Assembly (NCBI GenBank): GCA_019722365.1
Contig: JADFUC010002234.1
Location: 1 to 64,000, forward strand
DNA: 64,000 bases
Direction: 5' to 3'
Source of the DNA: Lithospermum erythrorhizon
Lineage: Eukaryota > Streptophyta > Magnoliopsida > Boraginales > Boraginaceae
Numbering within the stretch: the stretch's first letter is position 1; each line of letters opens with the position of its first letter. This document shows, piece after piece, positions 1 through 64,000 of this stretch. Under the pieces are notes generated by a model, which saw nothing but the letters and a program-made list of their open reading frames with translations, searched no databases and was not told where the DNA came from. The translations under genes were made by a program, and so were the position numbers.

Positions 1-1300
1 TTACGTATTGCTTGATCTGGCAATTAACGTTTGTTTTGAGGGACTTGCATGACACAAATACCGCATCAGCTTAAAGTGAATATAAGTCCACTAGTACCAT
101 TGAATCACCAAGATCGGAGATCCAATTTGCATCCGTGAAAATTTCAAGTACAAACGGATAACGCAGATAGTGCAACCTGTAATTCGAGTATGTCTCTAAG
201 TACTTAAGTACGTGATCATAGCTTTCCAATGATCGCTACTGGATTACTCGTATATCTACTCAATTTGCTTAATAATGTTTATATCCGGTCTAGTACAACT
301 CATCGCATGAGACTCCCAATAACTTGAGAATACTCAAGTTGAGACACACTTTCCCCTTTATTCTTCGTGAGGTATCGATGTTCATCCACTGGAGTTGGAC
401 ATTCTCCCAAATCGTCTTGGCAAAATTTCCCAAGAATTTTATCGACATAGTGTGATTGGGTTAACACTAGACCGTTAGGAGTTCTCACACACGAATTTCA
501 AAATTAGATCTCGGCTGTCTAAGTCCTTCATGTCAAACTTGGAGTTCAACATATCTTTGGTGGATTGAATCATCTTTGATTGCTACCAACAATAAGCATG
601 TTATCCACATACAAAGGTAGAATTACATATCCCTCTCTAGTGGATTTTGCTATAAACACACTTGCCACACTCATTGATTTTAAATCCACTAAAGTAACGC
701 CACAAACTTCTCATGCCATTGTTTAGGAGCTAGTTTTAACCCATACAAAGATTTTGACAAGTTTAACATACTTTCTTCTTCTTTTTACCTGAACTATAAA
801 ACCCTCAGTTGTTCCATGTAAATTTCTTCATCTCGATTCTCCGCTTAAGAAGGCCGTTTTACATCCATTTGATTTATTAATCTAAATCACAAGCAATGAG
901 GCAATTGCTAGGATAACTTAATGGATGTTATCCTTTAACACGGGAGAATAAGCATCAAAATAGTTCAGTCCTTCTTTGTCTATTCCCACAAATGACTAGT
1001 CTACTTTATACTTATCTATCGTTCCGTCAGCTTTCATTTTCCTCTTAAAGATTCATTTGGACTTTAAAGCTTTACTCCCTGACGGAAGATCCACCAATTC
1101 TCAAGTGTAATTCTGAAGAATTGAATCAACTTCACTTCGTATAGCTTCCTTCCAAAGAGGACCATCGCTGAACCGACAGCCCTCTCGTAAGTCTGCCTCA
1201 CTCTCACATATACGCATAAAATCGTAACCAAAAGACTTCTATTGACGTGCCCTTTTACTACGTCGAGGTTCTTCCTCCTCAACTCCTTACTTTGACTATC
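1..1300 (-). pseudogene. C1 reverse transcriptase/RNase H, degenerate
   Basis: Reading leftward: WKEAIRSEVDSI with WELVDLPSGSKAL near 1040-1170 (RT start), KSLYGLK and APKQWHEK near 695-765, the active-site box as YVDN near 600-617, SQSHYVDKILGKF and GESVSQLEYSQVIGSLM at 300-488, then TDANWISD near 95-125 in the RNase H. Frameshifts separate the blocks. Confidence 0.82.
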
Positions 1301-1700
1301 CATAGTCTCAAAGATCGACGACTACCTCGTGTCTGTGTCCTTTAGATGTCAAGCACCTTCACTAGATTTCATCGGAGCATATTGCTCAAAGAACGTGACA
1401 TTCCGAGACTCTAATATTGTATCTTTTGTTCACTCGTGAATTGTCACCTATGAACAAGAAACCGATATATGCATTACTATTTTGAGCATATCCAATAAAA
1501 TTGCATCAACCGCTTTAGACCAATAGTCACTGCTTGGTAGAGGTAATACGACTTTGCCAAACACCCCCACACTGAATATGTTTAGAAGTCAGTGCTCACC
1601 TTGAACAATTCAAACGGGTTTTATCTCATTTTACGAGGAATTTTGTTCAAGAGGTAGTTAGTCACAAGACGTCTTCCACATTCCTTGGAGGTAAGCCCTC

Positions 1701-2060
1701 CTAACTTATCAACAAGGCATTCATCATCTCTTTCAATGATCGGTTTTTTCTTTCGGCAATCCCATTCGATTGAGGAGAATATGGAGGGGTCACTTCGTGA
1801 ATAATACCACGCTCAGAACAAAATTGACCAAATGGTGAGACGTACTCACCACCTCTATCACTTCGTACTACTTTTATCTTTTTCTCAAGTTGATTTTCAA
1901 CTTCTTCTTTATAAAGTGCAAATTTATCGATTGCCTCATTTTTACTTTTCATCAAGTATACATAGCAAAATTTCTTTGCAATATCATTTACAAAGGTGAT
2001 AAAGTACTTATTTCCACCTTTGGATCGATCGCCTATATCACACACGCCATCATGGAACAA
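1701..2060 (-). pseudogene. C1 integrase core fragment
   Basis: A 119-codon open stretch with copia integrase signatures: GGNKYFITFVND, VRSDRGGEY (second catalytic Asp) and SPQSNGIAERKNR (catalytic Glu). It is broken on both sides by stops, and no functional polyprotein can be read. Confidence 0.85.
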
Positions 2061-2212
2061 GATCGAGAGGCTTATTATTTCTAACCACGGTTGGAAATGT
2101 CAGTTCTCGTCATTTTGCTTCAACACACGTCAATAATTAATTTTATCGATAAATTCATTAGGTATGTGATTTAACTTGATCATTCTTCGCAAAGAATTAG
2201 AGTTCACATGTC

Positions 2213-2720
2213 CTAATCTACTATGCCATAATTAGAGTACTCACAAACATAGGCAATATTATTTTTATTCATCTTGTTTGTAACCATTACATTCATTTTG
2301 AAAAGACCATTTAACACATAGCCTTTTCCAACAAACATGCCCGACTTAGAAAGTACAACTTTATCAGACTCAATTACAAGTTTAAACCCATGTTTGCTAA
2401 GTAAAGAACCAGACACAAGGTTCTTCCTAAGTTCTGGGACATACAGAACATTCTTCAATGTGACTTCCTTCCCCGAAGTCATTCTCAAAGCACTACGCCT
2501 TCTCCTCAACGCTGAGGTCGCATTATTCGCCACATCTTCTCACCATTCGCAACCGGCTTCGAAAAGTAGCAAACTGATCTTTGACCGAACAAACATGCCT
2601 AGTAGCACCGGTATCGATCCACCACCTTGTGGTTCCGTGCTCACAGTTCACTCCCTAAATCACAAATTCTACGTTGATCTCGCCCGACTTTTAAGACCAC
2701 ATCTCGCCATCTTTTCTCCC
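2213..2720 (-). pseudogene. C1 protease and pre-integrase remnant
   Basis: The block contains [15 protein letters not shown] and [16 protein letters not shown] (2213-2533), standard for the region after the copia protease. In another frame near 2550-2640 there are remains of the protease segment ([17 protein letters not shown]). The aspartic DSG motif is not clearly kept. Confidence 0.75.
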
Positions 2721-2739
2721 ATTGTTATTTCTGCAATAA

Positions 2740-3650
2740 GTTTACACCGGTGATTTATGACCACGCTTGTTTCGCTAAATTGTAACACACCCCATCAAAA
2801 GCCTTGAAGGAATTCCCTTGAGAAGCCGAACCGCTTTTCTTGAAACTGTTTCCCTTAGGTGCAAAATCATTCTTCTTCTTCCCCTTGAAAGACCTCGAAG
2901 AAGACCCAAATTCCACAACATTCACCTTAGACTCTCAAGAGAGGGAGTCAGACAACAGCCAATTCCATCCTTCCTATTGCCCTCTTCATTCCTCAAGCCC
3001 AATGCATAATTGCAAATATGTTCATATCCTTTCGCTTGTGTTTCAAATAGTTCTCAAGTCTATCCAAGATGGTGGCAATTTCGATTGGTCGCAAAGAACC
3101 TCAACATTTCGCTCAAGCCCATTCTTCAATCTTTGAAGCTCGTGGAAGACAACCCTCAAGTTCTAAACTCCATCATCCACCGATTTTTCATCCACCATTT
3201 TATAGTCCAGAAATCTTCCCACAATAAATTTCTTGGAACCCGCATCTTGAGTCTTATACTTGAACTCAAGTGCGTCCCAACACTGTTTTGTAGTAGCGTA
3301 TGTTTTATATACGCTATACAACTCATCCGACAAATAAGTCAACAAATAATTGCGACTCAAATAATCGGAGGTTCCGTGAGTCACCCAAACTCCAAACACC
3401 ATCATCATCTTGAACCTGTGAGGGAGGTTCCTCAACCAAGAACCGTTGTAAAGTTCAAGGTAGATAATATCACTTGTTCTCGCCACCTTTGAAATTCTCG
3501 ACCGGAAAAACACAGTGTGAGGCTTCGCTATCATTTTCCCATGACCGAACAATTGAGGCTTCAGGAGGTAAAGTGACGGTGGTTGCAAAGGCTGGAGGAA
3601 TCTGTCGAGAGCCACTAGCACCGAGGCAACCCGCATCTCGAACAAAGAAC
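2740..3650 (-). pseudogene. C1 gag remnant
   Basis: An open stretch at 3163-3645 includes TTKQCWDALEFKYKTQDAG followed by FIVGRFLDYKMVD, typical of copia gag (UBN2). A zinc-knuckle trace (CYN-x-x-KQAW) appears near 2760-2800 but has lost its metal ligands. Frameshifted. Confidence 0.78.
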
Positions 3651-3829
3651 CACAATTCCCGAAATATGCTGTGTGAGGAAGTCAGAACTGTGGGACGAAC
3701 GCCGGAACATTCTGACAATCGACACCATCCGTAACACCACCGACAACCGAACAATATTAGCATCACGCATTGACCATCAAGTATCAACATTGATTCCATT
3801 GCAAAGTGTTGCGGTATAGCCCGTCGAAC

Positions 3830-4619
3830 TGCTTTAAGCCGTAGGAACTAATAGGAAAAAACCGAACTATACAACGCATTTTGCAAAGAAATAATACAAT
3901 ATGCATACGAAAATTACAATGAACAGACATAACGAAACAAAAGAAAACGAGATTACAATCAAATGATTCAACAAAAACGAAACCGATCAAGTCACGCCCG
4001 AACGCTCTTAAACAGATTCGACCTCTTCCCAAACGGTGCTTAGGACGACTGTAGTGATCGCTTCAGATAAAATGACCCAATCGACGACTTCACGTAAGCA
4101 CAAGCGATCGATCGACGAACCGCCTACGAGCTTCGATGTATCAATTGAGAAACAAACTTAAACGGTGAGAATGGGTGCTCTCGGATTTCTTGTGTAAATG
4201 CGGTGCTTTTCTTTCCGATTGCAGCTGGCCGATGGATTTTCTTCAAGAATATGTGTAGGTTGCCGCTAACCAAAACGCTCTTGCATTAAGGTGCACTAAA
4301 CACCCTTAATGAGCAAATAAAACGTATGTAACTGCCATTTGATTTGAATGCCAAATCAAATTCTGATTTCAAGTTTGAAATGTGCAAAAACCGAACTCGA
4401 CCGAAGCAAAAGAGGCTCGCACGACCCCCCCTTTCGAACCGTGATCTCGTGTCCGCAGTCGCACACACGCACTGCTTCAAGTACTCGAGCCCATTTTCCC
4501 GGATTTGCACTCTCAAGCGGGGCGCTGTGAGAGAGTTTTGCATAAGTAGTCAATCACATTACTAAGGCTACTGTGAGCCTTACTTATTAACTCGTCACTC
4601 TCCACACTCTTGTCCAACG
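3830..4619 (-). repeat. C1 5' LTR (approximate left edge)
   Basis: Non-coding sequence between the gag leader and the TGTTGGAC-like terminus near 4618. The primer-binding site is not recognisable, so the left border is a guess. The small ORFs here look spurious. Confidence 0.45.
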
Positions 4620-4979
4620 CGTACTATCGCCATTTTTCAAACTTTATGTTTGATCCTATCTTTCGCCAAGTAAGCTCATTGACACAATAAATTATATGAA
4701 TTGCATTCACAACGCCTAATTATCTTACTTTATCCAACATTTATTTTATCATATAAAATATAAAATTCAACATGAGTATTAGATGAGAAATATTGATATG
4801 ATAATTGATTCCATGATTTAAATATATTTAGTACCAAATACTAAGAAAAATTCTTAGTATTACAAAACCCAACTCTAACCCTTAGTACTCTAATTTAGTA
4901 CCATTTTGCTATATGGTAGTATTGATTCTACCACTAAAAGGTTTCTTTATGCTAAATGAACAGTTAAATTTTATTTTTA
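4620..4979. other. AT-rich spacer between C1 and C2
   Basis: AT-rich sequence with no gene or repeat that I can identify. Confidence 0.4.
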
Positions 4980-5094
4980 ATCATGCCGTATGAATATTTC
5001 AAGAAATTTGGAGGAAATTGTAAAGGGTATTATTTCTTGTGCCATATATAAATTAATTAATAATACTCCGTACCTGTTTTTTTGGAGATATTTG

Positions 5095-5235
5095 CTTTGT
5101 AGGTTGTTAAAATGAAGACGATTTAAAGTCTAGAAATTAAGTAAAAGACTTGAAAAGAATAATATAAAGATTTTTACGTGGTATTCCAAACAATTGTTTG
5201 GACTAATCAACGTAAGGGCATTTTTACGTGGTATA
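5095..5235 (-). repeat. C2 3' LTR remnant
   Basis: It contains AGATTTTTACGTGGTATTCC and TTTGGACTAATCAACG, also found at 17870-17920 and 24735-24785. The left limit in AT-rich sequence is unclear. Confidence 0.5.
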
Positions 5236-5244
5236 CCAAATGTC

Positions 5245-6640
5245 TCCTGCAGATACCTAAACAATTGTTCAGAAACATATCACTGGGTTGTCCGCTGTAC
5301 CCACTTTAAGTTTACCTTTGATTCCTCTCTAACTCCTCAAGAAGTGATACCTCACATCAATGTGTTTGGTCTTTTCGTGATGAACTTGATCCTTGGTCAA
5401 GCATATTGCACTCAAGCTATCACAATACACAATAGCTTGGTCATGATATAGCCCCATGTCGCTGACTAATCCTCTCAACCAAATGCCCTTAGCAAAGATT
5501 TGTCAAAGCCATATACTCGCCTCAAGAGTGCATTAAAGTCACCGTGGAATCAGAAGTAGCCCTCCAAGTCGAACATAACTACTCAGTAGGTGAACACATA
5601 CGCCATCGATCTTTTGTTGTCCACATCTCTAGCATAGTTAGGAATCAAAAATCCATAAATAATATATCGACTATCACCATCATAACCGCTAACTATCACC
5701 ACTATAATCGGTAATCTACATCGGATGTTCCCCTAAGGTATCTAAATATTCTCTTCACAAATTTTGTCAATGCTCCTTTCCTGTGCCTCCCCATAAACCT
5801 ACTAACAATAATGACAACATATATAAGATCCGTCTAGCGCAAGTCATGATACATCAAAGTTCTAAATGCACTAGATGTTTGAACACGAGACACGATTTCT
5901 TCGACGATTTAGGTGCAAATGGCATCTATAAATGTGGATTAGAAGCACTAGGAGATGTAATAGGCTTGGCGAAACCATACTAAATCTTTGATAGAATATT
6001 CTCAATAGTTTTCCGTGATAAGAAAAATTTTCCTCTAATTTCTATCTCAGAGATCTCCATTCCCGAATTTTCTTGGTAGCAACTAAACTTCATATCAAAC
6101 TTGTAATCAATAGTCCCTTCAACTTCAATGTCCATTGTGTTGGATCGCAACTAACAAACATATCATCTACATACAATACCAAGCAAACGAATGGACCCAT
6201 TTGCCCTTGTCAGAGTATACACAAATATCATACGGACTCCTCAAATTCAATCTCAAGTAATGTGTTTTCTCAAACTCTTTGTACCACCGCCTCAAAGATT
6301 GCTTCAAACTATAGAGACTTCTTCAACTTACAAAGATAGTCCTCCATTCCAGTACATGGAAACCATCCGTCAGCATGGCTATCTCTTCTTCAAGCTCTCC
6401 ATGTAGAAAGATATCTCACATCTAGTTGTTCAACCTAAATTCACGGCAACTATAGCACGGCATCCTCGATGGAAGTATATCCGACTACGTGAGACCATTG
6501 TAGTCCATTCCCTCTCTCTGACTGAAACCTATAGAAACAACTCGAGCCTTATACCCTTATACTTGATCCCCTCAGCTGGTGACAACCCTTTCTTCTTCTT
6601 GAACAACCACTTGCAAGTGACAACCTTTCTTCCTGCTGGT
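5245..6640 (-). pseudogene. C2 reverse transcriptase/RNase H, degenerate
   Basis: RNase H is clear near 5300-5450: IVYCDSLSAICLTKDQVHH followed by KTKHIDVRYHFLR. RT blocks are HGELEEEIAM near 6390, KSLYSLKQSLRRWYKEF near 6280-6345, and the YVDD box at 6162-6173 in a different frame. Several frameshifts and stops lie between. Confidence 0.82.
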
Positions 6641-7139
6641 TTTCTAGCCTAACTCCCAAGTCTGATTCTTTTGAAGTGACTCCGTCTCATCTCCCATGAC
6701 AGCAAACCATCAGATAGACTCAGTACCAATAACCACTTCTTTATAAGCTAGCCTATGAAGATTAACTCTACAACCTAAAGGAAAGCACTCAACATATCCT
6801 CATACCCATACTCGTAGGAGGTCCTCCATAGTTTGCTCTTTTAGGGCGATCTAGAGCAAAACTCCGATGTTCTACCGAGGGTGGAATGACCGATGCCTCT
6901 GAATGTGATTAGGAATGTCATCCTCCACCTCACAACTAGCCTCTACCCTCCGCTTCCACCTACTTCTCAACACCATATTCATCTTCACTAATCAAGTTCA
7001 AACTTGGATTAAACATGCAATTTTCTACTCTCAAATACAACATTCCCACTCAAAACAACCTCCTATCAAATGGTAACCAAACTCTATAAATTTTACAACA
7101 TCATCATAGCCTACAACAGTTCTCCTCTTCGCCTCGCTC

Positions 7140-7733
7140 CAATTTGCCCTCATTTACGCATAGTAAACTATGCAACCAAAATCTCTCAAGCTTGAGTAAT
7201 CAGTAGACTTTCCAAACCACAGTTCATAAGAAGTTTTCAAATTTAGGCCAGTGTACGGATCTCGATTAATCAGATAACATGTTGTACTAACTACCTCCAC
7301 CCAAAACTTTCTTTCTAGTCTAGCATTGTAGTAGCATACATTTAACCCTCTCCGTAGTTGTTCCATTCATAATGCTCTACAACACCATTCTACTAGGGGC
7401 GCAGGCCTCACTATATGATGTCTGACAATTCCCTTATTCTCGCAACACTCATCAAACTCCGCGAGTAGAATTCCAAACCATTGTCAGCTTCTCGCCTCCC
7501 CCGATCGCTTTTCCTTGTACGATTTTCCACCAAAATCTTCCACCGTTTTTTTGAAATTTTTGAAAGCACTATCCTTTTGCTCCATTACTAACACTCAAGT
7601 CATCCTCGAGTAATCATCCATCAAAGATAGAAAGCATGTGAGCCCCCAAGAACACTGGCTGACCTCAACAATCGGACGATGTTATCAAGTGTGCCCTCGC
7701 GCGCATGAAGGCTTTATGGGAACTTGTTGATAC
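7140..7733 (-). pseudogene. C2 integrase fragment
   Basis: Positions 7154-7366 encode FWVEVVSTTCYLINRDP and LWFGKSTDYSSLRDFGC, the C-terminal half of copia integrase. Upstream near 7500-7700 there is LGGSHAF, DDYSRMTWVLVM and FKNFKKTVED in shifting frames. The fragment stops at the nested LTR. Confidence 0.82.
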
Positions 7734-7979
7734 TGTTGGAAATCAATTAGGAATTGATTCCATTTATTATGCCCGCGACAATTGTGTATTAATTCATTTA
7801 CCAAATAAGCAAATGTGATTATCAACTTAGTGTTTAACTTTAGTAATTGTATATTACTAGTGGTTCTCATGATAATTTAAGCGTTATGAGCGATTTCTAG
7901 ATCTCACTCATTAATCGTTATAATAATAGTAATTGGTCAATTATTATTATTAAACAACTTACTATTATCCGAGCCTGTA
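7734..7979 (+). repeat. Nested copia LTR, left part
   Basis: It begins with TGTTGGAAATCAATTAGG, a classical copia LTR start, inside the C2 integrase. It is cut at 7979 by the chromovirus-like element and continues at 15696. Confidence 0.55.
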
Positions 7980-10817
7980 TGTAACGACCCCCAGGTGGGC
8001 CCCCTGAGGTTGGGACCGCCATCAAATCTCAGATAATCAGAAACAACGACGGATAACAAAAAAAAACGACTTTATTTAACATCATAAATAAAATAACACA
8101 ATCATCCATCTAAAGCGAACTAACCACAATACAACAACCGAAGAGTAATAATATAAGTACAATATCAAACTACTTGTTTTACAACACTACAACAATAATT
8201 GGCTTCACACAAATGTAAAACTTCAAGAAAATAAAAGTATGACTGTTGAGGTCTTCTAAGCCAATTACTTCATCTTCATGTACGCAAATACTCGCCAATG
8301 CATCTCGATCATCCCGCAACAACCTAGGCATAAAATGCCCGCCCCATGTGGAAAAATAGGAGTCACTTAAATAGTTTAGTGAAAATAAATGCCACATGCT
8401 TAACCTACCTGATCGTACGAATAAGAGTAGTTTAGATTTCTCACCTATTAAAGACTGTATACCCCAAGAGTTATATTTTCATGTTGCTCACCACAAGTCA
8501 AATCTTACCTAATGATTTCCGACTAACATCAATAACCCCACATGTAATTACAAATACGTGAGACCCTAATAAAAGCCTATACTCTAGTCATCAATCACCT
8601 ACCAATCAGATACCATCCGATTCTAATCCCCTATGCACATAAGCTAAACCTGCTAATCTACAACGCCTTATACCAAAGTATAACGCTTTATAACCAACGC
8701 CTTATAATCAAGTATAAAGCTGAGCAAACAACGCCTTATACCGGCATAAAGTCGATAAAAAACGCCTTTTTATGTGAGCCACCTAACCCACAACCATCCT
8801 ACTCCCAGGTCATCTCTAATACCTAATTCACCTCAAAGATACGTATAACTCTAGCCATACCTCACAACAACCACTACTCAACACCTAACAATAGTAATGC
8901 AAACAAATAAAACGCCTCCCAATCGAGTTCAATCATAAACACCGGCCAGCCATAGAAGTACAAAACACAAGTGCCAATCAATTACAAATGCCTACAAGGC
9001 CGCCAGAACGGAAAATACGTAACTCCGAGGCTTCTCAAGCTACTACTTACCTCAAGTCACTTCAAAGTCATACATAACCCTACCTAACACCTCAACAACC
9101 AACTACCTTACTCCCAACAACATTAAAGCACACAAATAAAAACAAATACACAATCAGAATCAATCACAACCGCCTCGACAAGGCCACATAAATCCCAAAG
9201 TGCCGACAAGGCCATTTAAGTACAAAGTGCCATGCTTGGCCGTAAATACAAAAGCCGACAGTGCCACATAAATACAAAAACAGCTAACAGCCAATATACA
9301 AAAGCCGACAAGGCCACAAAAATACAAAAAGGCCGATGCGCCACAAAACTATAATGTAAAGAATATAAGTAAGTTCAAGCCATCACTTACCTCAAGCCGC
9401 CTCAACGCCGCAAAATAGAGTCACATAATCATATTATGGCTCACATAATCGTACAACCATTACATGTATACCATTCTCACATAATTATATTACAAGGACA
9501 TGTACACCATTTAAAATAAGTACATAAGGTAATACAAGTGAGATAAGTACTCACCTCGTTGTAATAAGAAACGCCCTGCCTAATTGATCCAAATGCTTTT
9601 CCCACGCCCACGCCTAATCAAAAACTAAATTGCAATTAATACCGCAAAATTTTAACCCTTATCTTACTAAATTCCTGACTTTTCAACCCATTTTAGTTAC
9701 AAATTGACAACTTAAGTATAGATTGCTAATTATGTTTCAAGGACTATTAAATTGGCGAATTCAACTATCTCGACAAATCCCATAATCGATCAACACCTTA
9801 ACCAAAATACTCAACATTATCAACCAATTTCAATCAACCCAAAATATCAACTTTTCCAACTAATCAAACCCATTTCTAACCTCAAACTCAAGCCCGCTTT
9901 ACTACTCAAAATCTAATAAACTACTTCAACATATTTCAATCCATACATCAAGTACTTTATCCTTCCAATACCACAATCTAAGTTAATAATTCTATACTAA
10001 TTTAAATCTCAAAACTCAAAGTCAACCTAAATCGCCGAAACTCAACTCCAACCATAACAACACTTTCTATCCCAAATATCGATCATTATCAACTCTTAGA
10101 TTATAATCTAAAACCTAAACAATAATTATATTCAATAACATTCAAACTTAAGTCAACCTAAAAATTCCAAAAGTCAACGGCCCTAAAACGTCCGAAATTC
10201 CACATCAAACACAATATTTCAACTCAAGAAACTAATTTAGAACCTAACCATTGGAGCAATAAAATCAAATTAAAAAAGTCAACTAAAAGTCAACTCGGGC
10301 GATCTCGCAAAATATTCAACAAGATCGAAACTTTTACCTTGAACGACGCAGGACGATGAGGCTTAAGCCCAAAAATTTGAGGTCCAAAGTTTCGAGATGG
10401 AGTGAGAAAAATTCAGCTAAGACCGAATTTTTTTTTTGAGAGTAACCCGTCAGGCTCTCTCCGGAAGAAAAGGAATGGATTTGTTTTGTTTGGGCTTATG
10501 TTGGGTTTGAGAGGGGAGATGGGTTGGCCTTAATAACCAACCGAGACAATCCGAATATTCGACCGATACTTCTCGTTTTAACTTATCTCGACAATCAACT
10601 TCCAAACATTAACATTTATATACTCAAATTATATTACCACCCAAATAATATCATTTCCATTCGATTAAAACTTAGAATTTAAATGCCTAATATACTACCA
10701 ACCGACCGACTACTGTGATTTTCGACTATTCAACTTCGAATTTTTTTTTCTCCCGAAATACTCCACCGAGCACTAGCATACTATTTCAATAATATTAGTA
10801 CGGAACGGGTTATTACA
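7980..10817 (-). repeat. 3' LTR of the large derivative
   Basis: 2838 bp, TG...CA ends. It includes a few copies of a CTTATAC/GTATAA-containing repeat (8660-8770) and of GCCGACAAGGCCAC (9170-9350), fewer than in the other LTR. Confidence 0.65.
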
Positions 10818-12690
10818 ATCTACCCACCTTATAAAATTTCAGTCTCCCGAAATTCATTCAGAACCCAATCTGTTAGATAATCTCAACGCACCTTTCGACA
10901 CGCCCTTATCAACTAAAGATCACGTAATAATTCATGTCACCCGCTCAAACTCTCTCAATATAGTACCTGTCTTCATGGCTCCCATAATATCTTATGTCAA
11001 ATGACTTAAGGCAGTGACCCTCTTACACCATAACACAACATTCAACCGACAAATTTTCCTGTTCAAGCTTATCATCTTATCTTCTCCGTAATATATATAT
11101 TGCTCTGCTTGTTATTATCATTATCAATCTTGAAAAGTAAACACTGCTCCAAATACCACTCAAAATTAAAATTCACATCACCGATACCGATACTGTCCAC
11201 TCATAATTTGTCACCATAATACTCCATTATCAACGATTAAGTTCATTCATGAAAAACGAACTCCCTTATCAACCCAACTCACCCAATTATGCATTACTGA
11301 TTGTCTTGACATTTGAATGTAGTAATTACCCAAGGTCTCCCCAATTACTAGATACAGTATCAACTCATCACCTAATTATTCCACCATGTACATTAATGCC
11401 CTTGCGATCTTGTCAAGTCTTAATTTACTTATTAGTACCTTGCTAACTCAAATTTCCCACTAACACTTTTCCTCCAAAATATTCTGGATATACAAACATA
11501 TCCCAATCCTCTAAAATGAATTTATGATTTCATTCCTGAATCGCTCGATCAACTTTACACCTTTCAAAGAAATTTACTTCAACCTAATCGCACCTCTTTA
11601 TCCTTCATGTAGATTAGTTTGGCCTTTCATCTTATTACCACGTTGACTTACTCCTTCTCTATCCTCTCACGTCCATATTCCACAAGACAATTGAAAGATA
11701 TTTATCCCCAATTACTCAGTGATACAAGTTATAAATTCTAATTATTTTAAAGATCAACATCTTACACCACGATCAAGTGCTAATCCCATGACTACATGTC
11801 ACCAGAATCCTCCTCAACTAACCTCTTAATACCCTTAAGTTCACACAATTTCACTAACTTATCAACAACTTCAATTTCAACACCAGTGAATTCCTTTCTA
11901 CCACCGATATAAATCCTCAAACATATTCATCCATATCCCATCTCCAAAGGTTTCAACCTAGAGTTTACATCCTCAAGATAACCATTACTTATCACAAAAG
12001 ATAAACTTAATTAACCACCAAACCCCTTACTTAAACATTATTAACGGATGAACCCAAAACTCTTTTCTTATTCAAATTAATGCATTTTTATCCACCCCGA
12101 CTTATTACTTACCATTTTACCAAACCTCGCTTCATTTCCTGGCAATCACATCGCCTAATTTAACAAATCCTTACTTATAACCCATTGATATTCTTTACAA
12201 TTCAACCTCGAGTATAACGTATATTAATTATCACAACTCATCCTTAATTACCTCCCGCCATAAAGTCTCATTATCACTCTACCACCACATCAATTATTAA
12301 GACACTCCCAATATCTATATAATTCCCCAATATCTCATAATATTTTCGATATCATACATCATAGGTTATATAACAACTCCATCATGTCGATTCCATATAA
12401 TACCCGCCACCCATCTCATATACATATAGCTCAACGTACGTTATATTAACATAATTAGTTCACACATCTCAATCAATTAATACCACAAGAACACAAAATT
12501 CAAAGTAGTCACTTAAGACCCTCGTACGCGAGTCAACGAAATCTTTAGTGGCGTCCTCACCAACAACGGATTCGAAAAGAACTCAAAACCGTAGAACGAC
12601 TCACACAACAACACACTTCCTCATAACCCGAACCTAGGCACATAACCACAAAGACACCAAAAACATAAACCCAGTGCCTCCGGAGCAATG
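10818..12690 (-). other. Internal region without coding domains
   Basis: This 1.9 kb is strikingly G-poor on the plus strand. The only 60-codon ORF (11249-11446) has no recognisable motif. No gag, protease, RT or integrase signature was found in any frame. The primer-binding site expected next to 12700 is not recognisable. Confidence 0.55.
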
Positions 12691-13383
12691 TGGGTTCAGA
12701 ATGATCACCCCCCAGGCGGGCCTCCTCGAGGTTGTAACTGGCCATCAACCTATATAATCGAGTCACCAACTTACTTCGATAACAAAAAACGACTTTATTT
12801 AACATCATAGATAAACAATACAACTCGTCCATCGGGTGAACTAACCAACAATACAACAACTGAAAAGTAATAATATAAGTACAATATCAAACTACTTGTT
12901 TTACAACACGAGACAACAATAATTATTACATACAACAGAAACTTCAAGAAGATAAAAGTATGACTGTTGAGGTCTTCAAGCCACCATCGCCATCTTCGCG
13001 GGTACGCAGCTACTCGGCCAATGCATCTCGGTCATCCCGCAACAACCTAGGCATAAACGCCCGCCCATAGGGAAAATAGGGAGTCAGCTAAAAAGCTGAG
13101 TGAAAATAAATGCCACAGAAGTTAACCTACCTTATCGTACAAATAAGAATAATTTAAATCTCTCACCTATTTAAAGACTATATACCCCAAGAGTTATATT
13201 TTATATGTTACTTACCACAATTTAAATCTTACTTAATGACTTTCCGACTAACACCGATAAACCCACATGTAATTACAGTCACAGAGACCTAACAAAGCTA
13301 TACTCTAGTCATCAATCACTCATCAACTAGATACCATCCGGATTCTAATCCCTGATGCACATAAGCTCAACCCGTCAATCTAC

Positions 13384-13664
13384 AACGCTCTTATACCAAA
13401 GTATAAAGCTGATAACCAACGCTCTTATACCGAAGTATAAAGTCACACAATGCTCTTATACTTAAGCATAAAAGTCGACAAACAACCTCTTATACCGAAG
13501 TATAAAGCTGATAAACAACGCTCTTATACCGAAGTATAAAGCTGATAACCAACGCTCTTATACCGAAGTATAAAGCTGATAAACAACGCTCTTATACCGA
13601 AGTATAAAGCTGATAAACAACGCTCTTATACCGAAGTATAAAGCTGATAAACAACGCTCTTATA
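13384..13664. repeat. 34 bp tandem repeat with inner palindrome
   Basis: About eight copies of a 34 bp unit, CGCTCTTATACCGAAGTATA plus AAGCTGATAAACAA. Each unit has the dyad CTTATAC-cgaa-GTATAA. Related units occur at 8660-8770 and, in opposite direction, at 33410-33800. Confidence 0.85.
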
Positions 13665-14030
13665 GAGCCACCTAACCCACAACCATCCCAATTCTAGTGG
13701 TCATCTCATCACTCAAGTCACCTCAAAGATACGTATAACTCTAGCCATCACCTCACAACAACCACTACTCAACACCCAACAATAGTATCAAGTAAATGCA
13801 TAAACGCCTCCCAATCACAATTCAATCATAAACGCCGCCGGCGAGGCCAATCAATTACAATGCCTCAAGCGTCACAGACCGAGTACGAGCCAAGCTGGCT
13901 ACTTACCTCTCAAGTCACCTCAAAGTCATACATAACTCTAGCCAACACCTCTCAACAACCAACTACTTTACTCCCAACAACATTAAAGCACACAACCTAA
14001 AAACAAAGACACAATCATAATCAATCACAA

Positions 14031-14207
14031 CCGCCGACAAGGCCAAATAAATACCAAAAGTGCCGACAAGGCCATTGTATAATAAAAGTGCCGACAAGGC
14101 CACAGAATACAAAAGTGCCGACAAGGCCATAAATACAAAAGTGCCGACAAGGCCACAGAATACAGTGCCGACAAGGCCACAAAATTCAAAAGTGCCGACA
14201 AGGCCAC
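14031..14207. repeat. GCCGACAAGGCC tandem repeat
   Basis: Six to seven copies of a unit of roughly 25-28 bp, GTGCCGACAAGGCCA followed by an A-rich half. It also occurs at 9170-9350 in the other LTR. It makes a repetitive ORF (MPTRP...) that is not a gene. Confidence 0.8.
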
Positions 14208-15695
14208 GTAATCATAACAAGAATCTGGCTGGGAGCCTCAAGCCACTTACCTCAAGCCAGTCTTCAATGCCGCATCAGAGTCACATAATCATATTATGGC
14301 TCACGATAATCTGCACTACCATTACATGTATACCATTCTCACATAATCATATTACAAAGTACATAAGGTAATACACGTGAGATAAGTACTCACCTTGGTT
14401 CGTAATAAGAAATGTCCCGTCTAATCGATCCAAATGCTTTTCCCACGCTCCACGTCTAATCAAAACACCCGAAATTACAATTACTACTCGAAACAATTTT
14501 AACCCTTATCTTAATTAAATTTCTGACTTTCGACCCATTTTAGTTACAAATTTACAGCTTAAGTATAAATGGCTAATTACGCCGAAGACTATTAAAATGG
14601 TGAATTCAACTTATCTCACCAAATCCTATAATCAACACCTTAACTAAAATACTCAACACTATCAACCAATTTCAATCAACCCAAAATATCAACTTTCCAA
14701 CTAATGAAACCCATTTCTAATAACCTCAAATCCCGAACTACATTACTCTCAAATCTAATAAAACTAATTTCAACATATTTGAATCCATACATCAAGTATT
14801 TATCCTTCCAATACCACAATCTTAGTTTAAGAGATAATTTTCTATACCAATTTAAATCCTAAACTCAAAGTCAACCTAAATCGCTCTTTAAAGTCAACTC
14901 AACTAACAACACTTTCTATCCCAAATATCGACCATATCAACTCTTAGATTATAATCTAAGCCTAAACAATAATTATATTCAATAATATCTCATAAAAAAT
15001 CAAGTCAACCTAAAATCTAAAAAAGTCAACGACTTAAAAACGTCCGAATTCCACATCAAACACGATATTTCAACTCAAGAAACTAATTTAGAACCCAAGA
15101 ATCGATTGAGCACAAAAATCAAATTAAAAAAAAGTCAACTAAAAGTCAACTCGGCGATCTCCCAAAATATTCAACAAGATCGAACTTTTACCTCGAAACG
15201 ACGAGACGCATGTAAGTGGAAACTCTCCAAAAAATTCGACGCCCTGTGCTCGAGACGGAGGAATCAAACTTTTTACCTTAAAATTGTTACAGTTAATCGA
15301 ATTTTTTTGAGAGTAACCTCAATGCAGTTCTTATGGAGAAGAAATGGAATGCATTTGTTTTGCTTGGGCTTACGTCAGTTTATATATAATGGGTCGCCCA
15401 TTAGTCCAACCCGTGACAATCCGAACAAATATTCGACCGATACTTATCGCTTTAACTTATCTCGACAATCAACTTCAAACATTAACATTTTTATACTCAA
15501 ATTATATTACCAATTCAAATAATATCATTTCCATTCGGACAAACTTTGGGGACTGTAAAATGCCGAATATACCTACCAACTCCACCACTACTTTATTTTC
15601 GAATTATTCCAACTTCAATTTTTTTTCTCCTCGAATACTCCAATCGAGCAACAAAGATACTATTTCAATAATATTAGTAATTAACGGTTATTACA

Positions 15696-16365
15696 AGAAG
15701 GTCACACACATACAAATGACGTTGAAGTTATATTTCATGTATGAAATTGTGTTAACTGATAATCGAGAAATGTATTTCTCAATTACAAGTGGTTATACAT
15801 TTATGTAGAATATCGATTGAATGAATGTAATCAATTAAATAAATATTTACTGGTTCGAGTAATTTTAAGATTTATCAACGTGAGATTATTGATATCAATT
15901 ACTATTTAATTAAGCTAATTAAATAGCTTCAACTTATTAGCAACTCATTAGTGTCTTAACGAACTAATAATAGAGTTAACGAGTCAAGCTAATACTTAAC
16001 GGGTTTCTTATCGAGTTTGTTTTTAACTCTAGCCCTCTATAGTGTGCTTTAGGTTTTTCATAATAATAATAACTTCATTAAAAAACCTCAAGCTCTTTTT
16101 TAGTCGACATTTTCTCCCAAGAAAATTTTGGGGTTTTTGATTTTGTTCAACCTTGTTTACTAGCATAATTCCGTTTGGATTCAACTCGCCTCGTGCGTGG
16201 ATTCTAACTGTAGATATACGATTATTACAACAAAGAGTTTATGGAAAGCCAAATTCACGCTGCGGAATTTGTAAGTCTGTGATTTATTGGTGGAATTTAC
16301 TCCGCTGCATTGTAAGTACTATTTATATATTGTATTATGTGTATTTTTAAATAATGTAGTAAGCA
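15696..16365 (+). repeat. Nested copia LTR, right part
   Basis: Non-coding sequence between the large element and the resumed C2 coding region, with U5-like features (polyadenylation-type AATAATAATAA, then CTCCGCTGCATTGTAAG). The right border is uncertain by about 30 bp and I see no clear target duplication. With the left part it makes an LTR of about 0.9 kb, with no internal region, so probably a solo LTR. Confidence 0.45.
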
Positions 16366-16399
16366 CTTTAAGATCCCTGGATTTATGGATTTGTATTTA

Positions 16400-17060
16400 T
16401 ACTCATATATCCATGTAGTTTTCCATCAAGAGCTTCCCAAATACACAATGCTCACAAAACCTTGAGATCCTTAACCTCATGCCCACCTAGAAGATTATCC
16501 TTGGCTAAAATTTGCATCCCCCTTTCACTCATTTGCCCAAGCTCCTTATGCCACAACTTGGTCATGTCTTCTTCATCAACCTCGGAGGAAGCAACTGCAG
16601 CAAAACCTCTAAGCGTAGAACCTTGAAAGAAATACAAAGTACCCTGCTTAATACCTTTCAAAATCACTTTTGAACCTTTGTAGACATGAAAAACTCCACA
16701 TTCGCCTTTGAAACTAAACCCCTTGTTGTCTAGAAGACTGAGAGATATAAGATTCTTCGTCATATGCAAAATATGCCTCACATCATTCAAAATGCAAAAA
16801 TTCCCACCATGAGTCCTAAGCTTGATTGAACCTATCCCAACCACCTTACAAGTAGCACTATTGGCCATGGAAATATTGCCACCATCCATTTGTTCATATG
16901 TCAAGAACCATTTTGTCCTCGAACATATATGATATAAAGCCCCGGAATCCAAAACCCTCACATCGGTGTAATGTGTGTGTCCATCGACAACTAATGCAAT
17001 ATCCTCTTCGAACTTTGAACCATCCTTGGTAACAACGACGGTCTCCGATGCATTACCCAA
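16400..17060 (-). pseudogene. C2 protease and pre-integrase domain
   Basis: A 202-codon stretch at 16452-17060 reads VLDSGALYHICSRTKWF (protease DSG present, as DSGA), MANSATCKVVGIGSI, LNDVRHILHMTKNLISL and LWHKELGQMSERGMQIL. A frameshift near 16450 separates it from EALCIWE-type (EHCVFGK-like) sequence, after which the nested insertion begins. The matching integrase continues at 7733. Confidence 0.85.
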
Positions 17061-17575
17061 TAGTCCTTGCCACTTCTTGGGACAATCACTCTTTCAGTGA
17101 CCCTTTTCCTTACAATAGTTACATATATCTCCTAGTTTTGGGCCCTATTTGTATGTTTGCTTGGAGAATTTCTTCTTCTCCGGTTTACCATAACTCTGAT
17201 TGTTATTAGCTATAAGGACAACAACCTGATTATCCGAACAAGGACCACTACAATTATGTACAGTTTCTCTACTGTGGAGACCCGACTTAACCTCCTTTAA
17301 AGATAAAGAATCATTTCCATTTGTCATCGATTCTCTAAAATTCTCATAGGATGGAGGTAACGAAGCTAATAATGTCAATACAGAGTCTTCATCATCAATT
17401 TTAATCTCAATATTACGCAAATCTAATAATTTTGAGTTTAATCTCAATACGCTAAATCTAATAATACTAAACAAACGTTGCTTCAAAAGCAACTTGTTGG
17501 TTAAGCTCTCGTCACGTATTAATTTCAGCTTAGACCAATCCAGCAGATGTGTCTTGTTCAGAAACATCTACAATA
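17061..17575 (-). pseudogene. C2 gag remnant
   Basis: Positions 17145-17567 encode copia gag-type sequence: LLDWSKLKLIRDESL, then DDEDSVLTLLASLPPSYENF and SLKEVKSGLHSRE. A zinc-knuckle remnant lies near 17085-17130 (CNYCKEKGH pattern: TTGTAAGGAAAAGGGTCAC on the reverse strand), interrupted by a stop. The region 17576-17779 is the leader and holds no gene. Confidence 0.78.
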
Positions 17576-17779
17576 ATGTCATCCTCTAGTGATACAACTT
17601 TGAATGTGTTTTCTCCTCCAGATATGCCATATATTTAGGTAGAGGGTTTACGCTACCGAACTGCACGTGTCCAAAGCCCTTCTCGTTTAAGTAACTCCCT
17701 AACCTCGATCGCCACAAGCCGGGGTTTATTCCTCCCCGTGAACTTTCTTAACCTTCAAACTTTTACCACTCCATCTCTT

Positions 17780-18077
17780 CGGGTATGATAAACCTACTCT
17801 AATACTAGTTTGTTATAACGAAACCCATCGAGATCAGGAATTGGCAAAATGAAAGAAATAACACCATGATTTTTACGTGGTATCCCAAAAATTTGTTTCC
17901 GATTAATACACGGGCAAATACCGTGAAATTTTACTATAATGTATGGAGTGAATACAATTATAATCGAAATGTTTTTAATACTAATATAACCCACTAACTA
18001 TTTGGTGCAAGAAATAACTAAGAAAGCTAAGGCTTTTTATAGGGTCAACTAAGCTTTTAGATGTCGACTTTTGCTTA
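17780..18077 (-). repeat. C2 5' LTR remnant, cut by CACTA
   Basis: It shares TTTTTACGTGGTATCCC and ACTAAT/ATTAATACACGGGC-type sequence with the other LTR copies. It ends at 18077 exactly where the CACTA terminus starts. A degenerate primer-binding site may lie near 17785-17800 (TATGATAAACC). Confidence 0.5.
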
Positions 18078-18106
18078 CACTACTAGAAATCTGAGCAAAA
18101 GAGACG
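18078..18106 (+). repeat. CACTA left terminal inverted repeat
   Basis: CACTACTAGAAATCTGAGC then AAAAGAGACG, matching the reversed right end at 24669-24697 with a few changes. Confidence 0.75.
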
Positions 18107-18625
18107 TCCGATCCCGTCTCCAAACCGTCTCTATTTGTCAATTGGAGACGGGATGGAGTCGGGAACCACCCGACGGCTTTTATGCGTCTCTAAATCACTA
18201 CCCGACTCCATTCCGACTCAAAACTAAGCCCGCATATTTTCGGGCTTCGACCGATCTAAATTGGCCTCGTAAACACCGACCGCAAACCCGGCCTCTAAAT
18301 GCCCGACTCATTCCCGACTCCGAACCGACACTCCAACCGCCTCCACACAAATCGCCTCCAAATCGCCCTTAAACCCGACTGCACACCGTCTCCATTTAAC
18401 CGAGGCAAACCCGACTCCATCTGGACCGACTCATGACCGACTCCAAACAATGTAAATATAATCCGACGCTCAACCGTCTCCACATCCCCGACTGAACTGA
18501 CTCCATCGTGAGCTCCCGACCCGAACCGCCTTTATTTCGACTCCATATATACCGACTCATGACCGACTCCATTCGAATCGACGCAAATTCAAACTTCCGT
18601 ACCGCTCCATCCCGACGGCATTTCT
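18105..18625 (+). repeat. CACTA left subterminal motif array
   Basis: Dozens of close-spaced 9-12 bp motifs of two kinds, CCGTCTCCA and CCGACTCCA, in direct and inverted directions. In En/Spm elements such motifs are bound by the element-encoded TNP1-like protein. The ORFs crossing the array are artefacts of the repeat. Confidence 0.75.
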
Positions 18626-18828
18626 GCAATTTTTATAAAAAAGCGCCCGTTGTCGCACAATACGCAGCAAATGTGGCCGCAACACCACAAAAACCCATCC
18701 AAATGATAAAAATAAATATCAAAAGATTCAATTCATCCAACTCATACAAACAAATATAAAAACATCAAAGATTCAAACATAAAAATATAACAATTTCATA
18801 GAACAAATACATATTAAACATCATATTC

Positions 18829-18920
18829 ATATATAAACATCAAACATTAATTCATATAAACATCAAACGTATTAATTCATATAAACATCAAACATTAATT
18901 TATATAAACCATCAAACATT
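18829..18920. repeat. Short tandem repeat in CACTA
   Basis: About four copies of a unit of roughly 26 bp, ATATAAACATCAAACATTAA plus TTC-like variants. The surrounding 18640-19200 is AT-rich and empty. Confidence 0.7.
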
Positions 18921-19224
18921 CAAACCTAAAATTAAAATAAAAAACCAAAATTACCTATTTCAAACTGAATATAGTATTTCTACAACAAAAGTAACAAATA
19001 TAAAATTACAAATATATTAACAAATAGATTACATACGAAATAAAAAATTGATCTAAGTATTAATCATTACCTCTTTAAAGTGACCTACAAAATAAAATAA
19101 AATTTAATGTTAGTAGACACAAATTATGGAAATGAAATTAACATAAAAAGATGATATTACGTGGTGGGTTTGGGAAAAAATGGTCGGAATGATGATAATG
19201 TGAGATATATATAGAACGATTGAA

Positions 19225-20125
19225 CTCGCCTATCCCATCTCCATCCCGCCTCCATTTGAAAGTTGCTTTTTGAATTTTCCTCAATTTTGTAGAGGGCGGA
19301 AATCTGAAGGAAAACTCCGTTTTCCATCCCGCCTATGTTGACATGCAGGTAGACGGGCTTATATGGAGACAGGTAGATGGTTCAGCCCGGACCGCCCCAT
19401 TAGTGGAGACGGGCTGAGATATGTTAAAATTGGAGTATGAAAAGACAGCCCCGCTTCCATCCCGCTCCATTTTATTAAAAATGTAATGATTTTTACAATT
19501 TCTGAGTCACGATTGTTAATGGACATATTATATTTGAAAATAATATTAGTGGAGATATGATAAATGTAAATAATACTGAATTAGTGGATATGTATACATT
19601 CAATGTGATATGTTATCTTTTCCGACATATTACATGTAAAGTATAGAGTTGCAACCTCTCATCTATATTAACGTGTGATGGGTCATTACTCATTAGTGAT
19701 GAACAAATATCTTATAACGTACATCATACTTGCATGTAATGTAATCATAGTATATGTGATTATGAATGTTGTATAACTAAATGTACGCCAATATATAACT
19801 TGTTATTAGTTAGGATTCAATTTAAAACATATAATATGCTTCATATACAATAAATTAATGATTTTTTGTTAAACAAAGCACCGTAGGTGAATGGGGTTAC
19901 AATACCTTAGGAATGTGAAAGTGCACTTTTTTAATAAGTCCTGTCTCCGAACCGTCTCCATACCGTCTCCATTTTCATAATCCCGTCTCCACTCCCGTCT
20001 CCGCCTGGGACACTATTAAATACACCGTCTCCACCCCGTCTCCATTCCCGTCTCCGCCTGGGGAATTTTAATTCATCACCCGTCTCCTACCCGACTCCAT
20101 CCCGTCTCCAGTCACTGCAACTGCA
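19225..20125. repeat. Internal GTCTCC motif clusters in CACTA
   Basis: Two further clusters, 19225-19470 (mainly GAGACGGG direction) and 19940-20125 (mainly CCCGTCTCC direction), flank an AT-rich 450 bp segment. They face each other like the two subterminal ends of a separate element, so an older CACTA may be nested here. Confidence 0.55.
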
Positions 20126-20449
20126 GATAAATTAAAAGAAGATCACAGATAGCACTTCCAACCTGCAAATAACTATTCAATCATAACAAATGTAAACAAC
20201 TATTCAATCATAACACAATCAATAACCAATAAGCAACATGTAAACATAACCAATAAACAAATAAACACAACAAGTAATTCAATATAAAATGAAAAAACAA
20301 CAACTCAATCATAACAAATTTGATATAACACAATCAAATGTAAAGTATGTTTACAATATTTTCAATATACATGAGTCAATCTAACCCACCCATATCATCT
20401 CAGCGGGCCTATCAGCAGGCTGGGCATGTGGGGAAATCGGGGCGAAGGT

Positions 20450-22600
20450 GTCTGTCCAAACCGAGGCTCCCTGGCGAAAGGAATCGAGGTGGAGTAGCGA
20501 TCCCTCCATATGGGCCAACAATCCAGTCGCCGTCGAGCTACCATGTGTAGATCTACTGGCGGCTAACGTCGGTACCGAAGTCCGCCCTCAAGCATTAACT
20601 TCTCATGACATAAAGTGCATGCCACTTAGCCAAATCAGCCTCCACATTTTCAACCTTCAAATTAACCTCCTCAGGCAACTTCACATTTTCCAACTCCTCC
20701 GCAGCGGCTCGCTCTCGCCTCTCTTCCTACCTCTTTCTTTCGCTTGCCTCCTCGCAGCTGCCCGAGTCTCGAACCCAACACCACCGACAGAGCGACGGTG
20801 GTGTAACCCGGATCACTTACCAAAGAACTCGAGGCAACGTGAGCCTCACCAAAGACCGAGCACCCTACCCTTTCGCTAATCCACCCCGGATCTGCGGCCC
20901 TGGAGTCCACAAGTCCTTCACTGTTTTTAATTCTAAGACGGGACTATTCCTCCTCCAGAAGCCTCGTGGAAGCTCGCTTGTAATCGCTTCTCAGATTTTG
21001 AACACATTCATAATAAGGGCTCCACATTTGTAAACCAAACAATTCAAACACAATTCACGAGTATAAACGAAATATAATAAACTATAAACTATTCACAAAT
21101 CATAAACTAAACAAGTATAAACGAAACCAACAACTATGCACAAATGCATAAACTATTCACAAAAAGTATAAACTTAAAAGTATACACATTCAATAATGTC
21201 TGCCAAAATCATTCGCAGAATAACTATACACAATTCAATATATAATCAACAACAAGTATAAACTATACATATCTACAACTATTGACAAAGTATAACACAT
21301 ATACAATACTATTCGCAGGCACTATTCACAACTACTATTCACAACAAATATGGACAAAGTAATATACTTACAAAGGCCATGTCCCACTTCGGGTCGTAAA
21401 CTTCGCCCGTCTCCTCGAGGGTATCCTTATCCTTCTTCTTGTTCATCTCTATCGTGATACCCACAGAACTTCTTCCAAATTTCTTTTTCTTTGAAATACA
21501 AATAAGGAATGATTATTAGAAATTCAACACAAATATTTAAATAAAGTGAAAAAAAAGTATAAACAAATATTTATTTCTTACCTCCCTCAACCAACCGGTC
21601 GACTGACTTGCTCCCGAATGGATGTCACATCCGCCACCGACGCCCCCGAGCTACGCCGATTCTCGACTCGCTTTGTTCAAGCGATCCGACGCCGCCACGA
21701 CGTCCAACGGCGGGTATATCGCCTAATCGGACGCTGAGGTACAAAGGCTTGGCCGCCGTGATAATCAGCCCGCCCCCATCCGGCATTCTCGAGAGTCTTC
21801 CTCTCCAATGGATCGCCAAGAAGCCCACTTCTAGAAGTCTCGCCAATATCGTCGAGCCTCGCCTCATACGTCTCCCATTCTATCGTATAACTCTCCGAAA
21901 CAAATAAAACAAAATCTAATTAGACTATAATTCACTCAAAATATTTTAAACAACTTTATTTTTGCAAAAAACTTACTTGAACGACATTCCCGTGACAAGC
22001 TCGCCCCCTAATCTCGATCGATTCAGACAGGCTTAACCTTATCGACTCTCGCATCATCTATCTCGCGACGAACCGCTTCACGTCAGATCCGCCGCCGCAT
22101 AGCCTAAAGTAAAAACCAAAACGTCAAAAGTTAAAAAACATAAATAAAAAAAATAACTATTTCAATTAATTTAGATAGTTTTAAGGGACTTACGAATCAG
22201 GCTGATCTCTAATTCCAACTTCGCCTACGGGGACCATCTCGATGACGGTCATCTCCTCGCCGGGCGCCTCACCGGGCGCTCTTTCACCGGGTCAGTTCTA
22301 GTCCGATACCGCCGCCTCATCATCATCCCTATCAACGCCCCGGTACATAAGCAGGCTCGCTACTGGGCCCCCGCGAGTCCCTCGGAAACGGTAGGAAAAG
22401 CATCACAGAGTCGACTGAACCCGACGCCGCCGGTCTCGCATGAACCGCCGCCCCCGTGTGTATCAAACCATGTCGCATCGGGGAGTCACTCGCCATACGG
22501 CGGATGGAGTCAGTCCGCCCGCTTATACGTATCATCGAAGTCCTCGGCCTTTGAGGTCGGCCTACCCCATCTGCTCTCTACTACTTCTCCTTCCCCCTCC
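20450..22600 (-). pseudogene. CACTA internal gene remnant
   Basis: GC-richer islands at 20450-20960, 21390-21450, 21590-21900, 21970-22110 and 22200-22590 stand out from AT-rich gaps, as exons would. On the minus strand 20671-20910 reads FGEAHVASSSLVSDPG, and in shifting frames nearby an EARRQAKER/LRRELENVKLPEEVN charged helix-like stretch. This resembles the C-terminal coiled-coil part of the second CACTA protein (transposase-24/TNP1 type). Frames are broken; the assignment is tentative. Confidence 0.4.
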
Positions 22601-22639
22601 TAATAATTTAGAAATATTAGAAATATTATAACTATTGAA

Positions 22640-24070
22640 ACCATTACAACTAAATACCCAAGTTCTCTATTCATAACTAACAATTAACACCTATTCAACT
22701 AACAACTATTCACAAGTAAACACAACTATTCACAAATATATATAAACTATTCACAACTAACAATTCACAACTATTCATAACAATACCAACAACTTTTCAC
22801 AACTAACAACTAACAAGGACAACTATTCACAATTTCACTAATCTACACCATTTACTAACAAGTTAACTCATACCATTAACAATTTCAATGTCAATTTAAA
22901 CCATTCACTAACAATTTCATTAACTAATGTTTAAACCATTAAACAATTTAAATAATTTAACTAATTTAAACCATTAAAAATTTAACTATACTATTCAACC
23001 ATTAACTAATTAACAATTTCATTAATGCTTAAATCATACAAATTAACTAATTAATAATTTTACAATTAACTATACCATTCAACCATTAACAATTAACTAT
23101 ACTATTCAACCATTAATAATTTAACTATACTAATCAACCATTAACTATTCAACCAATTTCAACTATTCAAACCATTCAAAACGACAACTAATCAACAATT
23201 CAACTATTCAACTATACAACTATTCAACTATCAACATAATATAAACTATTCAAACTACAACTATATTCAACTATTCAATAGGCGTATAAACTATTCAAAT
23301 GACAACTAATCAACTATTCAAACTATATTCAACTAATCAACTATTCAACTATATTCAACTATATTCGATTTATATTCAACTATATTCAACTATAAAAATC
23401 TATATTCAACTATTCAACTATATTCAACATAATATAAACTATTCAAACGACAACTAATCAACTATTCAACTATATTCAACTATTCAACTATATTCAACTA
23501 TATTAAACTATATTCAAATCTTATATTCAAATATAATATAAACTATTCAAACGACAACTAATCAACTATTCAATAATATTCAACTATTCAATTATATTCA
23601 ACTATATTCAACATAATATAAACTATTCAAACAATAACAATTCAACTATTCAAACGACAACAATTCAACTATTCAAACTATTCAACAATTCAAACGACAA
23701 CTATTCAAACGGCAACTATTGAACTATTAAACTCGAATATAAACTCGAAATTAAACTCGAATATAACTAATCGAAAAAATTAACTACTCCAATATAACTA
23801 CTCGAATATAACTATTTCACTATTCAACTACTACAATTACCAATTTATCAATTATTCAACTATTTGAAATATTAGAAATAAACTAATTCGTAATAATAAC
23901 TAAAAATAATAAACAAATTTCAACATAATCAAATAATAAAATCTCGAACATAATCAAATTAAACATAATCTACAATCAAACATAATCAAATAATCAAATA
24001 ATAACGAAAAATTAAACATAATCAAATATTACAAATAATAAACTAAAATTAAACATAATCAAATTACCTT
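22640..24070. repeat. AACTATTCAACTAT low-complexity block
   Basis: About 1.4 kb of irregular repeats of AACTATTC, ACTATATTC and ATATAAACTATTCAAACGAC, nearly free of G on the plus strand. A higher-order unit containing AATATAAACTATTCAAACGA recurs at 23410, 23535 and 23610. Confidence 0.8.
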
Positions 24071-24339
24071 AACGAAATTATGTAGGAGGCGGGGGGTTTT
24101 TGTGACTCTTCGAGATTTTTTGGGGAGGGGGAAAGGGGCCCGCTGAACCGTTAGGAGTGGGACGAACGCGCGGGGCGCAAACCATGGTATAGGGGGCGAT
24201 GATGCAGTGGGCGCGCTGGCTTCGCCGGGTCGCTTTTCAGTGGGAGGAAATCAATGCATTAAATGGGGGTAGGCACCGACGACAATGGGGCCACCGATCG
24301 ATGAGAGGGGGGGCTGAATTGAATTGGGTGATATTGCGA

Positions 24340-24697
24340 AGTCTTAGAGACGGGATGTAGATGGTTATTTTGTTATTTATAATTATTTACCAATGGAGAC
24401 GGGAAATGAGTCGGGCGTATTTAAATTTATCAATTCGAGACGGGCAAGTGAGTCGGGCATATTTAAATTTTGCATAATTATTTTAGGTTACTGGGAGACG
24501 CATGGAGTCGGGGCCTATTTATTTTTATTTTTATATTTTTTTTTGAAAATTTTTAATATCCTAACGCTTACACTGCCTTCAAACCACTACATATAAAGCC
24601 CAGCTTTGAGTTTTCTACAAGCTGAAGACTACCTGAGCCCGACTCCAAATTTGAGTCGGATTTTGCCCCGTCTCTTTGCCGGTTATTCTAAGTAGCG
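24340..24697 (-). repeat. CACTA right subterminal array and terminus
   Basis: GAGACGGG and GAGTCGGG motifs alternate (for example GAGACGGGCAAGTGAGTCGG at 24438). A unit with CGGGCGTATTTAAATTT is duplicated at 24413-24475. The array ends at the degenerate terminus CGCTACT (read inward) at 24697. Confidence 0.7.
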
Positions 24698-24704
24698 GTT
24701 AACT

Positions 24705-25980
24705 CAATTCAAACACATCAAATAAATAAGACAAAGATTTTTAAGTGGTATCCCAAACAATTATTTGGACTAATCCACGGGCAAAGCCACCATAAATTTC
24801 ACTATAACAAATGGGAGAAATACAAATTACAACTAAAATAGTTGAGGTAATACTAATATGTGTAAAACTAATTAACTATTCTAAGGCAAAGTTAATAACC
24901 AAGAAAAGTCATGCCTTTTTTCATAGATCAAGTCTGACATTTTTCTTCTAAAGCTTTCAGACAGAAACTTTGGTGATACTAATCCAAGACATTTCAATAT
25001 AGATTATCAGGTCCATTGTATGAACTAGTACAGTAAACAAGATACAGGAGAGTTGAGATCGATTCACTATTCTCATGCACATAATATAATATTTTGTTAC
25101 ATCTCTGGTAGAGTAGACGGTAGTGATGTAAATTTGATGATTGATTACGTTTAAATATAATGATCAATAGGGGAAGTTATTTACTTTAAGGGAAAAAAAG
25201 TACAATATTGTGCTCCCCTCAACCAATCATGTATAGCATGCCTTCGAAATTGCAACGGTGACACATTCCAAGACATTGTATGTGATACTTAAAAGTGTGA
25301 AACCGTAACACTAAGGGTCCCTTGAGGTTCCTGTCCTGAAATATTACGGAGAAGTTAATCGCATAAAATGCCTCAATTGATCAGAGGACTAGAACTTTCA
25401 TTTTAACCACTTCAATATAAGATTAGCTCCTCATGAGAGTCGAACTCATATTACATGAAGAGACAAGGGTACTTCTTAAAAACTGTTATAGGTAGTGATT
25501 TTGTAAAAAGATCTATTACGTTGCCACATGAATGAATATATTAGATGTCAACTTTTTTACTTTTTTCTAAACTCTTGAGTGAATGAGAAGAATTTTGAGA
25601 CAATATGCTTTGTTCTATCACTTTTCACATAACCTTCATTCATTTGATTAACACACAACATTGTGTTTGTATAATATTGTTGTATCCTTATTAACTGTCC
25701 AGATGTTCCTTGGATTTACTGTTCGATAACCTTGTTTAATTGTATGCCTTAAATGTCTGATATTTTTTGAAGAAGTGATTCGATTAATGAGATTTGGTGT
25801 AGAATTAATAATTGAATATAAGTATGGATGCCAATTCATACTACTTTTCTTTGGGTTAATGGCCAAGTAAAACATATTGGCAACTGAACCTTCCTTGGGC
25901 TTCAAGAGAGAACATTGCCACAAAGAAAACTTTATATATATCATCATAGATTTATTACAAATGTGATTCATCTTTCCATT
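24705..25980 (-). mobile_element. Ty1/copia C3, 3' end only
   Basis: An LTR-like segment (24735-24790: AGATTTTTAAGTGGTATCCC, ACTAATCCACGGGC) is followed to the right by the end of a minus-strand copia RNase H near 25540-25640, reading MNEGYVKSDRTKHI then SKFFSHSQEF. The part towards 25980 has no recognised domain and the right border is uncertain. It sits just downstream of the JAZ stop codon. Confidence 0.65.
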
Positions 25981-26158
25981 GATAGAAGAAGCTCATAAAA
26001 AATTGAGAGTTATCCATGGAAATAATTTAAGATATTGTTCAACTTTATATGATATCAGGTTCAAGAAACAAACTTCACTCAGTGAACATAATTTTGCTCA
26101 ACCAATTTGTCGCTATCTAATGATGCAATTTTTTTACTGCCATGGTGATACATTTGTT

Positions 26159-26234
26159 TCACTGCTTGCTTGCCTGCTCAGAGTTTGATCCAGGAAACTT
26201 CTCGTTAAGATTGTATGGCCTTGCATTTGACAAT
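26159..26234 (-). CDS. JAZ: JAZ exon 7 (PY tail, stop)
   Basis: The acceptor is GAAATAG. One base completes the Arg codon left by exon 6, then 24 codons read [12 protein letters not shown] and end SEQASKQ-TGA. The PYNL pattern is the conserved X5PY end of the Jas region, which serves in nuclear localisation and MYC binding in the family. The phase fit is exact (76 nt). Confidence 0.87.
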
Positions 26235-29200
26235 CTATTTCAAAATGTAAGTCATCAAACTTGGCATCATAAACCGTAGGCAAATACTATCTCCCTTTCA
26301 ATTTATGTGGGAGCTTTAATAAATGAACTAAAATTACGTAACCTAACGATCGTTGAGTCTACATACATTAATCTTATTCAAATGATTTTCTCAAACATGT
26401 TGATAAATTAATTTATATTGTGCAGTATCTAATTGCATAAATCTGATATTTTGATGGAAACTCAAAACTAAGTGAATAAATTTTTGTTAAAAAGTAGATT
26501 AATTATTTAAGGGAATCAGTTTAATCAAAGTTGGTAGATAAACGTACCTATGCATGCGCTTCTCCAGAAATCTAGCTAGGGTCGCCTTTCGAGCCATTGC
26601 CAAGCCTGCAAGATAGTAGTCGGTTAGCAAACATATATGGGAAGAGAAGCCTTTCATAAATTAATCATAGAGAAGCATACAAGACGATTTATATTAATCG
26701 TTAAGACTAATTTTGACATATTATTTTTAAAGCGTAACCCATTTATTGACTGCAAGATGCTATATATTCTTTTGTTATTTATATTATTATATCACTAATA
26801 TATACTGCCTTTTATTTAAATTGATGAGTATAAGAAAAATCTGTACTCATTTTATTTGACGGTTTATATTTTCAATGCAACTTGCTTTCAATTTTAAAAA
26901 CATTCAACATCATTGCTTTTTATTTCATCGGCTGATAGTTTTATCTCTAAAAATAATAAAATAAATTAGCTTACTTAATGTTATATTTTTACGCATACGA
27001 TAAAGTAATTAGGACGGAGGAATCTAAAAAGCGTAAATAGCACTGCTGCTTTCTTTCCATTTTCACATTATTAATTACTAAATTCATACTTATCTAAAAA
27101 TCTAAAAGTTGGGAATCTTAATTTAATTAATTCATTTCTCCATTTTTTATTGACAGTTGTGATATCGACGCTTTTAACTTCGACTATCAATTATTCTTAA
27201 ACTATATGTTCCAAAAATTATAAGAAAATAATATTATAAACTATTTTCTCAAAGACAAATCTAATGATATAACTTTATATTTATTAAAATAATAAGTAAT
27301 TAAGTAATTACCCACAAAGCTTCACATCGATATACTAAAACGCTAAATAAAAACGGAGATATTATTAAGATTCATCATACTTCTATACTCGCATATATAT
27401 AAAGATTATCAATCAAAGGAATCATCAACACATACATCATATACATTCCTAAGTATATATATTTTATTATTATCGCAAGATCCCACTTTTTAATTAATTT
27501 TATTTATTTATCTCCAATGCATGCTTGATTTCATTCAAATGTATTTATCAATAATATAATTATTTTTTCTCAATTTTACAATACGTATAACTTTCAAGCG
27601 ATTCAATCATGCTAATATGCCTCTACCAAATACATATAGCCTAATCAGACTGCCCTGACCTTCTATAAGAGGTCACAGTTCAAATCCCATAAAGAGGATT
27701 ATATCCTCGTCAATTTGTTGGAGCGATTTCCCACAAACAAAAATTCATCGCTAATTGTAACATCGAATACTTAATGTTGTGAGGCCTTCCAATGACTTAG
27801 AAGTCCCGGGTTCGATTCTCATCGTAAGTGGGCACAAGTGTTTAAAAAATCATCGCTTAATTAACAAAAAAATTCACAAGAATGCGCCTCATGTATTATA
27901 TATTATTAATTTATTATTATCGCTTTTCATCAATACGATTTTTCTCATCATATGTCATCATTAATCTTTAATAATTTGTTTTAATTAAATAAAAAATATA
28001 TTTTATGTACAACTATTATTATTATTATTATAATAGGTGTTAGTTAAATTATCATATATTTTTTTGTAATTTTTATTATTATTATTATTATTACTATTAT
28101 TATTATTATTATGTAGAACTATTGTTATTATTATTATAATAGGAATTAGTTAAATAATCATATGATTTGAGTAGTAGAGTTATAATTATTATTATTAGTA
28201 TTAATATTATTATGTAATTTCATGCGTATAATGATTATATATTAGATCCAAAAAATTTAAATTACACTTTTTAAATCATATCAATTTAATCGACATTGTA
28301 AGCAATTAATTCGACGATATAATATTACCCATCAATTGGCTAATACATTTAGTCGCAGCGACATCAAATTGTTAAAGTAAAATTTGTATCTCTCTATGAC
28401 ATCTCAAATTTTCTCAGATAAGATCTATCTATGACATCGATTACTGTAATTTTTATATTATATTTAAAGTATTATTGTTATCAAATTATCAATTCAAAAT
28501 AAAAATTTAATTAAAAAATTCAAAAGAGTGTAAAGTTTTACGCTTTTAGGAATGATTTCAATTAAACATAAAAAAGATATCAAATATTCGGTAAATCGAC
28601 ATATATCTGCATCGTGACGCTCTCCTTTTATTAGTTATCTCTTAAAAAATTAAAAAGTAAAATGAAGTACGTACCTCCTCTTGCAAACCATGGGGAAGGG
28701 GATGATTGTTTAGCCGGTAGCTCTGTGTTATTTGTACAATAATTTTCTTTAGGCAACAGCTCCAGAGTTCTGTTTGAGTTTGTGGTCACACTAGCACTAG
28801 CGGATCCAGCAATACGCATAATTAGCTCAACCTAGATGTTCAATCATTGAATACAGATTAGGAATTCCGGCTTTGGATCATTTCTTACAACTAGAAATAT
28901 ATTACTTACGTTGCATGTAATCATTATTTTTGGTTAATTATTTTCTTGGTTAATCAAATTTATTTTTAATAGTTTATAAATATTTTTCTTTTTCTTAGTT
29001 CAATTTTGAAGTTCTAATTTTGATTAGTAAGATGATAATAGATTTCCTATATATATAGTACCAATATGATTAGTATTGTTAGTGGGCCGGGTAATCCGAA
29101 CCGGCTGACCTCGACCCGATGTAATCCTATCCGTTAATCCATCCGTTAAGGTAATGCATCGTTTCAAGTATTTTATTTGCCTCGAGATCTGGTCGGATCC

Positions 29201-31278
29201 GCATCACAACCGGTACAACCGCAACATATACAATCCCCCCTCCTCCCCCATCCCCTTTATTTTCACACACATACCACGCAGCCCCGCCCCTAATCCCGCC
29301 TCCTCCAAAGAATTTCTCCTCCTCCCTTTATTTTCACGGCCCTCCCCCCTCCTCTTCATTTCTTCTTCTATGAACCCGCCTACACCCTCCTCCTCCTCCT
29401 CCTTTTTCCATTCTTACTTACGAAAGCGAGAAACCCATGTTCCCCTCTAATGCTTTTTGTTCATTATTCTACATTGATGATTTTGATTTGTATTGAGAAT
29501 TCGATTTTGTTTTCTATGATGAATTCGATTTTGATTTGTATTGAGAATCAATGAATGCTAAATTTTTTTATTTTTACATGTTTTGATTTGAGGATTTAGG
29601 GTTCTTGATTTGTGTTTTTTTGGTTTTTTGTATTGAGAATGATTTTGCTTTTCATATTGACTCATTTCGAACGGCATCCATTCGTTACTATCGACCGTTC
29701 CGTCCAAAAATATCTCGATAAAGGCTTTGACCGGGTCGTTGGAACCGTATCCTACTAGTCCTCGTCTCCGTCTCAGCATCCTAATCGAATCGGACCGGTA
29801 ATAGCACTAAATATGATCCATTTATACATTTATGTGTGTATAATTAATAATGTTATATCATGGGAAAAGTATTAACACTTTAATTATAAAAAGAAAAAAT
29901 TTGGAATTCAAATTTTTACAAAATAAATAATTAAAATACATTAATGTGAACGTATTCATGCTTTTTATCGATTTTGTTATTTTTTAATAAACAAGAATCC
30001 AAATATAGATATTTTTATCATTGTTTCTAATTTTATGCTTGTGTTATATTTCATCTTATTGTTGGATACTTCTTTTTTTGCATTTTTAAGTCCTTTTCTA
30101 TATTTTAGTTTGGCTTTATATCATATTCACTTGTTTCCACCATTCTTGGAGAATCATTAATGCCTTTCTTAGACATATTGTCATTCTTGAAATAAATTAT
30201 ATACCCTTATAAATAAGTTTGGCTTCATACTTCATATTGTCAAGTTGTCAGATACATTTATCTAGTTTTGTTCTTCCAAATTTGGATGACGCTATAATAT
30301 GCAGAATGACATACGCTTGTATTTGAGAGTTTGACATACCTTTCCTTATCGACATATTATATCACTTGATTTCTAATATATGTTGTTGATATTACATCAC
30401 TTGATTTCTAATATATGTTGTTGATATTACTTCAAATATTACAAGTGAATATAAGTGTCTCCTTGGCTAGCCTATAGCTTAAGACAATATATGGATATTA
30501 ATTGACTCAATTATTTATTTCTTGTGCAATGCATAAAATAAATAAAATTATGGGTATAATATGAAATGTTATATGATCTAACTTATGTTTGTAAATACCC
30601 ACAAAATACCGATTAAGAGTTTTAACCAATTATAACTAACATGAAACACACCATTTTGTTAATATATGTGTAGTCATATAATATACTTTTCAAAATAATT
30701 TATGAAGTTCGTTAGCATATTTTTGATATTTCTTTTTCTTATTCCATTCGAAATAAAGTATTTTATTGCGGAAAATATTCATACACAAATATTTAAATTT
30801 ACTACTTTAACTTATCATAGCAATAACAATAAGTATATAATATTTTTATAGGATTAAAGATTTTTGAAGTTCATTATTTTATATGTTATAATTATAAATG
30901 TCTATATACATTTATTAAGATTTTGTTTGAATGTTGGAGAAAAATAATTTTGTATATGCTTGTTGATTATCTAGAAACAATCGCATTATCACTCTAACCA
31001 TTCTAGACTACACTAAAAAAAGTTCCTTTATCGTGATTCTATAGTTAATTTATCAATTTCTTTTTATTTTTGAACTAATTTTTAAACTAATTCATTTCAT
31101 TTTGTTTTCAATGTAATGTAACAAAATATATTCAAATTAATTATTTTCAAACAACCATTGTTCACACACCAATAATATCATTAGTTGCATTTATGTATTG
31201 AAATAACAATATGTCTATATATGAATGAATTATGGATTAAGAAACAAACATAATTATAAAGATACTACAAAGATAAAG

Positions 31279-31357
<79 letters not shown>

Positions 31358-34300
31358 TGCGTGTGTGTGTATAATTATAGTGTCAAAAGAAGAAACACAT
31401 GTAAACAATATATGTACCTTCTTAAACTCAAACAAGACCTCTTCTTGTCAATCTCAAGTTTTGTATCATATGAATGAATGTCAATTTTTATTTCATATCA
31501 ATTTCAAGTTCTATATCATATGCACAAATATCAACGATATCATTAGATCCGTTATTACAATCAAATACGCAACATATCAAATTATACATATGATAGTAAA
31601 AAATAAATATAATTTAGAAAAATAATCAATTAAAAAAATTATCTTTAATAATGAATAGGTGGGTACCTTTTTCTTTCACCTTATGCAAAACTTCGATTGC
31701 CTATAATTCTTCGTAATCTCGAGATTTATTTATATATATTGTATATGCACAAAGATGTAAGGAGTAAAAGAAGAAATATAATATAGAAACTTATTTTATA
31801 TGTCAGATGTTTAAAAAGTAAGATGGCGCAACTAAATGTATTAACCTTATTAAAAAAAAATTTAATTTTTTCGTCGGCGCGGACTCGGGATAGTATAATT
31901 AATTTCGATGATAATATTAATTGTGAATTTTTTTAATGTAATTACATTTATAATTTAGTAGTTTTTGCCATGGAATATTTTATCTTTGAATCGTTCAAGG
32001 GAGATTTAAATACGATAAGCGGAGAATTAACCGAAACCGAACGGGACTCGAATTTTTTTAAAATATCTAGTCATGCTTATCTTACACATCATCATTATCA
32101 AACAACTTCATCATCATCTTTTTCATGCTATGGCCGAAATATTCACCCTCCCCATTAAAAAATTTCTTTTTCCATTTCTCTCTTCAATTGTCGCTCAAAC
32201 TCAAGATCTATTGTAATATCGTTTCCCATCATTCTCTCTTCGAAGTTAAGGTAAGAAATTTAAGTCTTTCGAGATATTTCTTGGCTTCGATGATAGTTGA
32301 CTTTTAGTTGACTTTTTCCATAATCAATTTTATGATAAATCTTAGTTGGTTATGGTTCTCCGACGATATGTCATTTAATTCGTGATTTAGAGATCGCCGA
32401 GACGCATGTTTTAGTCAATTTTTGGTGCTTTGGCCGACTTTTTATGCGAATATTTTTATGTTAATTTAAATGCGTAGTGAGGTTATATTTGACATTATTA
32501 TAGTTGTTATGATGTTAAATTGGTGATTTAAAATTGATTAAAGGCGCAGGTTTAAAAAGTAAATTCCAAGTTGAGCTATTATTTATATTTCTGAAAGATG
32601 TATTGTTAATTATGGACTTGATGATTAGTTAATGACTTATGTTTCCATTTGTACGAGAAAGCCGATAAGATGGAATTTAGCGGGAATCGACAAGGTGGTC
32701 CGGCGGGATTATAATTCGATAGCTTATCCGGGTCAAAAGTTGGGATCGTTGTATAGTTCTCCCAAGAGTTATATGTATCTTCCGTAATCCGCCGGTATAG
32801 CAATAGGTCTTGATTATAATTTCGGGTGTCATGAAGTTGATCGCGAAAGTGGCGCTACCTTGATTGTTTCGCGGTTGCTCATGGGTAGCTAACAGAGCGA
32901 AGATTTATCTCACGCTACATTTACGTACTTACTTTAAATTGTGTGAACACGTTATTGTGATATGATTATGAGAATGGTATACATGTTATGATATGATTAC
33001 GTGGAGAATGATATACATGTCATTGTGTTATGATTACGCCGAGAACGATATACATGTAATTTGTTATGATTATGTGATTATATTCAGGCCAAGCATTGCT
33101 TCTCTGAGGTAGTGAATAACTCCCAACTTATATTTCGATTTCGTACTTGTTTTCACTTACGATTTCCATACTATTTCTGGCCATAGATTTCGTGACCTCG
33201 TGGGCGATTGTGTTTCACCATTACCGCGATGTTTTAATTGCTACGATATCATTTTGAAAGAAGAGTTTGCTATCGGTATTGTAGCTTATCTATGACTGAG
33301 ACTCGAGTATCAAAGCAATTCTATACTGGATGCAGGATTAAAGTGACTCTCCTTCCTCATGATACGTGACGCCATTGGCCCCATACTACTCAGAGGCATA
33401 GCGGTTTGGCCTTATACTTCGGTATAAGAGCGGTAACACTCTTTTGACGGCTTTGCCGCCAAGGTGATTATCAAGGTGGCCCTATACTACCAGATAGCTG
33501 CTTCGATTTGGCCTTTATACTTCTGTGATAAGAAATGACAGTCTTTTCGATCACTTTCACATACAGATTGCCGGGACAGGGCCCCATACTACGACATAAA
33601 TACAAGGGTGTGCCTTATACTTAGCTCTTATAAGAGCGGTGTGCCTTATACTTAGTGTATAAGAATGTGCGCCTATATTTCTAGCTGTATAAGAGCCACA
33701 GGCCTCTTTGTATTTAACAGATGAATACATTGCCTTTATACTTTGTGTATAAGTGGCAATTTTATACTTTGTGTATAAGCTGCTGTTTGGCCTTATACTC
33801 ATGATAGTTGAGGTGATTGTTGATTAGTCCATTCCCCGCAGTAGACTTATCAAGTATACAAGACAGTGACGGTATACCGTGGGGGATAATGAGATGTGAG
33901 GTTCGATGACTACGCTTAAATATGTCAGCCTATCGATTTCTTTCCTCGAATTGCTATTTAACCTTCTATTATATCTGAATGACATGTCCGAGATTTCCTC
34001 GAATTATGTTGTATCACCTTTTAGGTAGTCCCGATATATGTATTATTCATATTTGACTATTATATTATTACTGACCTGCCCGTATATGTTTCACCCCGCA
34101 GCTTCACTAAGCCTTCGCGCTTACACCTTTATCGGGCGATTTCATTCAGGTCGTGCTGACAGCGGCATTGAAAGCAAGAGGTTGTTTGAGAGTTGTCTCG
34201 AGTGGCTAAAAGATCGGGGCTATGTGGTGGTGATCCTCACAACCGATTTTGACGTGTTGTCAACCTGCTTTTGATTTTTGTATTTACTCTTTTGAAACTC

Positions 34301-37300
34301 TTATCCTCATTTACCGCCGTCATTTTGTATTCCTGGACATGCGATGTGATTATCTTTGTAGCCTTGCCGCATTACTTTATTTTGGGATATTGTGTATATA
34401 TTTATGGGGTTGGTCGCTTCACACAAATTTACTTGGATTTATAAATTTTAAAAACCTGCTTTGACGTGAAACTTTAATCGCGATCACATTTTGGCTTAAA
34501 GAAATTGTTTTAAACCGAAGCCGCCCATCGGCTCGTGACTCTTTGTTCGGATTTTAATTAATTTCACCCGCCACGACCCATGTCAAGTTATTACTAAAAC
34601 CATGACTTTGCATTATGTACCTTAATGGTAAAATTATTGAGTAAGTGAGTTACCAGAACTTTAAAGAGTGCCCAAGAGATAAAACGAAATAAATTGACTT
34701 ACAGAACTTTACAATAAAATGAAATACCGAGAGCTTTCTAACTCTAAGAGGGGGGGTTACTTTTGAATTAAAGTAATTAACTGAAGTTATTAGGCAATTT
34801 AATTAAAATTTTACTTAAATCAATTAATTTTTTAATTATTCAAGTCTTATTATCATTAGTATTCTCAGAATTATTCTATTTGTGTGTATATCTGAATAAA
34901 AACTTTAAGAAACATCTTACTTTATCTACAATTTTATAAGGTACTAGTAAAATGACTTTATAAGGCAATTAGACAGTACATAGCTATTTATGCTCAAATG
35001 ATTTATATAATAAATAAAAGAATTAACTATTTACGAAATTTATAAATTATTTTTTTGATTTGTATTATAATTTATTTATCTACAGTTATATGATCGCTAT
35101 AATTTTTGATAATATAATATTAATAGTAGATTTAAAAGTTTTGTTACCATACTACTTTTCATTTTCGCTATTTAATAAAAGAATGCACATTATGTAATTT
35201 AGATTATTATTAGAAAATAACACTTTTCTTTTTTCAAAAAATACACCTTACGTTATTTTTATTTATTTGTTGGGAACATCGCTCAATTGATTAGTAGTAT
35301 AAATTATTCATAGTTATACTATTCAATTTTATTATATTTATTCATTTTAACATATTTTAATTGACGATTGATCAATAATATTTACACGATAATTAATAAT
35401 AGCGAAGACCTTTTACAAAATTTTCTCTAATTTTAACACACTCAAAACAAATAAACAAAGTACATTACATTGGGATATCCTTCTTCGAATTTAAAATACT
35501 CAAACGAATTATATCAAAATCAATTGAATAAAGATGAGACATACGCCTTATAAAAATAATATCTTATGCTATAATTCTTTTTAAAAGTTAAACCTCAATA
35601 TATAGTATATACGTGATTAATATTACTGACATGAAAACTTTAAAATTATGAGTACAACAATAACTTTAATATAAAAGGTCACAAGAAGTTACCCAACAAT
35701 ACTTAGAGGCATCGACAGACATCGAACGCTTATAAATAAATTGATTATATACATATAATATACATATTCATATTCATATATGTATCTTTTATACCATAAA
35801 GATATTACTTAATAATATACTCTTATTTAATTTTTACTACTAAATCAATATTAAATAAATGTAAGAATTAAGTTTTTAATTTCTTTTATATATCAATTCA
35901 ACTCTAATTAATTATTGTATATAAGGCTTATGTATAACGATATTTTTATTTAAGCATAAAAACTGCATGTTATATATATATATATTATAATAATGAAATT
36001 ATATTTGAAATAAAATATCACTTTTTTTGTTCCCTCCATACTAAATTATTGTCATGCTTCGATTTAAGGTCTCGAATTGACAAACTTTACTCCTTCATCA
36101 TCGATAAACATAATGTTGATTTGAATAAAATTTAATGCCAATATTAAATTATATTAAAAATATTATTATTTGATCATTTTTACCAAATATTATACAACAA
36201 AAATAAAATATTTGAATTTAACATTTAATTTGTGAAAAATACAAATTAAAACCTTAATAATCTATCGGGGATGACGGAGTATTAGCTATAACTTGATGCT
36301 TTTATTTCAATGGTTGAATGTAATACAATGTATCACATAATAAATTAAATATATTATTTAATAGTAAGTTTTGGATTAGAATTTTTTTTCAATTTATAAT
36401 TGAATAATTATCATAAAATTATAATAGATTTATGCAAAATTCTATAGTACATTTGTTTAATATCATAACAAATGTCATTTTCTTATTGTAAATTAATTTG
36501 AAAATTATAAACATGAAACTTGTTTGGGTATTCCATATGTCTCGAGAAAATTAAAAGATGACAATCATGAGCCATGGCTGACTACGGTTGAACACCAAAT
36601 ATATGCAAGTGTACCATAAAAAAATGACAGAAGTTGAAATATGAAGACATGATTTTTTATGGTAAAAGCCAAGGTCGTTAAATGATCCCCGTCATTCACT
36701 ATTAAATCGAAAGTTTTCATCCACTTCTTGTTTCGTTAGTTCTACCGTTAATCTGGTCACGTGAGAGATGTATTTATTTTTAATCTTTTGCAAACAATTA
36801 AACTAGTAACCCGTCCCACACATCAACCTGCCCGAATAACTGCATAAACCCGTCACAAAAAACCCAACAGGTCTCGAAACCCACGGTTGCAAACCGACAC
36901 CTCGAAGTCCGCGACCCACTGGAATATCTAACCCACGCAATGCCTATCCTTTATGCAATCAAGTAGTGTATAGTTTTATACGTCATGCAGGCGCCCCCCG
37001 CACTCCAAGCAATTCCATCACCAATATGGGGAGTTTATCCGAGATGTACTGCATGCGCCCCAGAGGTCACCCCATACACAGCTGGCCCAAAGCAGCTGCC
37101 AGTAACTCAAGCAACAACGAGGCACGACCCTGATTCGCCAGTCAATTACTGCTTTCTCAGATCAAACCCACGCCTCGATGCTATACAAGACCGTAGCGGC
37201 GAATTCATATTCGCTGACAAGGCTGTAATTAGTATATAGTTTTATGGTACAATGTCAGCTGCAACAATTTTTAGTTATCTAGTACAATATATTTACTAGG

Positions 37301-40300
37301 GAGTAATATCAATATTAGTATAATAAAGACAAAAGTGTGATGACGACGAGAAATGGCCATGGAACCAAAAAGTATGGAGTCGCTTTTTTATTTTTTCTTT
37401 TTTTTTTGTTTTTTTGGCACTTTTTTTCCTTTTTAAACATTTTTAATTATCAACTACTATATAAATTCTCCCGACTGGGGATAGCGTGCTAAATTAATAA
37501 TTCATTCTATTTTTCGTTCATTTTTCATTATTCTCGATTATTTAATAAACTCTCTAAAATAATATTTTTTGCCCCTCCACTGGGATAAATTAATAATTTT
37601 AAGCGCTTCTTCGCTCATTTTCCCATTATTTCCTGCTCATTTTTTCATTATAATTTCGATTATTTAATAAACTCTCTAATATAATATTTTTACTCTCCGC
37701 ACTTCTGAATAGGGTGACTAAATTAATAAGTTTTGTTTTTTCGCTCATTTTTCATTATTTTTATGTACAACATATGCATCTGCTGTTCCTTTTTCACTTG
37801 AATATTTTTTTTTTCCTCTAAACTCTTTATTTTTTGGCCTCGACTTCTAAGAATGTAGCCGCTAAATTAATAATTGCAATTTTTTCATTCTTTCTTCATT
37901 ATTTCTATGCACCTGGCCATATACGATTATGCTTTTTTTTAGTAGTTCAACCAACTATCACTGTAATTATCGTTATCTCGGCTATCTGATAGAACTTATG
38001 GCCGGGACGTTGGCTAGTGATTTTTTTCTTTTTCCTTTTTTCTATTTTTTTTTCAATTATCATTTTTTTTCAATCATCAACTACAGTAGAAATTCGATAA
38101 ATTAATACTCAATTATTTAATAACCTCTGTAAGATAATATTTTCTATTCCCGACTATATGGTATAGGTTGCTAAATTAATAATTCGAGCTCTTTTTCGTT
38201 CATTTTTCATTATTTCTATACACGATAATATGAGACTGTGTTTTTTTTCCTTTTTCACGTGAACTATTTTTTTTCCTTTTCTTTAACGTTTGTTATTTCA
38301 ATTATCAACTATAATAGAAACTCGATAAATTAATACTCGATTATTTAATAAACTCTAAGATAATATTTACGTCCCGAATTTCGAATAGGGTGTTAATAAA
38401 TTAATAATTTGTGCTCTTTTCTGCTCATTTTCATTATTTCTACAATACTCAGCCATACTTTTAATCGCGATTATTTTTTAAATATTCAACCAACAATTGA
38501 ATAGTGTGATTTTTCCCCTTTTTTTGCTTTTTTTCAATTATCACTTTTTAATAACTCTACTACAAAGTGGAAATCAATTTTTTTAAAATTATCAACTTCA
38601 TAATTTAAATTGATAAATTAATACTTGATTATTTAATAATAAACTTCTAAAGATATTAGTCTGCCCGACCGGAATAAAGTGTACCATTAATACTGAATAT
38701 AAATTAATAATACGTGATATTTTTCAAGTTCTTTTAATTATTTTACCCACCGCCATATGCCACCGCTTTTTTTTTCGCTCATTTTCACATGATTTTTTCC
38801 CCTTTAACGGGGTTTTTTCCAACATCAAGACAGCCAAACTCGATTATTTAATAAACTCTTTAAGAAAACATTTTTTCCAAGTATGACCGAAGCTAGGAAT
38901 CGCATGTCATTATATTTTACAAAAGCTAGTTGTATCTAACTATTTAATACAACATCAGTTTCGCTCAGTCATTTGATCTAAGATTACTAACTAGTATATA
39001 CTTAAACATACTTTCCAAGTTTGAGACCCTTGGCTTTGAGTTGAGTCGCAAGCCCTGCTAGGTGTGGAATAGAAAAATGAGGTTGAAGGGATCACTTTAT
39101 GAATTTGATAATATAAATAATAGTTTCAGAAAATGAATAATATTGGAGGGGCTAAATGAACTATTTTTAAGAAAATATCCAAATTTTAAAACTACTACGG
39201 AGTATCATAATTTTTGAACTCATGAAACCGATATGTAGTGTGAGTTTTGAAGAAATTTTTGTGGCAAAATAACCGTGCCAACGGCCGGTCAGCGCCCCAA
39301 AATCACCGTGATAGCAATGGGACCCTGGCCGGTTTGGGCCGGAGGCCGATCGAACGCGTTTATGTTTCGGTTGCTTCGATATCTTGAAATCTAAGAAAGT
39401 TTCAGTTTTCTGGTATAGGCTTGTTTAACCTATAAATATAGAATATTTGTATGATTTTTATTTATCACACAAATAAAAAATATTCATCCTAGAATAATAT
39501 TTGGTCTTTAATATTATCAAATAACATAGCTTTTGTTCTCAAGTACGCCAGGGTCGAGGATTTTTGGTGTATAAGAATAGTCAACATGGGATTATACTAA
39601 TGCAGAGGCCAGACCGATCTTCCATATTAATGATTCTCAGCTGAGAACAAAGACATACCTTCTCACATCAGTTTTAAAATCAGATAAACTGCTTGTAAAT
39701 CTGTTTAATTTCAAAGACTTAAATTTTGTCGCTTATCTATTGCTTGAAACTCCTGGGAGACATTTATGGTCTTAAATCCTATAAATTGGTATCACGCTTG
39801 ATCGTAGTTTCGTTGAAAGTTTAAGAATTAATGGTCAGCTTAATGAATTATAACACAGCTATGAGAAATTCATGGAATTGATTTTCCACATTAGAAGACG
39901 TGCATGGAGAATTATCTCAGATTTGCTGTTTGCATATACCACTAGGAGAAGCTTGAAACGGCGGAGGATAATGAATGACGGAACTAGACAGAAGCGTCTT
40001 TATATGGTATCGTGTATCTGTCTGTCGAGGAACGCCATGCTAACGTTGCTAAGGAAACCACCACCAAAGGAGCCGATGAAGGCTTTCTATAACTTGTATG
40101 AGAAATCTTCCTAAAACAATAAGCATTTCTACGAAAAGCCTAATTAACCTTAAGATGTCGATCACACTCTATAATGGTATAATTCTAATGATTTTAATAA
40201 CATTATCAATCAACTGTCAAGGTAGATGTTAATGTTGGATGGCGAGATGCAATGCCCGATTTTGTTGGCTTCGTTACTCCGAAAGTTGGAGCTAATGAGT

Positions 40301-43300
40301 ATGGCAGCTAATAATTTTGTAGGTATTAACAATAACTCTCAAGGTGACAGAGAACTTATCTTTCTAAAGAAAGACGTAAGCTTCATATAGGTGAAGGGCG
40401 CATGTTTCAACATTGCTGGAAGAGGAAGAACTTATATTAAAAGCGTTTTGGAAACAAAATGAGATCATGTGAGTATGAAGAGGTAATTCTCGACATGTGC
40501 GTGGTCATTGCAAGAGATTGGCCACATGAAAAGGCATCGCAAAGCTAACCATTTATGCTCATGTTGTATCGAAAATTATTCATGCTTTGGTTTTATCTTT
40601 GAATGTTTCTTACTGATTCCTGGGATAATAGATTCTCGAGGATCCTTTCATACCTACACGACAAAGATGTAATTAAAGGAATTATGCTGAATTACGGAGT
40701 CGGGTGTCATTCAGTGGATATTCTGACTGAAAGAAAGGTACCGAAGTTGGGATTAACTTCGTTGGAGTTCAGGATGACGAATTCGGAAGAGCTGCCGCAG
40801 ATGGGCGCTTTAAAGACAGTTGGATCCTAAAACGCCTTCAACCTGGGAGATTGTTAGGAATTTGAAGAAATTTCCCAAGACAAATAATCGTTAATCAGCC
40901 TACAATCGCAGGGGCCGACATGTTCAAAATATCAGATAGCAATCGCCCCCTGATCGGGTTGGCTGAGGGGCCGACCTGACACTTAAAGTTGAGGGTTTTG
41001 AGTGCCTGACGCTCGAGCCTAAGAAAGCCTAATTTGATATAGCCATAGCATATAATATAATATTGTATTTAATCTTATTTTATCACACAAATAGAGAATA
41101 TTCATCCTGTATCAATATTGTGCCTTAAGATTATCAGTTAACATGCTTTTGTTCTGTAGGCTCAGGGCTGAGATTTTCATATAAAAAAATACTCAACATA
41201 GATTATAGCTAGCCAGAGTACTAGAATTCATCTTCCAGTTATTAGTCGATTCTCGAGCAAAGAACAACAGTGACGTATCTTCACATCAGTTTATAACCCA
41301 TGAATCGCTTTCATGGCCTGCTTAATTGTTTTAATTTCAAATTCTTGTCGCTTTTATCGATTATTGAAATTCCGCAGGATGGTGTCTTAAATCCTAATAT
41401 ATAACTTAAACGATTTGACTATATCCTTAGATGTAACAAAATAATGTCAAGCGAGAGTGTTAAAACTACTTAAAAGTCTTCCAAAAAACTATTATAGGGA
41501 TTAGTTAAAAAGAGTGTTAGACAAAGTGTTATTAAAAGCTCCATACTCTTGGATTAGTAGAATACCTTTTCAGGTGAAATGTTTCGGAAAACATGAACAT
41601 TGCCGGAGTATAACATGCTTAATGATTCTAGCTGTTCTGGTTGTAAATATTTGTTCCTGTAGAAATTACAACAGACAATTAGTTTAGGTTAAAATAAGCA
41701 AAAAAAAAAAAATAGTAAAATGTTAACAAGAACACGCCAAATCTGTTTGATTAACATATCATATCTGTTTGATTAACATATCATATCTGTTTGATTAACA
41801 AATAAGAGTTAAAATAAAATGACAAGATTAAATCATTAAACGAAATCCGTCTACAGAGTATATTAGAGAGTCAAATATACTACTCTCTTCATTTCAATTT
41901 AACTAAGAAAGTTATTTCAATAAATAATCAACTTTTTTTGAAATAACAATGAATTCTTTTAAATTGTTATTTTATCAAAAGAGTAAAACATAACAATTAT
42001 ATACTACATTATCTGTTAAAACATTTCACATTGATTGATTATCATAATAAGATTAATTTAGATGAATCAAAGTTAACTAATTTTAAAGGGCAAATGGCTT
42101 GAGACATCACCCAAGTTTCATTTATTTACCATTTAGATCACTTATAGTCATTTTCAACCCAAATCGACACTAAGTTTACAATGATCTACTCATGACTTCA
42201 AATAATTTCCTCAAGTTTTTCATCCATTTTTGTCACCAGTAGCGAGACGCAAACACTACATTTAATCGATTTCTCAAATCAGGATGCTTAATTCGAATCC
42301 ATTCTAAAATTGTGTAAAAGTTAAGCACTTCTAATTTTTCTTTCTAATTAATATTTTTATTTTTCTCTCACGGATACTTATCACAAAAGTTAACATTCTA
42401 ATATAATACAAAAATTAGAATTAAATAATGTTCATAGAGAGATATAAATAAAATTTAATTAATTTAATGCCCACTAAATATATCGATGAATCGATCATCA
42501 ATATAAGATCATCGAATTATTTCCTTTATGTTGGTTAATTGGTATGATTTAAAAGTATAATTTATTTCAGGGATTCCCTAATATATAAAAATTCATATAC
42601 GCATGAAATTAAATAATAATATTAATAATTCTACTCAAGCATATGGGTTATTTAACTATTATAATAATAACAATATTTAGTTCTACATAATAATAATAAT
42701 AATTTTAAAAATTATGTTTTACTATCAAACACCTATTATAATGAATAACAACATTTCCATATAAAAATATTTGTATTATTTTAATTCAATTCAATTATTA
42801 AAGATTAAAAATTACGTGATGATTTGGTGAAACCATATCGATGAAATGAGTAATAAATTAATATATAATGTAATGTGCATATTATTGTGAATCAATCACG
42901 AAAAGATATACGCAAAATTTCAGCAAAATAATTGTGTTATTTCAATGCATACCTTTGAATCATTAAACATGCAATCGATAGTATAAAACAAAGCTTAATT
43001 AAAAAACGGATGCATTTATAATGAAAGTGATATATACGCTAAATGTGATGCGATGTGATCGCCTTCAAATCATATATATCTGCTGATGATTCCTTTCAAT
43101 CGGAGAATGATATGCAGTATAGCATGTTAATACTTACTACTACTTCCATTTTTTTATTGACGCTTTCATATCGGTTAAACTTCACCATTGGCTACTATTA
43201 TTATTTATTATTTTAATAAATATAAAAGTTTATATCAATAGATTCATCTTTAAAATAATTTCATAATATTATTTTCTTATATTTTTTGAACATATAGTTT

Positions 43301-46300
43301 AAGATTAATTGATAACAAAGCCCAATCGAGCATGTTAAAACGTCAAATAAAAAATAAATAGAGTTATAGTTAATTCCTATTAGAACCCTAACTTTAAATT
43401 TTTAAATATAATAATTTAAAGAATTAATGTTTAAAATTCAAGAACACAACCCTCATTAACACTTTATATATAAGTCATGATTTAGCAGGTTGCCTTCAAA
43501 ACAAAAGAGAAAGAGTCTTTCTCAATCATTACTTTTATCTTATTCTTAAAGATTATCAATTGAAAATTTCATTAAATTCATCAAAATCACTTATAAAATC
43601 AATTCCCAAAATGGATAATGATTTTGTTAATCATTTTGAAAATAGATTTTGTGAATGATTTTGATGAATTTAGTTAAATTTTCAATCAACATTGATAACG
43701 TTTTAAGAAATAAGATAAAAATATTAGTTTATGAAGCATTTAACAATACTTTTGGTTTGAGGGACAAAATACACCTAGCTAAATGACAAAAATTGATGAA
43801 AACTTGGAAGAAATTGGATTTAAAGTAGTCGAAGGCTAATATTTGGCGAACTCTCGAGGATCGATTTGGGTCGAAGCGAAGATGAGCCGATCTAAATGGT
43901 AAAGAAATGAATTATTTGTCGGACAACTTGTTTTATATTTAATATGTCAAAGTATACGAGGATTTTTATTTAATTTGTTGTAGTCAACCTTTTTTATTGT
44001 TAATTGATTTCGATGTGGAACAAAGATCGATTTTTAACATGGTACCAATAATTTCGGTTCCCGAGATTACCTAATATCGGGGTTCATGGTGCATATGATA
44101 TTGAACAAAAATAAATATGTCAAAACATAAAAGATGGTTCATATGATATATGAACCTATTCTTATTACTATCAATTCGTTTTAATGTAAAACCGTAATGC
44201 AAAGAAGAACTGCATAAATTATCGGGTACAAAATAAAATCCAATTATAGAGAAAAATTTCTCAAAGATATGTGTTTTATCAAATTGAATGCGATCGATCA
44301 TTCAAACTATGATCCATGTCGGGCTTGTCGACGATTCATGAATACCATTATTGACTTTGATGTGAAATAAAAATGAAATTTTAACTCGAGCTCGATATGT
44401 TTTAGACTGCCTCGATTGATTCTCAGACGTGATGTAGTTCCCCACGAGCTCTGACATTGTCCTACTGATTTCGGGACTTCCGACTACCGTACTTGATACT
44501 ATCCGAATGTGAGCCTTAGCAAATGTATTCCCTGAAAGTTGGTCAGATGGAGTTAACTGGGTCTCGACTCGATCTCTGCCTACGCCGACTCGTCACGCCA
44601 AGGGCGAGGTCCCACTAGGTTTCCATGGCAATTTTGATTATATCTCCTGCGATTGAAACGGACCAAGACAAAGGCTTCGCCTTTATGGATCGCTAATGCT
44701 TTTCCTGACCGAGGCTGCATGTGCTTCCTTTGTGTTTATGACTGCTCAAACGAGCTGATGCCCCTTCATGAGTAGCTGCGCCCGCCTCCACTAATACTCT
44801 TATTATTCCTCAAGGGAGAGTCACAATATCCCTTGGCTGACTTGAATCTGGGGGTCTTTTCTCCTGATCGTCAAGCTGGTTTTGACGAGGTTGTCTCTAC
44901 GGCCGAATGTTTATCTCAGCCTTCTAAGCGGTTAAGCTCTAGCCCTCGTGATTCGTATGTTTCCTACTCTGTGCTATCACTATTTAGCCGCTCAACTCAC
45001 GGTGTAGCCTAAGCTTCAGGCTTGGATTAGCTTTTGAACCATTCTATTCGGTCTTATATGGCCATGGCGCCTGAGTTTTAGTACATCCAAGAGTATCGGG
45101 TCCCCAAAACTTCCCCGCTGAAAGACGTTTTGACGCCGCTGGATGACATCCTTTTGATATCGCGAGAAAGCTACATGCCTGGGAAGCAGGAAGAGAGCCA
45201 TGGAGACTTTCAGTCCTTTTCTAAGATAGGGTTTCAAGGAGACACACCTCCCAAAAGCCGATAGTGTTTCTTTCAAGAGGCTAGTGGAGACGATCAGAGC
45301 TTCAACACTATTTCACCACGATACCTCTAAGACTTTCGTAAGCTCTCTCTTCATGGTATCCCTTGTAGGTCAAGTCACATATCGCAGGTTCAAAAGACGT
45401 AAAAGTCTGAAAGGCGAGATACCAACTAGACCAGACCAGACTAGATGTCCAAGTTCAAGAGCAAAGTCTATCATTTCAAATATCTCGAGAAAGCTCATAC
45501 TCAGCCGATTGATATCTTATATGAGATCCAAGCAAAGCGAGCCTACCGCCGTGATCGCCTCGTCATAGACTTGGCCGCTAGACAGGGGCTTAGACCATTG
45601 TGAGTGCTTTCGTACTTTCGCACTTGTCTTTATTTCATGTTTTCATTCATGTTTGACGACCGATTTCTCTCTATTTTGTCAGGGTTTCGCTCCAATTTAA
45701 AGCGCATTGCTTACCATTTATAGTCCCTTTTTTGTCATGCCTTGCTATCTTTTAGCTCGCACTTTTTGTGGAACAAAATGAAAGTTAGTTTTAGTCATGG
45801 ATGCCGATATGTATCATCCTCGCTAATGCATTCCCAAGGACTGCCCCTCGATCAAGCCAAACATAATTCGTGGCTCGAAGACTTTATCCTCATATCAAGG
45901 AGGGTCGATGCTTATCCTCATGCTGGTGAGGCTGATGATTCGGTTTCTGGCCGAGGCTTCACCGTATCAAGGAACGAAATAAGGGCTTATCCTCACGCCA
46001 GAGGCGACGGGCGCTTTATCCGTGCTCACGAATGCTCCTTCGCTGGCTTGGGAGGCGCTGGAACTCCCCGGCTTCTCGACCTGCATATACGACTCGACCC
46101 GTGGCCTCGACTTTAAGAAGCACCTTCGCGAATGACTTAGTAGCACCTTCGAAATGTGGGCTTAGTAGTCGTGCTACTTGTCTCTTGGTGAGTTGATTTG
46201 TGATGTAACCCCAGCCTCGTGCCTGGCGCGAGTTCGACAGCAGGCTTAAGCTTATCACAACGACGCTTTTCTCAGACTACAACGGCCTGTGTTCACACAG

Positions 46301-48865
46301 AAATGCGACTTAAAGATTCGGGCCTCACTCGGTTTTGATCTAAGCTTAAAGAATGTATTAATTTCTAGCCTTGGTAAGACAAACGTAAAATTAAGAGTTC
46401 TGTCATATGTAGACGATTAAGTATGAAGCCGAGTATCTCAACCTTGCTCATGACACCGGACATTAGGATAGGCCTCAGCTAGCCGCTATTTCTCGCCTCT
46501 GATCTAGCCATGTGGACCGAATATTCAAGATATTTCCTATATCCTGAACTTGATTGATCAAACCCGGTATTTTCAGTTGTTCATACAAGATTTATGAATA
46601 ATCATGCGTTTTAACTTATTCCTCAATACTGCCGTTTTGAGAGATCTCAGACGTGATTTTGTTTGACTTGAAAATTATTAAGTGCCATAATACTTGATTT
46701 CAGCACCTAGTTGGCTACATGGAGATGTTTTTCACCACCAAAGCTTGCAGGTTTTGGCTGGTGGTTTAAAAGATTTTACAAGGTAATTTAAAGTCGCCCT
46801 CCATTTTCAAACGCTTTTTGAGTATTTTTCATGTGAATGTCGATGATATTTTCGAAATAAGCGGAGGCTATTTATAAAGCCTTTCAATACTTGTTTTTGA
46901 TCGGCGATTTAATTTCGCGTAGATCATTTATCTTAACCGTCAATTCTCAAGCAAAGATCCGAACTGGTTTAAAATTTGGAGTAATTACTTTTCCTCCAAA
47001 GAAAAGAAAAGGGCGCCTTATTCTGGGCTGTTAGAGGCTGCCCATCTTTTCTAGGTCAAGCACATTTTGATATCAATTTTGACCTTTTGGCAAAATTCTT
47101 TTATTTTGATCCCCATAAATTACGGGAGTCTCCATTTCTAACCAATGAACTTTTGAAGCTTCGACAGAGCCCCTGTGTGGACGCATTTTAACTCAATAAA
47201 AATGCTGGATTTCAGCCCTAAACTCAAATTCACGAACATTAATTCGGGTTATTTTCCGAAACCCTTGTTCGCATGGTAGCTTCTTACACAAATTTAGGTC
47301 GATCAGTTAACCCTAGCCACGTGTCATTTTTTAGTGGGTCACTTTTAATTAATTCGATTAAGTAATTTTAATTATTATTTAATAATTTTTCACTGTCTAC
47401 AAACCCCATGTTTTGTAAGAATAGAGAAGTAACAGGAGACTGGCCTTGTAATTGAAGAATCTTCGATACAACCCTTTCCTGGAAAAGTTGTAACCAAGTT
47501 GAAGTTGTTCAATTCAATTGGATTGATCACACTTGTTGAACTACTTGGAGTTATATTGGTGCTAGGAGAAGTCCAACGGTTCTATAAGAAAAACAAATTC
47601 AAACAGAGCCTGTTGTAAGTTGAAGAATATATGTTCCAAATGATGTAGATCCAAAATAATTTATTACATACCAATTATATAATGCAGTCTGCAATTTTTA
47701 ATATACACATTACAAAAATAACTATGGTATTACAAAATCTTTTTATAATATAATGACGTGTTTTATTGTATCAAATATTGATATAGAATTGAAGTAAATG
47801 ATTTCTTAGTGTTGTAAGTGAACGTTTGATTATGAGATGGGGAAATGCATAAAAAATTGTTGAAGTTAAGACCTTGTCAATGGAGAATGAGAATAAGAAT
47901 GAAAAAAGTTAAGTCCGAAAAATGTCACAAAAGATGACAATTTTAACCTTGCCAAGAGATAGTGTTGGAGTGCTGGAACCAGAAGGAAATGGATAATAAG
48001 TACCATCTTCTCTCGTGGGAGCCTCAGAACTCAGAAACTGAGATGGAGTAAGAGGATGTGGCCGTATAACTTTGGAAGCTGCACATTCAACATCTTAAAG
48101 TGACCAAACATACAATCTGGTGTTTGGCTTGTGTTGTTATATGTCGTCTAAAAAAATCTCTAGATATAGTTTAGTTTTGATAAAGACAAAATTACTTTTC
48201 ATATTTTTCTTAACACAATAAAAAATAAATACAATCAAAACAATTAATTATTTAATTCCGTCGAAATTAATTATCTTTTTCCGCTTCAATATTATTTACT
48301 CCAATATTTGTAGGATACAAATATTAAAAATAAATTTAAAACAGACAACTTTCACAATAAAATCAACAACATTAAACATTCAATCAAGGCTTGTACAAAT
48401 TACACTATTACAATATTTATGAATTTCGTTAGTGTCTCTCACACTATTACAATGTAATAAACTATAAAATTTATTTAGTTTGTGCAAGGTTTGGAGACAT
48501 AAATTTAAATGGATCAGTAAGTAGGGATATGTTATATTTATCCATGATGTATCTTCTTTTACACTGGTGCTATAAGCACATCTCAAACACTGTAATAATA
48601 GATGTGAAATTACTATTTTAATGCCCCTATTTATAAGTACAATATTTGAAGAAGTTTTATTTGAGGTAAATAATCGATGCTTGCTTTGATGACTATTTGA
48701 TGTGCTTTTGTCCCCTCTGTTATAAGAGATTTAGAGTTGTAATATCTATCTCATTGTTTAATTTAATTAGTTATCTTTTTTTTGAAGTAATTTCGTTTTA
48801 GTTGATGTATATATATTTTCTAATTCAGTATATTTGCAGGTATTGAAGCTTGTGTATTCCAAAAC

Positions 48866-48929
<64 letters not shown>

Positions 48930-51900
48930 ACAAGTAATTTAGAATAAATACATTCTGATAATTTGCAGAGCTACATTCTCTTTCTTGGGCTTGCATTATT
49001 ACTCTGAAAGTTATTGTTTTCTATATATTATTTATATCACTACTTGCAGGTGATATTTACGTAAAAAGGAAATTGATGTCTCTTTGATCGTTACGTCATC
49101 ATGCTTTTATTACGTATAAAACTAATAGTCTATATTTTGTTATTATTTGTTCCACTATTTTTCTCTGCATGTAATCTTGTTGTTATAATCCCCAACACTT
49201 CCTCAATGACTGCGTTCAGAACTTAACAACTCCAAAGTACGAAACGCCTCTGTCTTTATGCTTTGCAAAATACAAAACTATTGTTCTTCGGTTCTAGAGT
49301 GCATAATTCCACAATTTGTTCTTTACCTGTTCTCGAATGAAATGATATTTAATGTTTATATGCTTGCTTCGACTGTGTGATACTAGATTTTTTGCGAGTG
49401 AAATAGCAGATTTGTTATCTACATAAATCGTAATTGGACATTCCTTTGCTAGATTTAACTCATTTAATATGTAGCCTAACGACATAGCTTGACATGTGCA
49501 TCTTTATTCTTTGCATATATTGACTTGTATTGAGGAAGCGCATTTGCTTTCGCTTCTTTGTGTGCAGAAATACTGAGCCAATGTGAAATGCATATCCGGA
49601 GGTACTTTTCGTCATCAAGATACCACCCATGTCCATACACAGGTAGTCAACTAATTTTGAATCTTGAGAATGAGTGTAAATAAATCTATATTCAAGTGTA
49701 TCTTTGATGTATCTTAAAATTCTTTTTCTTTGTTAACAAAATGATGCTTTGCTTAGGTTTTTCCATGTATGCGCTTACGGAGTCCCATTGCGTCGTAATA
49801 TGCGGGCGGTGAAAGTTAGATGCAACTTCAACCGGACTTTTAGTGTGGGATTTACCGACTCTTTCATTGAATGGTTCTTCGCTTCGTTTCACCTTCTTGG
49901 CATGTCACCGGCTTGCATTCTTCGTTAAACTTGCTTAAAATTTATTTTTTATATTTTGTCTGCGACACAAAGTTAGCTTGACTTTGTATGACTTGACTCG
50001 AAAGTAAGACATTGACCTATATACGTCATTTCAAATTCATCGATCATTAGTTTCTTAAACTGTTGAACATACGGGATGTTAAGTGAAAATCATACTCACA
50101 TATAAGCACCGTCGCTATATTTAGCACGTTGTTTATCTTAGAGAGCATGCTCATATGTGGACTTTCTCAAAACCAACTTCTGAGGTAACAAATGCACCCA
50201 CCGCATCTTCAGGCTCTGGGCACACTCTTCGCCTGGCACACTTTGTGCTCTTGACGCTTTTTGATATATCAGGGTTCTTTCAGTAAACTGTATGAGAGAT
50301 GGCATTCCAAAGAATCTTGCTCAATTTGATAGATCTTCCATTGGTTTTGATTGCTATAAGTCTTATGGTGTCTACTCACTCTTTGGGGCCAATGACTTCA
50401 TCATGTCGGTTTATACTTGTCTTGACCTTTAACTCTTAACGCTTTGCCTTGTGTTTTTTCTACTTGTGCTTGGTTTTGTCTTTGTCTTTGTATGCCAGCC
50501 TCGTGCATTATTTCTTTTGGAATTAAGCTCCCAGAGTGTCATTTCTTTTAATTGAACCAATTCAACCAAATCCATAGCCTTTTCCGTTTTCTTTTCAACA
50601 ACTGCTATGTTTGTTAGATGCATTACGCCATAAAACAAAATAAAATTTTGTACAGGATTTGTCAAATAAATTTCATCCCAACCTCACCATGTTCACTTGG
50701 TGCTCCCCCACACAATTCTGCTTATTGTTACCTTCATGTTGTCTCACAGTGTTATTGGTGATGATTGAGGGAGTTTGTTGATTTAGGCGTGTGGAGGGTT
50801 AGATCGTCGTTTCCACCGTCTACTGTGTTGGTGTCGGCATTTTAAATGCATCATCATTGAAGAATAGACTCGTCATACTAACAACTACAAATCTAGGTAG
50901 TATTTCAATTCAACATCCTACAAGTAATGCTTGGTGAGTGGTTATATAAACCTGTGTACTAACTTGCTTTTTGTCGTATCCGATGAAGATACATTTTGCT
51001 CGCCGTCGTCGAGCTTCTTTCTTTTTTGATCGGGCGCATGTGCATACCTGATACATCTGAAAAGTGCGAGATGTTCAACGGATGGTTTTACTACCGGCTC
51101 CATGCTTGCGTTGAACCTGCATCGGACAGCAGTCTGACAAATAGGCGGCACATAACACGGCTTTAGCGAAGCTTTCTTAGCGTGTGCTTTCGCTTTACAT
51201 ACTTAACATCGTATCAAAATTGTCTGGTCTTTCTTCTGCGGCGCCGTTATATTTGTGGAGTATATGGCGTTGTCAGCGATGAATATTCGTACTATTTGCA
51301 AAAATTATTAAAGAAATTGAATTGTATTCACCGTCTATCGGATACAGTATCTTTAGATTCTGTCCCTTTTGTTTTCGGCTACTACTTTAAAACTCGCTTA
51401 GAAATTTTTAAAGAGCTTTTGTTTTCTTTCGATATGTATACCCAATTTTTCTACTATAATATCGATAAAAGTTAAGTAATACATGTTTCTTGGTAATGAG
51501 GCGTCAAATGGTAGCTATATGCTGTATGAACTATTTCCAGGTCCCAATTTTCCATGAGGGAAAACTTTGACGATGTTGTTTTTCTTTGACACATGTATCA
51601 CATAGATGTTCTGGTTCATTAATCATTGGTAGTCCATTCACCATATTTTTCTTTGATAATAATTTGAATCCGCTGAAGCCAAGATGACCAAATCTTAAAT
51701 GCCATAACCACGAGTCATTTTTAATGACCGACTTCAAACAATGTTGAATTTCAGTTTTCATGTCAGTATGAAAAGTGACCTTGGTCATATCAGAGCTTTT
51801 GTAATTAATTCTGAGCTTGATTTGCTTATTGATGAGGTTCTCTTAATATTTATGGTATGCCGTTTCTCAGAAGTTGTCGAGGTAATGATGTTGCTTTCTT

Positions 51901-54141
51901 GATGCGGAGGTATATAATAAACATCATTTATAATTTCTTTTCTCCATTATTGGAAACTGATGTTATCTTGCATTTTTCTTGTCTTTAGACTTGCCGATGA
52001 ATCACCCAAAGTAACTTGCTCACATTCGTCGTTTAGTTCAACTTTGTGAACAGATCATTTCGACCACGCGTGATTACTTGTCGGCTGCCGTATATTTTGT
52101 GTTACTCTTCATTTCGTTATGTTGGGAAATGGCGGATCGACATCTTCATTAAATGCAGTGTTGCAAAATTATTTGGTTCTTCCACTTTGGGTGTTGATCG
52201 ATACTCGTGGTGAAATGACCATATTTATTCTGATTATAACATTGAAGTTAGGCATCAACTTCATTGTATATAATCACTTTTTCTTCCATTGACCTCAAAA
52301 TTTTGGCCTTGACCCAAGCGGTTCGATAACATACATTTTTACGGCCTGTTGAAAGTTTTGCTCCCGTCTCTTGCTTTCGATAGCCGCCTGACCGCTCTTG
52401 CAAGCATATAACTATTCTTGCCTTGATTTTCATTAATGGACACTTTCTTTCGGCGCCTTTTCTAAATGGTTTGTGTCCATCTTTGGTTCATCAGATTGTT
52501 CGCGAGCTTAGGTGAACCCTGAAACTCAACGATTGAAATTGTTGACAAGTCTTTGGCCAGAAGAAACACCATTGGCCTTGGCGTGCGTCATTTGTTCCGT
52601 CAAAGATCAAAACTTGTCAATGGCCGAAGCACCATGGCCTTGGCGTCATCAATTGTTCTGTTCTTTTAAATCTTGTTTATTAAAGAGTTGTCAAGCAGTG
52701 ACATATTCTAAATATTCTCGAACTTTTATTTTTAGAATTTTGAATTATTACCAAGTACTTGAAGTCGTACCTTCTTCACTTTTTGACTCATGTTCTTTGT
52801 AAAATCTCAGCATTTCTTGGATGTTTACACTTTCTGATATTTTCAGTTGGACTAAATGACATGAAAAAATTGCAAATAATGCCTTCTTGTCCTTTTGTGG
52901 GAATCTTTTGATTACTTGTTTTTTGCGGCATTATAGGCGGTGAATTTTGTAGCTAAAGTATATGTCTTCAATATGTCGGATATCTTGAAAGGCAGTAGAA
53001 CAGCAGGTTTGCTCGTTCCCGTAATTTGTGACGTGTTTAGATTTGTGGTTGAATGCCATTTTATTACCATAGAATGGAGCCTGGCTCTATCTGGCTTTTA
53101 GGCTGTGTATTCCAAAATATATATATATATATATATTATTACAAGCAATTTAGAATAAATACAGTCTATTAGCGGGCGGCTCTATTCTGCCTGAGGAGAG
53201 ACTTGTATTATTATATCTGAAAAGTTATTGTTTTCTATATTGTTGCTCAGCTACGTCACGAGGGAGATATTTATAGTGAAGAAAATCCATTGTCTAATGC
53301 ATTTACGATGCATAAACTATTATCTTTTATTGCAATATAAAACTAATGATCATATTTTATTATTATTTTGTTATATTTTTATACGCATCGCGATGCGCGG
53401 TTGTAAATTCTAACATATAGTGACCTCTACAGTTTATGAATGAATAACAATGATATAAAAAAAATCCAAAAAGCTCAACACCAAAGCCTGACCAACTGCC
53501 AAATTACTTAGGAAAGAAAGTGGGAAATATTATTAAGATTTAAAAAACTATATAAAGTTAAATAATCATAATTTGTAATAAGTTTGACTGAAAAACAAAA
53601 GTTTGAGTGAAGAAAGTCCCTCAACCATACATTCCAATTAGTTGTTTGAAAAAAGACATATGAAGGTCCAATTGAGTGATAAGAGAATCATGAATGTATA
53701 TTGCAGAATCTGGTGTGATACAAGTGCCACTAAGTAAATATATATAAACATCAACAAGTGAATATTCAAGTTTGAATTGAATTAAATCGAATCAAACCTT
53801 GGACAGACTATGTGTCAATTGAATTGCACTTGATTTTCTAAGTTTGAGCTTGAGCTGTACCAAATCAAACAAGACTCGCGTTTTTCTAGAGGAGTCATAC
53901 ATTTCAGGATTCGATATGGTTCAATTCATTTCATGAGTAGAAGTAATCATATACATGAAGAAATGAAAATTAATATGATATTACAAGTAGTACGTACTAA
54001 GCAATTTATTTTTCTTTCACAATAAATATAATAAAAAAATTACAAGAAATTCTTACCTGATTCGGAACCCTGTTGAGATGAGTAGTTTATTTGGTTCAAG
54101 CCAAGAAAATCCCTCTCCATTTTTGAACTGTCCTGAACCAT
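26159..54141 (-). CDS. JAZ: JAZ/TIFY jasmonate repressor, split gene of about seven exons
   Basis: JAZ proteins are nuclear repressors that bind MYC-type transcription factors and, when jasmonoyl-isoleucine is present, are bound by COI1 and degraded. The TIFY domain recruits NINJA/TOPLESS. Seen here on the minus strand: N-terminal MERDFLGL (typical of JAZ3/4/9), Ser/Thr/Pro-rich middle, a TIFY domain with diverged core SMLYSG followed by [14 protein letters not shown], a Jas motif [19 protein letters not shown] and a tail containing NARPYNL before a TGA stop at 26159-26161. Exons: 54057-54141, 47948-48093, about 47473-47581, 41566-41656, 28675-28831, 26548-26605, 26159-26234. Splice sites are GT-AG and phases agree (0/1/0, then 0/1/2/stop) except at the exon 3-4 junction. 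Predicted product is about 233 residues with one workable junction. All large introns are filled with transposons. The family call is from motif recognition; activity is not established. Confidence 0.85.
26235..26547 (-). other. Conserved Jas intron
   Basis: This 313 bp GT-AG intron splits the Jas motif from its PY tail at the position conserved in many JAZ genes. If retained, translation continues 15 codons (starting [10 protein letters not shown]) to a TAA, giving a protein without the PY tail. AT-rich, no repeat seen. Confidence 0.7.
26548..26605 (-). CDS. JAZ: JAZ exon 6 (Jas motif)
   Basis: This 58 nt exon lies between acceptor TTGCAG and donor CATAG then GTACGT. It encodes [18 protein letters not shown] plus the start of an Arg codon. 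The helix [13 protein letters not shown] is the COI1- and MYC-contacting part of the Jas motif and is closest to the [13 protein letters not shown] of JAZ3/4/9. The degron loop that reads LPIAR in JAZ1 is LAMAR here. Confidence 0.9.
27065..28625 (+). repeat. Inverted repeat, left arm
   Basis: Its reverse complement matches 42235-43450. Landmarks in order: near 27185-27240 (CTTAAACTATATGTTC followed by AAGAAAATAATATTAT), near 27415 (AAAGGAATCATCA), near 27525 (GCATGCTTGATT), an ATT-rich part at 28010-28200, and near 28270 (CTTTTTAAATCATA). The arm is longer than its partner mainly because of the insertion at 27624-27880. Confidence 0.75.
27624..27880 (+). mobile_element. SINE-like insertion with target duplication
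   Basis: This 257 bp segment is present in the left inverted-repeat arm and absent from the right. It is bordered by near-identical AATATGCCTC (27614-27623) and AATGCGCCTC (27881-27890). It contains two RNA polymerase III B-box-like motifs (AGTTCAAATCCC near 27682; GGTTCGATTCTC near 27808) and an A-rich 3' end. No clear A-box was found, so the class is provisional. Confidence 0.5.
28675..28831 (-). CDS. JAZ: JAZ exon 5 (end of TIFY domain)
   Basis: The exon follows acceptor CATCTAG and reads VELIMRIAG, completing the TIFY domain from exon 4, then a Ser/Asn/Pro-rich linker ending [10 protein letters not shown]. It is 157 nt and ends in phase 1 at donor GGAG then GTACGT. Joined to exon 6 it reads [13 protein letters not shown] with no frame break. 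It lies 12.7 kb from exon 4. Confidence 0.82.
29085..29800. other. GC-richer segment of unknown origin in intron 4
   Basis: It contrasts with its AT-rich surroundings. It holds a CT-rich stretch (29230-29400, CCTCCTCCTCC), a short duplication of GATTTGTATTGAGAAT (29485 and 29535), and on the minus strand a 73-codon ORF (29558-29779) with no family match that I know. It could be a captured gene fragment or a decayed element. Confidence 0.35.
31280..31371. repeat. (AC)n(AT)n(GT)n microsatellite
   Basis: ACACACACAC, then about 30 AT units to 31352, then GTGTGTGTGT: a self-complementary composite tract able to form a hairpin. Confidence 0.9.
31937..34600 (+). mobile_element. Chromovirus-type solo LTR (diverged)
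   Basis: The segment corresponds in the opposite direction to the LTRs at 7980-15695: TTGACTTTTAGTTGACTTTTT near 32290, ATATACATGT-containing repeats near 32970-33060, and CTTATACTTCGGTATAAGAGCG units at 33410-33800. No internal region is attached. It starts near TGTAATTAC (31937) and the right end is not sharply defined. The small ORF at 34038-34274 lies in LTR sequence and is not a gene. Confidence 0.55.
34601..36963. other. AT-rich stretch, nothing recognised
   Basis: 2.4 kb of AT-rich sequence within JAZ intron 4, with no repeat, ORF or exon-like block that I can support. Confidence 0.4.
36964..37246. other. GC-rich block with direct-repeat edges
   Basis: A compositionally foreign block with an 84-codon open frame (36985-37239). 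Each side has a near-identical 17-mer: TAGTGTATAGTTTTATA (from 36964) and TAGTATATAGTTTTATG (from about 37230). The encoded sequence matches no family I know. It may be inserted filler DNA or a captured fragment. Confidence 0.4.
37430..38880. repeat. Diverged tandem array
   Basis: Seven to eight diverged units of roughly 130-200 bp. Each has TCGATTATTTAATAAACTCT, a short CCGACT...GGGATAGGGTG-like part, CTAAATTAATAATT, and TTTTTCGCTCATTTTTCATT then ATTTCTAT. Units begin near 37540, 37665, 37820, 38100, 38335, 38625 and 38835. TAAATTAATA motifs of this type occur in ends of some plant DNA transposons, but I cannot assign a family. Confidence 0.65.
39234..41405 (+). mobile_element. Short copia derivative C4 with two LTRs
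   Basis: Two direct copies (39234 to about 39783; 40852 to about 41405) share CACAAATA(A/G)A(A/G)AATATTCATCC, TTGAAGAAATTT and GTCTTAAATCCT. The right copy starts TGTTAGGAA after a purine-rich ACCTGGGAGAT. A methionine-tRNA-like primer site TGGTATCACGCTTGATCG follows the left copy at 39787. The interior is only about 1.07 kb, far shorter than a complete copia. Confidence 0.7.
39787..40851 (+). pseudogene. C4 internal remnant
   Basis: Small open stretches (39872-40114, 40603-40830) without a full domain. A zinc-knuckle-like IGHMKRH near 40520-40540 suggests residual gag. Protease, integrase and RT are missing, so this is an internally deleted, non-autonomous copy. Confidence 0.5.
41566..41656 (-). 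CDS. JAZ: JAZ exon 4 (TIFY core)
   Basis: The acceptor is TTTCTACAG and the donor is AAG then GTATTC. The frame reads [18 protein letters not shown], then [12 protein letters not shown], and continues in phase 0 into exon 5 as VELIMRIAG. This matches the TIFY domain pattern (core, then V-V-x-D-I-S-P-E-K-A-x-x-I-M-x-x-A-G). The core itself (41602-41619) is SMLYSG rather than TIF[FY]xG: only Tyr and Gly are kept. An alternative in-frame start is 41636. Confidence 0.82.
42235..43450 (-). repeat. Inverted repeat, right arm
   Basis: Reverse-complement partner of 27065-28625, with matching blocks in the same order (for example GAACATATAGTTTAAG near 43287, TGATGATTCCTTT near 43085, ATTATTATAATAATAACAA near 42657, and TATGATTTAAAAG near 42543). 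It lies in JAZ intron 3, upstream of exon 4, opposite in direction to the left arm in intron 5. Confidence 0.72.
43536..43717. repeat. Foldback (hairpin) repeat
   Basis: Two arms of about 80 bp are close reverse complements around a short loop near 43620: GATTATCAATTGAAAATTTC against GAAATTTTCAATTGATAATC-like sequence, and TCATCAAAATCA against TGATTTTGATGA. This is typical of a small MITE/foldback. Confidence 0.75.
43926..47401. mobile_element. Unclassified retroelement block abutting JAZ exon 3
   Basis: Markedly GC-richer than its surroundings, with imperfect internal repeats (GCTTATCCTCA at 45890-45995; AGCACCTTCG at 46115-46150) and frameshifted ORFs (45016-45276, 45284-45568, 45742-46116) that match no domain I can name. 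It ends GTCTACA at 47395-47401, directly against the exon. TGTAGAC at 46408 could be the matching LTR start, but flanking 5-mers differ. Left border not found. Confidence 0.4.
47473..47581 (-). CDS. JAZ: JAZ exon 3, 3' border uncertain
   Basis: The acceptor is TTTTTCTTATAG. The exon begins in phase 0 with [17 protein letters not shown] and stays open at least to the transposon junction at 47402. The end given uses donor GGAAAGG then GTTGTA (phase 1). That joins in frame to an internal acceptor CCAG at 41637 in exon 4, but not to the better acceptor at 41657, which needs phase 2. No phase-2 GT exists in this exon before the transposon begins, so either part of the exon lies beyond or within the inserted block, or an additional exon was missed. 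Confidence 0.55.
47948..48093 (-). CDS. JAZ: JAZ exon 2
   Basis: This 146 nt exon follows an acceptor reading CACTTTAAG and starts with two bases that complete the Asp codon begun in exon 1. It reads open for 48 codons ([16 protein letters not shown], then a Ser/Thr/Pro-rich stretch ending TPTLSLGK) and ends in phase 0 at donor AAG then GTTAAA. There is no domain, but the compositional bias and the exact phase fit to exon 1 support it. Confidence 0.72.
48094..48850. other. JAZ intron 1, distal part
   Basis: AT-rich intronic sequence between exon 2 and copia C5. The 68-codon ORF at 48380-48586 has no recognisable motif. Confidence 0.4.
48851..49197 (-). repeat. C5 3' LTR with (TA)n
   Basis: 347 bp, TGTGTATTCC at the left and CCCCAACA at the right. 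It includes about 60 bp of TA repeat (48866-48926), the reason it is longer than its partner. Confidence 0.75.
49294..50665 (-). pseudogene. C5 reverse transcriptase/RNase H, degenerate
   Basis: Positions 49294-49485 encode [18 protein letters not shown] and [17 protein letters not shown], the copia RNase H end. The RT upstream is too decayed for its active site to be found. The ORFs at 49692-49892 and 50429-50665 lie in this interval without clear motifs. Confidence 0.72.
50942..51151 (-). pseudogene. C5 integrase C-terminal fragment
   Basis: It reads [20 protein letters not shown] then [13 protein letters not shown], matching the copia pattern VFGCxAYxHVPDxKRxKLDxK followed by GYDxxSKxYRLY. 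Confidence 0.75.
51531..51788 (-). pseudogene. C5 pre-integrase domain
   Basis: It reads [40 protein letters not shown] and KQHRQSFP, a well-kept GAG pre-integrase domain with its His-His-Cys-Cys zinc ligands (H-x-x-H-type, CDTC). Confidence 0.85.
52200..52870 (-). pseudogene. C5 gag remnant
   Basis: A zinc-knuckle trace [12 protein letters not shown] lies near 52205-52245, with the second Cys replaced. Charged sequence at 52248-52433 fits the preceding linker. The N-terminal gag is frameshifted beyond reading. Confidence 0.5.
53104..53415 (-). repeat. C5 5' LTR
   Basis: 312 bp, aligned to 48851-49197 (ATTATTACAAGCAATTTAGA and AAAGTTATTGTTTTCTATAT shared). Many substitutions imply an old insertion. 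Confidence 0.75.
53416..54056. other. JAZ intron 1, proximal part
   Basis: AT-rich intron between C5 and the exon 1 donor. No repeat recognised. Confidence 0.4.
54057..54141 (-). CDS. JAZ: JAZ exon 1 (start, MERDFLGL)
   Basis: The first ATG is at 54141-54139; a second in-frame ATG at 54120-54118 opens MERDFLGL, the usual N-terminus of JAZ3/4/9-type proteins. The upstream ATG would add seven residues (MVQDSSK). Either start is possible; the inner one matches the family better. The exon is 85 nt from the outer ATG and ends in phase 1 at a canonical donor (TCAG then GTAAG). Confidence 0.8.
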
Positions 54142-54745
54142 AAAAAGGAAGTGATGATGATGAAGAAGAATGAAAAATGTGTAGATTGGGTCATTAAATA
54201 AATAATTTTGCTTTAGAATAAGTGGTCATGATATTTTGAAGGTGTAACACGTGCTCACATGGCTGGTCATTTAAATTTGTGTACGCTTATTGGCCGAGTA
54301 TAAAAACTCGTGCATACAAGGAATTAAAGATGAAAGCGATAGATTACTGCCACTTGATAAATTGTCCAAATTATGTCATTATCTATTAGAATGATATTAG
54401 TATATATGGATATGATTTATGTGGGAATAAAGTTTAAGGATTAGTCGGCGAGGCGAGGCAGGCGAGGCTATCTACATAGGTTATCAATGGCTCAAGTCAT
54501 CTGATCTCCAAGATTTTTGTGTATTGTAATGGTTCCGTATTTCATAGTTTAACCTGATTTCAAAACCATAGTCACTATTGAGTCATTGCTATTTGGTGGT
54601 GGAGATTCAGATCGGGCTTGACAATTATCTAACACAAGTCCCTGATGAAATCATTTGCAGAGACTCCTCGTTGTTAGGATGCTCTTACGCGAATAATCAA
54701 CCAGAATCGATATACTATCGTAAACTATTGACATGACAAACTCAC
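54142..54745 (-). promoter_or_regulatory. JAZ upstream region
   Basis: About 600 bp separate the start codon from the Tekay 5' LTR. Reading towards the gene it has a CACATG E-box (54256-54261), a G-box (54248-54253), a TATA-like TTATTTATTTAA near 54195-54208, and a pyrimidine-rich leader with CTTCTTCTTCATCATCATC. The rest is AT-rich without clear features. Confidence 0.45.
54248..54253. promoter_or_regulatory. G-box CACGTG
   Basis: Perfect palindrome CACGTG, 107 bp from the first ATG and just upstream of the TATA-like stretch. MYC2-type bHLH factors bind G-boxes and activate JAZ genes as negative feedback; that role here is an inference from position. Confidence 0.5.
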
Positions 54746-57244
54746 AGTAAAAATCGTTGCTCGACCATTAATTAATAGAATTAAAATGATTATTAAATTG
54801 ATTAACGTAAAAGTGAAGCGCATTTTATATTTTATCTATGATAAATGTAAAGTTGAGGTATAGTCGAGAATGATTGAATCGAGAGGTATCGGCTTGAAGG
54901 CCCAAAAGCAGTCGAGATTATACCATCAGAATAAGCTCGTTTTCCCTCATCTTTTCCCACTTACCAAACAACCCCTTAAATAAAAAACAAAACAAAAAAA
55001 AGAAACTGTCTTCCCCTTCCCCCAACCATCAAAGGCCATAATATAAGCTGGATTTTTAACTATAAGTTTATAAATCTCACCATAGCTTTGGATCACGGAA
55101 TTCTTTGCGGTTCATCATCATCTCTTGATTAAGTAAAAGTGAACCTTTTGTGTATTTCTCGAGTTTAAACTAGATTGACTTTGTTAATTTCTTTGGGTTT
55201 CGATTTTATTCTTGAATTTGATTCTTGGGCACCGATTAGTTGTTCTTGAGTTGAAGTACGTGTTTGGATGACAAATTTAAGGACGTTTAGGAGGCGTTGA
55301 CTTTTGGAATTTTAGTTTGACTTGGACTTTTGGCTTTAATGTATATAATTATTGTCTAGGCCGAAATTATAGTATAGGAGATTATAATAATCGATTTTAG
55401 GGGTAGAAAGTGTTGGAAAAGTTGGGTTGACTTTTGGGTTGACTTCGGGTTTGACTTGGTCGAAACGTGTTAAAATGATATAATTATGTTTTTTGGTTTT
55501 TATTCTATTTGTTTAAGTGAAATTGTGTGGTTTAAAGTGGTCGGATGAATATATGTTGAAATTAGTTTTTATTAGTTTGAGTAGTAGTTGGGTTTTTGGA
55601 TTAGAGGTTATTAGAAATGGGTTAATTAGTGGGAAAAGTTAAATAATTGGGATTGATTAGAATTGTTAGTATTTGGGTTAGTCTGAGGACAAATGTGTAG
55701 GAGGTTGAGGATTAGTTTCAATTTTATCGGTTAGTCTCTTTGTTGGGGTTTAACTAGTAACGGTCGCTTTAGAGGGACTGTGGGTGATAAGAGTTGCTAA
55801 AAAGATAATTTACAAAATTAGTAGTAATTGTACTTTCGGTGTTTTGTTTAGATCAGACAGCGGATGGACTTGCGGATCGATTATTTGCTTGGTGTGAGTG
55901 AGAATGCTTAGCCAAGGTGAGAGGGATTTATCACTCGTTTGATAACATTATTTACGTTTGAGTGAAGTGTATGGTAAATTGATATGTGTAGTTATGAACT
56001 TATCTGTTAGTGTAGTTGTGAATTTGTGGAAATGTTGAGTTGTTTGATGGTTGTGTTAAATACATTATGGTAGTATCTTACATATGGAATTGTTGACTTG
56101 GGTGTATTATAGGCTGTATATTGAAATGTTGTTGTGCGATTGTTGCCTTGTTGTTCTATCTACAGGTTATTCTAGTTCTTTGTGATGTTGGTTGCGTCGT
56201 GTGTGGTTGTGTTAGTAAATGGTTGGTATGTTGGTGTGATGTTAGTTTTGGTCATGTTTGGTTTTCATATAAGTGGTCAGCCTTGTGTTAGGATGTGGGC
56301 GTATTTGGAGTCGCGTGTAGAGTCTGCAGCGGATGGGGTGTGTTTTTGTGTGATATTATATGGGTGATCGGAAGGGTGAGCACAACTTTAAGAAAATGAT
56401 ATGATGGTATGTTCACGATAGGTGAGTCATAGGAAGGGCAACAGCGTTGTATAAATGTCGGATAAGTTATTGTATTGCATGGTCTCACGTGTGTTGACCT
56501 TTGGGTGGATGTCACTGCGTCACGAAATGTCGTCCTTGTCATGGTCTTGTTTAAGGTTCTCTTATATTGTTATTGTGCTATAAGCTGGCATGCGGGAGAA
56601 CTTATGTGTTTTGTTGCTTGGGTGTATATTGTCTTATCTCTGGATATATCACATAGAATAAACGTAAGTGAGGAGTCCATAAAATATTATATGTGATGAT
56701 GGTTATTACTATTGTGACCTATGAATGTAGTTCATTTCTTTACCTTATATATCACGTATACCACCATCGCCATTTGTTTTATCTCTTATTTGGTATGTAT
56801 CTCATTCGAATGTGGGTTAGTTACCACCGAGTGATACATTTCCGTAAGTTGTGGAAGGCTTACCCACTGATTCGGCGGGGTTGATGGAATTGCCACTTGT
56901 GAGGCGGTTGAGTTAGAGTGAGTATCGGTGTTTTGCCAGGTGAGAGATGGTGGGTAGGATCCTGTGGTGTCATTTAATTGTTCATTTTTCTTATGTACTC
57001 AAAGTTATTGTTTGGTTTTAGTGTTGAAAATGTAATGCTTTGTTTTATGGAGTATCTTGGTTAAACTACGTATAGAAAGCGTTTTGAGCTTCGAACTATT
57101 TTTACTCTTATGAAACTACCGAGGTTACTAATTTTTTTCAAGCAGGTTATTTTTGCGTCAGCAAATCGTATGGTGGCTTCAGATATATAGTTGATAACGA
57201 CTCCGCCTCGAGGCGTCTGAGAATCGGTAGTCGTTCTGATGTAA
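54746..57244 (+). repeat. Tekay-type 5' LTR
   Basis: About 2.5 kb. It aligns with 62044-64000 over the visible length (for example ACCAAACAACCCCTTAAATA, TATAATTATTGTCTAGG, TTATATTGTTATTGTGCTAT). The start is degenerate (CAGTAA against TGTAAG) and the end is placed just before the primer site. ORFs at 56182-57606 on both strands are spurious. Confidence 0.75.
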
Positions 57245-57265
57245 TGGTATCCCGAGGCGTAGGTT
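57245..57265 (+). other. Primer-binding site
   Basis: TGGTATCCCGAGGCGTAGGTT is close to the initiator-methionine tRNA complement TGGTATCAGAGC used by many plant LTR elements. Confidence 0.65.
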
Positions 57266-57689
57266 TCCGTTTTAAGCGGGTTACGTAGGCGTGTGTGCTG
57301 CATGTAAAGTTTTGTAAAACTTTTTGAGGCATGAGTCTTTATGAGTAAATCATTTTTATCTTTATTTCGTGAAATTTGCCTAAGGATGCCACCGAGTTGA
57401 GTTGTCTTGATCAGTCGCGGACCATTAGGGGTAGAGGAGGTGCTTCTAGAGTGAGGCGGCCAGGCTAGTGTTGGTAGGTGATGTTGGAAGGCAGGTGGTA
57501 GACTGGGCGGGGCGGCAGAGGCGAGGCTTCGTGGAGGTTGCAGAGGAAGGGGACGTGGTAAGAGGAGGCAGTGTGAACCAGCCCAGGTCCCTAGCGGGAT
57601 GTGCATTTTCAGGAGGTATGAGGATTTTGGAGAAGCGTGGGAGTGCCTTGTAGCCTTGGCCTTGACAGCGGTGGCCGCTCCCGAGCGGA

Positions 57690-58200
57690 GTCGAGACCAA
57701 ATTACTAGACAATTTCTGAAGAAGGATCACACGAGTTTAAGTGTCGTGACACAAGAGGCTGCTGTCGAATTCTTGGAGGCATTAGAGGCAAAGTTTGAAC
57801 CGATGGGTTTGGGGGATGAGTTAAAGGTGAGATTCGCGGTGTACGGTTGTCAGGCGGGCTAGGAGTTGGTGGAACCGTGTCCCAAAAGATTTGGTGGCTA
57901 GGGGAGAGATGCCGATCACATGGGTTCGATTCGGGGAACTCTTTAGGCAAAATTTTTGTTTGGAGACTTCATGTATGCGATGGAGAGGGAGTTGATCCGG
58001 ATACGGCAAAGGAGGAAGCAGGGCCGGTTGATGGGTATGAAGAGAGGTTTTAGCGACTTGTGCCATTTGATTCGAGTGTACTTGAGCTACGGTGGATCTC
58101 GGAGTTTCGTCGAAATTTGAGGCTACAAATTCGTGAGAGACTGTCCTTGTTTACTTACAGCCGGTTTTCATGGGTTGAGGGATGCTGAAACTTTGCGGTG
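57690..58200 (+). pseudogene. Tekay gag remnant
   Basis: Positions 57730-57860 encode AVEFLEALEAKFEPMGLGDE and KVRFAVYGCQ, then in other frames FRQNFCLETSCMRW-like sequence and ERELIRIRQRRKQGR, the usual course of a gypsy gag capsid. Stops and shifts break it. Confidence 0.72.
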
Positions 58201-58708
58201 GAGAGAGAGAGGCGTAGCGAAGCTAGAGTGAAAAGAGAGGAGGTGCGATGTGGTAGGCTGAGGCGTACCGGCCGAGGGGATTTCGAGAGGAATTTTCGGC
58301 CACTTTGCCGGAGACGAGCCATTCGGTACGATCTGTTTGGCCAGTTACCGGGGGCTTTACCGGCGTCTCGCGCACCTCCCTTAGAATGAGTGGTTTTATG
58401 GGTGGTATTTAAGTTAAGTGTTACCGGTGAGTGGGCCTGGTGAAATTGTTAGCACCGGTAATGTGTTACCCGATCGACGGGGCATTTGAATGTGTGTCCT
58501 TAATGGTACCCAGTAGAGAGCAACCCGCCAGTTTAGGAAACCTGATTTGGGAGAAGTGGATTTTAGGAGTGATCGTGGTGGGCCAGTTGGAGGCAGTCGA
58601 GCCCGAGTTGGTGGTAGAACCGGTGGGTGGGGCTGCTTGATATGAGTGGATTTGGCAGCGGAGGGCAAATCATTGGAGTCCTGTGAGGAGGCCTGAAGAT
58701 ATTCGAGA

Positions 58709-58948
58709 ATGGTGACAGGTACCCTATCTTTATATGGCTTTGATGCTCGCGTATTGTTTGATTCTGGAGCCACACACTCTTTTATATCTCTGAACTTTGC
58801 TAAAAAGCTATCTTTGAGTTACGAACTTCTGAGAGTACCTTTAATATGTGACTTGCCGGTGGGAGAATCGGTTGAGATGATTGAGGTTTATAGAAATTTT
58901 CCCTTAAGTGTTGACAATCATGTATTAAGTGGATCTATTACCCTTTGA
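58709..58948 (+). pseudogene. Tekay protease
   Basis: It reads VTGTLSLYGFDARVLFDSGA then THSFISLNFAKKLSL and CDLPVGESVEMIEVYRNFPL: the retroviral-type aspartic protease with its catalytic DSGA. This 79-codon piece is intact, but its links to gag and RT are broken. Confidence 0.85.
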
Positions 58949-59159
58949 GTTAGTGGTTTTGACTTGAATTTAGAGATGGATTGGTTGGGGAAAACACCAT
59001 GCGGTAATAAATTGTCTGTGGGGTGTGTTTACTAATGATGGGCACAGTTACAGTTGTTGGGGGATAGGAGAGTTTTACCATCTTTATGCGATCTCGGTGT
59101 TAGAAGGCCGTAGGATTATTGAACAAAGGGATGTATTGGGTATTTGGGTTATGTAGCGG

Positions 59160-60560
59160 ATTTGAACAAAGATGAGCCTAAGCTTGAAAATGTCCGGATT
59201 GTAAGAGAATTTGAGGATGTGTTTTCGAAGATTTGCGGAACTACCTCGAGCGAGAGGGTGAATTTTCGATCGAAGTGAGTGCTGAGAGCGACTCGATATA
59301 CATGGCACCTGCGAATGCCCCCTTGAGAGTTGAAGGAGTTGAACCTGCCTTGATTCTGCGGGAGTTGTTGGAGAAAGGGGTTTGCTCAGGCCGAGTTATT
59401 CTCATTAGGGTGCTCGGTATTGTTAAGTCCAAGAAGAAGGATGGGGCGATGAGGCTTTGTATTGATTAGAGCGGTTGAACAAAGTGACTATTAAAAATGG
59501 GGTACCCGTTGCCAGGATTGATGACCTTTTCGACCAGGCGGGGATGCAAAGGTATTTTTCAAAATTGATTTGAGATGCGGATATACCAATTGAGGATTAA
59601 GGAAGATGATATATCAAAATCGAGGCTTTGAGCAAAGATCACAGACGCTATGAGTTCTTGGTGATGTCGTTTAGTTTGACAAATGCCCCAATGACTTTCA
59701 TGGACGATGAACCGTGTTTTGGGAGTTCTTGGATAAGTTAGGTAGTTGTATTTATTGATGACATCTTGATCTATTCGAGGGAGTGAGTTGGAACATGACG
59801 AACATTTAGGAAATGTGGAGATCTTCACGGGCAAGCAAGTTTATGCAGCGAAGTTTTTCAAAGTATGTGAATTTTGGTTGGGAAAGGAGGTACAATTCTT
59901 GGGTCATGTTATCTCGAGGCCGAGGGTGTTAGTGTGGACCCACAAAGGTGGAAGCCGTGATGAATGGGAGAAGGCCCTTTAGTGTGGCCCGAAATTTGAG
60001 AAGTTTATTGGGTTTTAGCCAGGGTGTATAGAAGATTCATCTGGAGCTTTTAGTTGTCGATGCTCCATTGTTCAAGTTGAGAGGAAGGGTATGCCATTTT
60101 GTGTGGGGCGAAGAGTGTGATACTTTGTTTCAATGAGCTAAGAGGAGATTGACTACAACACCGGTCAATTGACACTACCGTGGGGAGCAGAGGGTATGTG
60201 GTGTATAGCGTGCTTGGCATCGGGGTTAGGTTGCGTATTGATGCAAAATGGGAGGTAATAGCGTATATTTCTCGACAGTGAAGAATCATGAGGAAAAATT
60301 ATCCTACCATGATTTGGAGTTAGCACTTAATTTTTAAACTACAATTTGGAACAACTATGTATGGGGTTAAATGCAAATGTTTACAAATTACAAGAGTTTT
60401 GAGTATATTACCTGAGAGGGAGGCTGAATTTGGGAGGGCAGCGAAGGTGGGCGGAGATTTTTGAGTGACTACGATGTGTCGATTGAGTATCATCGGGAAA
60501 AGCAAATGTAGTGGCGGATGCTTTAAGCCGAAAAGGAAGGTGGAAGAGGCCAAAGAGGCA
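59160..60560 (+). pseudogene. Tekay reverse transcriptase/RNase H
   Basis: RT start near 59240-59470 ending KSKKKDGAMRLCID; then ELNKVTIKNGVPVARIDDLF; the active-site box as VFIDDILIYSR at 59748-59780; KEVQFLGHVISRPRV near 59885-59930; and the RNase H end NVVADALSRK at 60503-60533. At least six frame changes lie between these blocks. Confidence 0.85.
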
Positions 60561-60699
60561 GGTTGAAGCAGATTAGGGTAAACTTTGAGGTTGCGGTGAT
60601 GGATTCTTATTAGCTTTATATAAAGGTAGGGCACGTATTGCTAGATAAAATAGAAGAAATACAAAAGAAAGTGAGAAGGTGCGAGGCTTGATTGAGAGC

Positions 60700-61440
60700 G
60701 AAAGAGGGAGGTAAACTTTGAGTTACGATTGTGGCGATAATGATGATGCGATTAGGAGAAGCGAGTGGTTATGCCCAGCTTTGCGACCTAAAGGGAGATC
60801 TTGGATGAAGCTCGCGTCTGCTTCGTATAATATCAAATCCGGGAAGTACGAAAATGTACCGAAATTTAAGGGAGAACTATTGGTGGCTGGGAATGAAGAA
60901 AGAAATTACTGATTTTGTAGCGAAGTGCTTAATTTGTCTAGCAGATCAGATTGACCGTAAAACCGTCGCGGAAGTGCTGGACTTTGTGTTTGGGCTTCCG
61001 AAAACTAAGAAACGAAATGATGAGATTTGGGTAGTTGTGGATAGGCTGTCTAAGACAGCTCATTTTCTACCTGACTAAATAACCCATTCAGGCTGGAGAG
61101 AATTTATTTAGAAGATGTAGAACTGAAATTAATTTGGGAGGCTACAGGAGATATTGTTTCGGATAGGGATCAGAGTTCACTTCAAGGTTTTGGGGAGGCT
61201 TCCAGGAGGCATTGGGGACGAAGGTCAATTTGAGTACTGCATTTCATCCTCAGACGGATGGATTATCCGAGAGAAACTGAATCTGAGCTTGTGTTGAGTT
61301 TCTCTTGTAAATTGGGATGAGGAGTTGCGAAAATGGAGTTTTCTTATAACAATAGTTTTCAAGCTAGCATTGGGATGGCACCATTTGAAGCCTTGTATGG
61401 TCGAAGGTGTAGAACTCCGATATGTTGGAATCAGTAGAGA
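60700..61440 (+). pseudogene. Tekay integrase
   Basis: The zinc-binding part reads MYRNLRENYWWLGMKKEITD then FVAKCLICLADQ; the core begins EIWVVVDRLSKTAHFLP at 61020-61073; then HPQTDG near 61246-61262 and [19 protein letters not shown] near 61373-61429. Degenerate. Confidence 0.85.
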
Positions 61441-61669
61441 AGGAGAAGATTATGAATTAAAGTTGGAGGTTCAATAGATAGAATAAAAGGTGATCTGTGA
61501 CTTGTTGAGAGCGACCACGGGATAGACAAAAATGCATGATCGGCGTCAGTAGACTTGTCGTTCGAGGTGGAGTGACGGTATTTTTGAAGATATCTCCATG
61601 GAAGGGTGTAATGAGGTTAGGAAAGAGTTGGTCCCGATGCGTTGGGCCGTTTAATCTTGACAAAGTGGG

Positions 61670-61975
61670 GCTTGATAGCCTACCGTTTGGCCTTTGCTGA
61701 AATTGGAAAAGGATTCACGATGTTTTCATGTTCACCTTGAGGAAATGCGTGCGGATAGTCGCATATTTTAGAGTTTACTGCCGGATGGCTTGGGTGTAAA
61801 ACGACTATAGGGAAGGACCGGTGAGGATCTGAGATCGAGAGAAAGAGAAGGTGTTGAACAAAGAAGTGAAATTAATAAGGTACATTGAAAAAATCATTAA
61901 GTAAGAGGAAGCCACGTAGGAGCATGAGGAGGATATGACAATTACCTGGCACCATCTAGGGAAAGCTGATGATTT
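61670..61975 (+). pseudogene. Tekay chromodomain-like end
   Basis: Blocks like AYRLAFA, PVRI-DREKEKVLNKEVKLIRY, and EEAT-stop-EHEEDM match the usual chromovirus end. The Trp codon of EEATWE is TAG at 61917-61919. Confidence 0.65.
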
Positions 61976-62043
61976 AGTTGTTTGATTTAATTTTACTGTG
62001 CTTTGGTGAGTTGAGAATTTCGGGCAAAATTTTGTTAGGTGAA

Positions 62044-64000
62044 TGTAAGCGGTATCGACTCGTTAATTAATAAATTAAAATGTGGGTTAACTCAGAATGA
62101 TTAGTAAAGAGGTAAAACCTTCCCATATTTATATGCGATAAAATAAAGTTGAGAATTATAATTAAAGGCAAGTTGAATCGAGAGGTATCGCTTGGGCAAG
62201 CGTTAATTCCTTATCGAATAAACGGCTCGTTTTCCTCACTTACCAAACAACCCCTTAAATAAAAAGCAAAACAAAAAATAAAAAGCCCACTTTCCCATTT
62301 CGGCAAATGGGGCCGCCACTGCCACAGTTTTCTTTCTCCGATTTCTCACTAAAATGCATGACTTTGGACCCCCAAAATTTCTTGAGTTTTCTCGTCATCC
62401 TCTTGATTCAAGGTAAAAAAGGCCGAAATTTTTGTGTGTTTCTCGGTTTAGAGCTAGGTTGACTTTTTGTTGACTTTTGGGTTTGGATTTTTATTGCTTA
62501 ATTTGATTCTTGGGCTTGAGTGGATTCTTGAGTTTGAAGTACGTGTTTTGGATGAAAATTTGGGGCGTTTAGGGGACGTTGACTTTTTGGAATATTCTTT
62601 GACTTCGGACTTTGGGATGTCTCGTATATAATTATTGTCTAGGCGAAATTCTAGTATAGAAGGAGATTATAATAATCGATTTTAGGGGTAGAAAAGTGTT
62701 GGAAAAGTTGGGTTGACTTTTTAGGGTTTGATTTGGTGACGTGTTAAAATGATATAATTATCGTTTGGCGCTTTTTATTTTGTTTAGAGGTGAAATTGTG
62801 GTTTAAGTAATTGGGATGAATATATGTTGCAATTAGTGTTTATTAGTTTGGTAGTAATAGTTGGGTTTTTGGGATTAGAGGTTATTAAAATGGGTTAATT
62901 AGTGGAAAAGGATTCATGGTAGGTTGATTAGAATTGTTTAAGGTGTTAGTATTTGGGTTAGATGCGAGGACCGATAATGTAGGAGGTTGGGACTAGTTGC
63001 AATTTTGTCGTTAAATACCTCTTTGTTGAAGTTTAACTAGTAGCAATTCTTACTAGAGGGACTAATGGTATTAAGTTGCTAAAAAGATAATTTATAACAA
63101 AATTAGTAATTGTACTTTCGGTGTTTTGTTTAGACTCGAGCATGAGGAAAAACTTGCGGTCGATTATTTGCTTGAGCTAGTGATGCTTAACCAAGGTGAG
63201 AGGATTTATCTTTAGTTTGATAACTTGTCCTTCTACGTTTGGTAGAAGTATGAAGTGAATTGATATGTGATTATATTTGTATTATGAACTTATATGTTGG
63301 TGTAGTTGTGGTGTAAAAATGTTGAGATATTTGATGGTTGTGTTAAATACATTATGGTAGTATGTTCTATATGGAATTGTTGACTTGGGTATATTATGGG
63401 CACTACGTGAGGGAATGTTGTGGGTGTTTGCCTTAATTGTTCTATACAGGTTGTTAGTTCTTTGTGTGGATGAATTAAGATGCGTGGATGTGTTGTCATG
63501 GTTGGTATGTATGTGTGATGTTAGTTGTTGGTCATGTTTGGTTTTTATTATAGAGGTGAATTAGCGCCCGTGTTAGGATGTGGGCATATTGGAGTCGTAT
63601 GTAGGGGTGGATTTGTAGATGAAGGTGTGTTTTGTGATGATATGGGTGATCGAGAGGTAGGCACGGGGAAAAGGATATGATATTATATTTATGTTCCATG
63701 GAGTGAGCCACGCGGAAGAACAACGACATTATATAAATGTCGGATAAGTTATTACGTGCATGGTCTTGCGTTGTGTTGACCTTGGTGGATAATGTCACCG
63801 AGTGCGAAATGTCGATCTTGTCGTGAGTGCTTTGTTTTGAGTTCTTTTATATTGTTATTGTGCTATATTTGTTATGCGGAGAACTTATGTGTTTTGTTTG
63901 TGGGTGTATGACATGCTATCTGGATATATCATAGAACTAAACGTAAATGAGTCCTTAAAATGTGTATATGTGATGATGGTTATTACTATTGTATTATGAA
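62044..64000 (+). repeat. Tekay-type 3' LTR, partial
   Basis: It starts TGTAAGCGGTATCGACTCG, after AGGTGAA. Comparison with the 5' LTR suggests about 500 bp are missing beyond the window. Confidence 0.75.

Follow-up and report, generated by a model that had tools for sequence, protein, structure and literature searches.

Introduction

In JAZ proteins, the TIFY domain binds the co-repressor NINJA and partner JAZ proteins, and the Jas motif binds MYC-type factors, which keeps jasmonate genes off. JA-Ile together with COI1 binds the Jas motif as well, leading to destruction of the JAZ protein, and splicing at the Jas intron can give a form that resists this destruction. The TIFY family also includes ZML proteins, which have CCT and GATA domains, and PPD proteins, which carry a PPD domain N-terminally and lack PY in their Jas motif. 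According to the available part of one report, the Jas intron occurs in almost all Arabidopsis JAZ genes, where it splits the motif into 20 + 7 residues, and splicing at this intron produces stable dominant repressors (PMC7450174).

The closest described proteins to the Lithospermum erythrorhizon JAZ protein predicted here are those of Solanaceae (named 'JAZ7 / JAZ7-like' in their sources) and Ipomoea (named 'TIFY 7-like', 'JAZ2' and 'TIFY 10B-like'), which share its tree clade and its Jas core type, MAR[KR]... Whereas these proteins carry TIFY or close variants of it, the L. erythrorhizon protein has SMLY, plus an M after FLEKR, and identity to them is at best 41% over 157 columns. The TIFY 6B / JAZ3-type proteins resemble it in a MERDFLGL or MERDFMGL start, a TIFY domain, and a Jas motif with PY; however, they are longer (about 270–440 aa among those fetched), and the L. 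erythrorhizon protein lies outside their branches.

At the level of gene structure, the garlic genes AsJAZ16 and AsJAZ25 have intronic regions of >10 kb, as stated in the accessible text of PMC13210613, and are like the present gene in their long introns, a likeness of size between different species. The unusual size that an earlier note on this DNA had claimed for a JAZ gene is therefore remarkable but not without parallel. In plant genes that depend on IBM2/EDM2, introns contain heterochromatic transposons, and early polyadenylation occurs in the mutants (available parts of PMC10241880 and PMC7145194). These genes share long, transposon-bearing introns with the present gene, which is known here from its DNA and has a proven element in intron 1 only. 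A first literature search on JAZ genes, long introns, and transposons returned another gene family only.

Results

Seven minus-strand exons join into one JAZ/TIFY reading frame

The 64,000-nt stretch of L. erythrorhizon DNA analyzed here (the window) contains seven minus-strand exons of 58–157 nt, lying between 54141 and 26159, that join into 735 nt encoding one JAZ/TIFY protein of 244 aa (Table 1). The joined frame remains open for 244 codons up to a TGA stop, and codon phase is consistent at all six junctions. GT-AG signals flank five of the six introns, intron 3 having a GC donor (AAG/GCCAGT). The introns measure 5978, 366, 5788, 12,734, 2069, and 313 nt in gene order and sum to 27,248 of the 27,983 nt from start to stop (97%). 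A second in-frame ATG in exon 1, at 54120, opens MERDFLGL, the usual start among the relatives. Residues 201–220 of the Jas motif are encoded in exon 6 and residues 221–227 come from exon 7, giving a 20 + 7 split with PY at residues 226–227; retention of intron 6 would yield the first 20 Jas residues followed by 15 foreign ones and a stop. In the gap between exons 2 and 4, an open stretch obtained with a splice-signal filter (43038-42953) was rejected as unrelated; this wrong candidate arose because the filter required a GT donor, whereas the real exon 3 has a GC donor.

The open 244-codon frame, the agreeing phases, and the domains confirm the claim of the earlier note that seven minus-strand exons form a JAZ/TIFY gene. 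The exon ends it named (54057, 47948, 41566, 28675, and 26548) were all correct; a distance of 12,734 nt between exons 4 and 5 splits the TIFY domain, as it had said (12.7 kb); and the MERDFLGL start (at ATG 54120), the TIFY and Jas regions (both by Pfam), and PY are all present. Its exon size range of 58 to about 180 nt was right at the lower bound, the upper one being 157 nt. It had also described GT-AG sites and matching phases at all but one junction; the phases agree at all six, and the odd junction is presumably the GC donor of intron 3.

Table 1. Positions of the JAZ gene parts and associated features in the 64,000-nt window
Feature	Position	Strand	Profile positions (bits)	Remarks
G-box CACGTG	54248..54253			107 bases before the first ATG; 1 of 7 in the window
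Exon 1	54057..54141	-	1-15 (9.0)	First ATG 54141; donor TCAG/gtaagaat; identical in deposited Leryth_026980 (P0001); phase and donor fit
Intron 1	48079..54056	-		5978 nt; decayed Ty1/copia-type element, judged by its domains, on the gene's strand
Exon 2	47948..48078	-		Acceptor tgtgcag, donor CAAG/gttaaaat; identical in Leryth_026980 (P0001)
Exon 3	47445..47581	-		GC donor CAAG/gccagtct; located via Leryth_026980 (P0001), whose model includes it
Exon 4	41566..41656	-	110-144 (27.6)	First part of TIFY domain; identical in Leryth_026980 (P0001)
Intron 4	28832..41565	-		12,734 nt; interrupts the TIFY domain between exons 4 and 5
Last exon of deposited Leryth_026980 model	38965..39054	-		Acceptor ctagcag; 2511 nt past exon 4, inside intron 4
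Exon 5	28675..28831	-	144-186 (10.7)	Rest of TIFY domain and linker; in LIER_15406 (P0027) from an internal Met onward
Exon 6	26548..26605	-	192-220 (40.0)	20-residue Jas part; Pfam Jas 37.4 bits on the joined protein; in LIER_15406 (P0027)
Intron 6	26235..26547	-		313 nt; at the Jas intron position of the JAZ family
Exon 7	26159..26234	-	217-236 (7.3)	7-residue Jas end LSNARPY, short tail, TGA; in LIER_15406 (P0027) with another tail after PY

A homologue profile recovers the exons in gene order

Similarity searches (contributing 26 matches, one match, and the best 120 of 372 matches) gave 134 listed proteins. A profile built from 26 of these, none from Lithospermum, was run on every translated stretch of 15 aa or more in the six frames of the window. 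The five best matches all lay on the minus strand, following the gene from exon 1 through exons 4, 5, and 6 to exon 7 (Table 1), and the three other matches in the window each scored 4.5 bits or less. When the window was shuffled 20 times in two-base blocks, the top score per shuffled window lay between 0 and 9.4 bits. Exons 4 and 6 are clearly significant on their own and exon 5 only just, and exons 1 and 7 are not. The weight of the profile evidence lies in the order and the abutting positions of the matches, together with phase and the deposited proteins for the weak pieces. The profile runs on across intron 4 at a single position, both sides meeting at position 144. Exons 2 and 3 gave no match to the 26-protein profile in the six-frame search of the window and rest on the deposited Leryth_026980. 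No second copy of any JAZ exon was found in the window.

Two deposited proteins hold the halves of the gene apart

The best protein match was 'hypothetical protein Leryth_026980 [Lithospermum erythrorhizon]' (177 aa; P0001), which was reproduced letter for letter, GC donor included, from exons 1–4 plus 39054-38965. This protein has part of the TIFY domain and no Jas motif, and its last exon is either a genuine alternative end or a prediction error. When the last 96 residues of the predicted protein were used as the query, the only protein found with E ≤ 1 was the 99-aa 'hypothetical protein LIER_15406 [Lithospermum erythrorhizon]' (P0027), which starts at a Met within exon 5 and continues through exons 6 and 7 spliced as predicted. 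It differs from the window by two amino acids and has a different tail after PY. At 26159-26180 in exon 7, the two sequences differ, in a comparison by eye, by an apparent 4-base tandem unit just before the stop. This difference in a short tandem repeat fits the differing tails and reflects either an allele or a sequencing error, and the resulting frame difference falls beyond the last conserved motif (PY). No full-length L. erythrorhizon copy was present among the listed proteins (26 matches, one match, and the best 120 of 372).

In Pfam searches, Leryth_026980 alone had no Jas match and reached 14.6 bits for tify, below the cut-off of 27, and LIER_15406 alone scored 39.2 bits for Jas with no tify match. 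The joined 244-aa protein scored 29.4 bits for tify, a narrow pass of the cut-off of 27, and 37.4 bits for Jas (cut-off 22.1). The rise of the tify score from 14.6 bits in the N-terminal record to 29.4 bits, with Jas at 37.4 bits, supports the joining of the two halves. Domain-based surveys of the deposited proteins would miss this JAZ because the N-terminal record fails the tify cut-off and the C-terminal record is without TIFY. The prediction of the earlier note that gene finders would miss or fragment the gene is thus borne out by two public 'hypothetical protein' records.

Since ab initio tools rarely propose GC donors unaided, the GC donor in the deposited model suggests that exons 3 and 4 have transcript support. 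MAKER has a default limit of 10 kb for split evidence; if applied, this limit would explain why the model chose an exon 2511 nt on rather than crossing 12,734 nt. The window most probably comes from the assembly of Auber et al. 2020 (PMC7261806), which is presumably also the source of the Leryth tags. Its annotation combined MAKER2, Trinity evidence, SNAP, and BRAKER2, and the available part of that article gives an average gene of 3772 bp, so that the whole gene described here is 7.4 times this mean length. A literature search on the names Leryth_026980 and LIER_15406 found no paper; among the matches listed for literature with both 'Lithospermum erythrorhizon' and 'JAZ', neither term appeared in a title or abstract.

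The predicted protein groups with JAZ proteins on a long branch

A PDB sequence search with a 192-aa form lacking exon 3 returned TIFY 10A (8t2i_J) at 41.2 bits. The earlier note had called for placement in a JAZ tree, and a 51-row tree was built of the query plus 50 proteins from the list of 134, with no PPD or ZML rows. The query grouped with JAZ proteins on a long branch, in a clade of 22 rows (support 100/99) comprising Ipomoea, Solanaceae, and Lonicera proteins and P0002, P0004, P0028, and P0029; this clade adjoins the TIFY 6B/JAZ3-type proteins. Within it, the query grouped with the Ipomoea and Solanaceae rows (18 rows, 96/85). Its end branch was 1.35, compared with a median of 0.16 in the tree, and its exact place is unsure because of this length.

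Together, the Pfam tify and Jas matches, the PDB match to TIFY 10A, and the tree support a JAZ identity at the level of sequence. The predicted protein combines sequence features of JAZ membership: a tify domain, a Jas motif ending in PY, a Jas intron that divides the motif 20 + 7, and grouping with JAZ proteins in the tree. With E values of up to 10 allowed, the Pfam matches of the joined protein included neither CCT nor GATA, which speaks against ZML membership, and the presence of PY speaks against assignment to PPD. Compared with Ipomoea batatas P0006, the I. triloba isoform X2 (P0012) lacks six residues immediately past SPE(K); this gap would fit, indirectly, an exon edge at the place of intron 4.

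We then compared the conserved cores by string search in the 132 listed proteins outside Lithospermum, all of which were found by similarity to the query or its kin and are no random sample. A TIFY-type core was present in 131 of them (TIFY in 126, TVFY in two, and TMFF, TMFY, and TILY in one each), P0026 (111 aa) having none by this search. The core of the query is SMLY (within SMLYSG), which occurs in 0 of the 131 comparable proteins and is known from one assembly only. The residue after FLxKR is K in 130 and R in 2 of the 132 proteins and M in the query (FLEKRM). Because LIER_15406 likewise has M after FLEKR, this residue is unlikely to be an assembly error.

Introns and flanks

The gene region contains 70 segments that are 60 aa or longer, of which 20 were scanned against Pfam: nine from intron 1, five from intron 3, and six from intron 4. 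Retroelement domains above cut-off were found in two of the 20, both in intron 1: gag_pre-integrs at 51534-51842 (57.8 bits, cut-off 28.4) and SH3_retrovirus at 50945-51202 (27.8 bits, cut-off 27). The five segments of intron 3 gave no Pfam match above cut-off; the six of intron 4 gave none either, and repeat searches there yielded short repeats only. Matches to Spo0M, YkyB, YjcQ, LBR_tudor, and YscX, which are unrelated families and scored below cut-off, were taken as chance. The inverted repeats of introns 1 and 4 were almost all AT microsatellites (among 25 of 47 and 25 of 42 pairs, respectively), and Rfam at the gathering score and tRNA scans gave no match. The statement of the earlier note that the introns carry several retroelements is thus borne out in part, with retroelement domains confined to intron 1 among the segments scanned. 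Its description of a gene that transposon sequence hides is proven in intron 1 and in the gene's flanks, but not in the other segments scanned.

Intron 3 contains a higher-GC island at 44000-47000 (up to 47%) that is open on both strands in places. Inverted copies at 27185-27306 (intron 5) and 43193-43314 (intron 3), 87% identical over 126 columns, resemble two copies of a short non-coding element.

On the upstream side, 55111-56715 and 62389-63992 form a direct repeat pair that resembles the LTRs of an old element, with 78.6% identity across 1690 columns; the nearer repeat starts ~1 kb upstream of the first ATG, and two inner segments of the pair gave no Pfam match. A second long direct repeat pair, 80–82% identical and with 34-base tandem repeats inside, lies at 7988-10818 and 12709-15696. 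The stretch 10038-10236 resembles 55434-55235 in inverted orientation (77.7%), and because the 7988-15696 repeats resemble the inverted 55-kb repeat in this way, the gene may have members of one repeat family on either side. Copia-type remnants were seen on the minus strand at 16455-17567 and 3166-3681 (Pol_BBD 85.3, gag_pre-integrs 34, and Retrotran_gag_2 47.8 and 30.4 bits), and downstream of the gene, low-complexity CAACTATT-type tandem repeats extend for >1 kb at 22700-24070. The G-box before the first ATG is suggestive only as a candidate MYC2 site; with seven G-boxes in 64,000 bases, the chance that a given point lies within 150 bases of one is ~1.6% by arithmetic.

Discussion

The exon order, open frame, splice signals, joined tify and Jas domains, two half-records, and tree position lead us to conclude that this locus is probably one intact, divergent L. 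erythrorhizon JAZ repressor gene in which the introns have expanded until they fill 97% of the start-to-stop stretch. We infer that the cell splices across the 12.7-kb intron 4 and that the deposited models end at this intron because pipelines limit intron length. By analogy with the family, the TIFY domain of the predicted 244-aa protein would bind the co-repressor NINJA and partner JAZ proteins, and its Jas motif would mediate repression of MYC-type factors and degradation driven by JA-Ile and COI1. Splicing at intron 6, the Jas intron, could give a degradation-resistant form.

Several observations count against an intact gene. SMLY, FLEKRM, and the long branch could mean decay, and the frame difference between the window and LIER_15406 after PY and the lack of similarity of exons 2 and 3 to relatives weigh in the same direction. 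It is conceivable, if unlikely, that through intron growth and drift of TIFY and Jas a former JAZ gene has become a pseudogene or now yields fragments only: SMLY stands in place of TIFY, M stands where all 132 other proteins have K or R, the tree branch is long, two records differ by 4 bases near the stop, and the deposited N-terminal model stops within intron 4. Nevertheless, the frame is open across seven exons with usable splice boundaries throughout, Jas at 37.4 bits is far over its cut-off, and the frame difference is located after the last conserved motif.

An assembly error, in which a wrong contig brought together or spread the exons of one or two JAZ genes, is very improbable. According to the available parts of the respective articles, the size of the source assembly was disputed by another group (PMC8435551), and 46% of the assembly was without short-read support, which its authors attributed to the library (PMC7261806). 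However, order, strand, and phase are right for all seven exons, and the window has no second JAZ exon copy. Least credible of all is the deposited picture of two distinct genes, Leryth_026980 (short and N-terminal) and LIER_15406 (Jas only): the public annotation lists the halves separately, but their boundary lies inside one domain, they continue each other in phase and profile position, LIER_15406 starts at a Met inside exon 5, and aligned full-length relatives have both domains in one protein.

Under the reading of one intact gene, the deposited truncated form could be a product of early ending, as in the IBM2/EDM2-dependent genes. We put forward, as a speculative and rather doubtful proposal, that intron 4 acts as a switch: ending inside it would give the 177-aa form, read-through would give the jasmonate-degradable repressor, and the chromatin of the intron would help to set jasmonate sensitivity. 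The 177-aa form (exons 1–4 plus 39054-38965) would keep part of the TIFY domain and be without the Jas degron. If this were true, the chromatin state of intron 4 would perhaps also affect shikonin output.

Alkannin/shikonin is induced by methyl jasmonate, as described in the available part of PMC9554848. In the same part, a co-expression table for L. officinale gives five JAZ genes by Leryth number, Leryth_026980 not among them; as the table covers only LePGT1-co-expressed genes, this absence is no proof of oversight. Jasmonate governs shikonin, the medicinal pigment of red gromwell, and JAZ is the jasmonate repressor; the gene described here adds a new and divergent member to the JAZ family, one that split annotation has concealed from domain-based surveys. 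It illustrates how a single 12.7-kb intron can hide a short regulatory gene, and the locus offers a setting for studying the effect of very long introns on a fast hormone feedback loop, which they might delay or gate.
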